The notes below the pieces were generated by a model. It was not told where the DNA came from and searched no databases. It saw nothing but the letters and a program-made list of their open reading frames with translations. A stretch of 64,000 nt of DNA from positions 234,834 through 298,833 of IMG/VR virus record IMGVR_UViG_3300042350_004528. One strand, given 5' to 3'. How positions within the stretch are numbered: the stretch's first letter is position 1; every line of letters begins with the position of its first letter. The stretch is from a virus. This document shows positions 1 through 64,000 of this stretch, one piece after another. The translations under genes were made by a program, and so were the position numbers.

Positions 1-984
1 TTTATACTCACCAGGCGCATCGGATAATTGTTCTTCTCTACCACAAATAATATCAACTGGATCACCAGAGTCAGGACGAATTACTAACTTACCGTCACGA
101 GCCATGATAGCTTCTTTGTTTGCTGGTAAGTATTCAGTAATCAACTTCCACAAATCAAATGTGTCAGATACAATTGATAGGATTCCATTCGGAAAATCTA
201 CCAACCAATCGGCAATCATTTGTTGTTCACCAACAGTAAAGATTTTTGTTGTTGATACAGAGTGTTCAGATGCGTTAACCGAGTTAATGCACACTTCGTC
301 TTTTGGTTCATTATAGAAATAACGAGCCCCTGGAATACAGATGATTGTATCTGAACCACGGAACGATGTTGCATGTCCCATTCCACTAGTCAACATATCC
401 CATGGTGATAAACCACGTGCTGAAAAGTCATGACACATAAAAGGAATTAACCAAGCTGTTGATGGGTCGGTTTTCATAACCCACTCAACAACATTACGTT
501 TGTATTGCAATGCTATTGTTGCTGATGTGGATGGTTTCCAAGCCAACGAACTGATAATTGTTTCCAAATACAATGTCAACCACGCAAACCCATCGACAGT
601 ATTGATGAAAGTCATGTGTGGAACATTTGGGTTTGTTTCAATACCTTCAGGTAGTGCTTTAACACGAATAGGTAAGTAACCTAATCTGTGTAGTGCAACG
701 AAGTGTGATGCATCGTAATCCATTCCAAGATACAATGACATATCTTTTCCAAAGTTAACCGCAACTTCCTCGGGTAAACTGAAAAAGTTCTCTTGAAATT
801 CATCATGTAACCATTTAACAACCAATTGTTGTCCGAATGAAACGATTTTTGACACGCCTTTAGGTGCATACTTAACACTACGTGGAATCCATGTGCCGTA
901 CAAACGGGTGGTTCCAGGAGCTAACATTTTCTTGTGACCGATCTTATATCCGTCAGTGTAAAATAAACTTGTTGGTTTGAACAT
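1..984 (-). CDS. NAMPT-like nicotinamide (phospho)ribosyltransferase, 3' end cut by window
   Basis: The frame is open from the ATG at 984 to the window edge, about 328 residues. The start MFKPTSLFYTDGYKIGHKKM matches the N-terminus of nicotinamide phosphoribosyltransferases, and later segments (HDFSARG, the FRGSDTI region, SVSTTKIFTVGEQ, RPDSGDP) are signature stretches of that family. NAMPT makes NMN from nicotinamide and PRPP. It lies 19 bp downstream of a PRPP-synthetase-like gene. In the published phage NARP1 pathway, relatives of exactly these two families (Adps, Namat) rebuild NAD+ from ADP-ribose, so the substrate could be ADPR-pyrophosphate rather than PRPP. Family assignment is firm; the substrate is an inference. 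Confidence 0.9.
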   Translation of the reverse strand, partial: MFKPTSLFYTDGYKIGHKKMLAPGTTRLYGTWIPRSVKYAPKGVSKIVSFGQQLVVKWLHDEFQENFFSLPEEVAVNFGKDMSLYLGMDYDASHFVALHRLGYLPIRVKALPEGIETNPNVPHMTFINTVDGFAWLTLYLETIISSLAWKPSTSATIALQYKRNVVEWVMKTDPSTAWLIPFMCHDFSARGLSPWDMLTSGMGHATSFRGSDTIICIPGARYFYNEPKDEVCINSVNASEHSVSTTKIFTVGEQQMIADWLVDFPNGILSIVSDTFDLWKLITEYLPANKEAIMARDGKLVIRPDSGDPVDIICGREEQLSDAPGEYK

Positions 985-1003
985 AATAATTATTATTTTG
1001 GGG

Positions 1004-1975
1004 TTAAAATACGTTTAATTGTTTAACTAATGAGTGAATTGTTTTGTGCCTTGAAAGCGTGTCAACGATAGTTCCGTCTTGAACATCCTTCACACTATTT
1101 GTTGTGTAGATACCATCAAAATATTCACTTAGGAAATCAAACCCAGCGCTGAAGATGCCATGAGTAACTATCAAATAGTTTTTACCGTGGTGTTTTGGGT
1201 GAACAGTACTTGATATTTTTCTGGCATCATTGACAGCTTTAGCGATTTCAATGAATGTTCTACCACCATCGCAGATGTCATCAATAATGAAAATATCTTT
1301 GTCGGCATCGTTTACTGAAATTGGTACGTTAGTGTAATCAATCTTACCAGTTTCAATATTACGATGTTTTGATGCGATGATAACTTCATGTCTATATTTG
1401 AGTTGTTCAGCACAATGAAACACTTTTTTCAAAGCACCAGCATCGGGTGATACTAAACGTACACCATCGAAATTCATGGAGTCCCAAATTTCAAATCCTT
1501 TTGATAAAAAGTAATCTTTAAATGCGAAATAAAGTAAAACGGTATTGTCCCGTTTCTCAAAGTTATTGATGCATGCCTCAAGAACATCTGAGTGTGGGTC
1601 AAGGACTGTTACCTTTTCGTAACCCTGTGAGTTAATGATTGGTGCGATTACGTTCTTAACATAATTGATACCACCTTCCGTAAACTTACGGTCGCTTCTA
1701 GCACCCATACAATAAGGAATGTAAAGACGAATACGATTAACACCAACCTCTTTTAACGCTTGTGTTGCACAGATAATAATTTCCAAATCCTGGAATGTAT
1801 TTAAACGAGATTTGATTGTTATACCTTGCGAATTATCTTTAAGTGAACAAAAGGTATTGTATCCATTTTCAACCAATCTCAATGATTGTTGTCCATCGGG
1901 AAAACGACTAATCTCATATTTGAATGATAGCTTATCGTTATCGTTATGGTTAACTAAATTTAAAAGTTCCGCCAT
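1004..1975 (-). CDS. PRPP-synthetase-like pyrophosphokinase (possible Adps)
   Basis: 323 residues, near the usual 310-320 of PRPP synthetases. Visible motifs are GARSDRK (place of the RQDRK loop), LDPHSD, LVSPDAGALKK and the PRTase-type loop IFIIDDICDGGRTF near residue 230. The family transfers pyrophosphate from ATP to ribose-5-phosphate. The sequence is divergent from housekeeping Prs, and its partner is the NAMPT-like gene immediately downstream. This is the arrangement described for NARP1, whose Prs homologue pyrophosphorylates ADP-ribose. Promoter box at 2001-2008. Prs family is clear; the exact substrate cannot be read from sequence. Confidence 0.85.
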   Translation of the reverse strand: MAELLNLVNHNDNDKLSFKYEISRFPDGQQSLRLVENGYNTFCSLKDNSQGITIKSRLNTFQDLEIIICATQALKEVGVNRIRLYIPYCMGARSDRKFTEGGINYVKNVIAPIINSQGYEKVTVLDPHSDVLEACINNFEKRDNTVLLYFAFKDYFLSKGFEIWDSMNFDGVRLVSPDAGALKKVFHCAEQLKYRHEVIIASKHRNIETGKIDYTNVPISVNDADKDIFIIDDICDGGRTFIEIAKAVNDARKISSTVHPKHHGKNYLIVTHGIFSAGFDFLSEYFDGIYTTNSVKDVQDGTIVDTLSRHKTIHSLVKQLNVF

Positions 1976-2000
1976 TTTTTTATTTTCTTTAAATGTTGTA

Positions 2001-2008
2001 CAAAGATA
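2001..2008 (-). promoter_or_regulatory. Bacteroidetes-type promoter for the prs/NAMPT pair
   Basis: Minus-strand TATCTTTG matches TAnnTTTG, with a TTTG about 20 bp upstream. It lies 26 bp before the prs-like start codon. Confidence 0.6.
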
Positions 2009-2032
2009 AGTTAAAATTTTTAAACCACCAAA

Positions 2033-2542
2033 TTATTTAATTTTTCCAATGATATCCAACATTCTTTCGAGTTGTGGATTCTTGTGGGCTGTGGACTCAT
2101 TTAAATTTGAAGTGCCCTTGGAGATGTTAACTGGTGCTATGTTCGCACCGCTACTGAGTAAGTCTTGTAATTCACTATCCGATAATTTTTCAGCATCTAT
2201 TTCTACAAATGTACGTGGGTCATACCTTCTACCACGAAAAGATATTGGTCTATCGTAAGACTGTTGATATGCTGTACTTGCGAATGGCATCATGGACGTC
2301 CCATTATTACCAATAGTTTCAGATCTAACCATGGTTGTTGCCCCAGTTAAAATATCACCACTAGTGCCAGTTTTTTTACTTATGAACTCCTGTGACGCAG
2401 CGCTAGTTTGCTTTGGGTTATTGTTCTTTATTTTTATCGCAGATACAGTTTCGTGATTTATAGTTGCACTCGAACTCTTGGGTTCGCCAGTTTGATTTAT
2501 CAACTTGATAAATTTTGCAAGTAATCTAAAAAGAATATTCAT
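2033..2542 (-). CDS. Hypothetical protein, low-complexity
   Basis: 169 residues, not recognised. It begins with a short amphipathic or hydrophobic stretch (MNILFRLLAKFIKLI), followed by a long Ser/Thr/Asn-rich and probably disordered region. A more ordered C-terminus carries DPRTFVEIDAEKLSDSELQDLLSSG. It directly follows a tiny membrane-protein gene on the same transcript. No function proposed. Confidence 0.6.
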   Translation of the reverse strand: MNILFRLLAKFIKLINQTGEPKSSSATINHETVSAIKIKNNNPKQTSAASQEFISKKTGTSGDILTGATTMVRSETIGNNGTSMMPFASTAYQQSYDRPISFRGRRYDPRTFVEIDAEKLSDSELQDLLSSGANIAPVNISKGTSNLNESTAHKNPQLERMLDIIGKIK

Positions 2543-2650
2543 TTAATCTCTATCAAAAAATGTTGTAAATACCGATAAAATAAAAATACAAACGACAATA
2601 CCAATAACTATTATCGCTGTGACTTGAGCTGCTGGGTGTAAACTTTCCAT
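2543..2650 (-). CDS. Small single-pass membrane protein (35 aa)
   Basis: The ATG at 2650 opens a 35-codon frame ending exactly before the next start codon at 2542. The peptide starts MESLHPAAQ and has one long hydrophobic segment (TAIIVIGIVVCIFILSVF) followed by a charged end (DRD). A clean transmembrane profile and gap-free packing favour a real gene. Function unknown. Confidence 0.5.
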   Translation of the reverse strand: MESLHPAAQVTAIIVIGIVVCIFILSVFTTFFDRD

Positions 2651-2662
2651 ATTATTAATTTT

Positions 2663-3217
2663 TTAATTATCAAACCAAACTATCATTCTAGAAACATAAC
2701 CATTTTCCTCAAAGGTTTTCATGGCCGATAGCAAAACCACATACTCAATAGGTGCACCAAAATCATACTCAGATGATGAGCAATATTTAGTGTAGCGATT
2801 GATTGCGGTTTCAAATTCTTTTGTGGTTAACCAAGTGTGTGAGTGCCAATCAGGATGTTCGACCCAACAAGGTTTATCATTTCTGTCCTTGATTATTTTA
2901 AGACGACCACTCTCAGCCCATCTCATCGCAGTTTCTAATGTAACGCTATTCTCAGATGGCGAATCACTTATGTAACAAACAGAATCGTTCCTCGAATAGT
3001 AACCAAGTTCCTCAAATGGTGGTAATCCTTTAGGTAATAATCCATTTTTATGATTGGATCTAACACCCTGTGAGATAAAGCCAAACATATCATAGTTTCT
3101 ACCTGGATTAATGGCACCAGCAAAATCACGCCAATATGCTGGTTTACCAGTTTTTTTAGCTTCTTTTAATTCTTCTTTTGTGGTGTACTCAAGGTACATA
3201 TGAATATCACATCCCAT
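2663..3217 (-). CDS. Conserved phage protein of the MGCDIH type
   Basis: 184 residues beginning MGCDIHMYLE, a start I recognise from many unrelated phage hypothetical proteins. It is rich in Trp and Tyr with several conserved-looking Cys and His, but no catalytic signature I can name. It lies just downstream of tRNA-Met(CAT) and probably shares its transcript. Function unknown. Confidence 0.65.
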   Translation of the reverse strand: MGCDIHMYLEYTTKEELKEAKKTGKPAYWRDFAGAINPGRNYDMFGFISQGVRSNHKNGLLPKGLPPFEELGYYSRNDSVCYISDSPSENSVTLETAMRWAESGRLKIIKDRNDKPCWVEHPDWHSHTWLTTKEFETAINRYTKYCSSSEYDFGAPIEYVVLLSAMKTFEENGYVSRMIVWFDN

Positions 3218-3232
3218 ATTATTTTCTATTAG

Positions 3233-3306
3233 TGGGCCCTGCTGGGTTCGAACCAGCGACCACCTGATTATGAGTCAGACGCTCTAACCGACTGAGCTAA
3301 GGGCCC
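3233..3306 (-). tRNA. tRNA-Met(CAT)
   Basis: Full cloverleaf: acceptor GGGCCCT/AGGGCCC, D-arm GCTC/GAGC, anticodon loop CTCATAA and T-loop TTCGAAC. The CAT anticod could also be an Ile2 tRNA after lysidine modification. It has its own promoter and no leader peptide. Confidence 0.93.
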
Positions 3307-3316
3307 TAATTTTATA

Positions 3317-3324
3317 CAAAGATA
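3317..3324 (-). promoter_or_regulatory. Promoter for tRNA-Met
   Basis: Minus-strand TATCTTTG lies 10 bp upstream of the tRNA 5' end. Confidence 0.6.
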
Positions 3325-3336
3325 GTAATTAATTTT

Positions 3337-3840
3337 TTATTTTCCAAATCCAGTATCGGTAAAAAATCTGAGCGTCTCGGCCATAAATGTATTTGTATCA
3401 AAATTTGGGTCGAATGTTAAATTATCATCCACAATAATATTATCATCCTCATCAACTTTATATTGGTACATTTCAAAACTGTTTGGGGTAGTTTTTATAG
3501 GATCAACTTTAATAATATCACCCTCAAATTGAACCCCACATAGTTCACAAAAATGTACAACTTTATAACTATTCGTATCAGGCATTGGGATTAGAATGTC
3601 TTTATGTGTTAAACTCATCGCCTTTGAACCATCTTCATTTGTGTGATTGCAACTCAATTTTATCTCATAAATTTGTTTTTCATACGAAGTTATGTGATTA
3701 TTTTTCGATTCGATTAAAATATCAACTTTTTTCTTGAGCTCTCGTTCAATGGAGTTTAGATCTCGAGTAACCTTTTCTTTATTAATCTCAAGTTCGATTA
3801 TTTTTTTACGGCCCTCTATAAACGGATTCTTTGATTCCAT
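3337..3840 (-). CDS. Hypothetical protein with coiled coil and putative zinc site
   Basis: 167 residues. The first ~60 are charged and heptad-like (EKVTRDLNSIERELKKKVDI), predicting a coiled coil. Further on, SCNH and HFCELCG could form a Cys/His metal site. The C-terminus is acidic. Not recognised as a known family. Confidence 0.6.
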   Translation of the reverse strand: MESKNPFIEGRKKIIELEINKEKVTRDLNSIERELKKKVDILIESKNNHITSYEKQIYEIKLSCNHTNEDGSKAMSLTHKDILIPMPDTNSYKVVHFCELCGVQFEGDIIKVDPIKTTPNSFEMYQYKVDEDDNIIVDDNLTFDPNFDTNTFMAETLRFFTDTGFGK

Positions 3841-3845
3841 AAAGA

Positions 3846-4280
3846 TTAACCATTTGTATTTTTTAATTCTAATTCATAATATTTTACCATCAGAGATGCG
3901 CTGGCATAATTGGTGGCAAGTGGTATGTTATGTACATTACATATCCTCAAAAGCATGCTCACATCCACCTGATGTGGGTGGGCTTCAAGTGGGTCGATGA
4001 AAAAAACAACACCGTCAATTTTACCGTTAACAATCATAGATGCTATCTCCGCATCACCACCGTAAGGCCCAGAGTTTAACTTGGTTACATTCGTCAAACC
4101 AGCGTGTTCAACGTGTTTACCTGTGGTTCCAGTAGCATATATGTTTACGTTGTTTTTAAAGAAATCGAGACGTTTCATAATGAATGAGACCATATCCGCT
4201 TTCTTACCATCATGTGCGATAATAGCAACATTAAGTTTTTTCCGATTCTCTTTGTCAGCTAAAAATTTATTCAACAACAT
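3846..4280 (-). CDS. mgsA: Methylglyoxal synthase
   Basis: 144 residues, close to bacterial MgsA (~150). The family pattern is nearly complete: AIIAHDGKK, YATGTTGKHVE, the catalytic-region motif SGPYGGDAEIASMI, then DGVVFFIDPLEAHPHQVDV and IPLATNYASA. MgsA converts dihydroxyacetone phosphate to methylglyoxal and phosphate, a bypass of lower glycolysis that frees phosphate. It sits between a coiled-coil orphan and a DEDD nuclease of the smpB operon. A methylglyoxal synthase in a phage is unusual; the identification is strong, its use to the phage unknown. Confidence 0.93.
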   Translation of the reverse strand: MLLNKFLADKENRKKLNVAIIAHDGKKADMVSFIMKRLDFFKNNVNIYATGTTGKHVEHAGLTNVTKLNSGPYGGDAEIASMIVNGKIDGVVFFIDPLEAHPHQVDVSMLLRICNVHNIPLATNYASASLMVKYYELELKNTNG

Positions 4281-4282
4281 AA

Positions 4283-4804
4283 TTAAAATTTAATTCTAAG
4301 ACCCATTTTTTGCATAGCCAATAATGCCTCGGCGTTACCCATAGCATCATCAACGGGATTGTGAGTATGTTTTGTTTTTCTATACAAACGTTTCCACTCC
4401 TGGTTCTTACTAGCATCCTTAACCAAACCACAATACAAATCACCGATACGTCTGCCAGAAAACCCGAATGGGTTTCTACCGCAGTACTTATGCATGTACC
4501 AGTTAATCCACTGCCAATCAAAGGCTAAGTTATCGCTGATAAAGGTTGGTTTACCTTCGGAATTTTTAACTAACCATTTTTCGAACTCGCTCATAACCTC
4601 ATATGGTTCCCCAAACTGTTCATGCTCAGACCTTGAAAACCCACTGACAGCTAACGCATCTGGTTTGTATTGATCAGTTAATGGTCTGATCTTACCATAA
4701 AACGTTTTTGATGTGTCGGACACTTTAACAACACCGAAACATACAATTGAATGTGTACCAACTAATTCACCATCAGCCTCAACATCCACTACAAAATAAC
4801 TCAT
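4283..4804 (-). CDS. DEDD-family 3'-5' exonuclease
   Basis: 173 residues. The first acidic pair is in VVDVEADG (D7/E9), a middle Asp lies in NLAFDWQWINWY, and the last motif is HNPVDDAMGNAEALL (His plus Asp), giving a DEDDh set as in RNase T, oligoribonuclease and DnaQ. The start codon overlaps the smpB stop (ATGA), so it is translationally coupled to smpB. RNA or DNA specificity cannot be told; the smpB context makes an RNA substrate plausible. Confidence 0.8.
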   Translation of the reverse strand: MSYFVVDVEADGELVGTHSIVCFGVVKVSDTSKTFYGKIRPLTDQYKPDALAVSGFSRSEHEQFGEPYEVMSEFEKWLVKNSEGKPTFISDNLAFDWQWINWYMHKYCGRNPFGFSGRRIGDLYCGLVKDASKNQEWKRLYRKTKHTHNPVDDAMGNAEALLAMQKMGLRIKF

Positions 4805-5235
4805 ATCTTTACTAATTTTTTAATTTCTCTGTCAATATCGCGCTTTTTAATTGTCTCGCGTTTATCGTAATTCTTTTTACCCCTAGCAATAGCGATTCTA
4901 CATTTTATCTTACCAGAACCATTCAAGTAAAACCAAAACGGAACGATTGTTAAACCTTTTGTCAAACTGTTCTGAATCTTTCGGATTTCTGTTCTGTGTA
5001 AAAGTAATTTTTTATCACGATTCTCATCATGACCAAAAAATTCGCTATTTGTGGTTATTTTAAAATTTTTGATGAACATTTCGTCATCCTTGATATAGCA
5101 AAACGCATCAACTATGCTAATTTTACCATCCTTAATTGCTTTAACTTCAGAGCCAAAAAGAATAATACCAGCCTCATACTCTTGAAGGTATTCATAATCA
5201 AATTTTGCTTTTCTATTTGTAACTAAAGTTTTCAC
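4801..5235 (-). CDS. smpB: SmpB, tmRNA-binding trans-translation protein
   Basis: 144 residues with the SmpB pattern: NRKAKFDYEYLQEYEAGIIL, GSEVKAI, then FEIGH-type NSEFFGH, the basic RDKKLLLHRTEI stretch, VPFWFYLNGSGKIKCRIAIARGKKNYDKRE and a Lys-rich tail. SmpB delivers tmRNA to stalled ribosomes. A tmRNA gene is present at 38777-39152, so the phage carries both halves of the system. The start is GTG, four bases after a promoter -7 box, so the mRNA is probably leaderless. Confidence 0.95.
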   Translation of the reverse strand: MKTLVTNRKAKFDYEYLQEYEAGIILFGSEVKAIKDGKISIVDAFCYIKDDEMFIKNFKITTNSEFFGHDENRDKKLLLHRTEIRKIQNSLTKGLTIVPFWFYLNGSGKIKCRIAIARGKKNYDKRETIKKRDIDREIKKLVKI

Positions 5236-5239
5236 AATA

Positions 5240-5247
5240 CAAATATA
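5240..5247 (-). promoter_or_regulatory. smpB promoter, leaderless configuration
   Basis: Minus-strand TATATTTG followed by TATT and the GTG start. With the usual -7 placement, transcription would begin at or next to the start codon. Confidence 0.7.
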
Positions 5248-5271
5248 GTAAATGATTTGAATAAAAACAAA

Positions 5272-5298
5272 AAAACCCCGTAATTTTTTACGGGGTTT
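5272..5298 (-). terminator. Rho-independent terminator
   Basis: Stem AAACCCCGTAA/TTACGGGGTTT with A/T tracts on both sides. It ends the ferritin transcript just upstream of the smpB promoter. Confidence 0.85.
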
Positions 5299-5321
5299 AG
5301 TTTATTCGATGATACGCTCGA

Positions 5322-5957
5322 TTAAAAGTAAGTTTGTTCGAAATACAATACTTCAAATTTGTTCTCTTCGTTAATTAATTCAATTGCATTAATTAAATCA
5401 TTATATTCAACGACAGATTCTTTTTGACCAGTTCTATAAGTTTGTAAGAAATCAAATGTAGTTAAGTCATTCCCGAATAGTTTTGAAGATGTTGTGTTGT
5501 ACTTCATCATCAAACCTAACTCTAACTTATAAGCTTCTCTAACTATCTCACATAATCCAGAGAAAGTTCTCTTAGTATCAACTGATGGTATAGTTGGGAT
5601 AATATTAAATCCAACCATATACTCTTGTAACCCTTTAGCGTGTACTAATTCGGTATCAGCCTCAGCGTCAAAGAAAGCGCCAGCTTTTTTATAGTTTCTA
5701 TCGTGACACCAGTTAGCGGCGTTTCTATAAAAATAATGGGCTTCATATTCATCGGCAATTCTACTAGTCAATTCAGCGACAGTTTCGCCAGGTAAGTTAT
5801 ACAACATTTGGCCCTCATCTTCCATCGGTTCAACGGAAACAGCAACGGGGGTGACATCTTCAGCATCTGGTGTCATTGTAACCTCAGCCTCAGGTAATTT
5901 ATTATCCCTTGCAATGTTCATAATCTTACTTTTCATTTCTTCTTTTGTAACATTCAT
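5322..5957 (-). CDS. Ferritin-like di-iron protein
   Basis: 211 residues. After ~55 residues of acidic, probably flexible leader comes a ferritin-type helix bundle: ELTSRIADEYEAHYFYRNAANWCHD (E70/E72), AEADTELVHAKGLQEYM (E103, H106) and REAYKLELGLMMKY (E141, E146). The EAHYFY and E-x-x-H pairs are the usual di-iron ligands. Ferritins oxidise and store iron or protect DNA from oxidants. The upstream ACTATTTATG element resembles those before late genes here, so late expression is possible. Subfamily (ferritin, Dps or rubrerythrin-like) undecided. Confidence 0.8.
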   Translation of the reverse strand: MNVTKEEMKSKIMNIARDNKLPEAEVTMTPDAEDVTPVAVSVEPMEDEGQMLYNLPGETVAELTSRIADEYEAHYFYRNAANWCHDRNYKKAGAFFDAEADTELVHAKGLQEYMVGFNIIPTIPSVDTKRTFSGLCEIVREAYKLELGLMMKYNTTSSKLFGNDLTTFDFLQTYRTGQKESVVEYNDLINAIELINEENKFEVLYFEQTYF

Positions 5958-5972
5958 GATTAAATCTTTTAC

Positions 5973-5981
5973 ATAAATAGT
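5973..5981 (-). promoter_or_regulatory. Candidate late-promoter element ACTATTTAT
   Basis: Minus-strand AAACTATTTATG lies 15 bp before the ferritin-like start. The same string precedes four other transcription units, including the endolysin and a tail gene. Confidence 0.45.
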
Positions 5982-6002
5982 TTGATTTTATAATAAATCC
6001 CC

Positions 6003-6770
6003 TTACAAATCATTAAATAACTTGATCATATCCGAGATATCAACAACACCCTTTTTCTGAATCACATGAGTTGCACATTCGTTTGCAAAGAAAATGCTAG
6101 TCTCAACATGCCTTGTTTTAATTAACGCAGCGGTGAACGCGGCGATAAAAGTATCACCAGCCCCAGCCACATCCCTAACATCAACCTTTTTTGTTGGATA
6201 GTTATTGCCATTAAGGTCACAACCATCACCACCTTTAGTGATTAATAATTTATTACTTATCTTATTGATAACGTTATTATTATGCGCTGGGTTCTTACTT
6301 TCTGAATGATTAACTTTGATATATGTTGCATTAGTTATCCACGACCCGAAAGGTTTCTTAGTGTCAACTGTCGATATGTTGCTATTCGCTATGATATACT
6401 CAATCATCTCTGTCGTTAAAAATCCCTTGTCGTAATCGGATATAATAACAGCATCATAGTTAGCAAACTCAACGCTTGATATTTTACTGAAAACCAGCGG
6501 TTCAACAACATCACCATCATCAACTCTCAATAAAATGTAATTGGATTTCTCATCTACATAACGAGTCTTAACCATGTTTGTTTCTTGGTAAATAAAATCA
6601 ACATCAATACCCAATGATTTTAAATTAGCAACAACATTACCAGCCATACCTGGATTAGTTTTGGTATCGATTGGTTTAAATACTGGTGTGGGGGCTTCTG
6701 GGTTTAACCTGGAACACTCTCCATAGATAAATTTATCTATACAAATTTCACCGATAACTAAAATTTTCAT
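6003..6770 (-). CDS. PfkB-family kinase of the HldE/RfaE (heptose-7-phosphate kinase) type
   Basis: 255 residues from the ATG at 6770, whose ATGA overlaps the upstream stop; an in-frame ATG at 6782 is less likely. Motifs are LVIGEICIDKFIYGECSRLNPEAPTPVF and PGMAGNVVANLKSLG, which are diagnostic of the RfaE kinase domain, plus the PfkB signature DVAGAGDTFIAAF near the end. The family phosphorylates D-glycero-D-manno-heptose 7-phosphate. No cytidylyltransferase domain is attached. GT9-like and other sugar genes at 32-38 kb suggest activated heptose or a related sugar for glycan decoration. Confidence 0.8.
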   Translation of the reverse strand: MKILVIGEICIDKFIYGECSRLNPEAPTPVFKPIDTKTNPGMAGNVVANLKSLGIDVDFIYQETNMVKTRYVDEKSNYILLRVDDGDVVEPLVFSKISSVEFANYDAVIISDYDKGFLTTEMIEYIIANSNISTVDTKKPFGSWITNATYIKVNHSESKNPAHNNNVINKISNKLLITKGGDGCDLNGNNYPTKKVDVRDVAGAGDTFIAAFTAALIKTRHVETSIFFANECATHVIQKKGVVDISDMIKLFNDL

Positions 6771-6952
6771 ATTAAATAACAAAATTGCGATTCTTTTTCT
6801 GAAGACCTAACCTGATGAATTATACCTCGGTCTGTCCTCACAACTAATTTATTTTCTTTTGGTAGCACTTCTAAAACTACACCTGTTTTATGTTCACCGA
6901 GGAACGAGAAATTAACTGGATCCCCAACTTTATAGTCCGAAATCTTTTTCAT
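6767..6952 (-). CDS. Small SH3/KOW-like protein
   Basis: 61 residues: DYKVGDPVNFSFLGEHKTGVVLEVLPKENKLVVRTDRG looks like a single five-stranded SH3- or KOW-type barrel. It is coupled to neighbours on both sides (ATGA with the kinase, one base after the upstream gene). Function unknown. Confidence 0.6.
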   Translation of the reverse strand: MKKISDYKVGDPVNFSFLGEHKTGVVLEVLPKENKLVVRTDRGIIHQVRSSEKESQFCYLI

Positions 6953-7597
6953 TTAATCCCACCAACCTCTAATGTCTCTGTTTAATAACTTGAACAAAAT
7001 ATCCTGAGCCCTTTTTTCGTTGTAGTGACTAAGATTCATCGCCAATCTTCTTTTATATTCATCTTTGGTTAATTCAAAAATTTGATGTTTTTTATTGGCC
7101 AAAACTTTCCTAACAGCAGCTTTATGTTGATTAAAATACTCGTCATATCTCTCAGAGACCTCAACAATTTCTAGTTCCTTGTAATCAGGTTTATCATCCA
7201 TATCCAACCAATTGTAATTTGATTCGTGATAATCCATGTATTCCATTGAATAATATTCTTCTTGAATTTTATCAATAAGCCTAACACATAACATCATTCT
7301 TTGAGCATCGTATTTGGCTGATGTATGGATATCCCTATCACCAATATATTTGGATTGATTTTTAAGTTTAAACTTTAATATCTCCCAGATAAAATGATCA
7401 TCCCAATCCCTATCTTTCCAGATAACTGGGAACCATCTGACTAAATTTTTAATGTTACGCGAAAATTCCCTGAATCTCCACCCCAGGTTTTTCCAATAAT
7501 AATCGTAAGTTTTATCCCATAAAACTTTTAATTTATTGGGTTCCTTAACATTTTCATCAGTATCAAAATCAATATTTAGTTTATGGCTATTTCTCAT
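6953..7597 (-). CDS. Conserved phage hypothetical protein, Trp-rich
   Basis: 214 residues, with the block NIKNLVRWFPVIWKDRDWDDHF followed by a Lys-rich helix and HTSAKYDAQRMMLCVRLID. I recognise this block from many large-phage hypotheticals. No signal peptide or catalytic signature. Function unknown. Confidence 0.65.
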   Translation of the reverse strand: MRNSHKLNIDFDTDENVKEPNKLKVLWDKTYDYYWKNLGWRFREFSRNIKNLVRWFPVIWKDRDWDDHFIWEILKFKLKNQSKYIGDRDIHTSAKYDAQRMMLCVRLIDKIQEEYYSMEYMDYHESNYNWLDMDDKPDYKELEIVEVSERYDEYFNQHKAAVRKVLANKKHQIFELTKDEYKRRLAMNLSHYNEKRAQDILFKLLNRDIRGWWD

Positions 7598-7978
7598 TCA
7601 GTTAAATAATTTAAGTTTTGTGTGTTTAAATGTTTTCTTTGTGTAAATACTTACTCGGCGTTTAAAACAACGGAATCTAATTTTCAACTCATCAATACCA
7701 TCAACACCAGCACAAACTGTTTTGTGAAACTTTAGTAGTTCTCTGATCATTTGTGGCCTCTTCTTAGCTGACTTTAAAAAGACATCGTTAAACTTACCAA
7801 AGTGCTTAATTTCGTACTTGCAACCATCAAAGTCAGCCACATTGTATGTGATGGAAAATTGATGGTCTGTGACCATAATTGATGTGGTGTCAGGTACATT
7901 TGACGTAATCCAAACGGTTAACCCATCTTCCGTATGAAAGATAGATTTGGAAACTTTTTGATTTACATTACTTTCCAT
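7598..7978 (-). CDS. Hypothetical protein
   Basis: 126 residues, unrecognised. It looks like a beta-rich domain with a basic C-terminus (FKRRVSIYTKKTFKHTKLK). It lies directly between the 6953 gene and two HAD genes in one transcript. Confidence 0.55.
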   Translation of the reverse strand: MESNVNQKVSKSIFHTEDGLTVWITSNVPDTTSIMVTDHQFSITYNVADFDGCKYEIKHFGKFNDVFLKSAKKRPQMIRELLKFHKTVCAGVDGIDELKIRFRCFKRRVSIYTKKTFKHTKLKLFN

Positions 7979-7986
7979 TTTTATAT

Positions 7987-8595
7987 TTATATTAGATGTT
8001 TCAATATTTTTTCTTTAATACCAGATTGTTTTATACCCTCGAAATCTCTAGGCGTCCAGACAAAATTTTCTAAACCCCAATCGCGATCAAATGGGCCATA
8101 TGAACTATTCTCAACATGTATACCCATGTGTAAATCATCAACAGCGACCCAATGAGTAACTTCTGGATGATCTCTTAACCAACGAAGGATTTCAAAATGT
8201 CTTTCTTGCTCCCTATCAGAGGTTCGAGTCCACGGAAAATCGTTATGGTCAGGGACAAACCCTTCCTCTAACCAATTTGTAAAATGAAACACCTCTGTTC
8301 CATCAATTGGTCTTTTAATAATACCTTTAGATTCATAGTAGTCACCTAATTCTTCAATTGTCGCGTGTAATCGCCAATCGGAACTAACAACAATTTCAGC
8401 GCCAGTTTCTTCAAGTATTTCATTGAGCACTTTAACAGCTTTATCGTCAAAATTATCGAACCTATATTCAACAGGAATCTCTTTCGAGGTCATGGACAAC
8501 TTTCTACCACCCCACTTTTCTTGTTTTTTGTATCGACTACCCCAATTGTTTGACAAACAAATGACCCCGTCATTATCTAAAAATATAACTTTCAT
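7987..8595 (-). CDS. HAD-superfamily protein, first of a tandem pair
   Basis: 202 residues. N-terminal MKVIFLDNDGVIC is HAD motif I (DxD), GAEIVVSSDWR carries motif II, and VAVDDLHMG supplies the acidic motif IV region. The C-terminus is HDHP-poor, consistent with a capless nucleotidase-type HAD. Its neighbour at 8597 is a paralogue sharing the same N-terminus and SS.WR motif, so this is a local duplication. Substrate unknown. Confidence 0.75.
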   Translation of the reverse strand: MKVIFLDNDGVICLSNNWGSRYKKQEKWGGRKLSMTSKEIPVEYRFDNFDDKAVKVLNEILEETGAEIVVSSDWRLHATIEELGDYYESKGIIKRPIDGTEVFHFTNWLEEGFVPDHNDFPWTRTSDREQERHFEILRWLRDHPEVTHWVAVDDLHMGIHVENSSYGPFDRDWGLENFVWTPRDFEGIKQSGIKEKILKHLI

Positions 8596-8596
8596 C

Positions 8597-9169
8597 TTAA
8601 TAATTTAAATCAATGATATCTTTTTCCAACATTGCTTTTGCAATTTCATAGTAATGTTGGTTAAACCCATCTTTATTTCTTGGTGATGGTAATACATGCA
8701 CAAAATGATTACGTTGCCCGTAAAGCATATCAGAATCATCATCTATGATGATATAGTTTTCAACACCAGACTTATCCATGTACTCTTGCTGTACAACTTC
8801 ATCCCAATTAATATGGTGGAATTGTAGATCGTTATTTAGGTAATACTCTATCTCCATTCCTCGCGGAATTGAATAACCTTTGGCTCTCATACTAGGCGTG
8901 ATGCCAATGATTTTACCTGCCATCTCTTCCATCTCCCAAACCTTTCTCATAAAGTCTATACCACCGTGTCTCCAGGTTGAACTAACGACAATTTCGGCGC
9001 CAGTTTCAAGAATTAATTTGTTCATTAACTCTTTACTCCAAGAGCAAAATGTTTGATAATGATCTTTGCGGCCATCTTCCCAAACCCATTCTTTGTATTG
9101 ACACTCACCACTTCGATAAGCATTCTCGCAGTTCAACACACCGTCTATGTCAAGGAATATTACTTTCAT
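8597..9169 (-). CDS. HAD-superfamily protein, second of a tandem pair
   Basis: 190 residues: MKVIFLDIDGVLNCE (motif I), GAEIVVSSTWRHGG (motif II) and NYIIIDDDSDM (motif IV). Paralogue of the following gene. It shares an ATGA junction with the small membrane gene upstream. Such capless HADs occur in nucleotide or RNA-end metabolism, but the substrate is not shown. Confidence 0.75.
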   Translation of the reverse strand: MKVIFLDIDGVLNCENAYRSGECQYKEWVWEDGRKDHYQTFCSWSKELMNKLILETGAEIVVSSTWRHGGIDFMRKVWEMEEMAGKIIGITPSMRAKGYSIPRGMEIEYYLNNDLQFHHINWDEVVQQEYMDKSGVENYIIIDDDSDMLYGQRNHFVHVLPSPRNKDGFNQHYYEIAKAMLEKDIIDLNY

Positions 9170-9378
9170 TTTTTATCATTTGATGAGAGTGAAGAATAAC
9201 CGAGCAAACCAATTAATACTTTGATACCAAGAGCTTGCCAAAACCCAATCTTTACTAAGATAGTGGGCATAGCTGGAACCAAACAAAAGTTCCATAACCA
9301 CATTATAGGTAACGCCAAGATAACCGCTAAAAGAAGCAGTAATCCGATCACAATCAAGAACGCTAATAATTTTTCCAT
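9166..9378 (-). CDS. Small membrane protein, two hydrophobic segments
   Basis: 70 residues with a long hydrophobic N-terminal helix (LLAFLIVIGLLLLLAVILALPIMWLW) and a weaker second one. The start lies four bases from a promoter -7 box, so its mRNA is probably leaderless. Function unknown. Confidence 0.6.
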   Translation of the reverse strand: MEKLLAFLIVIGLLLLLAVILALPIMWLWNFCLVPAMPTILVKIGFWQALGIKVLIGLLGYSSLSSNDKK

Positions 9379-9382
9379 GTTA

Positions 9383-9390
9383 CAAATATA
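9383..9390 (-). promoter_or_regulatory. Promoter, leaderless configuration (gene at 9378)
   Basis: Minus-strand TATATTTG, then TAAC, then ATG. Confidence 0.65.
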
Positions 9391-9421
9391 ATATTTTTTT
9401 ATTTAACAACAAAATTTATTT

Positions 9422-9751
9422 TTATTTTATAGTTACTTTTATGCTAACACCAATCGTATCTATTTGATAATCCGAATATATCTTGATTGTTTTTTCATTA
9501 TCTTCGTAGGTACCAGCATCACCATTAAAAAACAAAATAAACTTTTCACCAAAATAAACCTCGTTAGATTTATAATTTGTATCTTTATTGATTATCTCGT
9601 ACTTATATTCTAGTTTGTCTTTTTTATGATGGTTGTATAATAAAAAAGAAAATCCTATCAATATATGCACTGATAGGAACACACTTAAAATGAGTTTAAA
9701 ATTTTCTTTGAAAAATTCTAAGATTCGATTAGTTTTCGTCTCCTGGTTCAT
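9422..9751 (-). CDS. Hypothetical single-pass membrane protein
   Basis: 109 residues. Charged N-terminus, one transmembrane helix (LILSVFLSVHILIGFSFLLY), then a polar tail with NGDAG. The start overlaps the end of the upstream gene by 23 bp. Not recognised. Confidence 0.55.
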   Translation of the reverse strand: MNQETKTNRILEFFKENFKLILSVFLSVHILIGFSFLLYNHHKKDKLEYKYEIINKDTNYKSNEVYFGEKFILFFNGDAGTYEDNEKTIKIYSDYQIDTIGVSIKVTIK

Positions 9752-10274
9752 AATTCAATTGTTTAAGTATTATATAGTCGTTCGTTTGAATGTATAAGTT
9801 GTTTTTACGCATCAGGGTAATAAATGAGTCTAACGGACTTGTTAATGGGAAATATTCGATGACATCGGATGGTATCCCATAATTTATATAATTAAACCCA
9901 GATAATCTGCGATATTTCTTCTCTCTACCCATTTGTTTATAAGGTCGACCAGAATCATCAATAAAATTAAACTCTTCCCAGCCATCTGGATCGCGTTTAG
10001 GTATATCCCAAGTTTCCTCGTATTTTGGTAACTTTTCAATAACCTCATTCAATAATTCTGGGTTTTCACCACATTGTGTGACAGTACCCATTAGTTTGTA
10101 ATTTTTCGATTCCCCTGGATTAAATTCAAACAAGATGTTACCATCGCTGGTGATTTTGCCCCATGCGTGATCCATTGTGATGTTTTCTCTAGGTGAATCA
10201 ATCTCTATCAACAATAATTTGTTCTTTATTGTGTATACTTCAATTGGATTCCATATCGCTTTTAAGTCTTGCAT
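9729..10274 (-). CDS. Hypothetical protein
   Basis: 181 residues, beta-rich look, with GESKNYKLMGTVTQCGENPELL and a Trp/Asp/Pro-rich middle (KRDPDGWEEFNFIDDSGRPYK). Directly follows the 10276 gene. No family recognised. Confidence 0.55.
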   Translation of the reverse strand: MQDLKAIWNPIEVYTIKNKLLLIEIDSPRENITMDHAWGKITSDGNILFEFNPGESKNYKLMGTVTQCGENPELLNEVIEKLPKYEETWDIPKRDPDGWEEFNFIDDSGRPYKQMGREKKYRRLSGFNYINYGIPSDVIEYFPLTSPLDSFITLMRKNNLYIQTNDYIILKQLNYEPGDEN

Positions 10275-10275
10275 A

Positions 10276-10737
10276 TTAACTATTCTTTAATGTACTATCC
10301 CAAGCTACATAACAAACTAGATCGTAATTAACTTTACTGGCATCATTGTTCAATATATATGGTTCACTTGGTTTAAATTTAACGTATTCGAGTATATCCT
10401 CAGCGGGTAATAACTCACTAAGTTGTACTAATTGTTTTAAACTTAATGACTTAAAAACCAATTTACTCAACATCAAATTCTCTGGATGGAGTCTACTTGA
10501 GAAGTGATAAAAGATATTGTCTTTAGTTACTAAGTGTTCGTTTAAACAATAGTCAACCAAATACATGAACCTCAGATCTTTGAACCATTTCGGTATTGCC
10601 TGATCATTCACATCAATACCATGGACAATCTTAAATTGAATCTGGTCAATATAAACACCACGCTCAAATTTACCAGCAGTCAAGCCGTTAAATGATGGGT
10701 TTTTGGGATTCGTGGTTATGTAATTGTTTAAATCCAT
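10276..10737 (-). CDS. Hypothetical protein
   Basis: 153 residues, mostly helical, no signature recognised. It begins its own transcript: the start codon lies four bases after a TATATTTG box. Confidence 0.55.
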   Translation of the reverse strand: MDLNNYITTNPKNPSFNGLTAGKFERGVYIDQIQFKIVHGIDVNDQAIPKWFKDLRFMYLVDYCLNEHLVTKDNIFYHFSSRLHPENLMLSKLVFKSLSLKQLVQLSELLPAEDILEYVKFKPSEPYILNNDASKVNYDLVCYVAWDSTLKNS

Positions 10738-10741
10738 ACCA

Positions 10742-10749
10742 CAAATATA
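10742..10749 (-). promoter_or_regulatory. Promoter, leaderless configuration (gene at 10737)
   Basis: Minus-strand TATATTTG, then TGGT, then ATG. Confidence 0.65.
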
Positions 10750-10764
10750 ATCAAAATTTTTTAA

Positions 10765-11388
10765 TTACAAAACTTTAATGACATTTTCTGGACTAATTGC
10801 ATGATAATTAGTGCCAACCGTTATTATCTTAATCCCATCAATCTCCATAATAATAGGTTTTGGGGCATCGTTTGATAAAATCATTAACTCGGAATCATGG
10901 GTGTAGCCACACTCAACCAAAGCGGTTGTTAGCCTATGAATAATATAAACGCTGAGGTAATAATCTAAAACTTTCATATGGTAATTATAATCAAGCTCCT
11001 TTTTACCCGTCATACTACCCTGTCCGCTACCATCACATTCTTTACAATCAACAATACTCTCGCAACATTCGCACTCAATCTTACCATCACCATCACATGC
11101 ATAACAATCATCGTATTCATCAATCATTGGAACCGTGTTCAACTTAGTAATTAAATCACCTAATTTTACTGGTACATTATTATCCAGTTTCTGGTTCTTT
11201 AATACAAATGAAAAATCTGGCATACCATCGGTTTTAATTGTGATCTCATCATCTGGTATTTGCTCTTTTGGTACCATAATTAAAAGTCGAGAGTCTGTTG
11301 CGCAATAATAATCTTCGTACTCAAAATACGCATTTAGTTTGTCCGCTGCAAACATTTTAGCTGCATCTAGTAATTTAATCTTACTCAT
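10765..11388 (-). CDS. Hypothetical protein with DnaJ-like CxxC zinc motifs
   Basis: 207 residues from the ATG at 11388 (MSKIKLLDAAKMF), chosen because it overlaps the upstream stop by 8 bp; an upstream in-frame ATG would lie inside the previous gene. In the middle, CYACDGDGKIEC, CESIVDC and CKECDGSGQG form CxxCxGxG repeats like the DnaJ cysteine-rich domain. Probably binds zinc. Function unknown. Confidence 0.65.
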   Translation of the reverse strand: MSKIKLLDAAKMFAADKLNAYFEYEDYYCATDSRLLIMVPKEQIPDDEITIKTDGMPDFSFVLKNQKLDNNVPVKLGDLITKLNTVPMIDEYDDCYACDGDGKIECECCESIVDCKECDGSGQGSMTGKKELDYNYHMKVLDYYLSVYIIHRLTTALVECGYTHDSELMILSNDAPKPIIMEIDGIKIITVGTNYHAISPENVIKVL

Positions 11389-11671
11389 GTTGTCTTTTAT
11401 TTTTAAATTCTTCAAGTTGTTTTTCCACAATTCTATTCCAATCCATTTCATCGTACTTTGAGCCAATGGTTCCAAAATCTTTCTTATACTCGAATATTTC
11501 TTTAACCATTAAATCTTTATCAATTGGTGTAAACTTGTCCCAGTTTGTTAATATCATATCAACCGTTCGGCTAACAATAGGGGTTCTTCTCCCTAATGCA
11601 TATCTAAAAGCTGATATCATTATAACAGAGTCGACTCTAAATATTTTTCTAAATCTCGGATCTTTCGTCAT
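11381..11671 (-). CDS. Conserved phage hypothetical protein
   Basis: 96 residues containing MISAFRYALGRRTPIVSRTVDMI, a block I recognise from small phage proteins of unknown function. Highly charged C-terminus. Packed two bases after the upstream gene. Confidence 0.6.
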   Translation of the reverse strand: MTKDPRFRKIFRVDSVIMISAFRYALGRRTPIVSRTVDMILTNWDKFTPIDKDLMVKEIFEYKKDFGTIGSKYDEMDWNRIVEKQLEEFKNKRQHE

Positions 11672-11672
11672 G

Positions 11673-12074
11673 TTATTCTCTATAATAATCGTTTTTTATA
11701 TGAATATGGCCATTATATATTGGTGAAAACCCATCGAAAGATTCAGCAGGTTCTTCCAATGCAAATCCCAGTAAAACCAATTTGACATCAAATTTATCGT
11801 TCACCGATGAGTAAACCAATTCTTTACCACAAAAAAATAAACAATTTTCTAAAAAATCTGGTATTATTTTTTTAAAATCGTAAGAAGCATCAAATGCTTC
11901 AATCACATCAATACCCACCCTATCAACAATATAATCAATTTTAACACCGAAATAATTTTTTCTAATCGATGTTAATGACTTAAGTGATAAAACATAAGCA
12001 CCCAGTTTACCTGTGAGTTTGTTTAATGGATCGTCTATATTAAAATTAGTATCAAGATAATGAAAAATATTCAT
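11673..12074 (-). CDS. Hypothetical protein
   Basis: 133 residues, unrecognised, AT-rich codons. It overlaps the preceding gene by 23 bp in another frame. Confidence 0.5.
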   Translation of the reverse strand: MNIFHYLDTNFNIDDPLNKLTGKLGAYVLSLKSLTSIRKNYFGVKIDYIVDRVGIDVIEAFDASYDFKKIIPDFLENCLFFCGKELVYSSVNDKFDVKLVLLGFALEEPAESFDGFSPIYNGHIHIKNDYYRE

Positions 12075-12372
12075 GGTTTTTTATTACAATGTAATTTATA
12101 ATCTTATGTTTCAACACCAAATCGACAATATTTTTTTTCAAAACAAGTTTTTTAACTTTAGATTTGGATCCATCATATATGTGAAAATAAAAATCAAAGA
12201 TTTCTTTATCATAGTAATGGTAGGGCCCGATTAAATCCACCAACCCAGCTTTTTTTAGCGCCAGATAGTATTCCTCGATTTTTTCATAGTCACTTTCAGA
12301 TAACGGATTCTTTATGTTATCTAACAAAATTTTGTTGACAGAAACTTCTCTTTCTATTTCTAATACATCCAT
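12052..12372 (-). CDS. Hypothetical protein
   Basis: 106 residues, charged and helical, unrecognised. One base downstream of the ClpP-like gene, so very likely the same operon. Confidence 0.5.
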   Translation of the reverse strand: MDVLEIEREVSVNKILLDNIKNPLSESDYEKIEEYYLALKKAGLVDLIGPYHYYDKEIFDFYFHIYDGSKSKVKKLVLKKNIVDLVLKHKIINYIVIKNHEYFSLS

Positions 12373-12373
12373 A

Positions 12374-12970
12374 TTAAATTATTTGATCGATAACACCATT
12401 TTTCAAAGCTTCTTCTGCCGAAAAATACCAATCTTTTTTAAGATTTTTGATTTGGTCAAGTTGTTTCTGTTTCAGACGAGTACAATCAATTAAATGTGCG
12501 TCATAAACCATCATAATCCTTTTGGTTTCTTCAAGATTTTCCTTCAATATACTAAGTTTATCGTATGGCATTTGATCCAAACACTCATGATACATGTATG
12601 TCGATAACTTGTGTCCGTATCTTTTATCCCCAGATACTAATACAAGTAGAGCCATCGACATAGCAGAACCAAAACAATAAGTATAGACCTCGGTATTCGA
12701 ACTCTCTATTGCCGCGATTAAAGCAAAGCCATCATATACCGATCCCCCAAAGCTATTCACAATCAATTTTATTGGCTTACGTTCATAATCAACCAAATTC
12801 TCTTGGTTCTCGTCATCATACTCATTAATCTCAGCAATATATTGGATTATATCGCCTACGGAAGATTCATCTATCTCGCTACTTAGTGTGATCGTCCTTG
12901 ATGGATTTTCCCTATCAAAAGAAAAATACCTATTCTTCTTTTTGTTCTGGTTTTTTAATTTCATATTCAT
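12374..12970 (-). CDS. ClpP-like serine protease, divergent
   Basis: 198 residues with the ClpP/crotonase-like layout: IKLIVNSFGGSVYDGFALIAAI, catalytic Ser in CFGSAMSMALLVLVSG, His in STYMYHECLDQM, and a C-terminal DWYFSAEEALKNGVIDQI. It is more divergent than the second ClpP at 59245 and resembles phage prohead/ClpP-type proteases. It could mature capsid proteins or act as a peptidase partner of host ClpX. Both are inferences. Confidence 0.8.
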   Translation of the reverse strand: MNMKLKNQNKKKNRYFSFDRENPSRTITLSSEIDESSVGDIIQYIAEINEYDDENQENLVDYERKPIKLIVNSFGGSVYDGFALIAAIESSNTEVYTYCFGSAMSMALLVLVSGDKRYGHKLSTYMYHECLDQMPYDKLSILKENLEETKRIMMVYDAHLIDCTRLKQKQLDQIKNLKKDWYFSAEEALKNGVIDQII

Positions 12971-13268
12971 ATGTCAACCATGGTTTTTTTTGTTGGGTGT
13001 TTAGTGCCTCAACTATCTTATTATAATTTTCTTCATAAAATCTTTCACCGTCTTCCGAATTTGCCCAAAATAGAAATCCTGGTTCAGTCTGCGTCCTCCC
13101 CAGGATTTCTTTTGTTGCTCTTCTATCTTTTTTAAGAAATGAAATACTAACATAGTTCAGTATAAACTTCCCATCAGTCTTTGACCAATACGCCAGTTGG
13201 CCAAATTTTTGTTTGTTCTTTACTCTGGCATTTTCAATAATCTCTATTAAAAATTTAACATTTCCCAT
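12930..13268 (-). CDS. Hypothetical protein
   Basis: 112 residues, basic, not recognised. The start overlaps the end of the RNA ligase gene and its 3' end overlaps the ClpP-like gene, so it belongs to the same operon. Confidence 0.5.
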   Translation of the reverse strand: MGNVKFLIEIIENARVKNKQKFGQLAYWSKTDGKFILNYVSISFLKKDRRATKEILGRTQTEPGFLFWANSEDGERFYEENYNKIVEALNTQQKKPWLTYEYEIKKPEQKEE

Positions 13269-14599
13269 TAACTAGATTCTTCCATATCAACCACACCCGA
13301 GTCTTTAACTATACCCTCAAGAACCTTAAACTCAAAAGATTTGTGTTTGTAAATTCTAGGTACCAGACCAGATTCTAATCTGACACATACACCCTCACGG
13401 ATATGGGTATCATCGAGCATTGATTTACCTTTAGAATAAATATCAACAAGTTCAGTAATCTTGTCATTAAAATCCCTATCACCGTTTATACTTGGATAGG
13501 TTAATTCCATTTCAATTCTTCTGAAACGTGTTATCTCTGGAACATGTTTTACACCTATCTCATTACATCTTTTAACAACATCATCCCAAGTGTAATCAAC
13601 TGATTGGCCATCTGGGTTGGTCATTGTCATACGGTACACATAAAAGTCTTGTTGGGCTGTCGAACAACCATATGAGTAAACCATGTGCTTTTTATCGCCC
13701 ATGTTGGAATACTGTTTCGTGAATTCCTTATCACCCATTTTACTTGTATCAACAGATGGCATGATTGGCGTATTCTCATTCTCATAACCAACAATCTCAA
13801 GATAAACAGTCTCACCTTTTCTTAGATTACCTTTGAAAAGAGCGAAAGCTTTATCTCTTATGGTTGGATCATGGAATTGGGTTGCATTTGATTTAGCCTC
13901 CTCCAAAACAACTCTGCGTGTACCAGTTAAATAAGCCCATTCAGTCTCGTTTATCTTGATACCAAGCTTAATCAATAATCTTTCAAACCAATTTAAATCA
14001 CGGTCAACCAACACATGCCCAACTCTATGAGAAGTTCCGTGTAGTTTTTCTGTGATGACAACCAAATCCTCACGATTTATTTGATGTACATTCTTACCAA
14101 AATGTTCGGTATCAATATGTTCCTTGAACATAACCGAAGTTTTTGCCACTCTGGTTTTTTTACCTTGGTTTTGTTGAGCGGCTTTTATTGTGTTCGGGTT
14201 GATGTACTTATTACAAATTGGTACACCACCCCATTCATCAATCTCAAGACCCTCATCAACCAGACCAGTCACATAAATGAAACCAAAACTGTGTAATGGT
14301 GTCCAGAAACCATCTGAGATTTCCCCACGAAATCTCTGGGCCCTAACCCTACGGTTATCATCAAACATACCAGCTTTATCATCTGGGAATTTGTTCTTTG
14401 TTTTATCTCGATATAAGTTATTCGCATGGCAAAACTCATGAGATAACTGACCATCACATGGGAAGTATACCCCCCAATGATCTTCTTTGCAATCTAAACC
14501 AACCACCACTTGATTACCGTGGCATGTCGCTAATTGCACCTTATCCGCATTAGGATGCGGTCTAACGTTTTTAAGTTTTGTTACTATTCCTTTATACAT
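13268..14599 (-). CDS. RNA ligase (nucleotidyltransferase superfamily) with N-terminal OB-type domain
   Basis: 443 residues from the ATG at 14599, chosen because the longer frame would run back into the lipoprotein gene. Residues 1-110 (KNVRPHPNADKVQLATCHGN) look like an OB-fold tRNA-binding or Rnl5-type N-domain. The ligase motif I is ITEKLHGTS with Lys185 as the AMP-accepting residue; motif IV is REGVCVRLE and motif V is KSFEFKVLE. Such ligases seal nicked RNA. With a PNK-type kinase, RlaP-type transferase and cyclic-phosphate protein nearby, and about 30 tRNA genes, tRNA repair is the likely job. Confidence 0.85.
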   Translation of the reverse strand: MYKGIVTKLKNVRPHPNADKVQLATCHGNQVVVGLDCKEDHWGVYFPCDGQLSHEFCHANNLYRDKTKNKFPDDKAGMFDDNRRVRAQRFRGEISDGFWTPLHSFGFIYVTGLVDEGLEIDEWGGVPICNKYINPNTIKAAQQNQGKKTRVAKTSVMFKEHIDTEHFGKNVHQINREDLVVITEKLHGTSHRVGHVLVDRDLNWFERLLIKLGIKINETEWAYLTGTRRVVLEEAKSNATQFHDPTIRDKAFALFKGNLRKGETVYLEIVGYENENTPIMPSVDTSKMGDKEFTKQYSNMGDKKHMVYSYGCSTAQQDFYVYRMTMTNPDGQSVDYTWDDVVKRCNEIGVKHVPEITRFRRIEMELTYPSINGDRDFNDKITELVDIYSKGKSMLDDTHIREGVCVRLESGLVPRIYKHKSFEFKVLEGIVKDSGVVDMEESS

Positions 14600-14604
14600 A
14601 TTTT

Positions 14605-14886
14605 TTACTTTGATTCTACCATTACGTAAGTACCCTCTACCATACCCCATGAAGATTCTTCATGAAAGTAATATGTTTCTGGTACGTCTTTGTCTGTCAT
14701 AGGTCTTGTCAGATACCATAATTGTGACCCTTTCCAAGTGACATTTAACAATTTTTGACCTTTTGGTAAATGCAATGTGGCCTCACCGCCCCAGTTTTTA
14801 ACCCGAGAGTTATCAGTACAGGATGTAAATAAACAAACTGAAATAATGGCCGCCCAAATAGATGCGATGATAATAATTTTTCTCAT
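14605..14886 (-). CDS. Small lipoprotein
   Basis: 93 residues from the ATG at 14886. N-terminus RKIIIIASIWAAIISVCLFTSC is a signal peptide ending in a lipobox (LFTSC), giving a mature Cys at residue 23. The mature part is ~70 residues with Trp/Tyr-rich QLWYLTRPM. Probably anchored in the host envelope; phage lipoproteins often block superinfection, but that is a guess here. Confidence 0.75.
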   Translation of the reverse strand: MRKIIIIASIWAAIISVCLFTSCTDNSRVKNWGGEATLHLPKGQKLLNVTWKGSQLWYLTRPMTDKDVPETYYFHEESSWGMVEGTYVMVESK

Positions 14887-14903
14887 ATTATTTTTATTAA
14901 GGT

Positions 14904-14911
14904 ACAAAGAT
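14904..14911 (-). promoter_or_regulatory. Promoter of lipoprotein/RNA ligase operon
   Basis: Minus-strand TATCTTTG with a TTTG box 20 bp upstream; 17 bp to the ATG. Confidence 0.65.
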
Positions 14912-14940
14912 AGTGATTATTTTTTTAATTCGCAAATAAA

Positions 14941-14964
14941 AAAACCCCACAGAGGGGGTTTTTT
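14941..14964 (-). terminator. Rho-independent terminator after thioredoxin
   Basis: Stem AACCCC/GGGGTT followed by T7 on the minus strand. Confidence 0.8.
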
Positions 14965-14985
14965 AAAAAAAAATTCATATTAAAT

Positions 14986-15312
14986 TTAAATAGAGAATAT
15001 TTCTGCGAGTTGATCTATGAATTTATTCTTTGGTACATAACCGCTTTTAGTAGCGATTTTTGCCCCATTCTTGTAATATAAAAGGGTTGGAATTCCTCTT
15101 ACATTATTTTTTGCAGCTAACTCTGGACAATTATCCACGTTAACTTTGCATATTTTAACGATACCAATTTGATCCGCAGTTTCTTCTAGAACTGGGGCTA
15201 AAGATTTACAAGGGCCGCACCATTCAGCGTAGAAATCAACCACTACCTTATCTTGACTTGAGATTATTTTTTCGAAATCGCTTTCATTTTCAATTGAAAT
15301 TACATTTGACAT
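14986..15312 (-). CDS. trxA: Thioredoxin
   Basis: 108 residues, full-length thioredoxin: VVVDFYAEWCGPCKSLAPVLEE with the CGPC active site, cis-Pro loop VRGIPTLLYYKNG and the C-terminal helix. It reduces disulfides, for example for ribonucleotide reductase or as a polymerase processivity factor in some phages. It is followed by a strong terminator. Confidence 0.95.
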   Translation of the reverse strand: MSNVISIENESDFEKIISSQDKVVVDFYAEWCGPCKSLAPVLEETADQIGIVKICKVNVDNCPELAAKNNVRGIPTLLYYKNGAKIATKSGYVPKNKFIDQLAEIFSI

Positions 15313-15367
15313 ATTAATTTTATTAATTTTTTATTATTTTATACAACTATAAATATACAAATTTTGT

Positions 15368-16159
15368 TTATAATGATAAATCGTTTAATGAATAAATTCT
15401 TTTATAGCCAACATTATATCTTCGGTTATGTTCGCAATCCATAAGAAATGTGCATATACCAGCGTTGTTCAATTCAACAAAATTTTCATATCTATCATCA
15501 ACAAACCAATCGATACCAGATTTTTTTGCTACCTCAACTTTTGATTGGTCAAACCCGATACTATAAACTGGAACCGCTGGGAAATTCCACTTTTTTAACC
15601 ACTCTTCAGTCCATTCCCTGGGAATTGATCTTGATGTGATATAACAATGTGGCTCAAATGGTAGGTCTTTTGGGGTCACTTTGGGCTCAATGTTGAGCCA
15701 GAAATCCTTATCATCTCGCATTAATTCGAATTTTTCCTTAATATTTCTATCAAAATTCCAAAATAACACTGGTTCAATGATACCATGTCTTTTTGTCCAA
15801 GCGCCTAACCAATCAGCTAAAACTTCATCAATATCCAACCCTATCTTTGGTGGGTTAAGGTACCGATGTCGTCTATCATCACCTTGTGGGTGTATCTTAT
15901 AGAACTCGGTTAAAAAAGCTGCGTTTGTTAATACATGTGAAATATGTAACAATCCACTTTCAGGATCATGGTCTTCACCGTTCTTAAAAGCATTCAAGTG
16001 CCTCTCAAGTGATGCTATTACCTCAGACCATTGTAGGCCGTTCTCCCAATCCCTTTCGCCGTATATCTCAGCACCCTTCATAAGTGCTGTCGCTAACTGG
16101 TTATACGCAAATGGGGGAACCAGGTCATAGCGAGGTTTATCTTTTTTTTCTCTATTCAT
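15368..16159 (-). CDS. Fusion: MazG-like dNTP pyrophosphohydrolase domain plus HAD nucleotidase domain
   Basis: 263 residues. Residues 1-~100 (KPRYDLVPPFAYNQLATALMKGAEIYGERDW...LERHLNAFKNGEDHD) match the MazG-like dATP/dGTP pyrophosphohydrolase (DUF5664) family. From ~107, IGLDIDEVLADWLGAW is a HAD motif I and GIDWFVDDRYENF is motif IV, as in 5'(3')-deoxyribonucleotidases. Together they would take a dNTP to dNMP and then to nucleoside, clearing chosen nucleotides from the pool. Domain calls are good; the coupled activity is inferred. Confidence 0.75.
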   Translation of the reverse strand: MNREKKDKPRYDLVPPFAYNQLATALMKGAEIYGERDWENGLQWSEVIASLERHLNAFKNGEDHDPESGLLHISHVLTNAAFLTEFYKIHPQGDDRRHRYLNPPKIGLDIDEVLADWLGAWTKRHGIIEPVLFWNFDRNIKEKFELMRDDKDFWLNIEPKVTPKDLPFEPHCYITSRSIPREWTEEWLKKWNFPAVPVYSIGFDQSKVEVAKKSGIDWFVDDRYENFVELNNAGICTFLMDCEHNRRYNVGYKRIYSLNDLSL

Positions 16160-16161
16160 AG

Positions 16162-16743
16162 TTATTGATTAATGTTGAAGGCTCGATCATATGCCCCATC
16201 TAGTATAATCTTTTTATGGAGTTTCATTGTTATTTCAGCATCATATAAAGCATTATGTTGACCACCATTCTTATCCAAGCCAAGTATTAGGTGCCTATTT
16301 TTTTTAGGATCGTGATACCAAATCTTTAAAACTGTTGCCATATCATATGGTTGATATCCGTTAAAATTATTTGGTAATTTTCTGGACGGTTCTCCCATAA
16401 AATATAAATCCATGAATAAAACCCAATCAAAAGCTAAAGTATCACCCCAAAACTCAATATCCTTAAATTGTTTTAACCAAGTAACTAAAGCATCTGATAT
16501 TGTTTGTTTATCTTGTTTTATGGTGAAGGATTTATTCTCCTCGTCATTTTCAAAAAAATGAACGTATTCGGAATATGTGAGCTTGGGTATAACATTATCT
16601 TTAATCCATTGGTCACATTGTGATTCATCGTAGTCATTAAATTCAGCGTAAAATTTATGACCATTTTCTGTTATCATCCCTAAAGAAATGGGTGTGGTTG
16701 CTTTATGCAAACCAGTAAATTCAAAATCAAAAAATATTCTCAT
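16162..16743 (-). CDS. DEDD-family 3'-5' exonuclease (second copy)
   Basis: 193 residues. FFDFEFTGL gives the D-x-E pair, TLAFDWVLF the middle Asp and GGQHNALYDAEITMKL the final His and Asp (DEDDh). It shares the LAFDW block with the nuclease at 4283, so the two are paralogues. It begins a transcript, with the ATG four bases after a -7 box. Substrate not shown. Confidence 0.75.
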   Translation of the reverse strand: MRIFFDFEFTGLHKATTPISLGMITENGHKFYAEFNDYDESQCDQWIKDNVIPKLTYSEYVHFFENDEENKSFTIKQDKQTISDALVTWLKQFKDIEFWGDTLAFDWVLFMDLYFMGEPSRKLPNNFNGYQPYDMATVLKIWYHDPKKNRHLILGLDKNGGQHNALYDAEITMKLHKKIILDGAYDRAFNINQ

Positions 16744-16747
16744 GGTA

Positions 16748-16755
16748 CAAATATA
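16748..16755 (-). promoter_or_regulatory. Promoter, leaderless configuration (gene at 16743)
   Basis: Minus-strand TATATTTG, then TACC, then ATG. Confidence 0.65.
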
Positions 16756-16767
16756 GGTTATTTATTT

Positions 16768-17184
16768 TTATTTAGCAACTTTATTTAATTTTAATACAAA
16801 TTCAGTTAAATCAGTCGTATTGTAATTAGCCATTTTCTCATCAATCGAACCATTAATAGAATCTTTAATTAAATTGTAATTTTCTTCTTTTAAAAATTTC
16901 AAAGACTCATCATCAGACCATATTTTATCGCCCCAGGGATGTATAAAAAATTGTTTCAAAGTCATATTGATTGTTGGTACTGGTTGTTTATGACCAGCAA
17001 CAATTTCAGGTATTCCTATTTCTTCGGTTAAGTAAAAAAATAGAATCGCTTTACGCTCACTAAGAATGGTGATTAATTCTTCCATCTTTGGAAGAGCTAA
17101 ACGATCGTGTATATTGCGATGATGATTAATCGTTCTATGTAAATCGTTTAGCTTTTCTACAACCTGTTCGTTTGTATAAAACAT
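16768..17184 (-). CDS. Hypothetical protein
   Basis: 138 residues, helical, unrecognised. One base downstream of the cyclic-phosphate receiver-like gene, in the RNA-repair operon. Confidence 0.5.
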   Translation of the reverse strand: MFYTNEQVVEKLNDLHRTINHHRNIHDRLALPKMEELITILSERKAILFFYLTEEIGIPEIVAGHKQPVPTINMTLKQFFIHPWGDKIWSDDESLKFLKEENYNLIKDSINGSIDEKMANYNTTDLTEFVLKLNKVAK

Positions 17185-17185
17185 G

Positions 17186-17629
17186 TTAATCGATTATAGT
17201 TTCAATTGTATGGGGCACTACCCATCTAGCGCAGTCTTGGGGTAAGCGATGGATATGTTTATAGTTATTTATATAACCCATCATGTTTGCTGAACCGACA
17301 GCATTAGCTGAATGAACCATTACCTTACAAACAGGCGCACCATTCAACCACTGTTCAACTAACCATTTAGTGCAGTCCATACCAGTTTTTTCGGTGATGT
17401 TATCATAGTTCAATTGATAATTGTGATAAACATTTGTGTGCCATTCTTTCATCGCACTATCACCAAGATCATGATCAAGTGATATTAAATCAATATTCTC
17501 TAAACCAATTTCGGTTATTTTGGAAACAAACTCATCGTAGTCTCTGACAACAGTCCACTCGATTGTCATGTGTGTTGACGGGTTAGGTAAAGGCGTCCTA
17601 AGATCGTCTAAGTATATATTATATCTCAT
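17186..17629 (-). CDS. Cyclic-phosphate-processing receiver-domain-like protein
   Basis: 147 residues. IYLDDLRTPL, VVRDYDEFV, DLISLDHDLGDS, TGMDCTKWLVEQ, VMVHSANAVGSANMMGYI follow the pattern of the receiver-like domain annotated as cyclic-phosphate processing. DD, DHD and the HSAN block would be the acidic/His cluster. It overlaps the P-loop kinase gene by 4 bp. That domain has been associated with RNA-end processing, which fits the neighbourhood. Confidence 0.65.
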   Translation of the reverse strand: MRYNIYLDDLRTPLPNPSTHMTIEWTVVRDYDEFVSKITEIGLENIDLISLDHDLGDSAMKEWHTNVYHNYQLNYDNITEKTGMDCTKWLVEQWLNGAPVCKVMVHSANAVGSANMMGYINNYKHIHRLPQDCARWVVPHTIETIID

Positions 17630-18024
17630 AATTTTATCTCAAATCTATTTTTCATTATTTCTAATTTATCTTCTGGTACACCGTGTATGTTTTTACCACC
17701 ATGCCTATTTTCTACGATTAAAGATGTTACTTTGTAATCGTAGTATTTAGCTTTTTCGTAGTAGAAATCCATTTCCCATTCTTGGGTAAATGTGTTAGAT
17801 ACTATGATTATCGATGTATCGTTAGCCATAGCTTTTTCCGTTTGGATCATACACCAGTTGTGTGCCATTTTAATATCGGCTGGGTTAAACTTGTATTCTC
17901 CGTCCTTCATGAAATACATGTCAGCTTCAAAGTGAGCATATCCAGCACCCTTTGCACCGATTAAATCAGCGACTGTTGACTTACCACTTCCAGGCAATCC
18001 GCGTAATAATATTAAATCTTTCAT
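17626..18024 (-). CDS. P-loop kinase of polynucleotide-kinase type
   Basis: 132 residues: LILLRGLPGSGKSTVADLIG is a Walker A, DMYFMKDGEYKF resembles the PNK substrate-binding Asp region, and the C-terminus has KYYDYKVTSLIVENRHGGKNIHGVP with a lid-type Arg. It corresponds to the kinase half of T4 PNK without a phosphatase domain. In the repair setting it would phosphorylate 5'-OH RNA ends. Assignment to AAA_33/PNK is good; RNA specificity is inferred. Confidence 0.7.
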   Translation of the reverse strand: MKDLILLRGLPGSGKSTVADLIGAKGAGYAHFEADMYFMKDGEYKFNPADIKMAHNWCMIQTEKAMANDTSIIIVSNTFTQEWEMDFYYEKAKYYDYKVTSLIVENRHGGKNIHGVPEDKLEIMKNRFEIKL

Positions 18025-18482
18025 TTTTTTACTTCTTTTGTTTTTATTTCTCTTAAATCTTCTGTTGGTACAATTGTTAAAACATCATACCTACCTCGTC
18101 TGCGATACATTTTATACGGTTCGGGTTCATCTGTAACAACCATCATTAATTTATCCTCAACCATCTTAATTAAATTGTCTCGTTTAACAACCAACCAAGA
18201 ATCATCAGTTTCGAATGAAATGTAATCAGCCATACCATATAACCAACCAGGTTTACCGTGAACATTTTCGATCTCAACCCAATGTATAGCTGGGTCAACA
18301 CTTGCATCCGAACGGCTAATTTTTTTCAAACCCTTTATATCAAACTTAATATTATCTATTTGAACATCCCAATGTTCATTAATATCTTGTTCGGTTGTTG
18401 GGTAAACAAGTTCGTGACCAGGTTTACTAACCAAATCAACAAACTCTTTTTCTTTTAATTTACCATCAGACAAAAACCCCAT
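18021..18482 (-). CDS. Hypothetical protein, possible PD-(D/E)XK nuclease fold
   Basis: 153 residues. INEHWDVQIDNIKFDIKGLKKI resembles the E...D...(D/E)xK core of PD-(D/E)XK nucleases, followed by HWVEIENVHGKPGWLYGMADYI. ATGA overlap with the P-loop kinase. The match is weak and no wider family was recognised. Confidence 0.5.
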   Translation of the reverse strand: MGFLSDGKLKEKEFVDLVSKPGHELVYPTTEQDINEHWDVQIDNIKFDIKGLKKISRSDASVDPAIHWVEIENVHGKPGWLYGMADYISFETDDSWLVVKRDNLIKMVEDKLMMVVTDEPEPYKMYRRRGRYDVLTIVPTEDLREIKTKEVKK

Positions 18483-18961
18483 TACGCCAATCTAAACTGA
18501 TTTATAAATGTTCTAATTTTATAGTTAGTTTCACCACCAATAGCTTCAATAAACAAATCAATCTCTTCGTTAGTTGCGAATGGTTGCGGTTCTGGGTATT
18601 TTGTTTTATTAAAGATTCGTTCATCGATAATAAAAACAATCGCCGTTAACTGGTCACCCAAATCTGGTTCATAAAATGCCGCATGTGGAATACCCAGGTC
18701 TAATAAAGCCATCAAGTGTCTATTCATAGAACCAAACGGTAGGCCATCGTCAGTACTCATATTGGTATTTGTTGTACCACCATTCAGAATAATGAATGTC
18801 TTCCAATTATCAGCCCAATCTTTATAGATAGCTTCCATGTTTTTCACACCATCACAATTTCTACTATACTCAACAACAGCGTGTCCAAATTGGATGCCTT
18901 GTTGAATTGGTGATATATTATACGGAACCAACCCGTACATTCTAAGTTCTAATCTTTCCAT
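18482..18961 (-). CDS. PTH2-like (peptidyl-tRNA hydrolase 2 fold) protein
   Basis: 159 residues. SPIQQGIQFGHAVVEYS, KTFIILNGG, HLMALLDLGIPHAAFYEPDLGDQLTAIVFIIDERI follow the PTH2 order of an A-Q-x-x-H-A helix, K-x-x-v-L strand and D-G-x-T-like loop. PTH2 frees tRNA from peptidyl-tRNA. Substitutions around the loop mean activity is uncertain. Location among RNA-repair genes supports a tRNA role. Confidence 0.55.
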   Translation of the reverse strand: MERLELRMYGLVPYNISPIQQGIQFGHAVVEYSRNCDGVKNMEAIYKDWADNWKTFIILNGGTTNTNMSTDDGLPFGSMNRHLMALLDLGIPHAAFYEPDLGDQLTAIVFIIDERIFNKTKYPEPQPFATNEEIDLFIEAIGGETNYKIRTFINQFRLA

Positions 18962-19266
18962 TAAAAATCTAATTCAAGTTGTTTAAGTTCGGTATCAATT
19001 TCATTTAACACCAATTTATTGTATGATTTGGTTACATCGCGATCATTCAAATCAATAATAGTTGGCCCATCCTTTGATTTACCATGTGCCGCAGAAATCA
19101 ATTCATTATTCTTGTAAACGAAAACAATAGGTTGATACATCTCAAAATATTTTTGAGATTGCTCTGGTTGAGCTGGGTTACAAATATCCCAAAGGACTTT
19201 GGCGTTAGCTAATCTAACTAATTCAATCGCGTGAGCAGCATTTTTCGGTTTTCTGTATGTGTACAT
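18961..19266 (-). CDS. Hypothetical protein
   Basis: 101 residues from the ATG at 19266 (MYTYRKPKNAAHAIELVRLANAK); a longer frame would start inside its promoter. No family recognised. First gene of the 18-19 kb operon. Confidence 0.55.
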   Translation of the reverse strand: MYTYRKPKNAAHAIELVRLANAKVLWDICNPAQPEQSQKYFEMYQPIVFVYKNNELISAAHGKSKDGPTIIDLNDRDVTKSYNKLVLNEIDTELKQLELDF

Positions 19267-19277
19267 AATTTTTTTTA

Positions 19278-19285
19278 CAAAGATA
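19278..19285 (-). promoter_or_regulatory. Promoter (gene at 19266)
   Basis: Minus-strand TATCTTTG, 11 bp before the ATG. Confidence 0.6.
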
Positions 19286-19310
19286 AGAATAAAATTTTTA
19301 ATATGCAAAT

Positions 19311-19826
19311 TTATGAAAAAGTTAAAATTATATCCTTAACGGTATCATCGTTTGTGTGTGTCCTGGCCGTTAATAACTTATACTTCTCAAAAAATGGGTC
19401 GTACTCTGATGAAAAATATTGATATTTATTCAACTCGTCTATATTTTTCGCAAAATATTCATTGACCATAATTCTTTCACTTGATGTGGTCTGCATAAGC
19501 ATTATGTAAACCAAGAAACCATCATCAGTTGTTAAAAAAACAACGTTATTTTTAAAATTGATTGATATGAAATTTAAAAAATCGTCATTAATCATACCCG
19601 AATATTTGAATGGGCATAATTTATACAGAACACCCATCTGGCCAATCAATATCGGTTGTATTTCTTGATTAAAAGAATTGGTGATAAATATATTATCACC
19701 ATTTTCTTCAAGGATTTTTGCAAAAAAAATATCCTTGAACACATTCTTATTTAAGTCAATATAATACTTTATGATTTTGTTAAAAGCCTCATCAAAAAAT
19801 TTTGGATCTTTCATTTTAACCATCAA
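19311..19826 (-). CDS. Hypothetical protein
   Basis: 171 residues, AT-rich, no recognised motif. Overlaps the end of the RlaP-type gene by 4 bp. Confidence 0.5.
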   Translation of the reverse strand: MMVKMKDPKFFDEAFNKIIKYYIDLNKNVFKDIFFAKILEENGDNIFITNSFNQEIQPILIGQMGVLYKLCPFKYSGMINDDFLNFISINFKNNVVFLTTDDGFLVYIMLMQTTSSERIMVNEYFAKNIDELNKYQYFSSEYDPFFEKYKLLTARTHTNDDTVKDIILTFS

Positions 19827-20917
19827 CTTATCGCATATATTCTTTTTCTAAAACGAATTAACAAGTCGTCAACAAATTTTCTATCAACAGAATTAGGTAG
19901 ATCTGATTTTGCGTAAAGGTCATCCAAAAGTGTGATTTTTGATTCCGCTTCGGCAAGAAGATCCTCATATTCAGCATCACCATTTCTTATTTTAAGTAAT
20001 TCCTCAGCATCTGGTCTTTTGACGATCACTTGTTTAAGTTCGGCAATCTCGGTTGCCATACGTATCAACCTAATACAGTGCATCATATTTTTTGAATCAT
20101 AACCCTTACCATGTTCTTGGTTTGTGTTATATCGATCGTCATTACGCTTTTCAACCCAATCCCAGTATTCCTTATAATCTTTACAGTAAGAAGTATAACC
20201 ATCCTTGTTATAGATAATTGTCGCAACTGGCTTTTCGCCAAATGGAATGGAACTTAATCTAACCTCATTCGATGTGTCATCATCATTGACGATGCCACGA
20301 TAACCGAGCCTAGAATTTTCTTTACTGGCGTAATGATCATAAAACATGGCGTATACATCTCTGGCATGTGGTACATTAACCAAACCACATTTGTTCTGTA
20401 CATAACCACTATTGTCCAAAAATGCTTTGAGTGGGATCGATTTATAACCATCGACAACATAGCAAAAATCCAATATAGATTTGCGCTCTTTGTCAACTGG
20501 GTTTACAATTTTTTTGTTTAACCCGCGAGCTTTTTTAATTTGTGCGACAGCGTACCCACCAAATGAATCGCGGCAAACTTTACTGATGAACTTATCCTTA
20601 TGTTGTAGAATCATATCAAACATTGGGTGTTTGTAAAGTATATTCTCTTCGGGCATATTGAATAACTCAATTATGTTTGGGTTTTGCGATTGTAATAATT
20701 GCAAGAACCTACCAATCTCATAGTAGACAGCATCATTTGTGGCATCCGAAACTTGTTCAATATAGTCATATCCCAGTACGTTATCAAGCGGTAAGTAGTA
20801 AACTCCACGATAATCGGTATCGGATGTTGGTTTGTGTGTACCATACGCCCTTGATCCAGATATTGTTTCAAACAATAAAAGTCCATTCGTTCTTAAATAA
20901 TCTATCGTTAATCGCAT
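19823..20917 (-). CDS. RlaP-type nucleotidyltransferase (RNA-repair polymerase-beta family)
   Basis: 364 residues. LFETISGSRAYGTHKPTSDTDYRGVYYLP carries the family G-S-x-x-x-G-T-x-x-x-S-D-x-D motif of polymerase-beta-like transferases annotated as RNA-repair pathway or RNA-ligase-associated (RlaP). Further conserved blocks are FGGYAVAQIKKARGLN and NMMHCIRLIRMATEI. The acidic triad would bind metal for nucleotide addition to an RNA 3' end. It lies with the PNK-type kinase and receiver-like gene in one gene run. Confidence 0.8.
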   Translation of the reverse strand: MRLTIDYLRTNGLLLFETISGSRAYGTHKPTSDTDYRGVYYLPLDNVLGYDYIEQVSDATNDAVYYEIGRFLQLLQSQNPNIIELFNMPEENILYKHPMFDMILQHKDKFISKVCRDSFGGYAVAQIKKARGLNKKIVNPVDKERKSILDFCYVVDGYKSIPLKAFLDNSGYVQNKCGLVNVPHARDVYAMFYDHYASKENSRLGYRGIVNDDDTSNEVRLSSIPFGEKPVATIIYNKDGYTSYCKDYKEYWDWVEKRNDDRYNTNQEHGKGYDSKNMMHCIRLIRMATEIAELKQVIVKRPDAEELLKIRNGDAEYEDLLAEAESKITLLDDLYAKSDLPNSVDRKFVDDLLIRFRKRIYAIS

Positions 20918-21393
20918 ATCATTTCTAATTTAAACCATTCGGGTATTTCTCTTTTTGTCCACTTAGCGAAATCGGCTTTAGCACCTATGTAATAATTTCG
21001 GTACGATTGAACCACCGAATAACCAACTTTATATTCGTCAGGCATAGCCATCGGTGGTGTTGTTGCACCAACATCCCTGGGTAACATTGGTACGTTCTTA
21101 GCGCACCATTCAATGATCGCTTCAGATTTATGTACCTTACCGTATCGGTATGTATATTCTTCACACAACGCTAAACCAATTTCACAAAGATACTCATAAT
21201 TCTCATCACTTTCTCTGACCCATTTTGCGCAGGGGTGGTTTTTGTGGCTAAGTTTGTATGGCGCTTCTGAACCAACCATCCAGCAAGCTCCACATAATAA
21301 TTGTGCTGTTTCAAGAATCATCTTCACAACATGCTTATCACAATGATATTCAGCAATTTTACGTGGGTTAGTGTCTAAAAAGAATATATTCAT
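20908..21393 (-). CDS. Conserved phage hypothetical protein, Cys/His-rich
   Basis: 161 residues beginning MNIFFLDTNPRKIAEYHCDKHVVKMILETAQLLCGA, a start I recognise from many phage proteins without a settled function. Fixed positions include DKH, SHKNHPCAKW and YGKVH. Overlaps the RlaP-type gene by 10 bp. Confidence 0.65.
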   Translation of the reverse strand: MNIFFLDTNPRKIAEYHCDKHVVKMILETAQLLCGACWMVGSEAPYKLSHKNHPCAKWVRESDENYEYLCEIGLALCEEYTYRYGKVHKSEAIIEWCAKNVPMLPRDVGATTPPMAMPDEYKVGYSVVQSYRNYYIGAKADFAKWTKREIPEWFKLEMICD

Positions 21394-21407
21394 ACCTTAT
21401 TTTTCAA

Positions 21408-21415
21408 CAAAGATA
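21408..21415 (-). promoter_or_regulatory. Promoter (gene at 21393 and RlaP-type gene)
   Basis: Minus-strand TATCTTTG with TTTG 19 bp upstream. Confidence 0.65.
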
Positions 21416-21557
21416 CGCAAATATTTTTAATTCGCAAATTTTTTTGTAAAATTAGGGTATTTATGATTAAAAAGCGGTGACAGTTTGTCAGTAAGCATAA
21501 AATTAAATCTAACACATATGGACAGTGAGAGTTATAGGAGTGAAAAAAAGAGTGACA

Positions 21558-21770
21558 ATGGAGACCGTTGTGTTGATGCTGGCGACATTTTTCAACCCAC
21601 TTGGGTTCGATGCCCTATTCGCGTATGTAATGAAATTGACAGGTTCTTACTGGATTACGGATTTAATTTTTTACCTTATATCAGTTTCGTTATTTATATT
21701 ATACTTTTTCTTAAAGAAACGTTCTGATCATTCTTCTTCGTCAGTTTCGAAAAATCCATCTTTATCGTAG
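21558..21770 (+). CDS. Small membrane protein, two transmembrane segments
   Basis: 70 residues from the ATG at 21558; a GTG at 21525 would lengthen it. Two hydrophobic segments (TVVLMLATFFNPLGFDALFAYVM and DLIFYLISVSLFILYFFL) then a basic/Ser tail. A GGAG sits about 20 bases upstream. It is on the + strand and overlaps the convergent gene at 21728 by 43 bp. Holin-like in shape, but no context supports that. Confidence 0.5.
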   Translation: METVVLMLATFFNPLGFDALFAYVMKLTGSYWITDLIFYLISVSLFILYFFLKKRSDHSSSSVSKNPSLS

Positions 21771-22093
21771 TCGTATTCAACACAAGGGTATGGCCTACCT
21801 CGTTCATCTAAGTATTGCCAAACACCGTCATCCTTTGTAATTTTTCCCATATATTCATCCCCTGGATGTTCAACCCATCTCCAATCTTTATTCTCAATAC
21901 CTTCAGGTAACTCTGGATTATCTATTGGTGGATCATATGCATTTACATTCGTGTGATGCCAATTACATGAGCATCCAATATCATCTGAGGAAGATATACA
22001 ATCATCACAAAAATAAGGGTTTGCACCACCAGAAAAACCTGGCATATAAACATATACGGCCATTTTACCGCAATCACATTTAGCTTTACTCAT
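21728..22093 (-). CDS. Hypothetical Cys-rich (zinc-binding) protein
   Basis: 121 residues. CDCGKMAVYVYMPGF, YFCDDC, CSCNWHH supply enough Cys/His for one or two zinc sites in the first half; the second half is acidic. ATGA overlap with the upstream gene. Function unknown. Confidence 0.6.
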   Translation of the reverse strand: MSKAKCDCGKMAVYVYMPGFSGGANPYFCDDCISSSDDIGCSCNWHHTNVNAYDPPIDNPELPEGIENKDWRWVEHPGDEYMGKITKDDGVWQYLDERGRPYPCVEYDYDKDGFFETDEEE

Positions 22094-22482
22094 AAATGTA
22101 TCAAAACTTTTGATTGGTGAAATAAAGGTACAAATGCAACGTTTGTTAATGGATCAAAATCCTCAATTAATTCTGTATTAATATCATCAATTTCAATCCT
22201 ACAAACACCATCATTTGATTTGATTGTCTCTAAGTGATGTTTATTAAGTAGAGTGAGTCTGAATAAACCATTTTCATCCGCACCTTCATTTACCCAACCA
22301 ATGTTTTTAGGTTCCACCAATACAGGTTTAGCCCATTGAATTTGTTCACCTAATAGCTCATCAAAATTAGCAACAACTAAATTATCATTGATACAAAAAA
22401 CAAATAATTGATTATTAGAATCCTCTGATAATATATAATTCTCATCGTTAATCGTAACTAATTGTACTTCTTTTAATTTCAT
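22090..22482 (-). CDS. Hypothetical protein
   Basis: 130 residues, beta-rich and acidic, not recognised. Overlaps neighbours by 4 bp at both ends. Confidence 0.5.
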   Translation of the reverse strand: MKLKEVQLVTINDENYILSEDSNNQLFVFCINDNLVVANFDELLGEQIQWAKPVLVEPKNIGWVNEGADENGLFRLTLLNKHHLETIKSNDGVCRIEIDDINTELIEDFDPLTNVAFVPLFHQSKVLIHL

Positions 22483-22616
22483 TTACCGTATTCTTGCTTT
22501 AACATTTGTCTTACAAAGTGTTGTGTGGCTATCCTTTCAACATAACCACATAACAAATCAATTTCTTCATCAGTTAATTTTGTATCACATAAAAAATTAG
22601 ATAACTCCTCAATCAC
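22479..22616 (-). CDS. Small hypothetical protein, start uncertain
   Basis: The frame ending at 22479 encodes ELSNFLCDTKLTDEEIDLLC and a helical tail. No ATG lies between the upstream stop (22621) and the body, so a GTG at 22616 is proposed (45 residues). An ATG at 22757 would overlap the upstream gene by 137 bp and is less likely. Confidence 0.4.
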   Translation of the reverse strand: MIEELSNFLCDTKLTDEEIDLLCGYVERIATQHFVRQMLKQEYGK

Positions 22617-22620
22617 CTCA

Positions 22621-23073
22621 TTACTGATGTTGAGTTGGCGTAACCTGCTTAGGTTTTTTACCTCTATATTTCTTTTTTGTCGTGTTAGTTTTTTTAGCAA
22701 CGACTTCAGTTTTTGGTGAATCATTTGGTTCAGTTTTTTTATGTGTTTTATTAACAACTTTTTTTGGTACTGGGGTGAGAGTTACTTCCGTTGTTTGTGT
22801 TTTTGGTTTTTTCTTATAATACCTTTTTTTCTTTGGTTTTTCATCGGTAACCACAGGCCTATCATCAAAAACGTTCATTTTTAGTGTTATTTGATTTAAA
22901 TCATCCGATTTAAACTCACCCCTTAATACATTCTCGAACTCATTTTTAATATCAACACCGTGATATTTTTCCAATGTATCAACTGTTGATTGATTGATGT
23001 TTACTGTAACAGTTTTTTTAGGTTTCATACCTAAAATACGTCTAATAAAATTAGTTATATTATTCATAATCAT
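22621..23073 (-). CDS. Lys-rich basic protein
   Basis: 150 residues. The N-terminal half is mixed (NITNFIRRILGMK, then a small folded region); residues ~80-150 are a Lys/Thr/Pro-rich tail (KPKKKRYYKKKPK, TKKKYRGKKPK) like histone H1-type tails. Likely nucleic-acid binding by charge; function unknown. Confidence 0.55.
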   Translation of the reverse strand: MIMNNITNFIRRILGMKPKKTVTVNINQSTVDTLEKYHGVDIKNEFENVLRGEFKSDDLNQITLKMNVFDDRPVVTDEKPKKKRYYKKKPKTQTTEVTLTPVPKKVVNKTHKKTEPNDSPKTEVVAKKTNTTKKKYRGKKPKQVTPTQHQ

Positions 23074-23115
23074 GTTTTTTTTGTAAATTTAAGAAAAAAA
23101 AATCAGAAAGTCAAG

Positions 23116-23565
23116 TCACTGAATGGTAAACATGGTGACCGATTGGTCTGGTTGATGCTTATCTAGTAAAACATCCAACCCACTTTCAATAAATTTAGAC
23201 ATTATTTTTTTTCTAACGAATATACCCAATTTCTTATGTGGGTAGAGATAAATCATCTTATTTGGTGTGAAGAATCTTTTATCTTGGCTAATATGTCCAC
23301 AAAAAATTAATTTATTCTTATGTAAAGACAGTTCGTTAAAAAAATCATCATCCAATTTATGACATATGGTATTCTGTTCTTTGGTTTGTGATAAAAGTAT
23401 ATTAAAATTATAGTAATTTAGATATGTTGAGATACCGCCACTTTCAAAACCTTTTAAAAATACGATAGATAATTGTTTTATTGGTTGATGTTGATACAAA
23501 TCTTCATTGAATAATAAATCATACAATTTCGGATCTATCTCAAAGTAATTTTTAGCAAGGATCAT
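23116..23565 (-). CDS. Hypothetical protein
   Basis: 149 residues, unrecognised, AT-rich. Adjoins the 23565 gene without a gap. Confidence 0.5.
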   Translation of the reverse strand: MILAKNYFEIDPKLYDLLFNEDLYQHQPIKQLSIVFLKGFESGGISTYLNYYNFNILLSQTKEQNTICHKLDDDFFNELSLHKNKLIFCGHISQDKRFFTPNKMIYLYPHKKLGIFVRKKIMSKFIESGLDVLLDKHQPDQSVTMFTIQ

Positions 23566-23906
23566 TAAAATTTAAAATTGAACTTATTTTCGAAATCTTT
23601 CTTTGTGACTGTATTAATACTCGAAACAATTTCATTTGGGATAACCACAATTATACCGTATGAACGGGAGAATTTTTCACAATACCCCATATATTTGTTG
23701 GTAATTTTTCGCCCCTCGATTAAATCAAAATATACTTTACCATTGATAATAAACTCTGGTTTCATCAAAACCGTTTCGGTAATAAAAAACACCTCGTTAT
23801 TTGGTTGTATCGTTAAACCATTGTCAACACACCACTGGTTTAATATGTGGTAATTACCCATCTGGCCTCGTTTAACACCCGTAAAAACTTTAAGTTTTTC
23901 TGACAT
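23565..23906 (-). CDS. Hypothetical protein
   Basis: 113 residues from the ATG at 23906 (MSEKLKVFTGVKRGQMGNYHIL); the longer frame would start upstream of its promoter. No family recognised. Divergent from the 2H-CCA-HAD gene. Confidence 0.55.
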   Translation of the reverse strand: MSEKLKVFTGVKRGQMGNYHILNQWCVDNGLTIQPNNEVFFITETVLMKPEFIINGKVYFDLIEGRKITNKYMGYCEKFSRSYGIIVVIPNEIVSSINTVTKKDFENKFNFKF

Positions 23907-23923
23907 AGTGAATATTTTTTTTA

Positions 23924-23931
23924 CAAATATA
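23924..23931 (-). promoter_or_regulatory. Promoter, leftward half of a divergent pair
   Basis: Minus-strand TATATTTG 17 bp before the ATG at 23906. Confidence 0.6.
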
Positions 23932-23953
23932 AATATAATCCAAAAAAATTCCA

Positions 23954-23961
23954 TACCTTTG
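23954..23961 (+). promoter_or_regulatory. Promoter, rightward, for the 2H-CCA-HAD gene
   Basis: TACCTTTG matches TAnnTTTG, 17 bp before the ATG at 23979. It is only 22 bp from the divergent leftward box, so the two may compete. Confidence 0.6.
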
Positions 23962-23978
23962 CGTGATATTTATGTAAA

Positions 23979-26063
23979 ATGGCACAAAAAGTATCATATA
24001 CAGGGGTTTTCTTGGACAAGGATTCAAGAGCCGTATTAGAAAAAGAGTTCAAATCGCAGGTTCCTGATGGATGGGAGTGGATTGCGCATCATATGACCAT
24101 AACTTTAGGGGAAATGGTTGATAAATCGGAATTGGGTAAACAAGTTGCCCTTAATATAGTTTCATTTGGTAAAGATGATAAAGTCATGGCAATTGGTGTC
24201 AAGGGTTACCCTAGTAAAAATGAAAAACCGCACATTACTTTAGCCGTTAATCGCGCTGAGGGTGGTAAACCTTATATGAGTAATTTAATTAAGGAATGGG
24301 TACCATACTCGATCGGTGCCATATTAACTGGTGTTGTCAGTGAATACCCGCCACAATCTAAAGAAACACTTAATGAAGCTTATGATATTAAATCATTACC
24401 GTTCTATAACGATGTTATCAATAAAAACGGTAAAATATATCAGGTTGGTGGGGCTGTTAGAGATTTGTATCTGGGTAAACAATCTAAAGACCTTGACATC
24501 GTTATTAGTGGAATACCAGCTAAGGAACTCGAAGATGTGTTGAAAAAATATGGTAAAGTTGATATGGTTGGTGCGTCATTTGGTGTTATTAAGTTCACAC
24601 CACCAGATGGTGAAGAAATTGATATTGCAATACCAAGAACTGAAAAGAAGAGTGGTGTTGGTTATCAGGGTTTTGATGTGTCGGCTGATCACACTCTCCC
24701 TATCGAAAAGGATCTTGAGAGAAGAGATTTCACAATAAATTCAATCGCTAAAGATAGTGATGGGAATGTTATTGATCCATTCGGTGGGTTAAAGGATCTT
24801 GATTCGAAGGTTATCAAATTAACAAACCCTAAGGCTTTTTCAGATGACCCATTAAGGATGTTAAGGGCGATTCAATTTGCGTCTAGGTTTGGTTTTAAAA
24901 TAGATGAGGAAACGTTTGATGCTATTAAAAAGAATGCGATGACTATTGACGAAATATCAAAAGAGAGAATATTGATAGAGTTTGATAAAATCGTAAACAA
25001 AGGTAATCCCAGAGTCGGAGCTGAGTTATTAGTTTCAAGTGGATTGTACAGGGGCATATTCGGTACCGAGTTTGATGGTGATTTTGAACCGTTTGACCAA
25101 GTAACTAGGAACAGTGAGTTCGCTTACTGGTTGATCCAATCGTTCACCGAACAACCAGACCAATACTATAAGAATATAATGAAAGGTGACATCGATACGG
25201 CTAGAGAGATATCAGCTTTGGCTTATATGTATAACAACTTACCTGGTAACGACAAAGCAAAACAAAGATTTGTTTATTTTAATATAAATAAGATATCACC
25301 ACAGATGTTTAATAGTAATTTCGTGAGAAGTATATTGAGTGATGTTATCAATGACTTTGATTCTCAAAAATACCCAGCTGGTTATTCGGATTTAAAAGTC
25401 AATGGTAATGATTTAATGGCAATGGGTTTAAAAGGTAAAGCTGTTGGTGATATGTTAAATAAATTAATCTCTGCAATATATTCTGATAAAATTGAAAATA
25501 CAAAGAATGGTTTGTTGGGTTTTGTTGAGAGGAATAAGGATATGTTAAATGAATCTGTTGGTGGTACAAATAAGAATAGAGTTGTGTTTTATGATTTTGA
25601 TGGTACTTTAATGGATAGTCCACTTCCTGACACAGGTAAACAAATCTATAAAGAAAAAACTGGTAATGTATACCCACATCAAGGTTGGTGGGGTCGTGCT
25701 GAGAGTTTGGATTTAAATGTCTTCGACATAAAAACAAATCCAGATGTTGAGGCTAAATTTAGAGCTGACTCATCGGATCCAAATACGCATGTTGTTTTAT
25801 TAACCAATAGGTTGTCAAAACTTGAGGAACCAATTAAAAAAGTTCTTGACAAACATAATATGGTATTCGATTTTTATTCTTTTAAAAATGATGGTCGTGA
25901 AAAGGGTGAACGTGTTTTGGATATTTTAGCCAAAGTATATCCGAATACGAATGAAATTGAATTTTATGATGACGATGAGCGACACATTCAAAATGTAAGA
26001 GATAATTTAATCGACACCGATTACGATTTCAAGGTGAATCAAGTTATTGATGGTAGATTATAA
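23979..26063 (+). CDS. Three-domain tRNA-end enzyme: 2H phosphoesterase, CCA-adding enzyme, HAD phosphatase
   Basis: 694 residues. Residues 1-~115 hold two HxT motifs, HHMTITL (H38) and KPHITLAV (H85), of 2H phosphoesterases that open 2',3'-cyclic phosphates. Residues ~145-510 are a class II tRNA nucleotidyltransferase: YQVGGAVRDLYLG (157-162), KDLDIVISG (D171, D173), ERRDFTINSIA (247-256), DPLRMLRAIQFASRFGF. Residues ~533-694 are a HAD domain: VVFYDFDGTLMD (539-543), LLTNRLSK and EFYDDDERH, like the 'Swiss army knife RNA repair' HADs. The order suggests one enzyme that removes damaged 3' phosphates and rebuilds CCA. It is a lone + strand gene with its own promoter and terminator. Confidence 0.88.
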   Translation: MAQKVSYTGVFLDKDSRAVLEKEFKSQVPDGWEWIAHHMTITLGEMVDKSELGKQVALNIVSFGKDDKVMAIGVKGYPSKNEKPHITLAVNRAEGGKPYMSNLIKEWVPYSIGAILTGVVSEYPPQSKETLNEAYDIKSLPFYNDVINKNGKIYQVGGAVRDLYLGKQSKDLDIVISGIPAKELEDVLKKYGKVDMVGASFGVIKFTPPDGEEIDIAIPRTEKKSGVGYQGFDVSADHTLPIEKDLERRDFTINSIAKDSDGNVIDPFGGLKDLDSKVIKLTNPKAFSDDPLRMLRAIQFASRFGFKIDEETFDAIKKNAMTIDEISKERILIEFDKIVNKGNPRVGAELLVSSGLYRGIFGTEFDGDFEPFDQVTRNSEFAYWLIQSFTEQPDQYYKNIMKGDIDTAREISALAYMYNNLPGNDKAKQRFVYFNINKISPQMFNSNFVRSILSDVINDFDSQKYPAGYSDLKVNGNDLMAMGLKGKAVGDMLNKLISAIYSDKIENTKNGLLGFVERNKDMLNESVGGTNKNRVVFYDFDGTLMDSPLPDTGKQIYKEKTGNVYPHQGWWGRAESLDLNVFDIKTNPDVEAKFRADSSDPNTHVVLLTNRLSKLEEPIKKVLDKHNMVFDFYSFKNDGREKGERVLDILAKVYPNTNEIEFYDDDERHIQNVRDNLIDTDYDFKVNQVIDGRL

Positions 26064-26067
26064 AAAA

Positions 26068-26097
26068 AGCCGAGAATATTCTCGGCTCTTTATTTTT
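26068..26097 (+). terminator. Bidirectional rho-independent terminator
   Basis: Stem AGCCGAGAAT/ATTCTCGGCT flanked by A7 and T-rich tracts between convergent genes. Confidence 0.85.
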
Positions 26098-26120
26098 AGA
26101 TCTGAATCTATCTATCGAAA

Positions 26121-26729
26121 TTAAACTATATCTGTTGATTCTAGCAAAGTGTAACTAAATTTGTTACCGTGTATTTTTGATGCTTTTCTACATATCTGCA
26201 TAAAAATATCGAAATCAATAACTCTTTTAAAAACCTGACACCCCTCAGACCAATTTTCAACCCAAGTTGAATCTCGACCAGCTTTGTGTATATTGATACC
26301 AAACATACCAGTATCTGTTACTGTTTCTTGAAAAGTTAAATCTCTATTAGCATCTCTGTAAACCGTAACATTGCCATTTCTTTGGCATAATGCGGAATAC
26401 TTTCCTTGATGTAAATCGATAGACCAAACACTTCTATATTGGCCTGGAACTAATCTAGCAACCCCTTTGTTATTGTGAAATTCCATAACGCCCTTCTTAC
26501 CAGGATCAGTTGTTGCATTCCAGCAGTAGAATTTCCAAGTGCCAGTTTCGTCTTTGTATGATATTGTCAAACAATCATCAAACACATTTGTTACTTTGTC
26601 AGCAACAGATGGTGTGTTTAACCTAACACCAACTATGTTGACATCATACGTTTTATTTTTATCATCGTTAAACCAAACATAATTTTTTGATTTAACAGCC
26701 CTCTCAATTTGTTCTCTCGTATAACACAT
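26121..26729 (-). CDS. L,D-transpeptidase-like (YkuD-type) protein
   Basis: 202 residues. FGINIHKAGRDSTWVENWSEGCQVF has the H...S-x-G-C layout of the YkuD active site (catalytic Cys). Two bases from the tail-collar gene and close to the endolysin, so a cell-wall role in lysis or entry is likely. No signal peptide. Confidence 0.6.
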   Translation of the reverse strand: MCYTREQIERAVKSKNYVWFNDDKNKTYDVNIVGVRLNTPSVADKVTNVFDDCLTISYKDETGTWKFYCWNATTDPGKKGVMEFHNNKGVARLVPGQYRSVWSIDLHQGKYSALCQRNGNVTVYRDANRDLTFQETVTDTGMFGINIHKAGRDSTWVENWSEGCQVFKRVIDFDIFMQICRKASKIHGNKFSYTLLESTDIV

Positions 26730-26731
26730 AT

Positions 26732-27022
26732 TTAATCTCTAGTTGGGAAAATACCCTGAAGGGCGATGCATGTTTCCATGTACGGTTTACCTTGGTAAAT
26801 ATCACCAATATTTAACTGAACCAAATTACCGTGTTCATCTTTTGGTCTTAAATCTGGTAACGCAAATGTCGTAACACCATCGCCACCATAATATGTACCC
26901 AATAGAGCAAATAATGCTGTGTTTTGTGAAATTGATAATAATTGTCCGTGGCAGAAAGCCCAACCACGTGGTGCAAATGGGAATCCAAATTGTTGAATTT
27001 GCCCTAAAAATTGTTCATCCAT
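26732..27022 (-). CDS. Phage tail-collar domain protein
   Basis: 96 residues: QFGFPFAPRGWAFCHGQLLSISQNTALFALLGTYYGGDGVTTFALPDLR is the phage tail collar (microcystin-dependent protein) motif. Usually a tail-fibre component that binds receptor or assembles the fibre. A second copy is next to it. Confidence 0.88.
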   Translation of the reverse strand: MDEQFLGQIQQFGFPFAPRGWAFCHGQLLSISQNTALFALLGTYYGGDGVTTFALPDLRPKDEHGNLVQLNIGDIYQGKPYMETCIALQGIFPTRD

Positions 27023-27053
27023 ATTTAATTTTTTTTATTTAATTTTATTTATT

Positions 27054-27344
27054 TTAAAATTTAGCATCTGCGATAAGTTTTTTTCGGTATAATGGTGTGG
27101 TTAACTTACTCTCATTAACATATTCACCGATTATTGCTATGTAATAAAGTGGTAACCCCATTGCCATAGCTTGGCTATTAAAGTCTGGTAAAGAAAAATT
27201 TTGCGCACTATCACCACCATAAGTATTTCCAATCACAGCGTACAACGCTTTACTTGATGGTTCCGCACGTGAACCATCACACGGGGCCCAGATCATTGGG
27301 TTTGGGGTGTAAGCAAACTGTCTTATTTCTCCAATTGTTATCAT
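27054..27344 (-). CDS. Phage tail-collar domain protein (second copy)
   Basis: 96 residues with the same collar pattern: IRQFAYTPNPMIWAPCDGS, LYAVIGNTYGGDSAQNFSLPDF. Paralogue of the next gene. Its start overlaps the endolysin stop by 4 bp, so these structural and lysis genes are one transcript. Confidence 0.85.
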   Translation of the reverse strand: MITIGEIRQFAYTPNPMIWAPCDGSRAEPSSKALYAVIGNTYGGDSAQNFSLPDFNSQAMAMGLPLYYIAIIGEYVNESKLTTPLYRKKLIADAKF

Positions 27345-28078
27345 TGTAATAAGTTATTAAATTTTTTGAAATATTTTAGTCTATCATCTAAACCATTTGT
27401 TCCACCATTAACTCTTTTTGTTACTGAAATAACAGTTGCATCGTCAGCTCCTCTATCACAGATAGTCCATAGTTTATTGCTATTAAAAAAATATGCCGCA
27501 GACATCATTGGGTATTTTGTTGCAACCAAATCTGGATTGGCGACACAATCTTCACCGCAGAACTTAGAAAATTTACCATAATTTGCCCTACCAGTTAATT
27601 GTATATAACCTCTTCCTTTAAATCTTACACCATCACCTGGTTGTGTGTTACCAAGATCTTTTCTACCCTCATATGCAGCACCTGACGCAAATTCAACAAC
27701 CCATTTAAAGTTACCAGATTCGTGTGCACATTGCGCTAAAAAGTGAGCTAATCTTAAATTAGTTGTTATATTAAATTTTGCGGCTGTATCTGGTATCTGA
27801 GCTAAAACGTTATCTGGTATTTGTCCTTTTAATTTATCAAGATTTAAACCAGAGTTGTTTGAAATAACTGTTTCAGTTTTTTTAGGTTCTGGAAACATTT
27901 TACCCCAGGTTATATCACCCACAATACCATCATCAAGTAATCCATTGGCTTTCTGCCATGCTTTCACAGCGGCCTCAGTTTTTGGGCCAAAAGTCCCAAG
28001 TGCTTTACCAGCATCTACACCCAAAAAGTTCTGTAATTTTTTTACATCTTCACCTTTTGATCCAATCTTTAACAACAT
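27341..28078 (-). CDS. Endolysin: peptidoglycan-binding domain plus GH19 lysozyme
   Basis: 245 residues. Residues 1-65 are a PG_binding_1 domain (GSKGEDVKKLQNFLGV, FGPKTEAAVKAWQKANGL, DGIVGDITWG). From ~90 a glycoside hydrolase 19 domain: NLRLAHFLAQCAHESGNFKWVVE with the catalytic Glu, then GVRFKGRGYIQLTGRANYGKF and a PDLVATKYPMMSAAYFF region. No signal peptide, so it needs a holin. Upstream is an ACTATTTATAA element, fitting late expression. Confidence 0.92.
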   Translation of the reverse strand: MLLKIGSKGEDVKKLQNFLGVDAGKALGTFGPKTEAAVKAWQKANGLLDDGIVGDITWGKMFPEPKKTETVISNNSGLNLDKLKGQIPDNVLAQIPDTAAKFNITTNLRLAHFLAQCAHESGNFKWVVEFASGAAYEGRKDLGNTQPGDGVRFKGRGYIQLTGRANYGKFSKFCGEDCVANPDLVATKYPMMSAAYFFNSNKLWTICDRGADDATVISVTKRVNGGTNGLDDRLKYFKKFNNLLQ

Positions 28079-28094
28079 ACTTCTTTATTTTATT

Positions 28095-28103
28095 ATAAAT
28101 AGT
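28095..28103 (-). promoter_or_regulatory. Candidate late-promoter element ACTATTTAT (endolysin)
   Basis: Minus-strand ATACTATTTATAA 17 bp before the endolysin ATG; shared with four other units. Confidence 0.5.
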
Positions 28104-28138
28104 ATGAGATAAATAAAAGTAATAAAAAATTAGATTTG

Positions 28139-28209
28139 AGCTGGTAGTTGGAATCGAACCAATCTCTATAAGTTTTGCAGACTTATTGCACTCCATGTAC
28201 ATTACCAGC
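28139..28209 (-). tRNA. tRNA-Cys(GCA)
   Basis: Acceptor GCTGGTA/TACCAGC, anticodon loop CTGCAAA, T-loop TTCGATT. Last tRNA of array A; its codon TGT is in the array leader ORF. Confidence 0.93.
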
Positions 28210-28216
28210 ATATTAG

Positions 28217-28287
28217 CACGGGTGGAAGGATTCGAACCTCCATCGCTGGTTTTGGAGACCAGCATTCTACCATTGAAATACACCCGT
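28217..28287 (-). tRNA. tRNA-Trp(CCA)
   Basis: Acceptor ACGGGTG/CACCCGT, anticodon loop CTCCAAA, normal T-arm. Its TGG codon is in the leader ORF. Confidence 0.93.
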
Positions 28288-28292
28288 ATATT

Positions 28293-28363
28293 GTGGACAC
28301 AGTGGGAATCGAACCCAAACGATCTCCTTGCAAGGGAGTCGACCTGCCTTCGGTATCTGGCCC
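28293..28363 (-). tRNA. tRNA-Ala(TGC), degenerate acceptor stem
   Basis: Anticodon arm ACTCC-CTTGCAA-GGAGA and T-loop TTCGATT are tRNA-like, giving TGC (Ala). The 3' acceptor strand TGTGTCC finds no proper 5' partner (GGGCCAG pairs at about half the positions), and the D-arm is odd. It may be edited, repaired or dead. The leader peptide contains five Ala codons. Confidence 0.55.
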
Positions 28364-28369
28364 ATATGG

Positions 28370-28453
28370 CGGAGAGCGGAGTACTCGAAACTCATACCCG
28401 AAAGTACCACTCGCTTAGCAGGCGGTGACAGCACCCTGGCTGTGTCACTCTCC
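28370..28453 (-). tRNA. tRNA-Ser(GCT), CCA encoded
   Basis: Acceptor GGAGAG/CTCTCC, discriminator G and encoded CCA, class II variable arm, anticodon loop CTGCTAA. Reads AGT/AGC; the array leader uses AGT for its sensor Ser. Confidence 0.88.
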
Positions 28454-28459
28454 ATTTGT

Positions 28460-28533
28460 CGGGAAAGCTGGATTCGAACCAGCGATCTCTCGCGTCCAAG
28501 GCGAGCGAGGATGACCTGACTCCTCCATTTCCC
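28460..28533 (-). tRNA. tRNA-Pro(TGG), unusual loop
   Basis: Acceptor GGGAAA/TTTCCC, anticodon stem CTCGC/GCGAG, loop CTTGGAC giving TGG. Pro tRNAs normally have G37; this has A37, so identity is less certain than for the neighbouring Pro tRNA. Confidence 0.7.
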
Positions 28534-28539
28534 GTTTTG

Positions 28540-28611
28540 TAGGGTAGACAGGGTTCGAACCTGCGACCCCGTGCTCCCAAAGCACGTGCGCTACCAACTG
28601 CGCTACTACCC
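28540..28611 (-). tRNA. tRNA-Pro(TGG)
   Basis: Acceptor GGGTAG with pairing 3' CTACCC, anticodon stem CGTGC/GCACG, loop TTTGGGA. Four Pro codons are in the leader ORF. Confidence 0.9.
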
Positions 28612-28619
28612 TATGTTTG

Positions 28620-28705
28620 TCGGAGTGGAGGGATTCGAACCCCCTGAGTTTCCAATGTGCCAGATTTACAGTCTGGTGCCCATCCGCCGTCTGAGCAGCA
28701 CTCCG
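28620..28705 (-). tRNA. tRNA-Tyr(GTA)
   Basis: Acceptor CGGAGTG/CACTCCG, class II variable arm, anticodon loop CTGTAAA. First tRNA of array A after the attenuator; two TAT codons are in the leader. Confidence 0.93.
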
Positions 28706-28722
28706 AAATGATATAAAACAAA

Positions 28723-28749
28723 AAACCCTGAGATTTTGTCCCAGGGCTT
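28723..28749 (-). terminator. Rho-independent terminator inside attenuator A
   Basis: 11-bp stem with two G-U pairs, loop CAAAA, followed by T6; located between the leader ORF and tRNA-Tyr. Confidence 0.88.
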
Positions 28750-28811
28750 CTACTATTTTATATAATTAGTTTCCAAAAAAAATCGTTAACTAAAAGACAA
28801 TAGAAGCCCTG
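28723..28811 (-). promoter_or_regulatory. Attenuator of tRNA array A (Tyr-Pro-Pro-Ser-Ala-Trp-Cys)
   Basis: Three segments on the minus strand. A (28811-28801) CAGGGCTTCTA lies in codons 25-28 of the leader ORF. B (28752-28742) TAGAAGCCCTG is its perfect 11-bp complement. The terminator stem is AAGCCCTGGGA/TCTCAGGGTTT (28749-28739 with 28733-28723) plus a T run. B therefore pairs either with A (antiterminator) or with the terminator 3' arm. The sensor codons lie just upstream of A. Confidence 0.85.
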
Positions 28812-28884
28812 TTCCAGCTGGATATGCTGGAGCTGCTGGACAACTATACGGCCATGCCACGATATTTTTGTTCAAATTTTTCAT
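28786..28884 (-). CDS. Leader peptide of tRNA array A (32 aa)
   Basis: The ATG at 28884 opens a 32-codon frame. Residues 9-23 read VAWPYSCPAAPAYPA: Trp, Pro, Tyr, Ser, Cys and Ala are exactly the amino acids of the seven tRNAs downstream (Tyr, Pro, Pro, Ser, Ala, Trp, Cys). Ser is encoded by AGT, the codon read by the array's Ser(GCT). Codons 25-28 contain the antiterminator arm. The ORF lies between promoter (28924-28931) and terminator. By analogy with trp/his leaders it is a stalling sensor, not a functional protein. Confidence 0.85.
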   Translation of the reverse strand: MKNLNKNIVAWPYSCPAAPAYPAGTGLLLSFS

Positions 28885-28893
28885 TTTGTCTTT

Positions 28894-28902
28894 ATAAATA
28901 GT
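28894..28902 (-). promoter_or_regulatory. ACTATTTAT element before leader A
   Basis: Minus-strand ACTATTTATAAAG ten bases before the leader ATG; same string as before late genes, so late transcription of this array is possible. Confidence 0.4.
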
Positions 28903-28923
28903 GTGTTCTTTTAAAAAGTGATA

Positions 28924-28931
28924 CAAATATA
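28924..28931 (-). promoter_or_regulatory. Promoter of tRNA array A
   Basis: Minus-strand TATATTTG with CTTG 20 bp upstream, ahead of the leader ORF, so transcripts must pass the attenuator. Confidence 0.7.
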
Positions 28932-28986
28932 AGCACAGTTTTTTAAATAAGCAAGTTTTTTTAAAAATTAATCATAAATTTCTGTT

Positions 28987-29029
28987 ATATCGGTCATGTG
29001 ATACAAATATATCGGTCATGTGATACAAA
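28987..29029. repeat. Tandem 21-bp direct repeat
   Basis: Unit ATATCGGTCATGTGATACAA plus A occurs twice (28987-29007, 29009-29029). The first copy contributes a CAAATATA box. It lies between tRNA-His and the array A promoter; an operator is possible. Confidence 0.7.
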
Positions 29030-29054
29030 CCAGGCGCTTACCACTCACAATTGG

Positions 29055-29129
29055 GGCGAACGATGAGGTTCGAACTCACGACCTCCTGAACCACAATCAG
29101 GCGCTCTAACCAACTGAGCTACGTCCGCC
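29055..29129 (-). tRNA. tRNA-His(GTG)
   Basis: Acceptor GCGGACG/CGTTCGC, encoded G-1 opposite discriminator C73, anticodon loop TTGTGGT. It directly follows the Thg1-like gene. Because G-1 is encoded, Thg1 is not needed simply to add it. A CAT codon sits in the array C leader. Confidence 0.93.
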
Positions 29130-29139
29130 ATGTAATCCC

Positions 29140-29982
29140 CTACCTGTTGGTGGGGATTAAGTTATTTAAATATTCTCTATTTTGAGTAAAGATTGGTGTT
29201 TCGACATCCAATTCCCAAGCGCTTCTGGTGTAAACATCCTTTGGATCAATCACAACCGTATCACGATTGACTTCCGCATTGGCACTTTTACGAACAAACG
29301 TCTTTTCAATTTTTCTGATTATACCACCACGTTTTTCTCTTGGTGAGTAATCATTCCAATTTGTACCAGCCTGAAATATCAATTCTTGCATACCATCGGT
29401 CTTAACCCCATGTAATTGTTTTGGTGAGTATAAACTCTGAGCGACCGATGAAATTGAATTTCTGGTCGCATCTTGTTGTCTCCAGATGAAATAATTCTCA
29501 ACCTCAACTTTTTGTGGGATTTGAAATACCCTGGCATCAAACATAGCCAATTTAGGTTCGCTGGCGTATCTTTTATCCGTCACAGACTTTCTCTCGATAA
29601 CATGTAGATTCTTAATATAACGATCCATTCTCAATTTATTAAAGATGGCTGTTGCCATTGAGGCTGAAACGCTCGCCATTTTCTGTAAGTTATTATCGAA
29701 CCAAGCTTGTGTGCCCTCATCTTCAAAATCGGTGATCAAAATTGAAATCTCATCTGATTGCACATACGCAAACTTAGCACCCATAATGTTTTTACATAGA
29801 TATGCCGCTGTCTCATCCATATCATCAATCAAATCCAAATCAAATGGCCTTCTCAAACCTTTTGTATAGGTGTGAAAAGCCTTACCATCAATTCTGATAA
29901 TGGTGTAACCTCTTCTTGGTAATGAAATACGAGTTCTATCCTCATAGTTCGATTTCATTCTGTCTCCTAATGCGTCTTTCAT
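29140..29982 (-). CDS. Thg1/TLP-family 3'-5' RNA polymerase (tRNA-His guanylyltransferase-like)
   Basis: 280 residues. RISLPRRGYTIIRIDGKAFHTYTKGLRRPFD is the Thg1 N-terminal metal-binding motif (first Asp in RIDGK), AYVQSDEISILI supplies the second acidic site, and DARVFQIP, RQQDATRNSISSVAQ complete the family pattern. Thg1 adds G-1 to tRNA-His; bacterial and phage Thg1-like proteins repair 5'-truncated tRNAs by templated 3'-5' addition. The gene lies 10 bp from tRNA-His, which already encodes G-1, favouring a repair role. Confidence 0.9.
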   Translation of the reverse strand: MKDALGDRMKSNYEDRTRISLPRRGYTIIRIDGKAFHTYTKGLRRPFDLDLIDDMDETAAYLCKNIMGAKFAYVQSDEISILITDFEDEGTQAWFDNNLQKMASVSASMATAIFNKLRMDRYIKNLHVIERKSVTDKRYASEPKLAMFDARVFQIPQKVEVENYFIWRQQDATRNSISSVAQSLYSPKQLHGVKTDGMQELIFQAGTNWNDYSPREKRGGIIRKIEKTFVRKSANAEVNRDTVVIDPKDVYTRSAWELDVETPIFTQNREYLNNLIPTNR

Positions 29983-30413
29983 TTTATTTCTTGGTTAATT
30001 TTATATTCTTCTTCTGTTGCTATTCTAATTGGTACGAACAGCGCATACCCATCATCATCCTCAAAATGGTTACAATCGTCTTCATAAGTCATATTAAACT
30101 TAGTTCGATTGTAGATGAACTTGTTTTGTTTGACATCCCATTTTGCTATGGTGGCTCTCCTATGATCACCCGCATAAAACTGACCGTCAACCAAATTTTT
30201 TTTCTGAATAGCCCCAGCGCCAATTAATTTTGGTACATAAAAGTTATTCCACTCATCAGTTTCAACTCGTGGTAATTCGGGTATATCATTAACACCAGCG
30301 AATGGTTTTAATGTCTCCCAATATTCACGAATACGTTGTTCCCTTTCAGCTTTTTCAATTTCTCGTTTAGCTTTCAGTTCAGCGAATATCATATCTTTAT
30401 CAATCTGTTCCAT
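29979..30413 (-). CDS. Hypothetical protein in the tRNA/Thg1 operon
   Basis: 144 residues, with a highly charged helical N-terminus ([20 protein letters not shown]) then a beta-rich part ending [19 protein letters not shown] overlap with the Thg1-like gene, and 15 bp after tRNA-Ser. Not recognised. Confidence 0.55.
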
Positions 30414-30427
30414 AACAAATCATTTTG

Positions 30428-30512
30428 CGGAGAGGGAGGGATTCGAACCCCCGTTACCTTTCGGTAAAACGGTTTTCAAGACCGCCGCGATCAACCGCTC
30501 TGCCACCTCTCC
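30428..30512 (-). tRNA. tRNA-Ser(TGA)
   Basis: Acceptor GGAGAGG/CCTCTCC, class II variable arm, loop CTTGAAA. Reads TCN; the array C leader uses TCA and TCG for its Ser residues. Confidence 0.93.
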
Positions 30513-30521
30513 AATATTTCA

Positions 30522-30529
30522 CAAATATA
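30522..30529 (-). promoter_or_regulatory. Internal promoter before tRNA-Ser
   Basis: Minus-strand TATATTTG with CTTG 20 bp upstream, between tRNA-Ile and tRNA-Ser. It would drive Ser, the 29979 gene, Thg1 and tRNA-His without the attenuator. Confidence 0.6.
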
Positions 30530-30564
30530 AGAATAAAAATGTTAATTAACAAGTTTATTTTTGG

Positions 30565-30638
30565 TAGGCATGGTAGGACTCGAACCTACGACCTTCTGCG
30601 TATCAGACAGACGCTCTAACCAACTGAGCTACATGCCT
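30565..30638 (-). tRNA. tRNA-Ile(GAT), CCA encoded
   Basis: Acceptor AGGCATG/CATGCCT, loop CTGATAC, encoded CCA. Its ATT/ATC codons occur four times in the leader. Confidence 0.93.
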
Positions 30639-30645
30639 ATATTTG

Positions 30646-30719
30646 TACACCCTGATGGATTCGAACCACCGACCCCCTGCATGTAAGGCAGGTGCTCTAA
30701 CCAACTGAGCTAAGGATGC
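30646..30719 (-). tRNA. tRNA-Val(TAC)
   Basis: Acceptor GCATCCT/AGGGTGT with G-U pairs, loop CTTACAT. GTT and GTG are in the leader. Confidence 0.92.
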
Positions 30720-30725
30720 AAATTG

Positions 30726-30799
30726 TGACCCCATCGGGACTCGAACCCGAAACCTTCGCATTAAAAGTGCGAAGCTCTAACCAATTGAGCTACGAGGTC
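30726..30799 (-). tRNA. tRNA-Lys(TTT)
   Basis: Acceptor GACCTCG/TGGGGTC, loop CTTTTAA. First tRNA after attenuator C; AAA/AAG occur in the leader. Confidence 0.92.
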
Positions 30800-30811
30800 A
30801 TATAAAACAAA

Positions 30812-30836
30812 AAACCCAGGTGGTTTACCTGGGTTT
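30812..30836 (-). terminator. Rho-independent terminator inside attenuator C
   Basis: Stem AAACCCAGGT/ACCTGGGTTT, five-base loop, T run; between leader ORF and tRNA-Lys. Confidence 0.9.
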
Positions 30837-30891
30837 TCTTTTCTAACTCTATGTTCTTTAGTTTAACATAAATTAGGCAATACTAACCCAG
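30812..30891 (-). promoter_or_regulatory. Attenuator of tRNA array C (Lys-Val-Ile-Ser ... His)
   Basis: Antiterminator arm CTGGGTT (30891-30885) in codons 20-22 of the leader pairs perfectly over 7 bp with AACCCAG (30835-30829), the 5' arm of the terminator. Same order as the other three attenuators, with a shorter antiterminator. Confidence 0.75.
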
Positions 30892-30949
30892 CCCAGTTTT
30901 TCACCGAGATATGTTTAATTGACTTAATAATGTTAACCATTGTGTTCAT
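30863..30949 (-). CDS. Leader peptide of tRNA array C (28 aa)
   Basis: The ATG at 30949 opens a 28-codon frame. Residues 5-17 read VNIIKSIKHISVK. The operon encodes tRNAs Lys, Val, Ile, Ser and, after two protein genes, His: all five amino acids appear. Ser codons are TCA and TCG, matching Ser(TGA) rather than Ser(GCT). The antiterminator arm is in codons 20-22. Interpreted as an attenuator leader. Confidence 0.83.
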   Translation of the reverse strand: MNTMVNIIKSIKHISVKNWAGLVLPNLC

Positions 30950-30974
30950 TTTACTGATTTTTAAATATATAGTG

Positions 30975-30982
30975 CAAAAGTA
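30975..30982 (-). promoter_or_regulatory. Promoter of tRNA array C
   Basis: Minus-strand TACTTTTG with CTTG 20 bp upstream, 26 bp before the leader ATG. Confidence 0.7.
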
Positions 30983-31022
30983 AGCAAAGTTTTTTAAATA
31001 TGCAAGTTTTTTCAAAAAAAAA

Positions 31023-31415
31023 TTAAAAAATTTCTCTTTTACCTCTAGATACTGGCTCCAAACCTTTATTTCTGTCAATATAGATCCAGTCATATTCAAC
31101 CAAACCGAACTCATTGAGATGGTCTAATACGGTCTCAATACTATATTCTTTACATGAATAAATGTCAAATTGAACCAAACTTGGTGTATTTGCATCCCAA
31201 ATATGAATCGCAGCATGTGAGGTTGCAAGGGTTATTGTCCCAGTAATACCCTCATTACCTGGCTCGTCAACATAAATGGACGTTGGGCCAGCAACGACAA
31301 CCATACCAACTTTATTTACCAACGAGGTTAACCATGCGTCTAAAACCTCTTCCTTCTTTGGTGGATTTAAAACGTATCCACGGACGATTAAATGCAAGTG
31401 ATTTGGATTGAACAT
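31023..31415 (-). CDS. S-adenosylmethionine decarboxylase-like (SpeH-type) protein
   Basis: 130 residues. ITLATSHAAIHIWDANTPSLVQFDIYSCKEYSIETVLDHL aligns with the prokaryotic AdoMet decarboxylase core (ESH-x-x-x-HTxPE ... DxxxC), where self-cleavage before the Ser of the SH motif makes the pyruvoyl group. The Glu before Ser is Thr here. The enzyme would feed polyamine synthesis or remove SAM needed by restriction or methylation systems. Fold assignment is fair, activity unproven. Confidence 0.65.
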   Translation of the reverse strand: MFNPNHLHLIVRGYVLNPPKKEEVLDAWLTSLVNKVGMVVVAGPTSIYVDEPGNEGITGTITLATSHAAIHIWDANTPSLVQFDIYSCKEYSIETVLDHLNEFGLVEYDWIYIDRNKGLEPVSRGKREIF

Positions 31416-31464
31416 TTTCTATAATATTTACTGAAATAAATATTAAGAATTAGCGTTAAAAACA

Positions 31465-31492
31465 AAAAAACCGAATTATTTATTCGGTTTTT
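31465..31492 (-). terminator. Rho-independent terminator
   Basis: Stem AAACCGAAT/ATTCGGTTT with T run, overlapping the last codons of the 31480 gene. Confidence 0.75.
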
Positions 31493-31863
31493 GCGTTATT
31501 TTTGAATTTTGGTTTTAATGATTTTTTATCAATTTCCATTGTAAAATGGTATCGTAATAAATCATCATCCGTATAATCACCTGACGATGAAAAATTTAAA
31601 GACTTAATGTCAAAACTAAAACCACCGATGATTTCACCAGTGGGGTCAAGGTATTCTAATTCAATTCTCGATAAATTAAATAAATCGGTTGGAATAATAT
31701 GGTCATTAACTGTTTCATAACAAGATGTTTCAAACATTAATCTATCACCATCATTATATAGTTTATATTTTGAAAATAAGTAGGGGTGAATCTCAACACC
31801 AACCGTTTTAATTAACCAGCGATTTGTTTTTTTCGGTTCAATTGGGAATTTTTCGATATTCAT
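31480..31863 (-). CDS. Hypothetical protein
   Basis: 127 residues, beta-rich, unrecognised (WLIKTVGVEIHPYLFSKYKLY). Last gene of the 38-31 kb glycan operon, ended by a terminator. Confidence 0.5.
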   Translation of the reverse strand: MNIEKFPIEPKKTNRWLIKTVGVEIHPYLFSKYKLYNDGDRLMFETSCYETVNDHIIPTDLFNLSRIELEYLDPTGEIIGGFSFDIKSLNFSSSGDYTDDDLLRYHFTMEIDKKSLKPKFKNNAKTE

Positions 31864-31884
31864 GATTAAATTTTATTTTTTTTA

Positions 31885-33537
31885 TTATAAACTGTAAATT
31901 CCAAAAGGCGTAATTAAATAATCAATGATTTTATTTTTTAAATGAGTCATAGCTTCTTCGGGACGATTTACTATTGGCTCGTTATGAACATTAAATGAAG
32001 TATTTACCAAACAACCAAAACCTGTTTGATTTTTATAAGATTTCAAAATATGATAAAATAATGGATTTGAATTTTTAGTTACAATTTGAATACGTGCCGT
32101 TTTGTCCACAGGATGGACAACAGTTGGTAACTTATCTTTCCATTCATCTCGTGTTTCAAAACATAATGTCATAAACTCAGCGGCATATCTAGATTTATTC
32201 ACTATAAACAATCGATTAGCATCCTCATCTATTACTGCTGGCGCAAAAGGCATAAAATCGTTACGTTGTAACTTATCATTAATTAATTTATAAGTTTCGG
32301 GGTGAGTGGCGTCACAAATAATACTTCTATTACCTAAAGCTCTAGGGCCGTGTTCAAATTTGCCCTGAAATAATCCTAATATTTTTTTATTAAGTAATAA
32401 AACAGTAATAAAATCTATATTAAAAGGAATATAATTATATGTTCCTAAAATATTTTTTGCCGCTTCATCTACGTGTTCTTTATCATACTCATTCCCAAAA
32501 AACACATTATTTAATCTAAAAGGTTTAAAATCAGGATGAAGTTGTTTAATCGTTCCTAAAACACACCCTAAAGCTAACCCCTCATCACCCATTGGGGGGG
32601 CTATAAATACTTCATCCACCCATTCTAGTTCATTAATTAATTTATTCATTTTTACATTAGCAAAAATACCTCCAGCCATTGCCACTTTTTTAACATGAGG
32701 ATATTTTTGATGTAAATTATTAAGTATTTTTAAGATTTTTTCCTCAAATACTTTCTGTCCAGTATAAGCAATGTTTTTAATAGTTTCATGATTCTTCCAA
32801 TATCGAGAACCCATTGATTTAAAAAAGTTTTGATAAGTTTTTAAAAAAACATTTCCCCCAGCTAAATCACTATCATCAGAAAAAGGTGAAATTTCTGTTT
32901 GAAGACCATCAATTTTAATAACTTCGTTAAAAGCATCATATATTTCAGGTATTAGTCCTCCATGCCCAGCCATACCCACTACTTTACCTTCATCTTTTAA
33001 TCTTTTAAATCCTATTAATTCTGTAATAGCGGCATAAAATAGTCCTAAAGAATCTCTATTTAATAAAATCCCATCGATATACTCTAAATTACCATTTTTA
33101 CCTAAATAATACTTAGCTGAATGATTTTCTCCTGAACCATCAATAGCCACAACTAATGTATCTTCTTGAAAGTTAGATAAGTAATATGCTGTATTAATAT
33201 GAGAATCGTGGTGTTCGATTTTAATATATTTTTCTTTTTCTAAATTAAAATTAATGGTCATTTTAAAAATATCTCTGATTATTTCGTAATCGTAAAAACT
33301 AGTGAAATAATTTACTTTTCCTAAATCTACATCATGTTTAACTATTAATTCAGTAAGAGAAGCTAAAGGATATCTAAAATAATTATTTTCAAAATCTTTA
33401 TAAGGTTTAATCCTATTTAATCTTTCTTCCTCTAAGACTACTTTTAAATCGCCATTTTCAAAATAAGCTAACCCACAGCTGTGAGAACCACCAATAATTC
33501 CTAATATTCGATAGGAAGAATTTTCGTACAATTTCAT
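31885..33537 (-). CDS. Carbamoyltransferase, NodU/CmcH/TobZ family
   Basis: 550 residues, the usual length. ILGIIGGSHSCGLAYFENGDLKVVLEEERLNRIK, HHDSHINTAYYLSNF, LVVAIDGSGENHSAKYYLG, EGLALGC and KFEHGPRALGNRSIICD are family signatures of the Kae1-like and C-terminal domains. These enzymes place a carbamoyl group on a sugar or nucleoside hydroxyl via carbamoyl-AMP. Neighbours are glycosyl- and methyltransferase-like genes, so a modified sugar on the virion, host surface or DNA is the probable target. Confidence 0.9.
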   Translation of the reverse strand: MKLYENSSYRILGIIGGSHSCGLAYFENGDLKVVLEEERLNRIKPYKDFENNYFRYPLASLTELIVKHDVDLGKVNYFTSFYDYEIIRDIFKMTINFNLEKEKYIKIEHHDSHINTAYYLSNFQEDTLVVAIDGSGENHSAKYYLGKNGNLEYIDGILLNRDSLGLFYAAITELIGFKRLKDEGKVVGMAGHGGLIPEIYDAFNEVIKIDGLQTEISPFSDDSDLAGGNVFLKTYQNFFKSMGSRYWKNHETIKNIAYTGQKVFEEKILKILNNLHQKYPHVKKVAMAGGIFANVKMNKLINELEWVDEVFIAPPMGDEGLALGCVLGTIKQLHPDFKPFRLNNVFFGNEYDKEHVDEAAKNILGTYNYIPFNIDFITVLLLNKKILGLFQGKFEHGPRALGNRSIICDATHPETYKLINDKLQRNDFMPFAPAVIDEDANRLFIVNKSRYAAEFMTLCFETRDEWKDKLPTVVHPVDKTARIQIVTKNSNPLFYHILKSYKNQTGFGCLVNTSFNVHNEPIVNRPEEAMTHLKNKIIDYLITPFGIYSL

Positions 33538-33539
33538 AA

Positions 33540-34220
33540 TTAATCTAATTCTTTTATAATTTCTTTTTTATTAAAATCATATTTCCACCAAGAATTTTCA
33601 CCAGGTGTAGAAATGTATGACACATGAGTCATGTGCGCTTTTTTTACACACATTTGTTTATATTTATTTTGGTTTGTAATTCTGTTAGACCATTGAGCGT
33701 CAGTTGACGCGAGATATTGGGTGATGCCTTGAATATCGTTAGCGGCAATAGTGTGATAAGGGTGTTCTAACCAAATGTGTCTCCTAATTCCAGTAAAAAA
33801 CCAACCAGTAAACGACACTTCAAATTCATCTGGTAGGGCATCCATTTCATATGTTTTAAAAAATTTATTATATTTTTCCATCAAAGGAAGTTGCCCTCCC
33901 TGACAATGTATCCATTGTTTGCCTTGAGAATGAATTGTTGCTAAATAACTATTTTGCCTAACACACGACCACCCTGTAACTATTTCGTGTCTATGTAACG
34001 CTTCTTCTAAATAGGCAAAATTTTCAGGACTAATAATAACATCATCAGAAACAATAAAATAATTATCATAATTTGTTTCTTCAATGAAGGAAGGAATATG
34101 TGTATTGAGTTCATATTCCCTAAACCCCTTAAACCAAACTTTAGGGACTTTTAATTTTGAGATGGCGTGTTTTATGATTTCTTCATCTCTAACACTCATT
34201 ATCATTAAACAATTTTTCAT
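33540..34220 (-). CDS. Glycosyltransferase-like protein
   Basis: 226 residues. NYDNYFIVSDDVIISPENFAYLEEAL resembles the DxD region of GT-A enzymes; EVSFTGWFFTGIRRHIW follows. AT-rich, gap of two bases to the carbamoyltransferase. Weak family evidence; donor unknown. Confidence 0.5.
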   Translation of the reverse strand: MKNCLMIMSVRDEEIIKHAISKLKVPKVWFKGFREYELNTHIPSFIEETNYDNYFIVSDDVIISPENFAYLEEALHRHEIVTGWSCVRQNSYLATIHSQGKQWIHCQGGQLPLMEKYNKFFKTYEMDALPDEFEVSFTGWFFTGIRRHIWLEHPYHTIAANDIQGITQYLASTDAQWSNRITNQNKYKQMCVKKAHMTHVSYISTPGENSWWKYDFNKKEIIKELD

Positions 34221-34900
34221 AATTTATTCGAAAAAAATCCTAAAATATCTTCAATAATTTCTAAAGAATTTTTATTAACAATTCCATCTGGGTTATAAAA
34301 ATAATCGGGAACGCTCTCCGTACCAAATTTTCCCACATTATACCCAGCATAAAATTGATTGAAATCACTACCCCAAGGTAAATAAGCTGTAACCCAATCA
34401 TATTTTTTTGTTTCGTGCAGATAACCATTAATGATAGAAATGTTACAATTATGTTCTTTTCTAAATCTATCTATTACGCACATCCAAACGTGAAGCTCTT
34501 CTGGGTTTTCACTGTGTAACGTAAAATTAACTAATTTATATCTTAAATCTAGCTTGTCTTCAAGTAAGATCTCTCTAGTATGTGGATTAAGAATTTTAAC
34601 CTCATAAGGGACAAATCCTTTATAAAACCACCTTAAATACGAATGATTTGGTATATTGGCGGCTTCCCAAAGAATTTTAAAATCTTCTGAATTTATTATT
34701 TCCTCTTCAATTGACTTTGAACCTGAGGCGTTGTAATTGTACTTTAATTTTTTTACAACTTTGGTTTTTTCAATAGATATTTCTACACGAAATTCATTAA
34801 GTTTATTATCATCATCGTGTACATGAACACATAAACCATCTCGGTAATCTACCATAAATCTATAATTCATATTTTTGTTTTTAAAATTTATTTTATCCAA
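34217..34900 (-). CDS. Hypothetical protein of the glycan island
   Basis: 227 residues; Trp-rich C-terminus (LHVWMCVIDRFRKEHNCNISIINGYL, WGSDFNQFYAGYNVGKFG). Overlaps both neighbours by a few bases. Not recognised. Confidence 0.5.
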   Translation of the reverse strand: MDKINFKNKNMNYRFMVDYRDGLCVHVHDDDNKLNEFRVEISIEKTKVVKKLKYNYNASGSKSIEEEIINSEDFKILWEAANIPNHSYLRWFYKGFVPYEVKILNPHTREILLEDKLDLRYKLVNFTLHSENPEELHVWMCVIDRFRKEHNCNISIINGYLHETKKYDWVTAYLPWGSDFNQFYAGYNVGKFGTESVPDYFYNPDGIVNKNSLEIIEDILGFFSNKL

Positions 34901-35618
34901 AGCAACTCATTGTGCTATAATTTTTCATTTCAAATATATAATTAACCCTAATATCCGAAGGATCCATTTCAATAGTCCTGTTCGTATTACAAGCCATGGC
35001 AATAGCGGACGTTGCTGTTAAATTACCTAAAAAATGGTCACAAGAAGCTATTGCTGTTGTCATATCTTTTAATAAAGGTAAATATAGCATAGGTATTTTA
35101 TTAAAAAAAGGAGAAGTTGTATATTGTTCGATATATGAACAAACAAAGTAAGCTTTATCTTTCCAATATTCAATGTAATTTAAATAATATTGAATAGTAT
35201 CTAAATGCGGTAAAGGTTTAAAATTTCTATTTATTAATAATAAGTCTTTGAATGCGCTGTCTTTTTTAACCTCTAACCAAGAATAATTAAAAGGTATTTC
35301 AATGTTTGGGTTAATATAATTGCGGAGGTACAATTCATTCCACGATGCTGTGAACAAATTTGGGTCGGTTCTAAATCTGGTGAGATCAATATCTATTTCT
35401 TGGTTCGCCCAAATTTCAAAGTTATTAACATAAGATTGATTTGATACTATGGGGGATAATTCATTAAAACTATTTTCTACCCCCGAAGCAAATACTTCAT
35501 GGTCGTGATTACAAATATATATGTTAAATTTTTCCCCTGTGGTTTCAAAAAGATATTTGGGTAAAATTAAAGCGTGAATAAAATCACCTAGTTTTCCACC
35601 AATTAATATATTTCTCAT
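34893..35618 (-). CDS. GT9/heptosyltransferase-like glycosyltransferase
   Basis: 241 residues. MRNILIGGKLGDFIHALILPKYLFE is the GT-B N-terminal glycine loop of GT9-type enzymes and TTAIASCDHFLGNLTATSAIAMAC is the matching C-terminal nucleotide-sugar site. It is shorter than bacterial heptosyltransferases (~340). With the HldE-type kinase at 6003 this hints at heptose or a related sugar. Confidence 0.6.
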   Translation of the reverse strand: MRNILIGGKLGDFIHALILPKYLFETTGEKFNIYICNHDHEVFASGVENSFNELSPIVSNQSYVNNFEIWANQEIDIDLTRFRTDPNLFTASWNELYLRNYINPNIEIPFNYSWLEVKKDSAFKDLLLINRNFKPLPHLDTIQYYLNYIEYWKDKAYFVCSYIEQYTTSPFFNKIPMLYLPLLKDMTTAIASCDHFLGNLTATSAIAMACNTNRTIEMDPSDIRVNYIFEMKNYSTMSCFG

Positions 35619-35869
35619 TTTTTACCGTACATTTTAGTTGCACCTTGTTTATATAATTTTTGTTGTTTTCCAGTTGCCACCATTTCATTAATACTTTCAT
35701 CAATTTCTTGTATTAAATCTGTTCGATATGTGTTAGCAACATTTGTAACTCGAGTAGCATCTGCTATTTGTTTATCGGAGGCATTGGGATCACGTTTAAT
35801 GTCTTCGGCCATCCAAATACGAATATTAGCTATTGTAAGTTTGTCAATTAAATTTCCTATTGTTTCCAT
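35615..35869 (-). CDS. DUF4254-like small protein
   Basis: 84 residues: TIGNLIDKLTIANIRIWMAEDIKR and LIQEIDESINEM match the DUF4254 pattern often found beside Bacteroidetes surface-glycan genes. ATGA overlap with the GT9-like gene. Function unknown. Confidence 0.6.
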   Translation of the reverse strand: METIGNLIDKLTIANIRIWMAEDIKRDPNASDKQIADATRVTNVANTYRTDLIQEIDESINEMVATGKQQKLYKQGATKMYGKK

Positions 35870-35872
35870 AGT

Positions 35873-36496
35873 TTATTTTTTAATGTAAATATAATTATAT
35901 TCTACAGTTTTATCCAATTTATAACCAATTAAATCCATATAATCATTATAAGATTCTAAATATATATAATTTTCAAGTATAACAACTTTAGGATTATATT
36001 TAGTATGATTAAATCCTTTCATTACTTCTAATTCCCAGCCTTCTGTATCAATAATTAGAATATCTATTTCTTGTTCTAATTTAGCTTCTTCTAAAACTAA
36101 ATCTAAAGTAGTAATATTAACATTAATATTCTGAATAAAACCAGGATCTCCTTCTTTATCTATATATTCTTGTTTTATGTTAATTGATGAAAAAGATTCA
36201 TAAGTTAAATCTCCATCTTCAGGATATCTCCATTTTGTTATTTGAAAGTTAGCGTTTTCTTCAATGTAATCAGCACAAGCATAAGGATATATTTCATTTC
36301 CTACTTTTTTATGAAATTCTACAAAATATGGGTTTGGTTCAACACTAATACATCTCCATCCATCTTCCCTAAATATTTTTGAAAAACTAAGTATTTCAGG
36401 GTGTGCTGCTCCTACTTCAACTAATATTCCTTTAGATTTAAAAAATCTACTATATTGATCTTTTACAATATCATCTATATCAAATTCAGCGTACAT
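35873..36496 (-). CDS. FkbM-family methyltransferase
   Basis: 207 residues. GILVEVGAAHPEILSFSKIFREDGWRCISVEPNPYFVEF is the SAM site, LDLVLEEAKLEQEIDILIIDTEGWELEVMKGF the FkbM D-x-E-G block. FkbM enzymes O-methylate sugars or polyketides. Two bases from the C-methyltransferase gene. A second FkbM protein is at 41649. Confidence 0.85.
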   Translation of the reverse strand: MYAEFDIDDIVKDQYSRFFKSKGILVEVGAAHPEILSFSKIFREDGWRCISVEPNPYFVEFHKKVGNEIYPYACADYIEENANFQITKWRYPEDGDLTYESFSSINIKQEYIDKEGDPGFIQNINVNITTLDLVLEEAKLEQEIDILIIDTEGWELEVMKGFNHTKYNPKVVILENYIYLESYNDYMDLIGYKLDKTVEYNYIYIKK

Positions 36497-36497
36497 A

Positions 36498-37721
36498 TTA
36501 TTTTCCTCCTATAATTTCAAAACGTGGGCAAGGTACAATAAATTGCCCACCATTATTTAAATAATCTTGTTCACGAGAAACAAACTCATTAATAAAATGC
36601 CAAGGTAATACTAACATATAATCTGGTGGTGACTGTCTCATTTCTTCTTCTGAAATAATTGGAATGTTGGTTCCAATGGTTTTTAATCCAAATTTATAAG
36701 GACTGCGTTCAACCATAGCGGAGATTAAACTGCTATCTAAACCAAAATATTGAAGTAATGTATTTCCTTTAGTAGAGGCGCCATAGCCATAAACTGTTTT
36801 TCCTTTAGCCACCTCTTCTTTAATAAACGCTACCGTTTGTTCTTTTAAAGCATCAATATCTTTCTGAAATTGTTCCCACACTTCAGGAGACTCGACATCA
36901 AATTTTTCTTCTAACGATAAGATAGATTCCATTCTAAATTGGCAAACATCTCTTAAAGGAGAAGTTCCAAATGAAGTGATGGGGGCGTTATCTTTTTGAA
37001 CATAAACTCTAAAACTACCTCCGTTTACATCATTTAGTTCACAATCCACCACTTTTAAATTATGTTTAGCGAATAAATTTTTAATTGTTTTTAAAGAATA
37101 GTAATATCTATGCTCGTGGCATATATTATCAAACGCTAACTGTTTTACCATTAATGGTGTATAACTTAATTGAAGTACCCAAACACCATCATCCGCCAAA
37201 ATTTCATTTATATCGTTAATAAATGGATGTGGGTCGGATAAATCATAAAACATAGCAATAGTTGTAATTACTTTAGCTTTTTTATCACCATATCCTGTTT
37301 TTTGATAGGCGTCATAACTAAAATAATCTTGAATTACTGTGCCATATTTACTAGATTCATTATAAAAAGTATCATCACAAGGATCGATCCCTAATTTAAT
37401 AAATTCGTTAGGAATTTGTCTCATCATCGTTCCATCATTACAGGCAATATCTAACCACACATCATCTTTTTTATATTTAATTCTAGAACATATTTCATTA
37501 ACAATATTACCAAGTTCTTTGGTCATAGTTGCGTTGATACCAGAACGATACCAATATTTACCCCACATTGTTTCATTTGGGGCATCCTCAATTAATCTAA
37601 CAGCTCCCGTCACCTCTTCTATTTGAAGGTCAAGACTGTATTTATTTTTACCATCATAATCGGTATCTGATTTAATAAAATCAGAGACATAATGGGAACC
37701 AATTTCTAATATTTTTTTCAT
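36498..37721 (-). CDS. Sugar C-methyltransferase (NovU/TylCIII type)
   Basis: 407 residues, the usual size. YRSGINATMTKELGNIV, DDVWLDIACNDGTMMRQIP (SAM motif I), HEHRYYYSLKTIKNLF and the C-terminal domain VYGYGASTKGNTLLQYFG are family hallmarks. The N-terminal zinc-binding Cys cluster of typical members is missing here. The enzymes add a methyl to C3 of NDP-keto-sugars. With the carbamoyltransferase this recalls branched, carbamoylated deoxysugars such as noviose. Confidence 0.85.
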   Translation of the reverse strand: MKKILEIGSHYVSDFIKSDTDYDGKNKYSLDLQIEEVTGAVRLIEDAPNETMWGKYWYRSGINATMTKELGNIVNEICSRIKYKKDDVWLDIACNDGTMMRQIPNEFIKLGIDPCDDTFYNESSKYGTVIQDYFSYDAYQKTGYGDKKAKVITTIAMFYDLSDPHPFINDINEILADDGVWVLQLSYTPLMVKQLAFDNICHEHRYYYSLKTIKNLFAKHNLKVVDCELNDVNGGSFRVYVQKDNAPITSFGTSPLRDVCQFRMESILSLEEKFDVESPEVWEQFQKDIDALKEQTVAFIKEEVAKGKTVYGYGASTKGNTLLQYFGLDSSLISAMVERSPYKFGLKTIGTNIPIISEEEMRQSPPDYMLVLPWHFINEFVSREQDYLNNGGQFIVPCPRFEIIGGK

Positions 37722-37780
37722 TTTTTTTATAAATTTTGTATAACTTAAAATTAAGTTAAAATAATTGATAAGTAAAGTAT

Positions 37781-38248
37781 TTAATACAATTTTTTATATT
37801 TAATTATAGAATCACTACAAACACCATAACAACCAGAAACGTCATCGTTATTTAATTCTGGTAAAACCGCAACGCTTTTTTTAATTGGTTGTTTACCAGG
37901 GTAAGCCCAAATATAACCTTTACTTGTTATGGTCAGTGTATCATGTTCATGCCAAAAATAATGTAGATATGCCCCTCTCGAGTCCAACTCATTAAATCTT
38001 TCAATTACAACTATATCTTTACAGTGTAACCATAATTTGCTGTGATGCTTCTCCAACCAATCAATATCTAATTGGTATTGTGGTTGATCGTGACCCAAAA
38101 AAAGTTTGTTGTTATGTAATCTAACATCAATTTTACAATCAAATCCCAAATTGATTGCGTTTTCTATATATGAGGGGTTATTCTCATATTCCTTTTGTAC
38201 GCCATCTAAATTACCTCTGTGGGATATAAGTTTCACAATTTTAACCAC
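37781..38248 (-). CDS. Glycerophosphodiester phosphodiesterase-like protein
   Basis: 155 residues, shorter than full GDPDs. LISHRGNLDG, NPSYIENAINLGFDCKIDVRLHNNKLFLGHD contain the HRG and E-x-D..H pattern of the GDPD/PI-PLC barrel. The barrel is incomplete (C-terminal strands reduced). Probably acts on, or mimics an enzyme of, surface glycan phosphodiesters. Confidence 0.6.
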   Translation of the reverse strand: MVKIVKLISHRGNLDGVQKEYENNPSYIENAINLGFDCKIDVRLHNNKLFLGHDQPQYQLDIDWLEKHHSKLWLHCKDIVVIERFNELDSRGAYLHYFWHEHDTLTITSKGYIWAYPGKQPIKKSVAVLPELNNDDVSGCYGVCSDSIIKYKKLY

Positions 38249-38251
38249 ATT

Positions 38252-38701
38252 CTATTTTAGGGCCTCAAATTCCATTTCTTCTGGAGTTAATAAACCCTTA
38301 TTATATTTCTGAACTCGATCGAAATACCTTTGTTTTACTTTACTAGATATTGGTATCGGGTTACCTTCTTCGTCAATTCTAACAAATTTAATATTTGTGT
38401 ATGTCACAATTTCTTGTGTGCCCGTGTGAACATTGTGTTTTCTAACTTCAATATATAGGGATAACGATGTTTTACCAAACTCTAAAACTTTACCATAAAT
38501 TTTAAGCAAATTATTAACCTTAACTGGTTTTTTAAAAACCAGTTGATCAATCATAATAGTAACAACTCTTGGGGTATCACAAATCTGAGCGGCGTAAGCT
38601 GCTGATGCGTCATCTATTAATGACACCAAAGTACCCCCGAACATATTATCATGGACTCCAATGTCGCCTTTTTTACAGATATACGTTGTGATTAATTCCA
38701 T
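38252..38701 (-). CDS. Acyl-CoA thioesterase-like hotdog protein
   Basis: 149 residues from the ATG at 38701; the longer frame would run through the terminator into the tmRNA. GDIGVHDNMFGGTLVSLIDDASAAYAAQ is the YciA/4HBT hotdog catalytic helix region, followed by VTIMIDQLVFKKPVKVNNLLKIYGKV. Such enzymes hydrolyse acyl-CoA. Rare in phages; could change lipid precursors. Confidence 0.75.
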   Translation of the reverse strand: MELITTYICKKGDIGVHDNMFGGTLVSLIDDASAAYAAQICDTPRVVTIMIDQLVFKKPVKVNNLLKIYGKVLEFGKTSLSLYIEVRKHNVHTGTQEIVTYTNIKFVRIDEEGNPIPISSKVKQRYFDRVQKYNKGLLTPEEMEFEALK

Positions 38702-38737
38702 GCGACAATAGTAATAAAAAATGTGGATAAAACAAAT

Positions 38738-38768
38738 AAAAAAAGGGTAAAATATTTTACCCTTTTTA
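38738..38768 (-). terminator. tmRNA terminator
   Basis: 13-bp A/T-rich stem AAAAGGGTAAAAT/ATTTTACCCTTTT followed by T run, 10 bp after the tmRNA 3' end. Confidence 0.85.
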
Positions 38769-38776
38769 AATTTCTG

Positions 38777-39152
38777 TGGAGTCGGAGGGATTCGAACCCT
38801 CGTCTCGTTTAGCCATTCAATAATTCTCATTCACATGCTTAGTTCATTTTTCTAAACAAACAAAATATTTGTCTTCACTAACCCAGAAGTTCAATAAAAC
38901 TGGAATACCTTTTTTGGAGTTCCCACCTCCCACCTGGCATCTAAGGGTTTTTGCAGTTTTAACTGACAGTTGTTGGCTTACGCCAATTCGTAGTCTGCAA
39001 ACTCAACTGGCTGACCGTTCAACACGATGTTGCCTTCAGCGTCAATGTAGCTTTCGCCATCTGAAATTGTGTATAGGTTATTTAAGTGTTTCCGATACTA
39101 ACACCACATGCAAATTAAAGAACGAATCTACCGATCGATTCCAGTCGACCCC
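38777..39152 (-). ncRNA. ssrA: tmRNA (ssrA) with unusual long tag
   Basis: 376 nt. 5' end GGGGTCGACTGGAATCGATC and 3' end with GAACTAAGCATGTG, T-arm GAGGG-TTCGAAT-CCCTC and acceptor GGGGTCG/CGACTCC (one G-U) are tmRNA hallmarks; CCA is not fully encoded. The tag frame (39058-38978) starts GESY, as in Bacteroidetes tags, but then continues: GESYIDAEGNIVLNG...EFADYELA-stop, 26 residues, instead of about 10 ending ALAA. Co-transcribed with tRNA-Leu. The phage also has smpB and clpP. Confidence 0.93.
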
Positions 39153-39183
39153 ATATGTATAAATACCGTAATATTTTACTTTG

Positions 39184-39267
39184 TACCGAGGATGGGAGTC
39201 GAACCCACACGGCCTTTTGGGCCAAGGGATTTTAAGTCCCTCATGTCTACCATTCCATCACCTCGGC
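39184..39267 (-). tRNA. tRNA-Leu(TAA), beside tmRNA
   Basis: Acceptor GCCGAGG/CCTCGGT, class II, loop CTTAAAA. Transcribed with tmRNA from 39287, without a leader peptide. Confidence 0.92.
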
Positions 39268-39286
39268 ATTACGATGATTTACACCA

Positions 39287-39294
39287 CAATATTA
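39287..39294 (-). promoter_or_regulatory. Promoter of tRNA-Leu/tmRNA
   Basis: Minus-strand TAATATTG (one mismatch to TAnnTTTG) with TTTG 19 bp upstream. Confidence 0.5.
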
Positions 39295-39318
39295 CGAAAT
39301 TATTTTTAAAAAACAAAA

Positions 39319-39891
39319 TTATTTTCTAAATAGAAACGCATTTTTTATTCCAGGTATCATTGATTCAGAATAAAATGAAATATTTTCTTTTAAACCGTAA
39401 TATGTTTTAAAATTAATCACGTTATCTTCATTATCTTTTTTTATTGAAAATAAAAATGGTGCGTGTGTTTCAAATTCTTTTATTTCATATGTTAAATTAT
39501 ATTTTTTGATTAAATCGTTAACAGCGGTTACCGATCCAGTAAAATAATAATCAACATCAAAACCTAATGATGTTATATCATAACCAATTATTACAAAATT
39601 TAAATTATCATCATTATTGAGATAATCAGCGTAAATTTTTATACCCACAATATTTTCATGTTCATCTGTTTTAATCGCATATTGTTTAAATACTGGTTTA
39701 TCTAATATATTAAACATAGCATTAATATCATGAACTCTACTTTGTAAGTCATCAATATTGTCTATCAAATAATATTGGCTGTTAAGTTTTTCAGTTGTGG
39801 TTAAAAACTTAGCAAAGTTATTATCCCCAGTTGATGCCTTTACATCACCATTCAGATCAATGTAAAAATCTTTGAAGTCTGTTATTTCCAT
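39319..39891 (-). CDS. Hypothetical protein
   Basis: 190 residues, beta-rich, unrecognised. Single-gene unit starting four bases after a promoter box, so probably leaderless. Confidence 0.55.
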   Translation of the reverse strand: MEITDFKDFYIDLNGDVKASTGDNNFAKFLTTTEKLNSQYYLIDNIDDLQSRVHDINAMFNILDKPVFKQYAIKTDEHENIVGIKIYADYLNNDDNLNFVIIGYDITSLGFDVDYYFTGSVTAVNDLIKKYNLTYEIKEFETHAPFLFSIKKDNEDNVINFKTYYGLKENISFYSESMIPGIKNAFLFRK

Positions 39892-39895
39892 AAAA

Positions 39896-39903
39896 CAAAT
39901 ATA
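39896..39903 (-). promoter_or_regulatory. Promoter, leaderless configuration (gene at 39891)
   Basis: Minus-strand TATATTTG, then TTTT, then ATG. Confidence 0.65.
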
Positions 39904-39928
39904 AACAATTTTTTTTAAAAAACAAATG

Positions 39929-39999
39929 TTGTCGGGGGTGGATTCGAACCACCGTAAACTCCTTCAAAGGGAGTTGTCCTGCCGCTAGACGACCCGACA
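39929..39999 (-). tRNA. tRNA-Gln(TTG)
   Basis: Acceptor TGTCGGG/CCCGACA, loop CTTTGAA. CAA/CAG occur four times in the array E leader. Confidence 0.92.
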
Positions 40000-40005
40000 A
40001 TTTAG

Positions 40006-40091
40006 TACCTGGAGAGGGATTCGAACCCTCACGCCCCTTTCAGAGCACTGGATTTTAAGTCCAGCGTGACTACCAGTTCCACCATCCAGGC
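40006..40091 (-). tRNA. tRNA-Leu(TAA)
   Basis: Acceptor GCCTGGA/TCCAGGT, class II, loop CTTAAAA. TTA codons dominate the array E leader. Confidence 0.92.
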
Positions 40092-40096
40092 ATTTG

Positions 40097-40177
40097 TACC
40101 CTCGGTCGGATTCGAACCGACACGCCTCGCGACACTGGTTTCTAAGACCAGCGGGTCTACCGTTCCCCCACGAGGGC
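40097..40177 (-). tRNA. tRNA-Leu(TAG)
   Basis: Acceptor GCCCTCG/CGAGGGT, class II, loop CTTAGAA. Reads CTN; CTA and CTC are in the leader. Confidence 0.92.
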
Positions 40178-40182
40178 ATTTG

Positions 40183-40255
40183 TGGCTTTAACAGGATTCG
40201 AACCCATACTTTATCGTCCGTAGCGATAAGTGCTATCCAGTTACACCATAAAGCC
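40183..40255 (-). tRNA. tRNA-Arg(ACG)
   Basis: Acceptor GGCTTTA/TAAAGCC, loop CTACGGA. Reads CGN; CGC is in the leader. Confidence 0.92.
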
Positions 40256-40261
40256 ATAAAA

Positions 40262-40295
40262 TAAAAAACCCTGAGTTGCTTAGCACCCCAGGGTT
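40262..40295 (-). terminator. Rho-independent terminator inside attenuator E
   Basis: Stem AACCCTGGG/CTCAGGGTT, structured loop, T6; between leader ORF and tRNA-Arg. Confidence 0.85.
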
Positions 40296-40347
40296 GATTT
40301 TTCATAGTTAAAATCTTTGTTTACATATGAACATAGCTTACCCCAGG
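40262..40347 (-). promoter_or_regulatory. Attenuator of tRNA array E (Arg-Leu-Leu-Gln)
   Basis: Arm CCTGGGGT (40347-40340) in codons 19-21 of the leader can pair over 8 bp (two wobble) with ACCCTGGG (40294-40287), the terminator 5' arm. Weaker pairing than in arrays A and F but the same layout. Confidence 0.7.
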
Positions 40348-40401
40348 CTCTTTTGTCAAGAGTTGTAATTGTAACTGGCGTTGTAAGCTTAGTGTTCTCA
40401 T
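40321..40401 (-). CDS. Leader peptide of tRNA array E (26 aa)
   Basis: The ATG at 40401 opens 26 codons beginning MRTLSLQRQLQLQLL. Eleven of residues 2-15 are Leu, Gln or Arg, or twelve with Arg2; the array encodes exactly Arg, Leu, Leu and Gln. Codons include CTA (Leu-TAG), TTA (Leu-TAA), CAA (Gln-TTG) and CGC (Arg-ACG). Attenuator leader by position and content. Confidence 0.85.
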   Translation of the reverse strand: MRTLSLQRQLQLQLLTKEPGVSYVHM

Positions 40402-40530
40402 GTCTATATAAATATGTTCGTTTTTAAAAAAGTGCAACTATCGGACTAACCTTTACAAACTTTCCGAAGAAAGCTTTTGGGGTTGAACCAAATTTAACCA
40501 GAGTTAGTTGCTGAATTTAGTCCCAATTGC
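40402..40530 (-). promoter_or_regulatory. Structured 5' leader with possible pseudoknot
   Basis: Between promoter and leader ORF, the RNA holds GGACTAA ... GCAACTA ... TTAGTCC ... TAGTTGC, two perfect 7-bp pairings in crossing order, plus a CTTTC-TTCG-GAAAG hairpin. Resembles a ligand- or protein-binding leader; unidentified. Confidence 0.5.
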
Positions 40531-40534
40531 GATA

Positions 40535-40542
40535 CAAAGATA
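40535..40542 (-). promoter_or_regulatory. Promoter of tRNA array E
   Basis: Minus-strand TATCTTTG with CTTG 20 bp upstream. Confidence 0.7.
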
Positions 40543-40580
40543 AGAAATGTTTTTTTAATAAACAAGTATTTTTGAAAATT

Positions 40581-41621
40581 TTATTTATTATATCTGTTGA
40601 ATGAGTTTTGCGATATTTCAATACACTCTGGCTTACCCACAAACTCATTCAAGTTAAGCGCATCGGTATAGCTCATAGCAGATTTAAGATAGTGTGAAAA
40701 ATTTTCAACCCAACCTGGTATTGTATATTCAACTTTTTGTTTTTTGACAATACCCTCGGATGTTTTAATGTCACTCTTACCCCAATCTCTTTGAACCTCT
40801 TTGGTTGACATACCTCTGAATGATTTATACAACGGTATATCGCAATCCAAATAATTTCTGGCTATTTGCGAATATTGATCAATAATTTCACCACTATCAT
40901 TTGTAGTTGTCCCAGAACTTTCCAAAGCCTTATTGAAAATAGAACCCAACATGACGTAATCCGCACCGAGTGCCAATGCTTTGATAACATCCGAATATTT
41001 TTTAAAGCCGCCGTCAGCAACAATTTTGGCTGGTTCCATTAATGTACACGATTCAGAATATACTTCTCGAATCAGGGATGCCATAGGGAAACCGATACCA
41101 GTTTGTACGGTTGTTAAACAACCACCACCGTTACCAATACCAATTCTAACATAGTCAGCGCCAGCAATGGACAAATCAACATATGTTTGTGGGTTAGCAA
41201 CATTTCCAGCCATTATAACTAGTTCGGAGCGGTATTTGTTTTTCGCTTCATTTACAGCATCTATCAAAGCTGGCATGTGCCCATTTGCCACATCAATCAA
41301 AGCATACATTGTTGCACCACGATTATAACTATCGGGTGTGTTTTGTAAAAAAATTTGTTTAAACTCAGTCAATCCATATGACCTCCAACAAACTGGTGAT
41401 GTTGATATATCATCACTATAACTATGTGGTTTCCTAGGTAGGATTACCCTGATATGATTATTAATAAAGAAATCAGCATTTTCATCACTAACCACAGTAT
41501 CCATTGGTGCGGTAAAAATTGGCAACATATCCATATTGTCCAAAATCTCGATTTCGGATCTGGTGTTGATTCTTGTTCTAACCGCAGGTTTAATCAGGAT
41601 GTCATCAAAGTCAATTTTCAT
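40581..41621 (-). CDS. GMP reductase / IMP dehydrogenase family enzyme
   Basis: 346 residues, GMP-reductase length, no CBS pair. FDDILIKPAVRTRINTRSEI, FTAPMDTVV, ADYVRIGIGNGGGCLTTVQTGIGFPM (catalytic Cys loop), ADGGFKKYSDVIKALALGADYVMLGS and KSFRGMSTKEVQ are family motifs. GMPR makes IMP from GMP; IMPDH makes XMP from IMP. The Cys loop is intermediate, so the direction is open. Phage purine-pool control. Confidence 0.85.
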   Translation of the reverse strand: MKIDFDDILIKPAVRTRINTRSEIEILDNMDMLPIFTAPMDTVVSDENADFFINNHIRVILPRKPHSYSDDISTSPVCWRSYGLTEFKQIFLQNTPDSYNRGATMYALIDVANGHMPALIDAVNEAKNKYRSELVIMAGNVANPQTYVDLSIAGADYVRIGIGNGGGCLTTVQTGIGFPMASLIREVYSESCTLMEPAKIVADGGFKKYSDVIKALALGADYVMLGSIFNKALESSGTTTNDSGEIIDQYSQIARNYLDCDIPLYKSFRGMSTKEVQRDWGKSDIKTSEGIVKKQKVEYTIPGWVENFSHYLKSAMSYTDALNLNEFVGKPECIEISQNSFNRYNK

Positions 41622-41648
41622 TCTTTTTCGTGTTTAATAAAAAATAAT

Positions 41649-42257
41649 TTATAAAATATAAAAGTCGTTTACTTCGTGCCTTCTAATTTTACGGTAACCA
41701 AATGAAGTTAAGTATTCTTCAATTTCGGGATCGTTAAAATTGTTTTCAATGCAAAACAATCTGACATTCCATTTTGCGATATCAAAACCCTTTAAAACAT
41801 TTAATTCCGTACCCTCGGTATCAATTGATATAAAATCGATACGATTTATCCAATTAAAATCAGAAATTATATTATCTAAAGTGCGTTCGGGTACTTTAAT
41901 TACATTTATTTGCGGATTATAAATAGCATGAGATAAAATTAATCTTTCATCAATTTCCAACCCACTTATCGCCGTTTGGTTACCACCATCTAGAGTAACT
42001 ACATTAAATTCTACTTCTTTATTATTATGTAACCCAACCGCACAATGAACTGTATTTGCACGATTTTGTTGAAGTAATGGAATCATTTTTGGATTGGCTT
42101 CCACACAAATACATTTCCAACCATTTTGTTCAAAATGATAAGTATTAGACAAATCTATACCATCGGTAGCACCAATGTCTATACAAATACCTTTATATGT
42201 TGGGTCAAAATATTTAGCGATAAAAACATCTTCGCCAAATTGTGAATAAGAGTGCAT
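41649..42257 (-). CDS. FkbM-family methyltransferase (second copy)
   Basis: 202 residues. YSQFGEDVFIAKYFDPTYKGICIDIGATDGIDLSNTYHFEQNGWKCICVEANP (SAM site) and RIDFISIDTEGTELNVLKGFD (FkbM block). Lies apart from the glycan island but probably acts with it. Confidence 0.85.
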   Translation of the reverse strand: MHSYSQFGEDVFIAKYFDPTYKGICIDIGATDGIDLSNTYHFEQNGWKCICVEANPKMIPLLQQNRANTVHCAVGLHNNKEVEFNVVTLDGGNQTAISGLEIDERLILSHAIYNPQINVIKVPERTLDNIISDFNWINRIDFISIDTEGTELNVLKGFDIAKWNVRLFCIENNFNDPEIEEYLTSFGYRKIRRHEVNDFYIL

Positions 42258-42288
42258 ATTTTTAGTGATTTTTTTTAATTAAAAATTA

Positions 42289-42320
42289 TAAAACCCCCAA
42301 GCTATTAACCTGGGGGTTTT
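42289..42320 (-). terminator. Rho-independent terminator
   Basis: Stem AAAACCCCCA/TGGGGGTTTT-type with A/T flanks after the 42325 gene. Confidence 0.85.
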
Positions 42321-42324
42321 GAAC

Positions 42325-42675
42325 TTAGATACCGTAACGTTCCATCAATCGGCCAACGGTTCTTGCCGATACACCCAAGGCTTCTCCTGTTCTTGTTTTA
42401 ACATAATCGTTTTGTTTCAAGATACGAGAAAAAGTTTTCTTGTTGATAGACGAGATGTATTGTGCACGATTGTACATATTTGTTGGCACAACACGTTCAA
42501 TAACGACTTCACCCTTTCGGTTTTTGGTTACATTATATTCGTAACCAGAGTTGTTATTGGTAATTGCGTTAACGGTGTTAACGACTTCGTTGCGATTGGC
42601 TCCAGAGAGTTTCATCGACTCACCAGCGACCATCGACTTGATGGCGGCTGACAAGGTTTTGTTGGTGTTAGACAT
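42325..42675 (-). CDS. Putative HTH regulator
   Basis: 116 residues. The C-terminus TRTGEALGVSARTVGRLMERYGI is a Fis/NtrC-type helix-turn-helix (helix, turn, recognition helix SARTVGRLM). N-terminal part is polar and unrecognised. Lies just downstream of array F, single gene, ended by a terminator. Possible phage transcription factor. Confidence 0.65.
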   Translation of the reverse strand: MSNTNKTLSAAIKSMVAGESMKLSGANRNEVVNTVNAITNNNSGYEYNVTKNRKGEVVIERVVPTNMYNRAQYISSINKKTFSRILKQNDYVKTRTGEALGVSARTVGRLMERYGI

Positions 42676-42742
42676 AAATAATGATTTTATAAGACAATAA
42701 TAAGAAAGAAAGTTTGAAATACCAAATATTGGTGAAAAAAAG

Positions 42743-42816
42743 TTGGCGGGATGGGACTTGAACCCATGACCTTGACCTTATAAGAGTCCTGCGCTAACCA
42801 ACTGCGCCACCCGCCA
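42743..42816 (-). tRNA. tRNA-Ile(TAT)
   Basis: Acceptor TGGCGGG/CCCGCCA, loop CTTATAA. A TAT anticodon is rare in bacteria, which usually use modified CAT for ATA; the array F leader contains ATA. Confidence 0.9.
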
Positions 42817-42826
42817 GTCGAATTGG

Positions 42827-42898
42827 AGCGGTAAGACAGAATCGAACTGTCGTCCTCAGCTTGGAAGGCTGATGTAATAGCCACTATACGACTACCGC
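42827..42898 (-). tRNA. tRNA-Gly(TCC)
   Basis: Acceptor GCGGTAG/TTACCGC, loop CTTCCAA. GGA is in the leader. Confidence 0.92.
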
Positions 42899-42911
42899 AA
42901 GATGCCTCATT

Positions 42912-43041
42912 CTGGGGTTTGATTGAGGTCTAGTTACATCGGTTTCTTTCGCTGTTTCAAGAACCTGCCGCACTTCTGCTGGTAAAACCCGTCAACACTA
43001 CTCGGCGGAGATGTGTCGCTCTCCGTTACTCCGACCCCCAG
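42912..43041 (-). ncRNA. Structured spacer in array F
   Basis: No ORF or tRNA. Closed by CTGGGG/CCCCAG, with CCTCA/TGAGG and GGAGA/TCTCC hairpins inside. 43042-43175 continues with CGGTTA/TAACCG and GCTCAT/ATGAGC hairpins. Confidence 0.35.
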
Positions 43042-43175
43042 CATTTTAACTATAAAGGCTCATTACCACCCTATGAGCGGATGATTGCTCTCCAGTACAG
43101 TTTTCGGTTACCATCTGGGTATTAACCGTGATCCTTTAGTGAGATCCAAACACTCTGAGTACCCCTTACTCGTTG

Positions 43176-43248
43176 AGCGGTAGACAGGATTCGAACCTGC
43201 GACCCTCACCTTGGCAAGGTGATGCTCTACCAACTGAGCTACTACCGC
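43176..43248 (-). tRNA. tRNA-Gly(GCC)
   Basis: Acceptor GCGGTAG/CTACCGC, loop TTGCCAA. GGC is in the leader. Confidence 0.93.
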
Positions 43249-43252
43249 TTAA

Positions 43253-43360
43253 AAGACAGCCCACAACGTCCACATTATACCGTTGGTGGGGAATGACGAC
43301 CAGTCAAGTTGTGGTTCTTACTTTATGTCGCCTGCAACAGGTGCCACCCACTTCTGTCTT
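43253..43360 (-). ncRNA. Structured spacer in array F
   Basis: Closed by AAGACAG/CTGTCTT (7 bp) with nested CCACAAC/GTTGTGG (7 bp) and a CCTG/CAGG hairpin. Confidence 0.45.
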
Positions 43361-43363
43361 AGC

Positions 43364-43452
43364 ACTCGACATGGGAATCGAACCCACCACCCTTAGCGCA
43401 CCACTGTTATGGTGATTCGAACACCGCTACTAAGGGCTGACCCCAATCGAGT
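43364..43452 (-). ncRNA. Divergent tRNA-like element
   Basis: 89 nt. Acceptor-like ACTCGAT/GTCGAGT (7 bp) and T-arm GTGGG-TTCGATT-CCCAT are normal. Between them is a CCCTTAG/CTAAGGG stem enclosing a second T-arm-like hairpin (GGTG-TTCGAAT-CACC). No ordinary D or anticodon arm; could be read as Ser(CGA) only by force. Confidence 0.5.
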
Positions 43453-43455
43453 AAG

Positions 43456-43486
43456 TTGGGGAACCTATTTACAAGCTTTTGGTTCC
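43456..43486. ncRNA. Strong hairpin in array F spacer
   Basis: Perfect 8-bp GGGGAACC/GGTTCCCC stem. The rest of 43487-43668 shows small hairpins only (TCCC/GGGA near 43633-43650). Confidence 0.45.
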
Positions 43487-43668
43487 CCGATTGATCAAGT
43501 TATTTAATTATTTTAACCTCAAATAAGGCATTCACATCGCCAATAAAGGGGATCGGCTTTAAGGTTTAACCGCCATAACTCTCAGATACGCTCGTCATGT
43601 GACTCTTTCTCCGTTTATTTTAAGATGCACGGATCCCTCTCTGATGGGAGTACAAAACATCTGCTTGG

Positions 43669-43743
43669 TTGCGGGAACGGGATTCGAACCCGTGTAATTC
43701 GGCTTATGAGACCGAGCTGGAACCAACTCCAGTCCACCCCGCA
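43669..43743 (-). tRNA. tRNA-Met(CAT), elongator or Ile2 type
   Basis: Acceptor TGCGGGG/TCCCGCA fully paired at 1-72, anticodon stem TCGGT/GCCGA, loop CTCATAA, CCA encoded. Confidence 0.9.
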
Positions 43744-44286
43744 GTAATGAAAGGCTCTGAATCGTCCCTGCGCCATTCTCAGGAGAGCCTTTCGGTTTTA
43801 AATAGATTCGGCGATCGATTATTCCCACTGATATACCTAAGATTCGTTAGATCATAGTAACCATCCACAATGGGCCTATACTCTTACACTCCGTCCGTAT
43901 TTACTCACCTAATCAAATGCGTCATAGGTATTTCAGATACAGCGTTCAGTGCTACCCTCAGGACTTCTTCACCCTACCCCCATAGTTACGTGGCAGATCT
44001 CGCTCGGAAGAAAAGAGCGTGTATCGTAGAATTGTCCAGTATTTCTACGACTTGTGGATTACAACACGACCAATTAAGGCCCCTTACCCTCTCAATCCAT
44101 AATGAGGGACTCGGTCATACTCGTTCCCAACGTATCCGACTGAACTTCCCCATGTCGGTAAACCCCGTTTATTAGAGGTTATACGAATTTCACTTCTTGT
44201 GTGACCTTCCCCATAGCCTTGGAGCCTTCTAGCCAGGTTCACACACCATAACGGATGAGTACGTCCGTTAATCGTGGGGTCTTTTG
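43744..44286 (-). ncRNA. Long non-coding structured spacer in array F
   Basis: 540 bp with no credible ORF and higher GC than flanking genes. Perfect hairpins include GAAAGGCTCT/AGAGCCTTTC (43749-43793), CGTAGAA/TTCTACG, CCCTC/GAGGG, GTGTGA/TCACAC and TAACGGA/TCCGTTA (44249-44270). Function unknown. Confidence 0.45.
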
Positions 44287-44377
44287 CTGATTAAAGGGAA
44301 TTGAACCCAATCCTCCAGCCCTGTCCACTTCTATCCTGAAGCAACTAGGGCCAGTGTGCCCATTACACTATAACCAA
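44287..44377 (-). ncRNA. Divergent tRNA-like element
   Basis: 91 nt. TTGGTTA/TAATCAG acceptor-like stem (two G-U), D-arm GTGT-AATGG-GCAC, T-loop TTCAATT. The anticodon position is GCCCT/AGGGC with a 24-nt loop instead of 7. The adjoining 44378-44426 carries a second fragment with a GAGAG-GTTCGAAA-CTCTC T-arm-like hairpin. Confidence 0.45.
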
Positions 44378-44426
44378 TCGAGAGTTTCGAACCTCTCAGA
44401 CTCAAGTTAATTACTCTTGAGTTTTG

Positions 44427-44498
44427 TAGCGGGGGTGGGAATCGAACCCACGACCTCCAGGTTATGAGCCTGGCGAGCTACCTCTGCTCTACCCCGCA
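44427..44498 (-). tRNA. tRNA-fMet(CAT), initiator-like
   Basis: T1-T72 is unpaired above GCGGGG/CCCCGC, the initiator hallmark; D-arm AGAGCAGAGGTAGCTCG and loop CTCATAA resemble initiators. Anticodon stem CCAGG/CCTGG has two of the three usual G-C pairs. Confidence 0.8.
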
Positions 44499-44504
44499 AT
44501 GTTG

Positions 44505-44576
44505 TACTCCCTACGGGAATCGAACCCGTCTTTTCAGGATGAAAACCTGATGTCCTAACCGATAGACGAAAGGAGC
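44505..44576 (-). tRNA. tRNA-Glu(TTC)
   Basis: Acceptor GCTCCTT/AGGGAGT, loop TTTTCAT. GAG is in the leader. Confidence 0.93.
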
Positions 44577-44579
44577 GTA

Positions 44580-44785
44580 AATTGATGATTCGACCACATT
44601 TCTTACCAGAGCGGAACTAAGGGGTCTATTGGTACCGTACCCTCATGCACTCGATTGGGATTGCAGCCCCGTGAGTCTCCCGATGCGCCAGATTGTCTTT
44701 CCTATACTTTCGCTAACCTATCTGTTATTGGGTTCTGGCAGTGTCCCAGTTAGCATACTCCCATAGTACTTTTTCCTCATCAATT
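44580..44785 (-). ncRNA. Structured spacer in array F
   Basis: Closed by a perfect 9-bp AATTGATGA/TCATCAATT; inside are GCTAAC/GTTAGC and a decayed T-arm-like GGG-CTGCAAT-CCC. 44786-44953 continues with a GTCTTATG/CATAAGAC hairpin and nothing coding. Confidence 0.45.
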
Positions 44786-44953
44786 CTTTTTTTTTGCCTT
44801 TACCTTTCAAAGACTAAGTAGGTTTAGTTGCGGACTTTCACGTCTTATGCGTCCATAAGACTCCTTCCTCTGAGTGCTTCTCTTTTTACAGTCTTTAAAC
44901 TATCAAGGTACGTTATCTCAGTTTTCAACACAAAACCACTGTGTTAGCAATCG

Positions 44954-45027
44954 CGATCCCGATAGGATTCGAACCTATGACCTACTGCTTAGAAGGCAGT
45001 TGCTCTATCCAGCTGAGCTACGGGATC
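44954..45027 (-). tRNA. tRNA-Arg(TCT)
   Basis: Acceptor GATCCCG/CGGGATC, loop CTTCTAA. All three Arg codons of the array F leader are AGA. Confidence 0.93.
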
Positions 45028-45036
45028 GTAAATTTC

Positions 45037-45097
45037 GGGTTGATCTTTTTAGTCGGATTTACAAGTCTGATTTTTTAAGATTTGCTGAACTCAACCC
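45037..45097 (-). ncRNA. Structured spacer in array F
   Basis: Closed by GGGTTGA/TCAACCC. Contains TTCAGCAAATC, which recurs in the insert of the tRNA-like element at 45328. Confidence 0.35.
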
Positions 45098-45105
45098 CAA
45101 TAAGT

Positions 45106-45248
45106 AAATAAAACACAGGATGCGTTTATACGTGCTCTAACCAACTGAGCTATCGACCTCATACGAAGCCGAGTGGGACTCGAACCCACGACCCCGAGGT
45201 TGACATCCTAAAGTTTAATTTGCGGAATGCATCCTCTTTGTTTTATTT
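45106..45248 (-). tRNA. Circularly permuted tRNA-Asp(GTC)-like gene
   Basis: The 3' half (45209-45166) precedes the 5' half (45159-45131), separated by CGTATG. Joined, they give a complete cloverleaf: acceptor AGGTCGA/TCGGCTT (7 pairs, two G-U), D-stem GCTC/GAGC, anticodon stem CGAGG/CCTCG with loop ATGTCAA, T-arm GTGGG-TTCGAGT-CCCAC. The break lies in the 5' strand of the anticodon stem. Flanks pair as AAATAAAACA/TGTTTTATTT and AGGATGC/GCATCCT, a 17-bp clamp. Maturation would need cutting and ligation. Confidence 0.7.
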
Positions 45249-45249
45249 G

Positions 45250-45321
45250 CGGTCTATGCGGGAATCGAACCCGCCTCACCGCCGTGACAGGGCGGCATCC
45301 TAGCCGATGAACGAATAGACC
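45250..45321 (-). tRNA. tRNA-Asp(GTC)
   Basis: Acceptor GGTCTAT/ATAGACC, anticodon stem CCGCC/GGCGG, loop CTGTCAC. GAC is in the leader. Confidence 0.93.
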
Positions 45322-45327
45322 GTTTAG

Positions 45328-45449
45328 AGCCCAGAGCTGGATTCGAACCAGCGCCTTTTTTTTCCATAAAAAATTGTTAGATAGTGATTTGCTGAAATCA
45401 TCCACACTGGATGACTCTTTTTTTAATGCTACCGCTACACCATCTGGGC
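45328..45449 (-). ncRNA. Interrupted tRNA-like element
   Basis: 122 nt. Acceptor GCCCAGA/TCTGGGC and T-arm GCTGG-TTCGAAT-CCAGC are perfect and a D-arm is visible. In the anticodon region lies a ~75-nt A/T-rich insert with a CATCCA/TGGATG hairpin. No normal anticodon can be read; intron-like, decoy or dead tRNA. Confidence 0.5.
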
Positions 45450-45453
45450 TTTG

Positions 45454-45527
45454 CTCCCCCGTCAGGGCTCGAACCTGAGACCTACTGATTAACAGTCAGT
45501 TGCTCTAACCAGCTGAGCTACAGAGGA
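45454..45527 (-). tRNA. tRNA-Asn(GTT)
   Basis: Acceptor TCCTCTG/CGGGGGA with G-U pairs, loop CTGTTAA. Two AAT codons are in the leader. Confidence 0.93.
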
Positions 45528-45529
45528 AT

Positions 45530-45620
45530 ATTTGATGGTGTCACAACTATATACCATCAGCTACGGAACCCTTCTGTTAATAAGTAAGTAGGAGATTTAA
45601 AAATCTCGTCCGTATCAAAT
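45530..45620 (-). ncRNA. Structured spacer in array F
   Basis: Closed by ATTTGAT/ATCAAAT with inner TACGGA/TCCGTA, GATGGT/ACCATC and GAGATTT/AAATCTC. 45621-45710 adds TTGTC/GACAA and CAAAG/CTTTG hairpins. Confidence 0.45.
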
Positions 45621-45710
45621 CCACGCCATTGGTTACGTTGTCTCACGACAAGAGGCTTTACCAAGGCAAAGTTTTAATTTTTTCACCAATATGTCAAAGA
45701 ACAATCTTTG

Positions 45711-45783
45711 AGCCACATGACGGGATCGAACCGCCGACCTACTGATTACAAATCAGTTGCTCTACCAGCTGAGCTAATGTGGC
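45711..45783 (-). tRNA. tRNA-Thr(TGT)
   Basis: Acceptor GCCACAT/ATGTGGC, loop TTTGTAA. ACA and ACG are in the leader. Confidence 0.93.
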
Positions 45784-45788
45784 ATCTG

Positions 45789-45861
45789 TGGTGCGGGGAG
45801 GAATCGAACCTCCGACACAGGGATTTTCAGTCCCTTGCTCTACCAACTGAGCTACCGCACC
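45789..45861 (-). tRNA. tRNA-Phe(GAA)
   Basis: Acceptor GGTGCGG/CCGCACC, loop CTGAAAA. TTC and TTT are in the leader. Confidence 0.93.
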
Positions 45862-45867
45862 AAGTAA

Positions 45868-45999
45868 AGATAATGGTTGGATTCCCGTTACACCCAACTC
45901 TGTACTGCTTCTTGAGTTTTACAAGCGCTTGGCAGAGGGAGCTGATTTCTTCGGCCCAAACTCGCTTGTCGACAGCTTATTTGGAGAAACCCATTATCT
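45868..45999 (-). ncRNA. Structured spacer in array F
   Basis: Closed by a perfect 9-bp AGATAATGG/CCATTATCT; inner ACAAGCG/CGCTTGT. No ORF. Confidence 0.5.
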
Positions 46000-46001
46000 T
46001 C

Positions 46002-46100
46002 GTAGCGTATGTGGGATTCGAACCTAAACCAACTATTCATGCTTCGTTGGCCACCTGTACACGGGCTCATGACTGCGCCGTGCTCTCCAAGAGTACGCTA
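46002..46100 (-). ncRNA. Divergent tRNA-like element, first in array F
   Basis: 99 nt. Acceptor TAGCGTA/TACGCTA is perfect and T-loop TTCGAAT is present, but the T-stem is poor. CTCT-TGG-AGAG sits at the D position, CACGG/CCGTG has a 13-nt loop at the anticodon position, and there is an extra CCAAC/GTTGG arm. Confidence 0.5.
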
Positions 46101-46194
46101 TGTATTTTAAAAGTTACAATTCATCGGAATGTGTTTGTTTTCCATTAAAAGTAGAGTTTGTATTATTTGCCGAATACATTCCCGAATTGTGGTA

Positions 46195-46202
46195 CAAAAG
46201 TA
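46195..46202 (-). promoter_or_regulatory. Array F promoter, proximal of a tandem pair
   Basis: Minus-strand TACTTTTG with TTTG 20 bp upstream. Shares the flanks AATTGTGGTACAAA and GTAAGAAC with the box at 46295, a promoter duplication. Lies downstream of the attenuator. Confidence 0.65.
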
Positions 46203-46294
46203 AGAACAAAATTTTTAACCTGCAAATACTTTTGAAACTTTTTTCATTTTTTTTCAAAGAACTTATTTTAACGCTTGCTCTCGCAATTGTGGTA

Positions 46295-46302
46295 CAAATG
46301 TA
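46295..46302 (-). promoter_or_regulatory. Array F promoter, distal of a tandem pair
   Basis: Minus-strand TACATTTG with TTTG 20 bp upstream; downstream of the attenuator, so it bypasses it. Confidence 0.65.
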
Positions 46303-46339
46303 AGAACGAAACTTCAAACTCGCAAACTTTCAACAAAAA

Positions 46340-46366
46340 AAAACCCGAACTTTTGGTTCGGGCTTT
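46340..46366 (-). terminator. Rho-independent terminator inside attenuator F
   Basis: Stem AAAGCCCGAAC/GTTCGGGTTTT (one G-U) followed by T run. Confidence 0.9.
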
Positions 46367-46411
46367 CTACTATGGTTTACACAATGAATAATTACACCAA
46401 TAGAAAGCCCG
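46340..46411 (-). promoter_or_regulatory. Attenuator upstream of tRNA array F
   Basis: Arm CGGGCTTTCTA (46411-46401), in codons 20-23 of the leader, is perfectly complementary over 11 bp to TAGAAAGCCCG (46369-46359), the terminator 5' arm. Same geometry as attenuator A with a different sequence, so the pairings are conserved rather than the bases. Confidence 0.85.
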
Positions 46412-46469
46412 TAGATGAGTCCTCGCCTCTTCCAAAGAATCTATTCGTTGTATTTATCACTCTTTTCAT
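46392..46469 (-). CDS. Leader peptide of tRNA array F (25 aa)
   Basis: The ATG at 46469 opens 25 codons beginning MKRVINTTNRFFGRGED. Residues 5-17 contain only Ile, Asn, Thr, Arg, Phe, Gly, Glu and Asp, all encoded as tRNAs in array F. Codons match anticodons: AGA for Arg(TCT), ATA for Ile(TAT), GGA and GGC for Gly(TCC) and Gly(GCC). Codons 20-23 hold the antiterminator arm. Confidence 0.85.
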   Translation of the reverse strand: MKRVINTTNRFFGRGEDSSTGFLLV

Positions 46470-46491
46470 TGAATGTTTTATAAGTTTTGTA

Positions 46492-46499
46492 TAAATATA
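46492..46499 (-). promoter_or_regulatory. Promoter of leader F
   Basis: Minus-strand TATATTTA (one mismatch) with CTTG 19 bp upstream, 23 bp before the leader ATG. Confidence 0.5.
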
Positions 46500-46604
46500 G
46501 GTAACTTTATAAAAAAGTCAAGTTTTTGAAAAAAAATATTTTTATCTACGATAAATACTTTATTATTGGTTGATATAACTTATATTTAAGTTATATTTTT
46601 TTTA

Positions 46605-47591
46605 ATGAAAAAAGCTTTAATTACTGGAATTACTGGTCAAGACGGGTCTTACTTGGCAGAATTTTTATTATCTAAAAACTATGAAGTACATGGTACTATA
46701 AAAAGAAACTCAATTAATGAAAATAATTTTGAGCGAATAATTCATATTAAAGATAATATTATACTACACTATGCGGATTTAACTGATTTATCTTCATTAT
46801 TATTAGTTTTACAAAAAGTAAAACCAGATGAGGTTTATAATTTAGCGGCACAATCGGACGTTAGAGTATCTTTTGATCAACCAATTTACACAATCCAAGC
46901 AACTGGTGTTGGGACGATTAATTTGTTAGAAGCTATTAGGCAATTAAACATATCGCCAAAAATTTATCAAGCATCTTCATCAGAAATGTTTGGTAATTCG
47001 ATTGATTCTGATGGGTATCAGAGAGAAACGACACCCATGCATCCCGTTTCACCTTATGGGTGTGCTAAAGTATTATCTTATAATATATGTAGAAATTATA
47101 GAAATGCTTATCATATGCATATATCAAATGGTATTCTTTTTAATCACGAGTCTCCTAGAAGAGGTACTAATTTTGTTACAAATAAAGTATGTAAGGAAGC
47201 CGTCAAGATTTATTTAGGGTTATCTAAAGAATTAAGATTAGGTAATTTAAATGCGACAAGGGATTGGGGCCACGCTAAGGATTATGTTAAAGCTATGTGG
47301 TTAATCTTACAACAAGACAAACCAGATGATTTTGTTTGCTCAACAGGTATATCACATTCGGTTAAAGATTTAGTTGAATATGTTTTTAGTAAATTGGGGT
47401 TAGATTGGACTCAATATGTTAAAGAAGATGCTGAGTTTTTACGAACAGAAGAGTTAAACAATTTAAAAGGTGATTGTACAAAATTAAAAATAAAAACTGA
47501 GTGGGCGCCAACATATTCTTTTGAAAAAATGTTAGATGAAATGATTAATTATTGGTTGGTGAGGTACAACAACGTAATCGATACAAAATAA
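46605..47591 (+). CDS. gmd: GDP-mannose 4,6-dehydratase
   Basis: 328 residues. ALITGITGQDGSYLAEFLLSKNYEVHGTIKRNS is the NAD(P)-binding start typical of Gmd; SSSEMFGN, SPYGCAKVLSYNICRNYR (catalytic YxxxK), NGILFNHESPRRG and FVTNK follow. It makes GDP-4-keto-6-deoxymannose. + strand, with the next gene 23 bp on. Slightly shorter than bacterial Gmd (~345-370). Confidence 0.93.
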   Translation: MKKALITGITGQDGSYLAEFLLSKNYEVHGTIKRNSINENNFERIIHIKDNIILHYADLTDLSSLLLVLQKVKPDEVYNLAAQSDVRVSFDQPIYTIQATGVGTINLLEAIRQLNISPKIYQASSSEMFGNSIDSDGYQRETTPMHPVSPYGCAKVLSYNICRNYRNAYHMHISNGILFNHESPRRGTNFVTNKVCKEAVKIYLGLSKELRLGNLNATRDWGHAKDYVKAMWLILQQDKPDDFVCSTGISHSVKDLVEYVFSKLGLDWTQYVKEDAEFLRTEELNNLKGDCTKLKIKTEWAPTYSFEKMLDEMINYWLVRYNNVIDTK

Positions 47592-47614
47592 CATTTTTAT
47601 AAAATTTTATACAC

Positions 47615-48415
47615 ATGAATTTAGTTGTTGGAAATACTAGTCAATTATTCCCATATTTTAAAGAATATGATCCAAATATACTTGGTGTGTCTTCACGTAA
47701 TTTTAATTACGATGATTTAAAAAAATATAATTTTGATAAAGCGTTTTTGGTATTTGCCGAACAACAAATTCACTTAAACGAATCTGTTGATTTTTTTAGT
47801 AAGACTAATGTTGATTATACATTAGAAGTTATTAATAAATTAAAACAAAATACAAACACAATAATCATTTATTTATCATCCGATATGTGGGATTTATGTG
47901 AAGGTGGTATTACATTAAACACGCCGTTTAAAAACAGAAAAACTTCATATATTATTTCAAAAGAAATGTTAAAAAAAGAAGTTGAGGAGTTAAGGTTAAA
48001 AGAAGGTTTAGATATAAGAATCGTATACCCATTTAATTTTAATTCGCCATACAGAAGGCCAAATTTTGTTTTTTATAAATTTATGGATATAATAATAAAT
48101 AAAAATAAAATCCAAGTTGGTGACTTAGATTTTGAACGCGATATCGTACACCCAAAAATTATTGTGGACAGAAGTTTTAATTGTATTGGTGATGAAATAG
48201 TAGGTTCTGGAGTTTTAACACATGTCAAAACATTTTATTCTGAAATACTTAAACATTTTGGGTTTGATTATAATGAGTATGTTACAGAACATTTTGATAA
48301 TTTTCCAAATGTGAGGAAAACTTTTTACTACGAAACTCAAAATAAATACCTAAATTTATTGGATGATACGATCAAGGATATTGAAAAATACATACACATT
48401 AATACAAAAATATAA
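47615..48415 (+). CDS. NAD-dependent epimerase/dehydratase-like protein
   Basis: 266 residues, Rossmann-type: VVGNTSQLFPYF (degenerate glycine loop), LSSDMWDLCEGG, KTSYIISKEMLKKEVEEL (Y-x-x-x-K-like), VYPFNFNSPYRRP, ERDIVHPKIIVDR. Likely the second enzyme acting on GDP-4-keto-6-deoxymannose (reductase or epimerase). Exact product unknown. Confidence 0.65.
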   Translation: MNLVVGNTSQLFPYFKEYDPNILGVSSRNFNYDDLKKYNFDKAFLVFAEQQIHLNESVDFFSKTNVDYTLEVINKLKQNTNTIIIYLSSDMWDLCEGGITLNTPFKNRKTSYIISKEMLKKEVEELRLKEGLDIRIVYPFNFNSPYRRPNFVFYKFMDIIINKNKIQVGDLDFERDIVHPKIIVDRSFNCIGDEIVGSGVLTHVKTFYSEILKHFGFDYNEYVTEHFDNFPNVRKTFYYETQNKYLNLLDDTIKDIEKYIHINTKI

Positions 48416-48446
48416 AAATTCAAAGGGTTAGTTAAATAAAATATTT

Positions 48447-48914
48447 TTATCTACAATAATTATCTGCTGCGCATGACGCCGCCCAGGCATGTGGTTTACC
48501 AACCGCATCGTAACCCATAGACTTAGCATATCCAATACCAGCTTCGTATAGTTGGTTTGATTTTTCATTCTGTTTTGAATTGTAATCAACATGGACTGTT
48601 ATCTTTTTATCGATACCTTTAAGTTGATCCGCAACCTCAACCGATTTCACAACCTCGTTCCACAATTTGGGTTGCATGTTTGCAATTGGGTTATGATTCC
48701 TGGCTCTGGGTTCAGATTCTTTTTTATAGATAACGTGTACACCATGACCAATCTCATATAAACAAACCGTTGTGACATAGTTAATCTTAGCCCCAACTTC
48801 TTGTGAATCGCAGCCAATGTATATTTCACTCTTTGGGTATCTCTCAACCCAATTCTTTACATACTCAAATAAGTTTTCAATAGTTTTACCGTCTGTTTGT
48901 TTAAAATTTTTCAT
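48447..48914 (-). CDS. YkuK-family RNase H-like protein (DUF458)
   Basis: 155 residues. IYIGCDSQEVGAKINYVTTVCLYEIGHGVHVIYKK starts an RNase H-like fold with D in GCDS; KITVHVDYNSKQNEKSNQLYEAGIGYAKSMGYDAVGKPHAWAAS carries the later Asp and His. Matches the DUF458/YkuK pattern. Nuclease activity is inferred from the fold. Confidence 0.75.
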   Translation of the reverse strand: MKNFKQTDGKTIENLFEYVKNWVERYPKSEIYIGCDSQEVGAKINYVTTVCLYEIGHGVHVIYKKESEPRARNHNPIANMQPKLWNEVVKSVEVADQLKGIDKKITVHVDYNSKQNEKSNQLYEAGIGYAKSMGYDAVGKPHAWAASCAADNYCR

Positions 48915-48927
48915 AAAATATTAACCT

Positions 48928-50523
48928 TTAATACTCAAAGGTCGTGAATCCCATCATTCCCTCCGAATCTTTTACAAAATTAATGTGTTGCGCTTTACCA
49001 TCCTTATGGATAATAACGTGTGATTGTAACCAAGAACTTGGGCCATTATTATAACCAACCCTTAACTTTGTTGATGTTCCAACAGCCAAAGCACCATCTT
49101 TTCTACCTGGTGAATGGTAATGCCCGATTACAATCTTTGTGTTTAAATTTCGATACTGTTGCAACGAACCTCTGGATCCGTTTGACCCAATATCACCATG
49201 TTGCCCTAATTCCCAGTTTTTTACCCTGTATGAGTCGTTTCTACCTAAAGTTTTATACTTGGGGTACTTCTCATTTATCAAAGCTGGGATTACACCCTTA
49301 ACAGCATGTGGGTTCTCAGCATATTGGCCCAAGAGTATATCTGAGAGTTGCATATACAATCTTGAATTTTTCGGTGTTGGTTGTTTTTTCCAATCCTCAT
49401 TCTTCAACCAACGATCCAAAAAATCATCGTGATTACTTCTCACAACAACCACATTATTATACTTTTCAAAGTCTTTTAACCCATCCATCATCATATCAAG
49501 TTCTCTCTTTAAATCGTTGGTTCCGTTTATTTCTTTACCATATTGTATAAACGGATCTTTCATTTGATGATGACTTATTGAATCGCCATCAAAAACATCA
49601 TGTAAAATCACATGGTTTGGTGTCAATTTATTCATAAAATCATGCGTGACAGATAAAACATTATGATCATGGCTACCATAGTGTAGGTCACCCAAAATAA
49701 TCGCTTCAATAGTATCTATTTTTTCAACATCACCAGATTTAACAGAATAACATAAATCTGTGAAATCACCAGTCTTATCATCGGCTGTGACTTGTCTAAC
49801 ATAAAAAGTATCTTTATCCTTTATCTCAACAATCGCAAAACCGTAAGTATGATGAAACTCACCTTTTTTACCTGACTTAGAGTCCGTGTAATTCATTTTG
49901 GTTACAGCACCAGTTGTTAACATCATTTTAGGTTTATTACCCTCTAAAACTGGAATCATTTCCATTTGAACTTTTGGTGCGCCAAAAACACAAGAATTAA
50001 TACCACTCATGCCCTGCAATCCGCTCATTGGATTTGTTGCTGTGGGTTGAATTTTGATATCAGACATAATCGCCAAATATTTGTGTAGGTTATGTCTATT
50101 CGCATCCAGATACGGTAATACAGCATCATCCCAAGTATCAAAATCTCTGTCTGTAAATACGGATGTTGGATTTTTGTATCTACCAGCAATCACGTGAATG
50201 TCGGCATTTAAAAATTCAGCATAGGCTTTTATATTTTTTAATAAACCATTGTGTACTGGGGTGTCATTTTGCGCCCAAGTTATAATAAACTTATTCTGTT
50301 CTTTGTTTAACTGTTTTTGTTTTGCCAATTCATATTGCTCAGAAACAACATCAACTTTTTCTTTAAAGTTTAATTTTTCAGAGCACCATTTTCTAACCGT
50401 TCTTTCAGACTTACCAAAAAGTTCCATTAAAGCTTTCATTCTATCATCCCAGGCTAACTCTTTGTTAACGTAAATGTTTTTAGCTTTTTCTATTTGTTCT
50501 TCTGTTAATTCATTAAATTTCAT
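48928..50523 (-). CDS. Calcineurin-like metallophosphoesterase with N-terminal HTH
   Basis: 531 residues. Residues 1-60 contain an HTH (ALMELFGKSERTVRKWCSEKL). Metal motifs: ILGDLHYGSHDHN, DVFDGDSISHHQ, VVRSNHDDFLDRW, GQHGDIG, VIGHYHSPG. Length and build recall the T5 A1-type phage phosphoesterases linked to host DNA breakdown, but that link is tentative. Ser/Thr phosphatase or nuclease activity possible. Confidence 0.75.
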   Translation of the reverse strand: MKFNELTEEQIEKAKNIYVNKELAWDDRMKALMELFGKSERTVRKWCSEKLNFKEKVDVVSEQYELAKQKQLNKEQNKFIITWAQNDTPVHNGLLKNIKAYAEFLNADIHVIAGRYKNPTSVFTDRDFDTWDDAVLPYLDANRHNLHKYLAIMSDIKIQPTATNPMSGLQGMSGINSCVFGAPKVQMEMIPVLEGNKPKMMLTTGAVTKMNYTDSKSGKKGEFHHTYGFAIVEIKDKDTFYVRQVTADDKTGDFTDLCYSVKSGDVEKIDTIEAIILGDLHYGSHDHNVLSVTHDFMNKLTPNHVILHDVFDGDSISHHQMKDPFIQYGKEINGTNDLKRELDMMMDGLKDFEKYNNVVVVRSNHDDFLDRWLKNEDWKKQPTPKNSRLYMQLSDILLGQYAENPHAVKGVIPALINEKYPKYKTLGRNDSYRVKNWELGQHGDIGSNGSRGSLQQYRNLNTKIVIGHYHSPGRKDGALAVGTSTKLRVGYNNGPSSWLQSHVIIHKDGKAQHINFVKDSEGMMGFTTFEY

Positions 50524-50526
50524 ATT

Positions 50527-50907
50527 TTATCTTTTTAAATTCTCAATTCTAATATAAGTATCTTCAAATTCTTTTATGAGCGTTTGATGCTCGTCTATTA
50601 ATCCGTTTATATCATTTAGTTTATCAAACCATAATTTAGTTATAGTACCTCTACCCCACCCTTCTTTACTTTCACTAAGAGCACCGAATAATGTTGGCTC
50701 AATCATAGCTAATAAATCTCTTTGGTTGTCTATGATTTCGGCACGTTTTATTGATAACGCACCTTGTAAATTTATTAATTGGTTTGATACCACTTCCAAT
50801 TCAACCTCTTTTTTTGTTTTTGGGTTTAGCTTTGTAATATCAACACCACGTGCTTTTAATATTCTCAAGAACCATTCGGTCATCGCAAATAATAGTTTTG
50901 TAGTCAT
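50527..50907 (-). CDS. Hypothetical coiled-coil protein
   Basis: 126 residues, highly charged, helical; C-terminal DEHQTLIKEFEDTYIRIENLKR suggests a coiled coil. Three bases upstream of the phosphoesterase gene. Unrecognised. Confidence 0.55.
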   Translation of the reverse strand: MTTKLLFAMTEWFLRILKARGVDITKLNPKTKKEVELEVVSNQLINLQGALSIKRAEIIDNQRDLLAMIEPTLFGALSESKEGWGRGTITKLWFDKLNDINGLIDEHQTLIKEFEDTYIRIENLKR

Positions 50908-50957
50908 TGTATAAAGTTAGTTTTTTGTTGTTTAATGTATCGCAATCCACCAAATTT

Positions 50958-51365
50958 TTAATCAGTTAAAAGTTCTGCTGATTGGCTTGGTTGTTCTTGA
51001 TTTATTCTAGGTAACTTTCGATAAACGTTATCAAAACGCTTATCTAATTGTTTTTCGAATTCTCGCATGACATCATCAATCCTATCATGAATATGTTTTG
51101 ATTCCTGATGAATTTGATTATGTATGTGATCGAATTCTCTTGTCATGTCATTTCTGACATCTTTTATTATTTCATTGTTTTTACGATCATAGTTCTCAAA
51201 TTCGCGATAAACAACATCGAATCGAGTACCAACATCCGCACGAAAACCCTCTAGCTCAGAGACCTTTCGCTTTAAACTAACAATCGCCCAGATGCCCGCA
51301 CCTAAGCCGATTACCGCAACCGTAGATAAAACGGTCACTAAGATTGTAGCTATTATTGTATCCAT
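50958..51365 (-). CDS. Membrane-anchored coiled-coil protein
   Basis: 135 residues. N-terminal transmembrane helix (IIATILVTVLSTVAVIGLGAGIWAIVSL) then an extended heptad region rich in Asp, His and Arg (HIHNQIHQESKHIHDRIDDVMREFEKQL). Reminiscent of phage spanin-like or Rz-like proteins in shape, without evidence for that role. Confidence 0.6.
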   Translation of the reverse strand: MDTIIATILVTVLSTVAVIGLGAGIWAIVSLKRKVSELEGFRADVGTRFDVVYREFENYDRKNNEIIKDVRNDMTREFDHIHNQIHQESKHIHDRIDDVMREFEKQLDKRFDNVYRKLPRINQEQPSQSAELLTD

Positions 51366-51470
51366 ATAATTTCTGTTTTTAAAAATATTTTATTTTATAT
51401 GGTAGATCGCGATACATTTCACAACACAAACAATATTAAACAATATTTTGAAATAAAACAACATTCGGGC

Positions 51471-51503
51471 AAAAAAAAATCCGACTCTATGGTCGGATTT
51501 TTA
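51471..51503 (-). terminator. Rho-independent terminator
   Basis: Stem AAATCCGAC/GTCGGATTT with T run, downstream of the holin-like gene. Confidence 0.85.
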
Positions 51504-51520
51504 ATTAAAGTCTATTTTTA

Positions 51521-51787
51521 TTATTCTGTCGGTGTATCACCACTCGTCTCATTTTTGTTCTTTTTAAATGAAAACTTGTCAAGAGTATCACTACCCATAC
51601 CAATTGCTGTAATCACCAATACAGCATCCACTAAAGTGTCTGATGGTGAAAATCCAGAATGTGATAATGAATTTACTACCATGGAAACACAAAGAAAAAC
51701 CGCTCCCATAAATGCAATAACTGGTTTCACTGATGTTGATCCTCTCTCGTCTTTAAATAAATCGATAACCCATTTTTTAAATGTCAT
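51521..51787 (-). CDS. Holin-like small membrane protein
   Basis: 88 residues with two hydrophobic segments (VKPVIAFMGAVFLCVSMVVNSL and LVDAVLVITAIGMGSD) after a short charged N-terminus and before a Lys/Asn-rich polar tail. Size and two-segment layout fit class II holins or phage superfamily membrane proteins with a DERGSTS-type lead. Lysis partner for the endolysin is plausible. Confidence 0.55.
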   Translation of the reverse strand: MTFKKWVIDLFKDERGSTSVKPVIAFMGAVFLCVSMVVNSLSHSGFSPSDTLVDAVLVITAIGMGSDTLDKFSFKKNKNETSGDTPTE

Positions 51788-51863
51788 AATTGTATTGTTT
51801 TTGTTTGTTTATTTTACCCATATATAAATATTTTCATAAACTGGTAAAACACAAAAAATACAA

Positions 51864-52124
51864 TTATTCTTTTTCAGGTACAATCACATCTTTAATCTTT
51901 CTAAGTGTGATTGAAATAGCTTCAGATTCCTCGACAGAAAAAACACCAGATGCTTGGGCATACCTCAAAGCTGAGTGTATTGTAATCAATACATCGTGTA
52001 CCGATTTAGCATTTAATCTTTCGATATATTGCTCAAATTCTTCTTCGTTATTATATGCTAACACACCAAACAAAACACCCATTGGTTTTTGCTCTTCTGT
52101 GATATTTTCATTTTCCTTACTCAT
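51864..52124 (-). CDS. Hypothetical protein
   Basis: 86 residues, acidic and helical, unrecognised. ATGA-type overlap with the phosphoesterase gene upstream. Confidence 0.5.
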   Translation of the reverse strand: MSKENENITEEQKPMGVLFGVLAYNNEEEFEQYIERLNAKSVHDVLITIHSALRYAQASGVFSVEESEAISITLRKIKDVIVPEKE

Positions 52125-52797
52125 ATGTTGTAAAAAAGTTTACGCCTAAAACATGAAACATCGTATCTTCATATCTTTCAGACCTGGTTGTATGAAAGTG
52201 TCCATAAAACCAATGTTTTATTTTATTGTTTTCGTTTAAAATATTATACATTTCATTGAAACGATTCCTCTCATCGGTTAAATCTTGTATGAGTTTAGAA
52301 TCATAACTGGCGAATGATAGAACGAGGCTATTAAAAGTTTGTGGAAAAACAAAATGTGGCGCACTGTGCGTTATCACCGTATCAATGTCCCTAAACTCCG
52401 ATAATTTTTCGGAATCAAAATTAAAAACCTCGTCTTTCCACCAGCTCACATTTTCAGTTCGTTGTAATCTATCAATTGATATCGCACCGCCAACCAATAG
52501 TATTCTTTTACCCTCAATTTCTAATACGGTATAATCTGGAAGTAATTTAATATTACTCCAATTATAATCTCCATTAAAAAATTTTGGATCATCGTGATTA
52601 CCTCTTATTGCATATAGAGTAACATTATTGTATGCTAATTCGGTATTGAGATATTCCATATCATCTATAAAAGATGATCTAAACCCAGCGCCAAAATCAC
52701 CAACCTGTATAAGATTGATGGGCTCCTGTGTTTCATTTCTTTTGGAGAAATAATAAATCTCTTGGAAGTCTCCATGTATATCACCTAATAGTACCAT
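52117..52797 (-). CDS. Metallophosphoesterase (calcineurin-like)
   Basis: 226 residues. MVLLGDIHGDFQE, LIQVGDFGAG, AIRGNHDDPKFF, VITHSAPHF and FYGHFHTTRSE are the five metal motifs in order, single-domain. Starts a transcript with its ATG four bases after a -7 box. Substrate unknown. Confidence 0.85.
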   Translation of the reverse strand: MVLLGDIHGDFQEIYYFSKRNETQEPINLIQVGDFGAGFRSSFIDDMEYLNTELAYNNVTLYAIRGNHDDPKFFNGDYNWSNIKLLPDYTVLEIEGKRILLVGGAISIDRLQRTENVSWWKDEVFNFDSEKLSEFRDIDTVITHSAPHFVFPQTFNSLVLSFASYDSKLIQDLTDERNRFNEMYNILNENNKIKHWFYGHFHTTRSERYEDTMFHVLGVNFFTTYE

Positions 52798-52801
52798 GGG
52801 A

Positions 52802-52809
52802 CAAATATA
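52802..52809 (-). promoter_or_regulatory. Promoter, leaderless configuration (gene at 52797)
   Basis: Minus-strand TATATTTG, then TCCC, then ATG. Confidence 0.65.
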
Positions 52810-52817
52810 GATATTGT

Positions 52818-53078
52818 TTAAGAAATAAACAACTCTTTTTTCTTTGTTTTTTTGTGAACCTTATCGGCGTAACTTTTCATTGGTACCGATCTCTTAAAAA
52901 GACTTTCAGATTTTTTATAACGTATTTCCATCACACTAATATATAAAGATGGTAAATAAACTAAGTAGAATATCGCAACAAATTTTTCAACACCATGGTC
53001 AAGCAAAAGTACAAACGGTGAGAATATGATCATCAGATCAAGTATGCATTTAATAGTCTCAAAATTCTTTTTTATCAT
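52818..53078 (-). CDS. Small membrane protein
   Basis: 86 residues with two hydrophobic stretches (CILDLMIIFSPFVLLLDHG, FVAIFYLVYLPSLYISVM) and a very basic C-terminus. Overlaps the upstream gene by 4 bp. Function unknown. Confidence 0.55.
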   Translation of the reverse strand: MIKKNFETIKCILDLMIIFSPFVLLLDHGVEKFVAIFYLVYLPSLYISVMEIRYKKSESLFKRSVPMKSYADKVHKKTKKKELFIS

Positions 53079-54238
53079 GCTGAAACAACTCTTCTAACTT
53101 TACCTTCAAGAAAGGCTTTATAATTAGGGCCTCTAAGAATAAGAATCTCGTTACCCTCTCGTTTAAAACGGAAAATCCCAGCAGCTTCTGCTGAGTCCAA
53201 TAAAGTTTGTAGATAACCTTGTTTATGTTTTAAGTTATTTGCTTCAAAGAAGTCGTCCAGGATCGGTTTTTTAGCTGTGCTAATGAAACTAATTAAGTCT
53301 AAGATAATTTTGTTTTTGTTTGGTGTACTGAATGAATATGAGAAGTTTGGATTATCTGTTTTCCAAAATACAAAGTTTTTGTTAAAAGGGTCTATTTGTA
53401 TAACACTGGTATCAATATATTTTTTTAATAACGAAAATACTGTTTTTCTAAAAAATTTCTCGGCGATAACTTCATGCGTTGGGATTCGGTAAATTTCAAA
53501 AAAAGTGTTTAATAAAACCTCACCCTTTCTATTTTTAACATCGACAATAATTTTATTACTATCGTTCGGAAAAACCAAACATTCGATGTATATTGATGGC
53601 TCTTTAACACTTTCCCAGGTTATTAATAATTTACCATCTTTACTCAAAGATTTAATCGCTTTCCAACCACCAATATCAGTTTTCATCTCATAATTTAAAA
53701 ACTTATCATCAAATACATTTTTAATTATCAAATCAACCCTTTTCGGGTTTTGTGTTTTTTCTACTTTTGCTGCAATTGGGATGTTTGGTGTTTGCCTTTG
53801 TGTCGGTTCTTTTGTAATAGGGATATTTGAAGCCTTATTTGGTGTGTTTGATTTAGGTTGTTGTGAGTTTAATTGACCATCTATCTCATCAAACAACTCA
53901 ATAATTGGGTTGTAATTTTCTTTAATTAAAGGGAGGTTAAGTTCATACCCATCATAATAATTTGTTGATGTGAGGTCAAGTTCGGATTCGTTTATACTAA
54001 AACCAAACTCACCTAAAACCCCACCGATTCTTTCACCAACTAATTCATCCAAAAATTCAATGACGGAGCTGTGCGTTGTAAAGTTTTCTGTGATATTTTC
54101 TATCTCATCCAAAGTTATAACCTCGGAATAAGTTCCATATCTACCACTTAAGGTCAAATTAAGACGATTATTGTCCTGTCTACCCTCAGTTAAAATCTTA
54201 TTAATTAAATTCTTTCTATACAGATCAGCTCTTTTCAT
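53075..54238 (-). CDS. Large hypothetical protein
   Basis: 387 residues. A Pro/Thr/Gln-rich linker (residues ~130-165) separates two regions; the C-terminal ~80 residues (LLDSAEAAGIFRFKREGNEILILRG) look like a winged-helix-type end. Preceded by an ACTATTTATAA element, so possibly late and structural. Unrecognised. Confidence 0.55.
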   Translation of the reverse strand: MKRADLYRKNLINKILTEGRQDNNRLNLTLSGRYGTYSEVITLDEIENITENFTTHSSVIEFLDELVGERIGGVLGEFGFSINESELDLTSTNYYDGYELNLPLIKENYNPIIELFDEIDGQLNSQQPKSNTPNKASNIPITKEPTQRQTPNIPIAAKVEKTQNPKRVDLIIKNVFDDKFLNYEMKTDIGGWKAIKSLSKDGKLLITWESVKEPSIYIECLVFPNDSNKIIVDVKNRKGEVLLNTFFEIYRIPTHEVIAEKFFRKTVFSLLKKYIDTSVIQIDPFNKNFVFWKTDNPNFSYSFSTPNKNKIILDLISFISTAKKPILDDFFEANNLKHKQGYLQTLLDSAEAAGIFRFKREGNEILILRGPNYKAFLEGKVRRVVSA

Positions 54239-54255
54239 TAAAAATGAATTTACTT

Positions 54256-54264
54256 ATAAATAGT
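54256..54264 (-). promoter_or_regulatory. Candidate late-promoter element ACTATTTAT (gene at 54238)
   Basis: Minus-strand AAACTATTTATAAG 18 bp before the ATG. Confidence 0.45.
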
Positions 54265-54314
54265 TTAAAAAATCCATTTATACTCTCAAAATTTTTTTTT
54301 ATTATTGTTTCTAT

Positions 54315-54524
54315 ATGAGAATAATAATCAAAGAATTACCAAAGATAAATCACATATATCTATTTGATCAAACAATGCGCCCACTCTTTATGGACATTGT
54401 AAGTAAAAGGAATACAAAATCTTATATAAAAAAAATGATAAAAAAGTACGATATTATTGATTTTGATTTTGTTTCTGCGATAGATTTATCAAATACTACC
54501 GATAGTTTTAGGGGCCATATTTGA
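54315..54524 (+). CDS. Small hypothetical protein, + strand
   Basis: 69 residues (MRIIIKELPKINHIYLFDQ...), basic, plausible fold, overlapping the convergent LRR gene by 17 bp. No promoter box seen; modest confidence. Confidence 0.4.
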   Translation: MRIIIKELPKINHIYLFDQTMRPLFMDIVSKRNTKSYIKKMIKKYDIIDFDFVSAIDLSNTTDSFRGHI

Positions 54525-56181
54525 TAATAGAAACAGTACCATTGCTGTTATTTTCCATAATTTGCTTGGTTTCTTGGCTGATTTTTGTGTCATCAATACA
54601 GATTGCGACAATATGAGGTAATTTACTCAATCCAACTGGTATTTTATCCAACTTAAGGTTCATATGAACATCCACGAGAAACAAATCATTACAGTTTGTT
54701 ATATCCTCTTTTATTTCCCTTAAATCGCAACTCGATGCGGTTAATCTAACTAGTTTTTTAAGTTTACCGATGTTAGCGGGTAGTTGTTTGAGTTTTTGGT
54801 TATTATCCAAAACCAACTCAGTCAATTTTTCACATTCACCAAGATCGCCAATTTCTCTGATATCACATCCAGCACAATCAAGATACTCCAAAGATTTTAA
54901 CTCGGAGAACCACTCAGGTACTGAGGTAATTTTCTTGTTGTTTCTAAATTTAATCTTTTTTAGGTTTTTCAAGTCTTTAATCGACTCTGGTAAAAAAGTT
55001 ATACCACAGTCACTTAAATCAAGACTTTTTATACTAGTAATCTCACCTATTTTTTCAAGATATTCCGATTCAATTTTATGACCAGAAAAATCAACGGTTT
55101 CTGGTTTAGATTCCTTGAATATTTTGATGATCTCATCTCCAAAGCCAAGATTCAATAAATATTTAATATCATCAACCTGTTTGTTGTTTTTCTTTTGGCG
55201 ATACGCTAAGACACGCTTAATGATGTAGTTTCTAAAATACAATTTAATATCTTTATTGTTGAAAAGAAATTCATTGATGTTTATACTTTTATCGTTCGCA
55301 TCCATATATTGATTATCCTCAAAATGGAATTGTAGGCGATATTCGGGGTGTTTTGATATGGCTTTTTTGGAACCATACCCTTTCTTAATTAAAACGAATA
55401 ATTCACCTCGGCTATGATAACTATCAAACATATTACCATAACGAGTACCAGCAGTGCACCAGGTTGTGTATTTACCAAACTCAATATTTGCTTGGCGATC
55501 ATGGGTGATTACTATAACCCATTCACTATTTTCAAAAACAAGTTCAGCTTTACCCTCGACTTTCTTATTATCGACAAAATTTTGGATACAGGTTATTTCT
55601 TTATGGTCTAAAGTATGAATCGAATCATCGCCAGTATCGGTACTCATATATGGTTTAACCATATTAACAAATTCATTGATGTCTTTAAATCGATTAATAT
55701 CGCGATTCTCAACAGAAAGTACATTTGTTTTCTTTAAGAATGAAAATACCTCTAGTGCTTCAATAACTTTAGATTGCAAATCCTCAAAAAAGTTTTGGTA
55801 TTCTGGTCTTATCTCAGCGACCGAATTTTCTTTGCTTGCTAGATAAGCATCATCAATTCTATCTCTAATGATATTTTTATACAAGTTAATAAACCAACTA
55901 ACGTATTCTTTATTATGGCTTGGGTCACACTCAACAAAAAAGTTAAATAATAACTCCATTGGGGTTTTACCTTCCAAATATGTACCGTTTCTTTGATATT
56001 GGTTGCGATAAAACTCCATAAATAAATTATCACCGTCATACATTTTAACAGAGTCAACAACAAACTCTTTATCTGGGACTACATGTTTACCATAGATATT
56101 TTTATCAACGGCCTTTTTATGATATTTCTTAAAGATATCAAAAACGTACTCTAATCGTGTTTTCTTGTCCTGTTCAGTCAT
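54508..56181 (-). CDS. Leucine-rich-repeat protein
   Basis: 557 residues. The N-terminal ~340 are an unrecognised domain with EFGKYTTWCTAGTRYGNMFDSYHSRGELFVLI, a block seen in other phage proteins. From ~370 to 545 there are about seven LRR units (SLDLSDCGITFLPESIKDLKNL, KIKFRNNKKITSVPEWFSEL, YLDCAGCDIREI, ELVLDNNQKLKQLPANIGKL and so on). LRRs bind proteins; target unknown. Own promoter at 56200. Confidence 0.75.
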   Translation of the reverse strand: MTEQDKKTRLEYVFDIFKKYHKKAVDKNIYGKHVVPDKEFVVDSVKMYDGDNLFMEFYRNQYQRNGTYLEGKTPMELLFNFFVECDPSHNKEYVSWFINLYKNIIRDRIDDAYLASKENSVAEIRPEYQNFFEDLQSKVIEALEVFSFLKKTNVLSVENRDINRFKDINEFVNMVKPYMSTDTGDDSIHTLDHKEITCIQNFVDNKKVEGKAELVFENSEWVIVITHDRQANIEFGKYTTWCTAGTRYGNMFDSYHSRGELFVLIKKGYGSKKAISKHPEYRLQFHFEDNQYMDANDKSININEFLFNNKDIKLYFRNYIIKRVLAYRQKKNNKQVDDIKYLLNLGFGDEIIKIFKESKPETVDFSGHKIESEYLEKIGEITSIKSLDLSDCGITFLPESIKDLKNLKKIKFRNNKKITSVPEWFSELKSLEYLDCAGCDIREIGDLGECEKLTELVLDNNQKLKQLPANIGKLKKLVRLTASSCDLREIKEDITNCNDLFLVDVHMNLKLDKIPVGLSKLPHIVAICIDDTKISQETKQIMENNSNGTVSIIKYGP

Positions 56182-56199
56182 ATTGTTCTATTTTGGATA

Positions 56200-56207
56200 C
56201 AAATGTA
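56200..56207 (-). promoter_or_regulatory. Promoter of the LRR gene
   Basis: Minus-strand TACATTTG with TTTG 20 bp upstream. Confidence 0.65.
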
Positions 56208-56260
56208 GGGTAAAAATGTTTAATAAGCAAATTTTCTTTAAAAAAAATGTATTTATCTAT

Positions 56261-56455
56261 ATGATAATTATTGATGTCAAAAAAACGGGTGGATTAGACC
56301 GAGCCCTTAAAAAGTACAAATATAAAGTTGCTAAGATAAAAATGATTGATGATTTGCGTGAAAAACAAGATTTTACAAAAAAATCTGTAAAAAGACGTGA
56401 TGAAATTAAAAAAGCAACATACATCCAAAAGAAAAAACAAGAAGAATTAGGTTAA
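56261..56455 (+). CDS. rpsU: Ribosomal protein bS21
   Basis: 64 residues from the ATG at 56261; the longer frame adds non-homologous residues. MIIIDVKKTGGLDRALKKYKYKVAKIK...DFTKKSVKRRDEIKKATYIQKKKQEEL aligns along its length with Bacteroidetes bS21 (start, ALKRYK, FTKPSVxRR, KAxYIQ). bS21 sits next to the anti-Shine-Dalgarno; in Flavobacteria it helps occlude it. A phage copy could replace host bS21 and bias initiation. No SD precedes it. Confidence 0.88.
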   Translation: MIIIDVKKTGGLDRALKKYKYKVAKIKMIDDLREKQDFTKKSVKRRDEIKKATYIQKKKQEELG

Positions 56456-56887
56456 TTTACCCTCGAAAAGGTTTTTACCCATCTCATCTTGTTTAATGAA
56501 TGTCTTAACCAGGGAACCTGCTCTTGCATTAGCCTCATCTTCAATCTCACCCCCAATGTCTTGTACTGGATATTCAATTCTACCTTCTTGGTGCTGTAAT
56601 TGATGTACAAGTTCGTGTGCAATACTTCTTAAAATATCACCCAACATTCTGTTTTTACCGTACACAACAACCAACTTATCATCATCTCTATAATATGCTG
56701 TTGTTTTAACCCCATTTGATTCGCGATCAAAAACTATTTTACATGTAAACTTATCAGCTAACCCTAGTTCATTACAACAAAAATTGAGAAATTTATTTGT
56801 CGTGGCTATTTTCTTATCATCAAATGATAGGTCTTCATCCACCAATAACTCAAATTTTTCTTTTAATAAAGTTTCAAATAATTTCAT
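56447..56887 (-). CDS. Zincin-type metallopeptidase-like protein
   Basis: 146 residues from the ATG at 56887, which overlaps the upstream stop (TAATG). ILRSIAHELVHQLQHQEGR is an HExxH zinc motif; a Glu ligand could be in IEDEAN about 30 residues on. Lies with tail genes, so it might process virion proteins or act at entry. Unrecognised subfamily. Confidence 0.65.
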   Translation of the reverse strand: MKLFETLLKEKFELLVDEDLSFDDKKIATTNKFLNFCCNELGLADKFTCKIVFDRESNGVKTTAYYRDDDKLVVVYGKNRMLGDILRSIAHELVHQLQHQEGRIEYPVQDIGGEIEDEANARAGSLVKTFIKQDEMGKNLFEGKLT

Positions 56888-57762
56888 TATAATAGATTGT
56901 TTATATTTCGTTCGATGTAACATGTATCAAATAACGGATCGACATTATTATCTAATTCAATAAAGTTTTTAGCATTCAGCGCAACATAACCTTGTTTGAC
57001 CATGTTGGTAACTAAATAATCATATCCATCCCAAATTATTTCAACACTCTCCATAGTTTCGAGAGGCAAGAAATAACTATCATTATATTTGGTTTTAATA
57101 TTAGTTGCTATTATTCTTTCAATAGGGCTGAACACCATTAAATATTTATCTAAATTAGTGTTATCATTACTTTTTGCTATTATTTTATATATTATACCAG
57201 CATCATTAACGGTTAAACCAGTTGGTAAAAAAACTAAATGATGATAATCTTCGGATGTATTTAAATCTATAACCACAATGTTCTGCTTTGCCGCTTGAGT
57301 TAGGTCACCAAAAATTACATCATAAGTATTATATGTATCGCCACTAATAACTTCTTGTGTCCAACCACTTGTTATCAATTGATAGCTATGGTTAGATACA
57401 CCTATTGAATATTGCGGGCCATTTAATTCAACATCATTTATATCAATATTAAATGAGCCACCATCCCCCATGCCAATTGTGGCGATTGTACCATTTAGTG
57501 TGTAACCAGTTATTGCCGCACCCTCAGCTAATTTATACCAGTTGCTTAAAGTTGTTGCTGGTAATGTTTTTAACAACCAAACTCCATTTTGATCTGGGTC
57601 TGGATCACTTGTTACAGCAACGGTCATACCCAAATAAGGGTAAGGTAAAGAGTTGTTTGTTAGCTCAGATAATGTTACTACCGTAGCTCTCGCATCTAAC
57701 GGCCCCGCAATTAACGCTTCAAAGTTAGCAGAAAAATTAAAAACACCAGGTACTCTAGCCAT
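56887..57762 (-). CDS. Putative tail/fibre protein
   Basis: 291 residues, beta-rich, Asn/Thr/Asp-rich: PYLGMTVAVTSDPDPDQNGVWLL and NWYKLAEGAA resemble modules found in Bacteroidetes phage fibre proteins. Two bases from the following large structural gene. Structural role inferred from composition and context. Confidence 0.6.
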   Translation of the reverse strand: MARVPGVFNFSANFEALIAGPLDARATVVTLSELTNNSLPYPYLGMTVAVTSDPDPDQNGVWLLKTLPATTLSNWYKLAEGAAITGYTLNGTIATIGMGDGGSFNIDINDVELNGPQYSIGVSNHSYQLITSGWTQEVISGDTYNTYDVIFGDLTQAAKQNIVVIDLNTSEDYHHLVFLPTGLTVNDAGIIYKIIAKSNDNTNLDKYLMVFSPIERIIATNIKTKYNDSYFLPLETMESVEIIWDGYDYLVTNMVKQGYVALNAKNFIELDNNVDPLFDTCYIERNINNLL

Positions 57763-57764
57763 AA

Positions 57765-59159
57765 TTAAAATACTAATCTAATTCTTCTAGCACCAGCGGC
57801 TAACCCAGTGTGTGTGTACCTAGTGTAATTAACACTATTACCTTGAATAGTATTTGTTACAGCACTTGTGCTAAATTCACTTATTTTATTTGCCGAATCA
57901 AATTGGTTTGAAACCACGTTAAAATAATTAACCGCAACCAAAGGTCTAGCAGTTGTCCAAGCAACTGGTATCTCAAATTTATGCTTAACAGAATTATCTT
58001 CTGGTTCCGCAACAAAAAGAATCTCAATATTATTACTGTACAACATTGACACTAAAGTTTGTTTTGTCAACGTGTTAATGTTAACTGTTGTTCCAAACAA
58101 AGGATAAACACCCTCAAATAAAGCGTTTGCGTTAACCGTACCAGCATTTGTAAAATTAGTATCGATAAAGTTTGATCCGTCATCATAAACTGGTTGTTGA
58201 CCAACATTATAATCGACAGCAAGTTGCCATTGATTTAGACCTTGAACAACTACATAATTATTTATTGTGGTGCTGTCAGTTAATGAGCTACTAACATTAG
58301 TAATCGTACCAACAATACCTTGACCCGTATAATTGTAATCAATTGGGTTACCCATGTATTTAACTGGTTGGCCTGTCACTGTCGATTGGCCTCTGGTATA
58401 TCCAGCGTTAAGTGTTAAATTATTTGTGTAGCCAATTTCGATTAGAGAAGCGTTAAACGGCGCCCCTTCACTTAAAGATGCTGAGCTATAAAATATCGTT
58501 GGTGCTATTGCTGGATAAAATATTTCTTGTATAATTTCGTGTATCGTCTTACCACCAACAAACGGGCTCGAATTTATCGTTATACCACCGACCGTTTTTT
58601 TAACTGGGTTTGGGTTTTCAAAAGTAAACGCTGGAGCCAAATCGATTACAATCGTGCCACCACCAGCTTGTTCTAAAATTTCTGTAATATTTGTAGTTCC
58701 ACCTGTTGTTGCATTTGTGGTACCACCTGTTATTTCAGTATCGCCACCAGATGCGTTTATGGTTACAATTGTTTTGCCACTGATAGGATCGTCTGTTACT
58801 GTAACATTATCACCAACAAAATTTAATACAGTTCGCTCTACTAATGGTATACCTTCGTCTTCAATTGTAACATAACCGCCAGGTACTCCAGTTCCAATTT
58901 GTCTCCAAACTGTATATGTGGTTGGGCCTTCTGTATAAGATGTGATAAAATTACCAGAACCATACTGATTATACACATATTCAGTATGTGTCATTTCGCA
59001 GTAGTAAATTATACCAACCGCGTCAATTTTTCTCAACACATATTGACCCTCTAAATAACCTTTTTTAGTCCACTCCGCGATATTAAGGTAGACTAAGTTA
59101 CCATCTAATTCGGTGTGACTTAAAGGCCTGGGTAAATTGTTTCTTAAAATTAATGACAT
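57765..59159 (-). CDS. Putative tail/fibre or baseplate protein
   Basis: 464 residues. Starts SLILRNNLPRPLSHTELDGNLVYLN, typical of phage fibre N-termini; a Gly/Thr-rich stretch (ITGGTTNATTGGTTNITEIL) and long beta-rich regions follow. Preceded by an ACTATTTATG element lying between the arms of a 17-bp inverted repeat that includes the start codon. Confidence 0.65.
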   Translation of the reverse strand: MSLILRNNLPRPLSHTELDGNLVYLNIAEWTKKGYLEGQYVLRKIDAVGIIYYCEMTHTEYVYNQYGSGNFITSYTEGPTTYTVWRQIGTGVPGGYVTIEDEGIPLVERTVLNFVGDNVTVTDDPISGKTIVTINASGGDTEITGGTTNATTGGTTNITEILEQAGGGTIVIDLAPAFTFENPNPVKKTVGGITINSSPFVGGKTIHEIIQEIFYPAIAPTIFYSSASLSEGAPFNASLIEIGYTNNLTLNAGYTRGQSTVTGQPVKYMGNPIDYNYTGQGIVGTITNVSSSLTDSTTINNYVVVQGLNQWQLAVDYNVGQQPVYDDGSNFIDTNFTNAGTVNANALFEGVYPLFGTTVNINTLTKQTLVSMLYSNNIEILFVAEPEDNSVKHKFEIPVAWTTARPLVAVNYFNVVSNQFDSANKISEFSTSAVTNTIQGNSVNYTRYTHTGLAAGARRIRLVF

Positions 59160-59229
59160 TTATCGTGTATGCTTGGATATTCTTAAATTATTATCTATCC
59201 ATAAATAGTTCGATACACGATAAATGTCA
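59154..59229 (-). promoter_or_regulatory. 17-bp inverted repeat burying a start codon, late element in the loop
   Basis: TGACATTTATCGTGTAT (59229-59213 as read on the minus strand) and its perfect complement at 59170-59154 flank 42 nt containing ACTATTTATG. The ATG at 59159 is inside the 3' arm. Read-through RNA from clpP would hide the start; RNA started within the loop would not. Confidence 0.7.
59201..59209 (-). promoter_or_regulatory. Candidate late-promoter element ACTATTTAT (tail gene)
   Basis: Minus-strand GAACTATTTATGG in the loop of the inverted repeat. Confidence 0.5.
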
Positions 59230-59244
59230 CCACAAATTCATATC

Positions 59245-59910
59245 TTATTTTTTCTTTCTTTCAAGAATCGAGTCAATCATACCATATTCTTTAGCTTCTG
59301 GTGATCTCATCCAATAATCCCTCTCAGAATCTTTATATACTTTGTCATAATCCTGGCCAGTATGTTTAGATATGATCTCATAAAGTTCGGTTTTTAACTT
59401 ACCAATTTCCTTTGCTGTGATTTCAATATCAGTGGCTTGACCCTCAGCGCCCCCCAAAGGTTGGTGGATCATTATTCTTGAGTGGGGTAAGGCATATCTT
59501 TTACCCTTTGCCCCAGCACAAAGTAACACAGCGGCCATAGATGCGGCTAAACCCGTACATATTGTTGATATTTCTGGTTTAATATACTGCATTGTATCGT
59601 AAATACCCAAACCAGCATAAACAGAACCACCAGGTGAGTTTACATAGATCTGAATTGGGGCTTCTTTGTCAATTGATTCCAGGTATAATAACTGAGCTTC
59701 TATAATATTGGAAACTCGATCATCAATCGCCGTACCCAAAAATATAACTCTTTCCATCATTAATCTGGAAAACACGTCAATTTGAGCGACATTTAATTCG
59801 CGTTCTTCCATAATGTATGGAGTAACCGAACTCCTGTAATCACTTAATGTGATACTTGAAATACCCATATGCTTCGTTGCATAGTTTTTAAAATCGTTAC
59901 CAATATTCAT
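59245..59910 (-). CDS. clpP: ClpP protease
   Basis: 221 residues, full ClpP: MMERVIFLGTAIDDRVSNIIEAQLLYLE, IYVNSPGGSVYAGLGIYDTMQYI, catalytic Ser in GLAASMAAVLLCAG, His in SRIMIHQPLGGAEGQATDIEI, Asp in SERDYWMRSPEAKEYGMID. Close to cellular ClpP, unlike the divergent copy at 12374. With tmRNA and SmpB it could form the degradation end of trans-translation using a host ATPase. Confidence 0.95.
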   Translation of the reverse strand: MNIGNDFKNYATKHMGISSITLSDYRSSVTPYIMEERELNVAQIDVFSRLMMERVIFLGTAIDDRVSNIIEAQLLYLESIDKEAPIQIYVNSPGGSVYAGLGIYDTMQYIKPEISTICTGLAASMAAVLLCAGAKGKRYALPHSRIMIHQPLGGAEGQATDIEITAKEIGKLKTELYEIISKHTGQDYDKVYKDSERDYWMRSPEAKEYGMIDSILERKKK

Positions 59911-59937
59911 ATTTGTTTTTTTATAAATTTAATTAAT

Positions 59938-61614
59938 TTAGTTTAAATAATCAACCCACATTTTATGATTTACACCCATTTTTTCACAAAAAGATTCAAA
60001 AGTTTTTTTCGAATAAACAAATCTAAAATTAACACTAGAGGCTAAGTTATTATTGTTATTCTGAAAAGCTTGTGTGAAATTACTATGTGTGTATTTCATT
60101 TTGAGATTATTATCGTTAGTTATTCTAACCCTTTCGTATGCTGACATAGTGATTGGATTAAAGTATATTGTTGATATTACGTTTTTGTTTTTAACAATGT
60201 TAAAAGATAATTTAATACTATCAAAATTAAAAACGCCGTGTCTAATAAAATTAAAATCTTCTTCTGGTATTTTATTAATGTTTCTTAAAGAATAATTAAC
60301 ACTTATCTTTTCGTCTTTTTTAAAATATCTACCAAACCTTTTTAGTGTTTTATCATCAATTTTATAAGTACCAATGGCTACCGCTTCGAATAAACAATTT
60401 GCAATTTTTTTAAGTATTACTTCACAGTTTTTATAAGTCCATGTTGTGAGAAGAGTATTCTCATGATTGTTTATTTTTATTTTTATACCAAAAAATTCAA
60501 ATATTTTAAGCACCTTAAATATGTGGCCATCACCAGAATCTTTAAAACGTGAAATATCATAATAGTTTAGATTGTACATTTTAGAGTATTTTTCCATTAA
60601 ATCATACTCAGCGATTTCATTATTACTTGTAAAAAGTGTTGGTTTAAACACATTTTGATTTAACTTACCGCCATTAAATTCATAAGCTAGTCTTAATTCG
60701 GTATAATCAATCCCATTTAACGCATGTGCATAACTTGTGGGATAACCAGCGCCATTTGGTTTTAAAAGGAATTCGTTTTCCTGGTTAACAATCAAACGCT
60801 TATACTTAAAAAGCAAACTGAAAAGTAATTCTTTGTCTTTGATTTTATAATAATCACTCATGTAATCGACTATACCCAGTCCACGATATTTAGCTTTGTT
60901 TCTATTAAAAATATGTTGAAAATAGTATATAAAATTATATGAGATAATATCTATACTGTTTACCTTAAGATAATTTAAAAATGGGAACAACTCTAAAGCG
61001 GATGTATTTGGTGGGGTATATATAGGTTCCTCATCAAAAAAAGTTTTAACAATTGCTTTATAATCATTTGTTAGATTATGATAACCCAATTTACCATAAA
61101 ACAACCTTATTGCCGTGTCCATATTCAAGTTATTTCTACTATCACTGATCATGCAATTTAGTATTCGAGATGTCTCCATATTTGAGACATTTTTACGAAT
61201 AAAGGTAGAATACCTTTTACCCATTTTTGATTTCCTATAAACACTGTAATCACCAGTTGTTTTATTAATTGTTAAGATCCTGGATGTTTTGGTTGTGATT
61301 TTAAATCTTTTGTATTTCAACTTTTTAACTGGCACCAATGTTTTGGCGAAAAGATATTGTTTTAACGATATCGTGTTGTTGGTTAAATTTTCTGAAACAA
61401 CAAAAGTTTCCCGATAAACGGTAACCTCACCATTGTTAGCCATTTCTTTTTTAAACTCATCCGAATCGACCTCAATGTGTTTTTGTCGCTCAAACGTGTG
61501 CTCAGATCCCCCCTCATCTTCCGAAAAAATTGCCTGAATGGTTGATACCACTGTTTCGGTTACTGATTTTGTAAGCTTCTCATCAACAAATTTGTAATGA
61601 ATGATTTCTTCCAT
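59938..61614 (-). CDS. Large hypothetical protein
   Basis: 558 residues, Lys/Asn/Tyr-rich, mostly helical with an FKITTKTSRILTINKTTGDYSVYRKS beta region near residue 105. No motif recognised. Begins a transcript from 61632; clpP follows 27 bp after its end. Confidence 0.55.
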   Translation of the reverse strand: MEEIIHYKFVDEKLTKSVTETVVSTIQAIFSEDEGGSEHTFERQKHIEVDSDEFKKEMANNGEVTVYRETFVVSENLTNNTISLKQYLFAKTLVPVKKLKYKRFKITTKTSRILTINKTTGDYSVYRKSKMGKRYSTFIRKNVSNMETSRILNCMISDSRNNLNMDTAIRLFYGKLGYHNLTNDYKAIVKTFFDEEPIYTPPNTSALELFPFLNYLKVNSIDIISYNFIYYFQHIFNRNKAKYRGLGIVDYMSDYYKIKDKELLFSLLFKYKRLIVNQENEFLLKPNGAGYPTSYAHALNGIDYTELRLAYEFNGGKLNQNVFKPTLFTSNNEIAEYDLMEKYSKMYNLNYYDISRFKDSGDGHIFKVLKIFEFFGIKIKINNHENTLLTTWTYKNCEVILKKIANCLFEAVAIGTYKIDDKTLKRFGRYFKKDEKISVNYSLRNINKIPEEDFNFIRHGVFNFDSIKLSFNIVKNKNVISTIYFNPITMSAYERVRITNDNNLKMKYTHSNFTQAFQNNNNNLASSVNFRFVYSKKTFESFCEKMGVNHKMWVDYLN

Positions 61615-61631
61615 ACTTTGATTTATTTCAG

Positions 61632-61639
61632 CAAATATA
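61632..61639 (-). promoter_or_regulatory. Promoter (gene at 61614)
   Basis: Minus-strand TATATTTG with TTTG 19 bp upstream; 17 bp to the ATG. Confidence 0.7.
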
Positions 61640-61663
61640 AGGAAGAATTTTTAATAAACAAAA

Positions 61664-61687
61664 AAAAATGGGGGAAATTTCCCCCAT
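61664..61687 (-). terminator. Rho-independent terminator after hsp20
   Basis: Perfect ATGGGGGAAA/TTTCCCCCAT palindrome with T9, touching the hsp20 stop. Confidence 0.9.
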
Positions 61688-62070
61688 TATTTAATCTCGA
61701 CAGTCACACTTTTTGTTTCTTCTTTTTTTCTCAATGGTACTTTGATTTTAAGTAACCCATTTTCCATTTTAGCTTCAGTTTTACTCAGATCGTGTGAGCT
61801 TGATAAGTAGTAACTGTATGAATTATCAACATAGCGCTTAACAAAACCTTCAGCGTTTTTAATATTAGTTTTAACAATTAATGTCCTACCAGAAACCTCA
61901 ATTGATAAATGTTCTTTATCCAATCCTGGTAAAGGTAATTCCGTTAAAAACTCCTTGTCGCTTGGAATGTCATAAGATGTTCTAAAATCCTCATTGAAGA
62001 TGTTAAATAATTCATCAAAGCTTTGCCATAAATTCTTTTGGCTTCTCATGTTTGTTCTTAGTGTGTTCAT
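61687..62070 (-). CDS. Small heat-shock protein (Hsp20)
   Basis: 127 residues. Alpha-crystallin domain: LTELPLPGLDKEHLSIEVSGRTLIVKT, then FVKRYVDNSYSYYLSSSHDLSKTEAKMENGLLKIKVPLRK, with the A-x-x-x-NGLL signature and a C-terminal SVTVEI (I-x-I-like). ATP-independent chaperone, known in T4-like and cyanophages, probably aiding virion assembly or stress survival. Confidence 0.9.
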   Translation of the reverse strand: MNTLRTNMRSQKNLWQSFDELFNIFNEDFRTSYDIPSDKEFLTELPLPGLDKEHLSIEVSGRTLIVKTNIKNAEGFVKRYVDNSYSYYLSSSHDLSKTEAKMENGLLKIKVPLRKKEETKSVTVEIK

Positions 62071-62171
62071 ATTTTTTTATTTTTAAATTTTTATTATACT
62101 GAAAATAAATTTACCAATTAAATGCCAAATTAATTTAAAAGACATTTTGTCTTAATTTGGTTAATTTAAAT

Positions 62172-62200
62172 AAAAAAGGACTGACAAAATGCCAGTCCTT
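62172..62200 (-). terminator. Rho-independent terminator of the TROVE/ncRNA unit
   Basis: Stem AAGGACTG/CAGTCCTT with T6. Confidence 0.88.
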
Positions 62201-62446
62201 AATTTCTGAGTGGGGGTCTATTGTATTTGGCTTTTCAATTTAAATAACAATTGCTGTAACCACTCACATTAAATTCGAGGTACTATCGGAATCGTTTGAA
62301 TCTTAAAGTGATCCGTCCTAGCTGGGTAAAACTTCCTTAGCTAAGGGAAGAGTTGGTTATGGCATCCGAAGATCCATAAACCTTTCTGTATAGCATAATT
62401 AATATTTAGTTAATTTTGCTGCAATTATTCCCAATACCTCAATATT
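62201..62446 (-). ncRNA. Structured RNA downstream of the TROVE/vWA gene
   Basis: No ORF. Hairpin 62382-62355 is GGTTTATGG-ATC-TTCG-GAT-G-CCATAACC with a UUCG tetraloop and one bulge. Further on are CTTCC/GGAAG enclosing TTAGCTAA and GAGTGG/CCACTC. It ends at a strong terminator. By position next to a Ro60-like gene it is a candidate Y-RNA-like partner; not matched to a known family. Confidence 0.5.
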
Positions 62447-63847
62447 TTAAGCTGTAATAGGCTCGTAACGTGCACTATGTACAGTTTTATTCATGATGCT
62501 GATTGGTGACATATCCTCACCAGTCAACAATGATTTTAAAATTGCTGGAGAAAACCCACTCACCAATGCAGTACCGTTGTCGGTAGTCTGAACTGGGTAG
62601 TTTCCACCATTTCTGCTTTGAATGTTCCAGAATACCAATTTTGGCATTGTGTAACCAGCGGACTCGTATTGTTCACGAATCATATCCAAAGCGCTGTTTT
62701 TATAACGAGTTGCTGAATTGAACTCCATATCTGACATAATCAGAATAGTTGTTGGCATCTCAGACTCTGGTAAGCTGAATTTTTTAGCTTGATTCAAGAT
62801 CAAATTAAAAACCGCTTCCAAATTTGTACTCATACCCCAGTCAGCTCTCGCCAATTGCATGTGGCGATCACTTAAGTTACCGTTAAGGTATTGCAATTGT
62901 GGGTTTTCACTAAAAGTTATGAAAGCGTCTTTAAACTTACCTTCATTTCTTTCTGAAATGTAAAGACCCAAAGAGATACAAACATCCATACATGTAACGT
63001 TAGCGTTACCACCAGCTGGTGAACTCATTGATCCAGATACATCGCATACTGGTAAAACTCGCTCATTGTTACCTTCCATGTAATTAGGGAGTGAAGCCCA
63101 TTGCTTCATAGCCATGGTTTTGTCCCCTCTAACTAATGTTTTCAACACATCATATGGATATACCGCAGATGCGTTTACCTTAGTATCGCCAGTTTTGTAG
63201 GCTGTAAAACGTTCAGCATCGTGTTTACCAAATGCTTTAGTATAACGAGCCATAGCAACAGATGGTACGTGTTCATATGTAACAACACCCCATTGATTTG
63301 AGCACATAAGTTGTTCAACCACCTTGGTTTTTTCAACCAACATCTTACGATATTGTTTAGGTGATAGCTTCATATAACGCTCCAATGCGATTGCTTCTTT
63401 ACCTTTACGAGGCATCCATTTAGCGCAAAGACCATTATTTTCGTTAAGAGCATTAACGATAAGGTTTTTTGCCTGGGTATCCAATGAGGTGCCAAATAAC
63501 ACTAAAAGATCGTCCCAACGTCCATATTCTGGAACGTATGATAGGTTTTTAGCCAAAGCCTCGTTATGGTTTTCAACCAAATAAAGCATTAAATCCTTGA
63601 AAATTTGACGCTCACCCGCACCACCACGAACGTCACGAGCCCAGAACATAGTTCTAAGAGCGGTTAATGGACTTTCGTTGAAAGCTTTTGAAAAGTTAGC
63701 GATTAATCTTCCCTTATCTTGACCACGCATCGCACCGATGGTGAAAAATAAATCAACACAAGCGTTCAATGATGAACTGTTAGTAACCATTCCGTTTTCG
63801 GTTACATTGTCTCTTGTTCTAAGAGCATTTACTAATGAGTTTGCCAT
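62447..63847 (-). CDS. TROVE/Ro60-like (DUF2828) protein with vWA domain
   Basis: 466 residues. N-terminal helical-repeat part with FFTIGAMRGQDKGRLIANFSKAFNESPLTALRTMFWARDVRGGAGERQIFK and VPEYGRWDDLLVLFGT, as in TROVE/DUF2828 proteins; C-terminal vWA from ~270 with MIDAS motif PVCDVSGSMSS, Thr region and LIMSDMEFN. Ro60 orthologues bind misfolded ncRNA and Y RNA and work with exonucleases. Good match to family layout; RNA partner inferred. Confidence 0.85.
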   Translation of the reverse strand: MANSLVNALRTRDNVTENGMVTNSSSLNACVDLFFTIGAMRGQDKGRLIANFSKAFNESPLTALRTMFWARDVRGGAGERQIFKDLMLYLVENHNEALAKNLSYVPEYGRWDDLLVLFGTSLDTQAKNLIVNALNENNGLCAKWMPRKGKEAIALERYMKLSPKQYRKMLVEKTKVVEQLMCSNQWGVVTYEHVPSVAMARYTKAFGKHDAERFTAYKTGDTKVNASAVYPYDVLKTLVRGDKTMAMKQWASLPNYMEGNNERVLPVCDVSGSMSSPAGGNANVTCMDVCISLGLYISERNEGKFKDAFITFSENPQLQYLNGNLSDRHMQLARADWGMSTNLEAVFNLILNQAKKFSLPESEMPTTILIMSDMEFNSATRYKNSALDMIREQYESAGYTMPKLVFWNIQSRNGGNYPVQTTDNGTALVSGFSPAILKSLLTGEDMSPISIMNKTVHSARYEPITA

Positions 63848-64000
63848 ACAATAGGTTTTAATTAGGGTACAAAAGTAATAAAGATTTTTTAAATAGTCAA
63901 GTTTTTGGGCGTTTTTTTTTCAATTTTTTTTCAAACGCTACTTTAACCTCCTCATTTATAGAGTATAAGAGTCCACCATCTAATGATACGGCGACCACCG
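63848..64000 (-). other. Window edge upstream of the TROVE gene
   Basis: Holds the TROVE promoter and perhaps the 3' end of another minus-strand gene: one frame is open to the edge (…INEEVKVAFEKKLKKNAQKL) but has no stop before the TROVE ATG, so it cannot be settled. Confidence 0.3.
63870..63877 (-). promoter_or_regulatory. Promoter of the TROVE/vWA gene
   Basis: Minus-strand TACTTTTG with CTTG 20 bp upstream; 22 bp to the ATG. Confidence 0.65.

Follow-up and report, generated by a model that had tools for sequence, protein, structure and literature searches.

Ribosome-mediated transcription attenuators are known for amino-acid operons (trp, his, leu, thr and ilv) and for pheST. The phage leaders described here have the same layout: a short ORF with regulatory codons, an antiterminator arm in or near that ORF and an intrinsic terminator before the first gene; as for those attenuators, read-through is predicted from stalling. 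The phage leaders differ from them as follows: what they would control is not a biosynthetic enzyme or a synthetase but the very tRNAs that decode the sensor codons; their sensors often list many different codons; they are phage-borne; a single genome has several of them, differing in specificity; and their folds do not display a consistent 1:2 protector hairpin. As in T-box riboswitches, transcription termination would be controlled by tRNA; however, a T-box binds the tRNA directly, whereas the phage leaders would sense it through translation of an ORF. An Rfam scan of the window (the entire 64,000-nucleotide stretch analysed here) gave no match to the T-box family at E ≤ 0.5, and a T-box identity was rejected.

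Two upstream ORFs are also close in logic: the whiB7 attenuator, which is induced after tRNA cleavage by VapC5 (PMC10287673), and that of Escherichia coli topAI, which senses translation stress (PMC12121999). Both detect ribosome stalling, as the phage leaders are predicted to do, in one case following tRNA cleavage, but they detect stalling in general and drive resistance or toxin–antitoxin genes, not the missing tRNA. In work on PARIS and T5, phage tRNAs reportedly replace cleaved host tRNAs. Phage tRNAs counter anticodon nucleases by substituting for the cleaved host tRNAs (PMC10264068, PMC11555353); in PMC11555353 they are driven by a strong promoter, and neither of these two papers mentions a leader or attenuator. 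The arrays described here may stand in for cleaved host tRNAs in the same manner. A published description of tRNA operons regulated by their own tRNAs through leader translation was not found. The best reading of our data is that tRNA genes have taken over the logic of trp and his attenuation for sensing the tRNAs that they encode; as far as we found, these operons would be the first in which tRNA genes answer to their own tRNAs via translation.

Architecture of the four operons

The window is the terminal stretch of a 298,833-bp viral record and contains four tRNA operons. In each, a short ORF is followed by an intrinsic terminator, and part of the ORF can pair with the 5′ arm of that terminator; all four leaders are encoded on the minus strand (Table 1). 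Arrays were scored with ARAGORN at relaxed settings, as default settings miss divergent tRNAs, such as Ser(GCT) and Ala(TGC) of array 1, which were detected only in this way. Protein genes are present in two of the four operons, including the tRNA-His guanylyltransferase Thg1 before tRNA-His; together with a CCA-adding enzyme and an RNA ligase, Thg1 makes up a tRNA-repair gene set in this phage. Other structured RNAs are interspersed among the tRNAs of array 4. A permuted tRNA was considered for positions 45,099–45,221 and dropped, a Y-RNA-like RNA being preferred (Rfam scan).

Table 1 Predicted features of the four tRNA operons (positions in the window)
Feature	Position	Strand	Evidence or remark
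Promoter, operon 1 (TTG ... TATATTTG, Bacteroidetes type)	28924..28954	-	sequence
Leader 1, MKNLNKNIVAWPYSCPAAPAYPAGTGLLLSFS	28786..28884	-	12/23 codons own-array, 3.1 expected
Antiterminator arm A, leader 1, 15 nt, within ORF	28797..28811	-	0/300 shuffles as good
Arm B, leader 1	28742..28756	-	pairs with A, overlaps terminator 5′ arm
Intrinsic terminator 1	28721..28751	-	
tRNA array 1: Tyr, Pro, Pro, Ser(GCT), Ala(TGC), Trp, Cys	28138..28705	-	ARAGORN
Promoter, operon 2 (TTG ... TACTTTTG)	30975..31005	-	
Leader 2, MNTMVNIIKSIKHISVKNWAGLVLPNLC	30863..30949	-	11/18 codons own-array, 3.6 expected
Arm A, leader 2 (CTGGGTT)	30885..30891	-	
Arm B, leader 2 (AACCCAG)	30829..30835	-	
Intrinsic terminator 2	30809..30839	-	
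tRNA array 2: Lys, Val, Ile(GAT), Ser(TGA)	30427..30799	-	
Thg1, within operon 2	29140..29982	-	phrog_4717, E 3e-85
tRNA-His, end of operon 2	29052..29128	-	His codon present in leader 2
Promoter, operon 3 (TTG ... TATCTTTG)	40535..40565	-	
Leader 3, MRTLSLQRQLQLQLLTKEPGVSYVHM	40321..40401	-	10/17 codons own-array, 1.7 expected
Arm A, leader 3 (CCTGGGGT)	40340..40347	-	
Arm B, leader 3 (ACCCTGGG)	40287..40294	-	
Intrinsic terminator 3	40267..40295	-	
tRNA array 3: Arg(ACG), Leu(TAG), Leu(TAA), Gln(TTG)	39928..40255	-	
tRNA-Leu(TAA), distal part of operon 3	39183..39267	-	
tmRNA, distal part of operon 3	38774..39152	-	Rfam RF00023, 78.8 bits
Promoter, operon 4 (TTG ... TATATTTA)	46492..46521	-	
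Leader 4, MKRVINTTNRFFGRGEDSSTGFLLV	46392..46469	-	14/18 codons own-array, 7.6 expected
Arm A, leader 4 (GGGCTTTCTA)	46401..46410	-	
Arm B, leader 4 (TAGAAAGCCC)	46360..46369	-	
Intrinsic terminator 4	46338..46368	-	
tRNA array 4: Phe, Thr, Asn, Asp, Arg(TCT), Glu, Met, Met, Gly, Gly, Ile(TAT)	42742..45861	-	

In the leaders examined, including all four of the window, an intrinsic terminator lies between the leader ORF and the first gene. The initial annotation had placed an antiterminator arm inside every ORF; this arm is strong in leaders 1 and 4 (15 and 10 nt) but short and weak in leaders 2 and 3 (7–8 nt), where pairing of arms A and B is individually weak against shuffles (P = 0.14 and 0.10, respectively). 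Among 38 leaders chosen without pairing information, A:B complementarity reaches at least the 95% level of shuffles in 21. ORFs of non-matching composition were rejected as a control for this comparison, many of them being overlapping frames of the same leaders. Arm sequences vary between phages yet remain complementary, with two-sided changes between relatives (for leader 2, CTGGGC with GCCCAG in relative L081), which is the covariance that the initial annotation had proposed looking for. In 83% of 63 leaders, no more than 18 nt separate the end of arm A from the stop codon (median 12 nt), a geometry in which a ribosome at the stop codon would mask the antiterminator arm.

Minimum-free-energy folding of the whole leader was rejected as evidence of a switch: it yields the terminator for leaders 2–4 and the antiterminator for leader 1 only. 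Any switch would therefore need to depend on kinetics, as it does in classical attenuators. No consistent protector is visible in the folds; without such a hairpin, blocked initiation would also turn the operon on.

Codon match between leaders and arrays

Within the window, the proportion of own-array codons 5′ of the antiterminator arm is, in ascending order, 0.52, 0.59, 0.61 and 0.78 across the four leaders, compared with 0–0.28 for the other arrays, and it exceeds the codon-usage expectation in each case (P = 1e-5, 2e-4, 1e-6 and 3e-3 for leaders 1–4). The true leader–array pairing is the unique best among 24 permutations. Each leader is enriched in codons of its own array (Table 1); one correction to the initial description is that the opening 5–7 codons (MKNLNKNI and the like) are largely non-sensor.

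A leader finder blind to amino acids, applied to phage genomes, identified 64 distinct leaders in 24 of them, public ‘huge’ phages of >630 kb included. Relatives were reached via a GMP-reductase-like neighbour gene; Thg1 was dropped as a guide, its near relatives being mostly outside tRNA arrays. The survey confirms that putative leader-attenuated tRNA operons extend well beyond the window, in large phages of Bacteroidetes bacteria, and the conservation of leader, terminator and pairing that had been proposed as a check is found in relatives. Leader 4, for example, has a conserved counterpart in relative L082 (MITITNTTNRFFGRGEDSSKGFLLS), a similar leader is present in Lak phages, and a version with Leu tRNA occurs on a bacterial chromosome (Xanthocytophaga). 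A mono-specific leader, MTTSFQQQQQQQINRTD, precedes four tRNA-Gln genes in LR756502.1. Between clades the leader sequences are unrelated, yet they converge on array composition. By the finder rule, no convincing leader was obtained in cr108_1, G041, G043, G049, G050, G056, G058 or G059, nor in Sphingomonas phage PAU, the first tRNA of which lies about 90 nt past gene 1.

Across 25 leaders of eight representative genomes, 339 of 539 codons are own-array against 144.9 expected (Fisher P = 2e-70; ATG was not taken as read by Ile-TAT in these final counts). In every genome tested, no other leader–array permutation scores as well as the true pairing (1/720 in LR745206.1, 1/5040 in LR756502.1, 1/120 in LR756504.1), so the match survives the comparison with shuffled pairings suggested at the outset. 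It is confined to frame 0 (0.60, compared with 0.19 and 0.17 in the other frames and 0.24 expected) and to the predicted position: 0.68 from codon 7 to arm A (0.25 expected) and 0.19 in A and after (0.22 expected), in line with the earlier claim that sensor codons end upstream of the arm. Codon choice follows the isoacceptor for Ile (ATA 9:4 with Ile-TAT arrays, 3:22 with Ile-GAT arrays), Arg (CGN 6:3 with Arg-ACG, 1:11 with Arg-TCT) and Ser (TCN 16:8 with Ser-TGA, 1:4 with Ser-GCT). Combined (CMH z = 5.09), these tests uphold across genomes the isoacceptor tracking first noted for Ser and Arg, but within the window leader 3 also has one AGA, the Arg tRNA of its array being ACG. Of 160 array amino acids, 151 are represented in the leaders (103 expected), including 16/16 in G016 and 13/13 in G030; a few match poorly, such as the second leader of G016 (10/28 against 7.5). 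Finally, 52 of 63 leaders have a promoter −7 box (TAnnTTTG) no more than 120 nt ahead of them, where 4.4 would be expected.

Proposed mechanism and possible trigger

The codon-matched attenuator first proposed for these operons is supported by the conservation, permutation and arm co-variation tests. We consider it very probable that each tRNA operon is governed by ribosome-mediated transcription attenuation, with the codons of its own tRNAs as sensors. Sequence statistics show the leaders with their terminators and promoters, the complementarity of A and B, the match in codons and isoacceptors, and the geometry. From these we infer ribosome stalling, polarity and feedback as follows. RNA polymerase would start from a Bacteroidetes-type promoter and transcribe a leader ORF of ~17–45 codons. 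Given an ample supply, from host and phage together, of charged tRNAs for all sensor codons, the ribosome would reach the stop codon and cover arm A; arm B would then pair with arm C, the terminator would form and no tRNAs would be made. Should any one sensor tRNA become scarce, the ribosome would stall at its codon, upstream of A, leaving A free to pair with B, so that the terminator would not form and the array would be transcribed. Many-codon leaders would act as an OR gate over all array members. A product tRNA would lift its own stall, and the circuit would therefore be one of negative feedback, tuning each tRNA group to demand. A likely use would be to make good the host tRNAs that anticodon nucleases cleave or that disappear in host shut-off. 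Counting against the attenuator, amino-acid starvation would stall the same ribosomes without extra tRNA being of help.

It has long been asked why phages carry tRNAs, and here the regulation itself would state the purpose: a tRNA group made only upon decoding failure. The leaders would also serve as ready-made, codon-specific detectors of tRNA cleavage, with which anticodon-nuclease defences could be sought and tested, and they yield predictions for uncultivated huge phages (the >630-kb clade, Lak) that are testable in metatranscriptomes.

Host anticodon nucleases as the trigger are a speculative proposal; it fits the tRNA-repair genes and is indistinguishable by sequence from codon demand or low host tRNA. 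We give an even chance to a widespread phage counter-defence, in which arrays would stay silent until a tRNA of their group is destroyed, with codon-list OR gates of up to 16 amino acids, and which would extend to at least one bacterial chromosome; if true, this defines a class of tRNA genes whose regulation depends on how well their own codons are decoded. Somewhat short of even, in our estimate, is the chance that the same attenuator answers naturally to ordinary supply and demand (codon demand, host shut-off or amino-acid limitation) rather than to cleavage. Slow decoding from any cause would stall the same codons, the arrays are broad, extending beyond tRNAs known as nuclease targets, and classical leaders respond to the level of aminoacyl-tRNA (PMC1183508). 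Against this reading, isoacceptor-level codon choice is better explained by the loss of specific tRNAs than by that of amino acids, although it could likewise arise if isoacceptors were selectively charged, and the repair genes in the window point to tRNA damage.

The attenuator with read-through on stalling is to be preferred to one of opposite polarity, in which efficient leader translation would favour read-through, a feed-forward when tRNAs are plentiful. We think such an arrangement very unlikely: arm A and the terminator compete for B, A lies within reach of a ribosome at the stop codon in 83% of leaders and, once covered, would leave the terminator free, and the sensor codons cease upstream of A. 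Short ORFs are common, but that the leaders are functional peptides or chance ORFs mirroring phage codon usage is scarcely credible given 339 matches against 145 expected from that usage, the contrary frame and permutation tests, the convergence of unrelated sequences on array composition and the lack of codon match in the ORFs that the same finder rule returns from phage G041.

Leader–array units of the window

The window, which spans bases 234,834–298,833 of the 298,833-bp IMG/VR record, holds all of the record's tRNA matches (28/28). Read directly from the sequence, its minus strand carries four units, each in the order promoter, short ORF (the leader), terminator and tRNAs. The initial annotation held that each leader is codon-matched to its own array and not to the others. 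Among the codons from the start codon to the antiterminator arm (arm A), we counted those that the operon's own tRNAs can read under strict wobble: 12/23, 11/18, 10/17 and 14/18 for leaders 1–4, versus 3.1, 3.6, 1.7 and 7.6 expected from phage codon usage. Match fractions are 0.52–0.78 with the own array and 0–0.28 with the three other arrays; of the 24 possible pairings, the true one scores highest, which bears out the claim. The proposed placing of Ser codon AGT ahead of Ser(GCT) also holds: with relaxed settings, ARAGORN also detects divergent tRNAs for Ala(TGC) and Ser(GCT) in array 1, and the AGT codon of leader 1 therefore has its cognate tRNA.

Since a tmRNA ends operon 3, the Leu-Gln-Arg leader would control a ribosome-rescue RNA as well. 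Array 4 includes a YrlA-like Y RNA, of which a DUF2828/DUF7788 protein is possibly the Ro-type partner. Several tRNA-like or structured RNAs of array 4 (window 42900–46100, minus strand; for example, 45327–45449 and 46002–46099) are poorly classified by every finder. In the long 5′ UTR of leader 3 (40405–40535, minus strand) lie complementary blocks and a sequence resembling a T arm, GGTTCAACCCC; both also occur upstream of leader 3 in L081, a relative of the window.

Features of the window and leaders elsewhere
Feature	Location	Strand	Remarks
RNA ligase	window 13268–14650		tRNA repair set
CCA-adding enzyme fused to HAD_SAK_1 domain	window 23979–26063		tRNA repair set
tRNA-His guanylyltransferase	window 29140–29982		tRNA repair set; inside operon 2, adjoins gene of its substrate tRNA-His
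Phage tmRNA	window 38774–39152	−	RF00023, 78.8 bits
YrlA-like Y RNA	window 45099–45221	−	45.9 bits, under family cut-off
DUF2828/DUF7788 protein	window 62447–63847	−	phrog_850 (RNA-binding); 17 kb from Y RNA
Leader KNLNNILPLISRPSIRRS			Ser(TGA)-Arg(TCT)-Pro-Ile-Met-Leu downstream
Leader KNCSTHNINRTISQNKGYQGMAFWAVKE			16 different tRNA species downstream; 16/16 amino acids in leader
Leader KQFKHIQSFIMCSKWADERDIC			22/22 codons matched
Leader RNSVININITSGTTISRNGNGIFCSIFGRNITH			Cys-Ile-Ser-Asn-Phe-Gly-Thr-Arg downstream; 27/33 codons matched
Huge-phage leader MTTSFQQQQQQQINRTD			four Gln tRNAs downstream
Huge-phage leader KTKKQQYKQYQPQYKTV			Tyr-Gln-Lys downstream
X. flavus tandem leader–terminator units	L274 410–1193; L275 around 14900–15700		Leu/Phe-rich; then Phe-like and four Leu tRNAs

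Leaders and codon match across phages

With the GMP-reductase-like protein that adjoins arrays 3 and 4 as query, 61 viral loci were found, and tRNA searches over their contigs followed by region retrieval gave many arrays. Using position, terminator and complementarity between arm A and its partner, arm B, as the only criteria (amino-acid information was unused), we found 64 distinct leaders in 24 genomes, as expected if leader ORFs are conserved upstream of tRNA arrays; window leader 4, whose terminator-to-first-tRNA distance is beyond the finder limit, was included by hand. Three public huge-phage genomes of 635–642 kb, LR745206.1, LR756502.1 and LR756504.1, have 5–7 leaders each; the five genomes >634 kb of the huge-phage paper are placed by its authors in the Mahaphage clade, with Bacteroidetes hosts (PMC7162821). 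Further leader–terminator units lie between consecutive tRNA groups in huge phages (L195, L198 and L204), forming tandem attenuator series.

Eight representative genomes contributed 25 leaders, in which 339/539 codons are matched (144.9 expected; combined p 2e-70). In exact within-genome permutations of leader–array pairings, the true pairing is the sole best in all eight (window, 1/24; G001, G016 and G044, 1/6 each; G030, 1/2; LR745206.1, 1/720; LR756502.1, 1/5040; LR756504.1, 1/120), and the probabilities multiplied over six clades give 7e-9. The match is 0.60 in frame 0, 0.19 in +1 and 0.17 in +2 (expectation 0.24); it reaches 0.68 from codon 7 to arm A (0.25 expected), with no excess within or after arm A (0.19 versus 0.22 expected). 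It extends to isoacceptors: ATA counts are 9:4 in Ile-TAT-only arrays and 3:22 in Ile-GAT-only arrays, and the split boxes of Arg and Ser behave likewise (CMH z 5.09). Leaders contain 151/160 array amino acids (103 expected), the usual omission being Met.

Lak-A2 and Lak-B8 (Prevotella phages; L212 and L215) share a conserved leader, M(R/K)QFNNIYKNNVDIYADSFNWYEQ..., then a terminator and the main, Trp-led array, which is too broad for a significant codon match. Applied to Sphingomonas phage PAU, crAss-like cr108_1 and the tRNA-rich phages G041, G043, G049, G050, G056, G058 and G059, the same finder rule gave no convincing leaders; in G041, the ORFs chosen lack codon match.

RNA anatomy and proposed switch

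In 21/38 leaders chosen without pairing information, an ORF segment is complementary to the terminator 5′ arm beyond 95% of shuffles. Arms are wholly unlike between phage groups (GGGCTTTCTA, GATCGAAG, AGGTCC, TCCCGAGG, GTTCGG, GTCAGAC...), with complementarity kept. The suggested covariation was found as two-sided A:B changes between close relatives: CTGGGTT:AACCCAG in window leader 2 versus CTGGGC:GCCCAG in L081, and AGATTCGA:TCGAATCT versus AGGTTCGA:TCGAACTT. Arm A ends a median of 12 nt from the stop codon (≤18 nt for 83% of leaders). Downstream, about 24 nt separate the stop from the terminator, and about 29 nt the terminator from the first tRNA. A Bacteroidetes-type −7 box, TAnnTTTG, precedes 52/63 leaders (4.4 expected).

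Because sensor codons are followed by arm A late in the ORF and then by the terminator (arms B and C), we infer that these tRNA operons are regulated by ribosome-mediated attenuation, through stalling and regulated read-through. A ribosome stalled on a sensor codon would leave A free to pair with B, blocking the terminator, whereas one at the stop codon would cover A and let the terminator form. The sensor codons are decoded by the very tRNAs under control, so a tRNA in short supply should switch on its own production.

Trigger and range

Anticodon nucleases are an attractive candidate trigger, because the window encodes tRNA-His guanylyltransferase, a CCA-adding enzyme and RNA ligase; the switch would respond equally to codon demand or to a low level of host tRNA. 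Induction of whiB7 after VapC5 is a precedent for a uORF reading tRNA cleavage, but that system senses general stalling, and cognate tRNA supply is not its signal (PMC10287673). We found no leader-peptide control of tRNA genes in full-text literature that covers few subscription journals and preprints, nor in key papers on phage tRNAs, jumbo phages and huge phages or a genome-wide attenuator survey; absence here is not proof. Of 20 tRNA stretches sampled from Xanthocytophaga flavus YF14B1, an isolate genome, one carries a tandem pair of leaders (MKTQLLFSLYLFLLSAQDGVN, then MSTSYTFFLLQLLALLLWKAREPYV) in ordinary chromosomal surroundings, and the mechanism may therefore extend beyond phages.

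Follow-up and report, generated by a model that had tools for sequence, protein, structure and literature searches.

Putative leader-peptide attenuators preceding the tRNA arrays of a phage and of related huge phages

tRNA arrays of the window and their leader regions

The DNA stretch analysed (the window) takes up the final 64 kb of the 298,833-bp virus record IMGVR_UViG_3300042350_004528. Every tRNA detected in this record falls inside the window and lies on the minus strand. The main tRNA genes form four arrays, A to D, and each of them has one predicted attenuator. The features of array A are as follows.

28924..28954, minus strand: promoter A, of the Bacteroidota type (TTG at 28954-28952; TATATTTG at 28931-28924)
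28884-28722, minus strand: predicted attenuator A, comprising a leader ORF with AWPYSCPAAPAYPA and hairpins that exclude one another (1:2, 2:3 antiterminator, 3:4 terminator)
28786..28884, minus strand: leader ORF A, 32 codons, peptide MKNLNKNIVAWPYSCPAAPAYPAGTGLLLSFS followed by a stop
28796..28817, minus strand: arm 2 of attenuator A, with the perfect 11-bp core CAGGGCTTCTA at 28811-28801
28742..28752, minus strand: arm 3 of attenuator A, TAGAAGCCCTG, common to antiterminator and terminator
28719..28748, minus strand: terminator A, hairpin at 28748-28724 with overlapping U tract
28138..28705, minus strand: tRNA array A, Tyr(GUA), Pro(UGG), Pro(UGG), Ser(GCU), Ala(UGC), Trp(CCA), Cys(GCA)

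The order Tyr-Pro-Pro-Ser-Ala-Trp-Cys, proposed earlier from the sequence alone, proved to be correct, as judged by the tRNA programs and, for Ser, by eye and by orthology. ARAGORN detected five of the seven tRNAs, and the score of tRNA Ala(UGC), 25.8 bits, is under the curated cut-off. Both programs overlooked the Ser(GCU) gene (about 28371-28456, minus strand); inspection by eye reveals it, and it has a clear ortholog at the corresponding place in the related locus L178 (86% mean column identity). In the region 29052-29982 (minus strand), a tRNA-His gene is situated directly 3' of a gene similar to tRNA-His guanylyltransferase (PHROG 4717) and has no attenuator of its own.

The control codons of leader A are GCA TGG CCG TAT AGT TGT CCA GCA GCT CCA GCA TAT CCA GCT. 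The translation of the leader confirmed the statement of the earlier note that 14 consecutive residues are all drawn from Ala, Trp, Pro, Tyr, Ser and Cys; no longer run of such residues occurs in any of the six reading frames of the whole window, the runner-up having eight. The tRNAs located downstream decode 12 of the 16 codons 6-21 (binomial p 7e-7).

The predicted RNA structures of this region are mutually exclusive. The 11-bp antiterminator claimed earlier was found as described, CAGGGCTTCTA (28811-28801) and TAGAAGCCCTG (28752-28742) being complementary without a mismatch. The terminator does share the central arm with it, as had been proposed, but instead of 11 bp it is best drawn with 10 (28748-28724), two of them G-U pairs, and the hairpin is able to extend into the U tract. 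The computed energies are -28.4 kcal/mol for the antiterminator and -14.1 kcal/mol for the terminator; both have a z of -4.7, and in each case none of 200 shuffled sequences was equally stable. Before arm 3 is made, arm 2 is predicted to be 77% paired, mostly to leader codons 13-20. Codon matching, the antiterminator, the 1:2 pairing and the promoter motif thus support the earlier proposal of a leader-peptide transcription attenuator for array A, as far as sequence can indicate it.

The three other arrays are preceded by regions of the same layout.

30863..30949, minus strand: leader ORF B, MNTMVNIIKSIKHISVKNWAGLVLPNLC; promoter motif TACTTTTG at 30982-30975; arm 2 at 30894-30873
30811..30837, minus strand: terminator B
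30427..30799, minus strand: tRNA array B, Lys(UUU), Val(UAC), Ile(GAU), Ser(UGA)
40321..40401, minus strand: leader ORF C, MRTLSLQRQLQLQLLTKEPGVSYVHM; promoter motif TATCTTTG at 40542-40535; arm 2 at 40350-40339
40267..40295, minus strand: terminator C
38774..40255, minus strand: array C, Arg(ACG), Leu(UAG), Leu(UAA), Gln(UUG), then an ORF, Leu(UAA) and a tmRNA
46392..46469, minus strand: leader ORF D, MKRVINTTNRFFGRGEDSSTGFLLV; promoter-like TATATTTA at 46499-46492; arm 2 at 46412-46394
46340..46366, minus strand: terminator D
42742..45861, minus strand: tRNA array D, Phe, Thr, Asn, Asp, Arg(UCU), Glu, Met, Met, Gly(GCC), Gly(UCC), Ile(UAU)

Leader B carries VNIIKSIKHISVK 5' of the Lys-Val-Ile-Ser array, leader C carries LSLQRQLQLQLL 5' of the Arg-Leu-Leu-Gln tRNAs, and leader D carries INTTNRFFGRGED 5' of the Phe-Thr-Asn-Asp-Arg-Glu-Met-Met-Gly-Gly-Ile array. 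The tRNAs of the respective array read 11 of the 16 codons 6-21 in leader B (p 4e-4), 10 of 16 in leader C (p 2e-6) and 14 of 16 in leader D (p 6e-4). The agreement extends to isoacceptors. Serine is encoded by AGT in leader A, matching tRNA Ser(GCU), and by TCA and TCG in leader B, matching Ser(UGA); isoleucine is encoded by ATT and ATC in leader B and by ATA in leader D, and arginine by CGC in leader C and AGA in leader D, each array having the matching anticodon. In all four leaders of the window arm 2 is predicted to be 73-92% paired before arm 3 is made, chiefly with the control-codon region.

Some details of these arrays deserve mention. Leader ORF B has a further in-frame ATG upstream, and the Ser(UGA) gene of array B has its own promoter-like TATATTTG immediately 5'. 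A phage tmRNA gene (Rfam, 78.8 bits) is located at 38774-39152 (minus strand), 3' of array C; the ORF, Leu(UAA) and tmRNA at the end of this array are perhaps a separate unit. Two promoter-like TANNTTTG sites were noticed at 46203-46340 (minus strand), from terminator D to the first tRNA of array D, and this array may therefore be transcribed partly without attenuator control. The spacers of array D (42900-46100, minus strand) are rich in tRNA-like fragments and apparently interrupted tRNAs, such as two tRNA halves flanking an insert at 45440-45327 (minus strand). A match to YrlA (Y RNA-like) at 45099-45221 is sub-threshold, with 45.9 bits against a cut-off of 69. Arm 2 sequences of A (28801-28811, minus strand) and D (46402-46411, minus strand) are almost identical (AGGGCTTCTATTG and CGGGCTTTCTATTG), which suggests the duplication of one attenuator that was given a new control region.

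Leaders in related phages

Related regions were collected as 141 loci by means of two neighbouring genes, and whole records, some of them of published phages (462-735 kb), supplied more array regions. A leader was defined independently of its codon match: a terminator had to lie no more than 500 nt 5' of a tRNA, preceded by an ORF with an ATG start, 14-48 codons in length, whose end lay 17-50 nt from the terminator, and the longest such ORF was kept. This yielded 67 leaders in 45 clusters from related phages, including published huge phages of 635-735 kb; the published large-phage records LR745206, LR756501, LR756502 and LR756504 contain such leaders.

The match of leader codons 6-21 to their own array has a mean z of 3.88 for the 45 cluster representatives. 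With permuted arrays the mean z is -0.01 +/- 0.22, and none of 20,000 permutations reached the observed value; frames +1 and +2 of the same leaders give -0.56 and -0.63. An isoacceptor test, confined to Ser, Arg, Leu and Ile where the array covers one of two codon boxes, placed 91 of 113 codons in the covered box versus 66.7 expected (z 5.0). The pairing potential follows the same pattern. Leader tails pair with their own terminator arm with a mean of -15.4 kcal/mol, compared with -8.8 +/- 0.41 kcal/mol for swapped partners (0 of 20,000 permutations), and the predicted 1:2 pairing of control codons with the tail has a mean of -14.2 versus -11.9 +/- 0.46 kcal/mol (0 of 5,000 permutations), both over the 45 clusters. 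Arm 2 is usually close to the leader stop codon or spans it. The TANNTTTG motif occurs 15-75 nt 5' of 29 of the 45 leaders; the corresponding share is 10% for long ORFs and 5% for random positions. Since this motif is of the Bacteroidota type, its enrichment suggests a Bacteroidota host. No relative turned up when contigs were scanned for a neighbouring gene, and hence no host link was obtained.

Individual leaders illustrate this correspondence: MTTTQQIQQQQINQTD precedes three Gln tRNAs, MKTIAMIIRMRIIRPKMLG Arg-Ile-Met tRNAs and MKNLVNIQHQPVQHPQ Pro-His-Gln tRNAs; QQIQQQQINQ, ahead of a Gln-only array, ranks among the extreme cases. The ortholog of array A in L178 reads Tyr-Pro-Ser(UGA)-Ser(GCU)-Ala-Trp-Cys, with one Pro fewer and Ser(UGA) added relative to the window. 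Its leader control region, ASWSYSPCSAYPA, has two Pro codons versus four in leader A of the window, and its Ser codons are TCT, TCG, AGT and TCA, whereas the control region of leader A uses AGT alone. The loss of Pro codons and the gain of TCN codons parallel the changes in tRNAs, which indicates that leader codons follow the tRNA gene content. Judging by these comparisons, leaders appear to be rewritten as the array changes, with dozens of versions in related huge phages. Besides, the locus L199 (LR756504.1, 4008-4316, minus strand) contains tandem leader-terminator units, AKQDKQYQPQYD and KTKKQQYKQYQPQYK, within about 310 nt, as if one array bore two serial attenuators.

The match is not uniform. 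The leader of L160 (p 0.14) and that of the first array of L135 (p 0.75) match weakly; some genes escape tRNA prediction, so that match scores come out lower, and missed tRNAs may explain part of these cases. The duplex is weak in the Gln leader of L205. Some arrays in related phages are without a recognised leader. The census gave 49 of 112 arrays with a leader; this is an undercount, because duplicate leaders were removed and tRNAs beyond long gaps were tallied as separate arrays, and the figure is given no weight as evidence. The ORFs at L185 6697 and L203 4526 are probably not leaders, and the distance and length rule was meant to exclude such cases. A tblastn search of phage records with a leader peptide as the query returned chance matches only.

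Outside this group, no candidates were found in the tRNA-bearing regions of Mycobacterium phage Myrna, Xanthomonas phage XacN1, Salmonella phage EH7, Stenotrophomonas phage RAS14 and crAss-like cr108_1. The array region of Prevotella phage Lak-A2 (L200), with many tRNAs on one strand (18 by ARAGORN), has no recognisable leader-terminator unit either. The system thus does not seem to be common to all phages that carry tRNAs, the survey of six control phages being a small one.

Proposed mechanism and alternative explanations

The anatomy of these regions, the codon matching specific to array and isoacceptor, the mutually exclusive pairings and the spread across phages are apparent from the sequences. 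The regions combine an ORF with cognate codons, an intrinsic terminator before the first gene (in the relatives, a criterion of selection), an antiterminator using the 5' arm of the terminator and predicted 1:2 pairing. It is very probable that they are ribosome-mediated transcription attenuators, in which a shortage of the array's own tRNAs would turn on the whole array. From this architecture we infer that the leader is translated, that the ribosome stalls on it, that the terminator works, and in which direction the switch responds.

RNA polymerase would start at the Bacteroidota-type promoter, and a ribosome would trail along the short leader ORF, whose middle codons are those read by the tRNAs encoded directly 3'. 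When charged tRNAs are plentiful, the ribosome would reach the stop codon and mask arm 2, or arm 2 would remain paired with arm 1; arm 3 would then pair with arm 4, and transcription would stop before the first tRNA. If any tRNA of the array is scarce (depleted, cleaved, uncharged or short of the phage codon demand), the ribosome would stall on arm 1, and arm 2, left free, would pair with arm 3, so that no terminator forms and the entire array is transcribed. The usual location of arm 2 near or across the leader stop codon implies that a finishing ribosome should mask it and a stalled one should free it. Because the leaders hold codons for nearly every tRNA of the array, the lack of any single tRNA should induce all of them. 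The outcome would be a many-input OR gate matching tRNA supply to demand for each isoacceptor.

That the agreement is due to chance and to observer selection is hardly conceivable. Short ORFs and terminators are common, there is some freedom in the choice of ORF, and nearly any leader would match a large array; however, leaders were chosen irrespective of the match, the permutations and the negative values in other frames refute this explanation, and the six control regions are without candidates. It is nearly as improbable that the leader peptides are simply small proteins whose tRNA match is incidental or reflects general codon preference. The ORFs look translated and relatives are conserved within subfamilies, yet the peptides of different arrays have no common sequence and each fits its own array only, while the structure and position are those of an attenuator.

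Two other explanations retain the switch and differ in the signal or its purpose. General amino-acid starvation, sensed through uncharged tRNA instead of the amount of decoding tRNA, would stall the ribosome just as a missing tRNA would, and amino-acid operons have this layout. Nevertheless, the production of tRNAs would not relieve starvation, and starvation does not require codon choice at the level of isoacceptors (AGT as against TCN for Ser, ATA as against ATY for Ile); this explanation is rather unlikely. A somewhat better, though still tentative, case can be made for a switch serving mainly counter-defence, where host anticodon nucleases cut tRNAs and the stalled leader ribosome triggers synthesis of a replacement set. 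Sensing of isoacceptors and OR logic agree with it, but the leaders span nearly all amino acids, beyond the targets of known nucleases.

Relation to known systems and biological meaning

Attenuators of amino-acid and aminoacyl-tRNA synthetase operons (trp, his, ilvGMEDA, pheST) consist of a short leader ORF with control codons, arms pairing as 1:2, 2:3 and 3:4, and an intrinsic terminator; the ilvGMEDA attenuator likewise responds to several amino acids. The phage leaders share the ORF, control codons, arm layout and terminator with them. They differ in that the output is tRNA genes and not enzymes, that the control codons can represent a dozen or more amino acids while tracking the isoacceptors of the array, and that they are phage-borne and re-coded along with the array. 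In T-box riboswitches, tRNA status controls transcription 5' of translation genes, but uncharged tRNA is bound directly, without a ribosome; the phage switch would also subject transcription to tRNA status, but by way of the ribosome. No T-box was matched at the gathering threshold across the window or at E <= 0.1 over 27500-47000, and these scans matched no other known leader family either.

The general mechanism of leader-peptide attenuation has been described (PMC1183508), and huge phages with up to 67 tRNAs have been reported (Al-Shayeb et al. 2020, PMC7162821). The main text of the latter paper does not contain 'attenuat', 'leader' or 'terminator' and does not describe the regulation of arrays. 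The papers on huge phages and viral tRNA genes that were searched do not mention attenuation, and a search of 5.39 million open papers returned none on the attenuation of tRNA arrays by leader peptides, most subscription journals and preprints lying outside it. The type of mechanism is textbook; the target, the many-input sensing of isoacceptors and the phage setting appear to be new. No earlier instance of tRNA genes placed under a leader peptide that samples those same tRNAs was found in the literature searched, and this one appears to be the first.

The finding bears on the long-standing question of why and when phages express tRNA arrays. The leaders would tell which tRNAs the phage must keep supplied, to the level of isoacceptors, and offer a direct test of the timing of shortage. 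As the sensors change with gene content across dozens of phages, they make up a natural library of multi-codon attenuators. More speculatively, modular and rapidly re-coded multi-input attenuators of huge Bacteroidota phages might sense the loss of isoacceptors in infection, for example by host anticodon nucleases, and switch on replacements. If true, this would be counter-defence at the level of tRNA, with a sensor rewritten each time the tRNA array changes.
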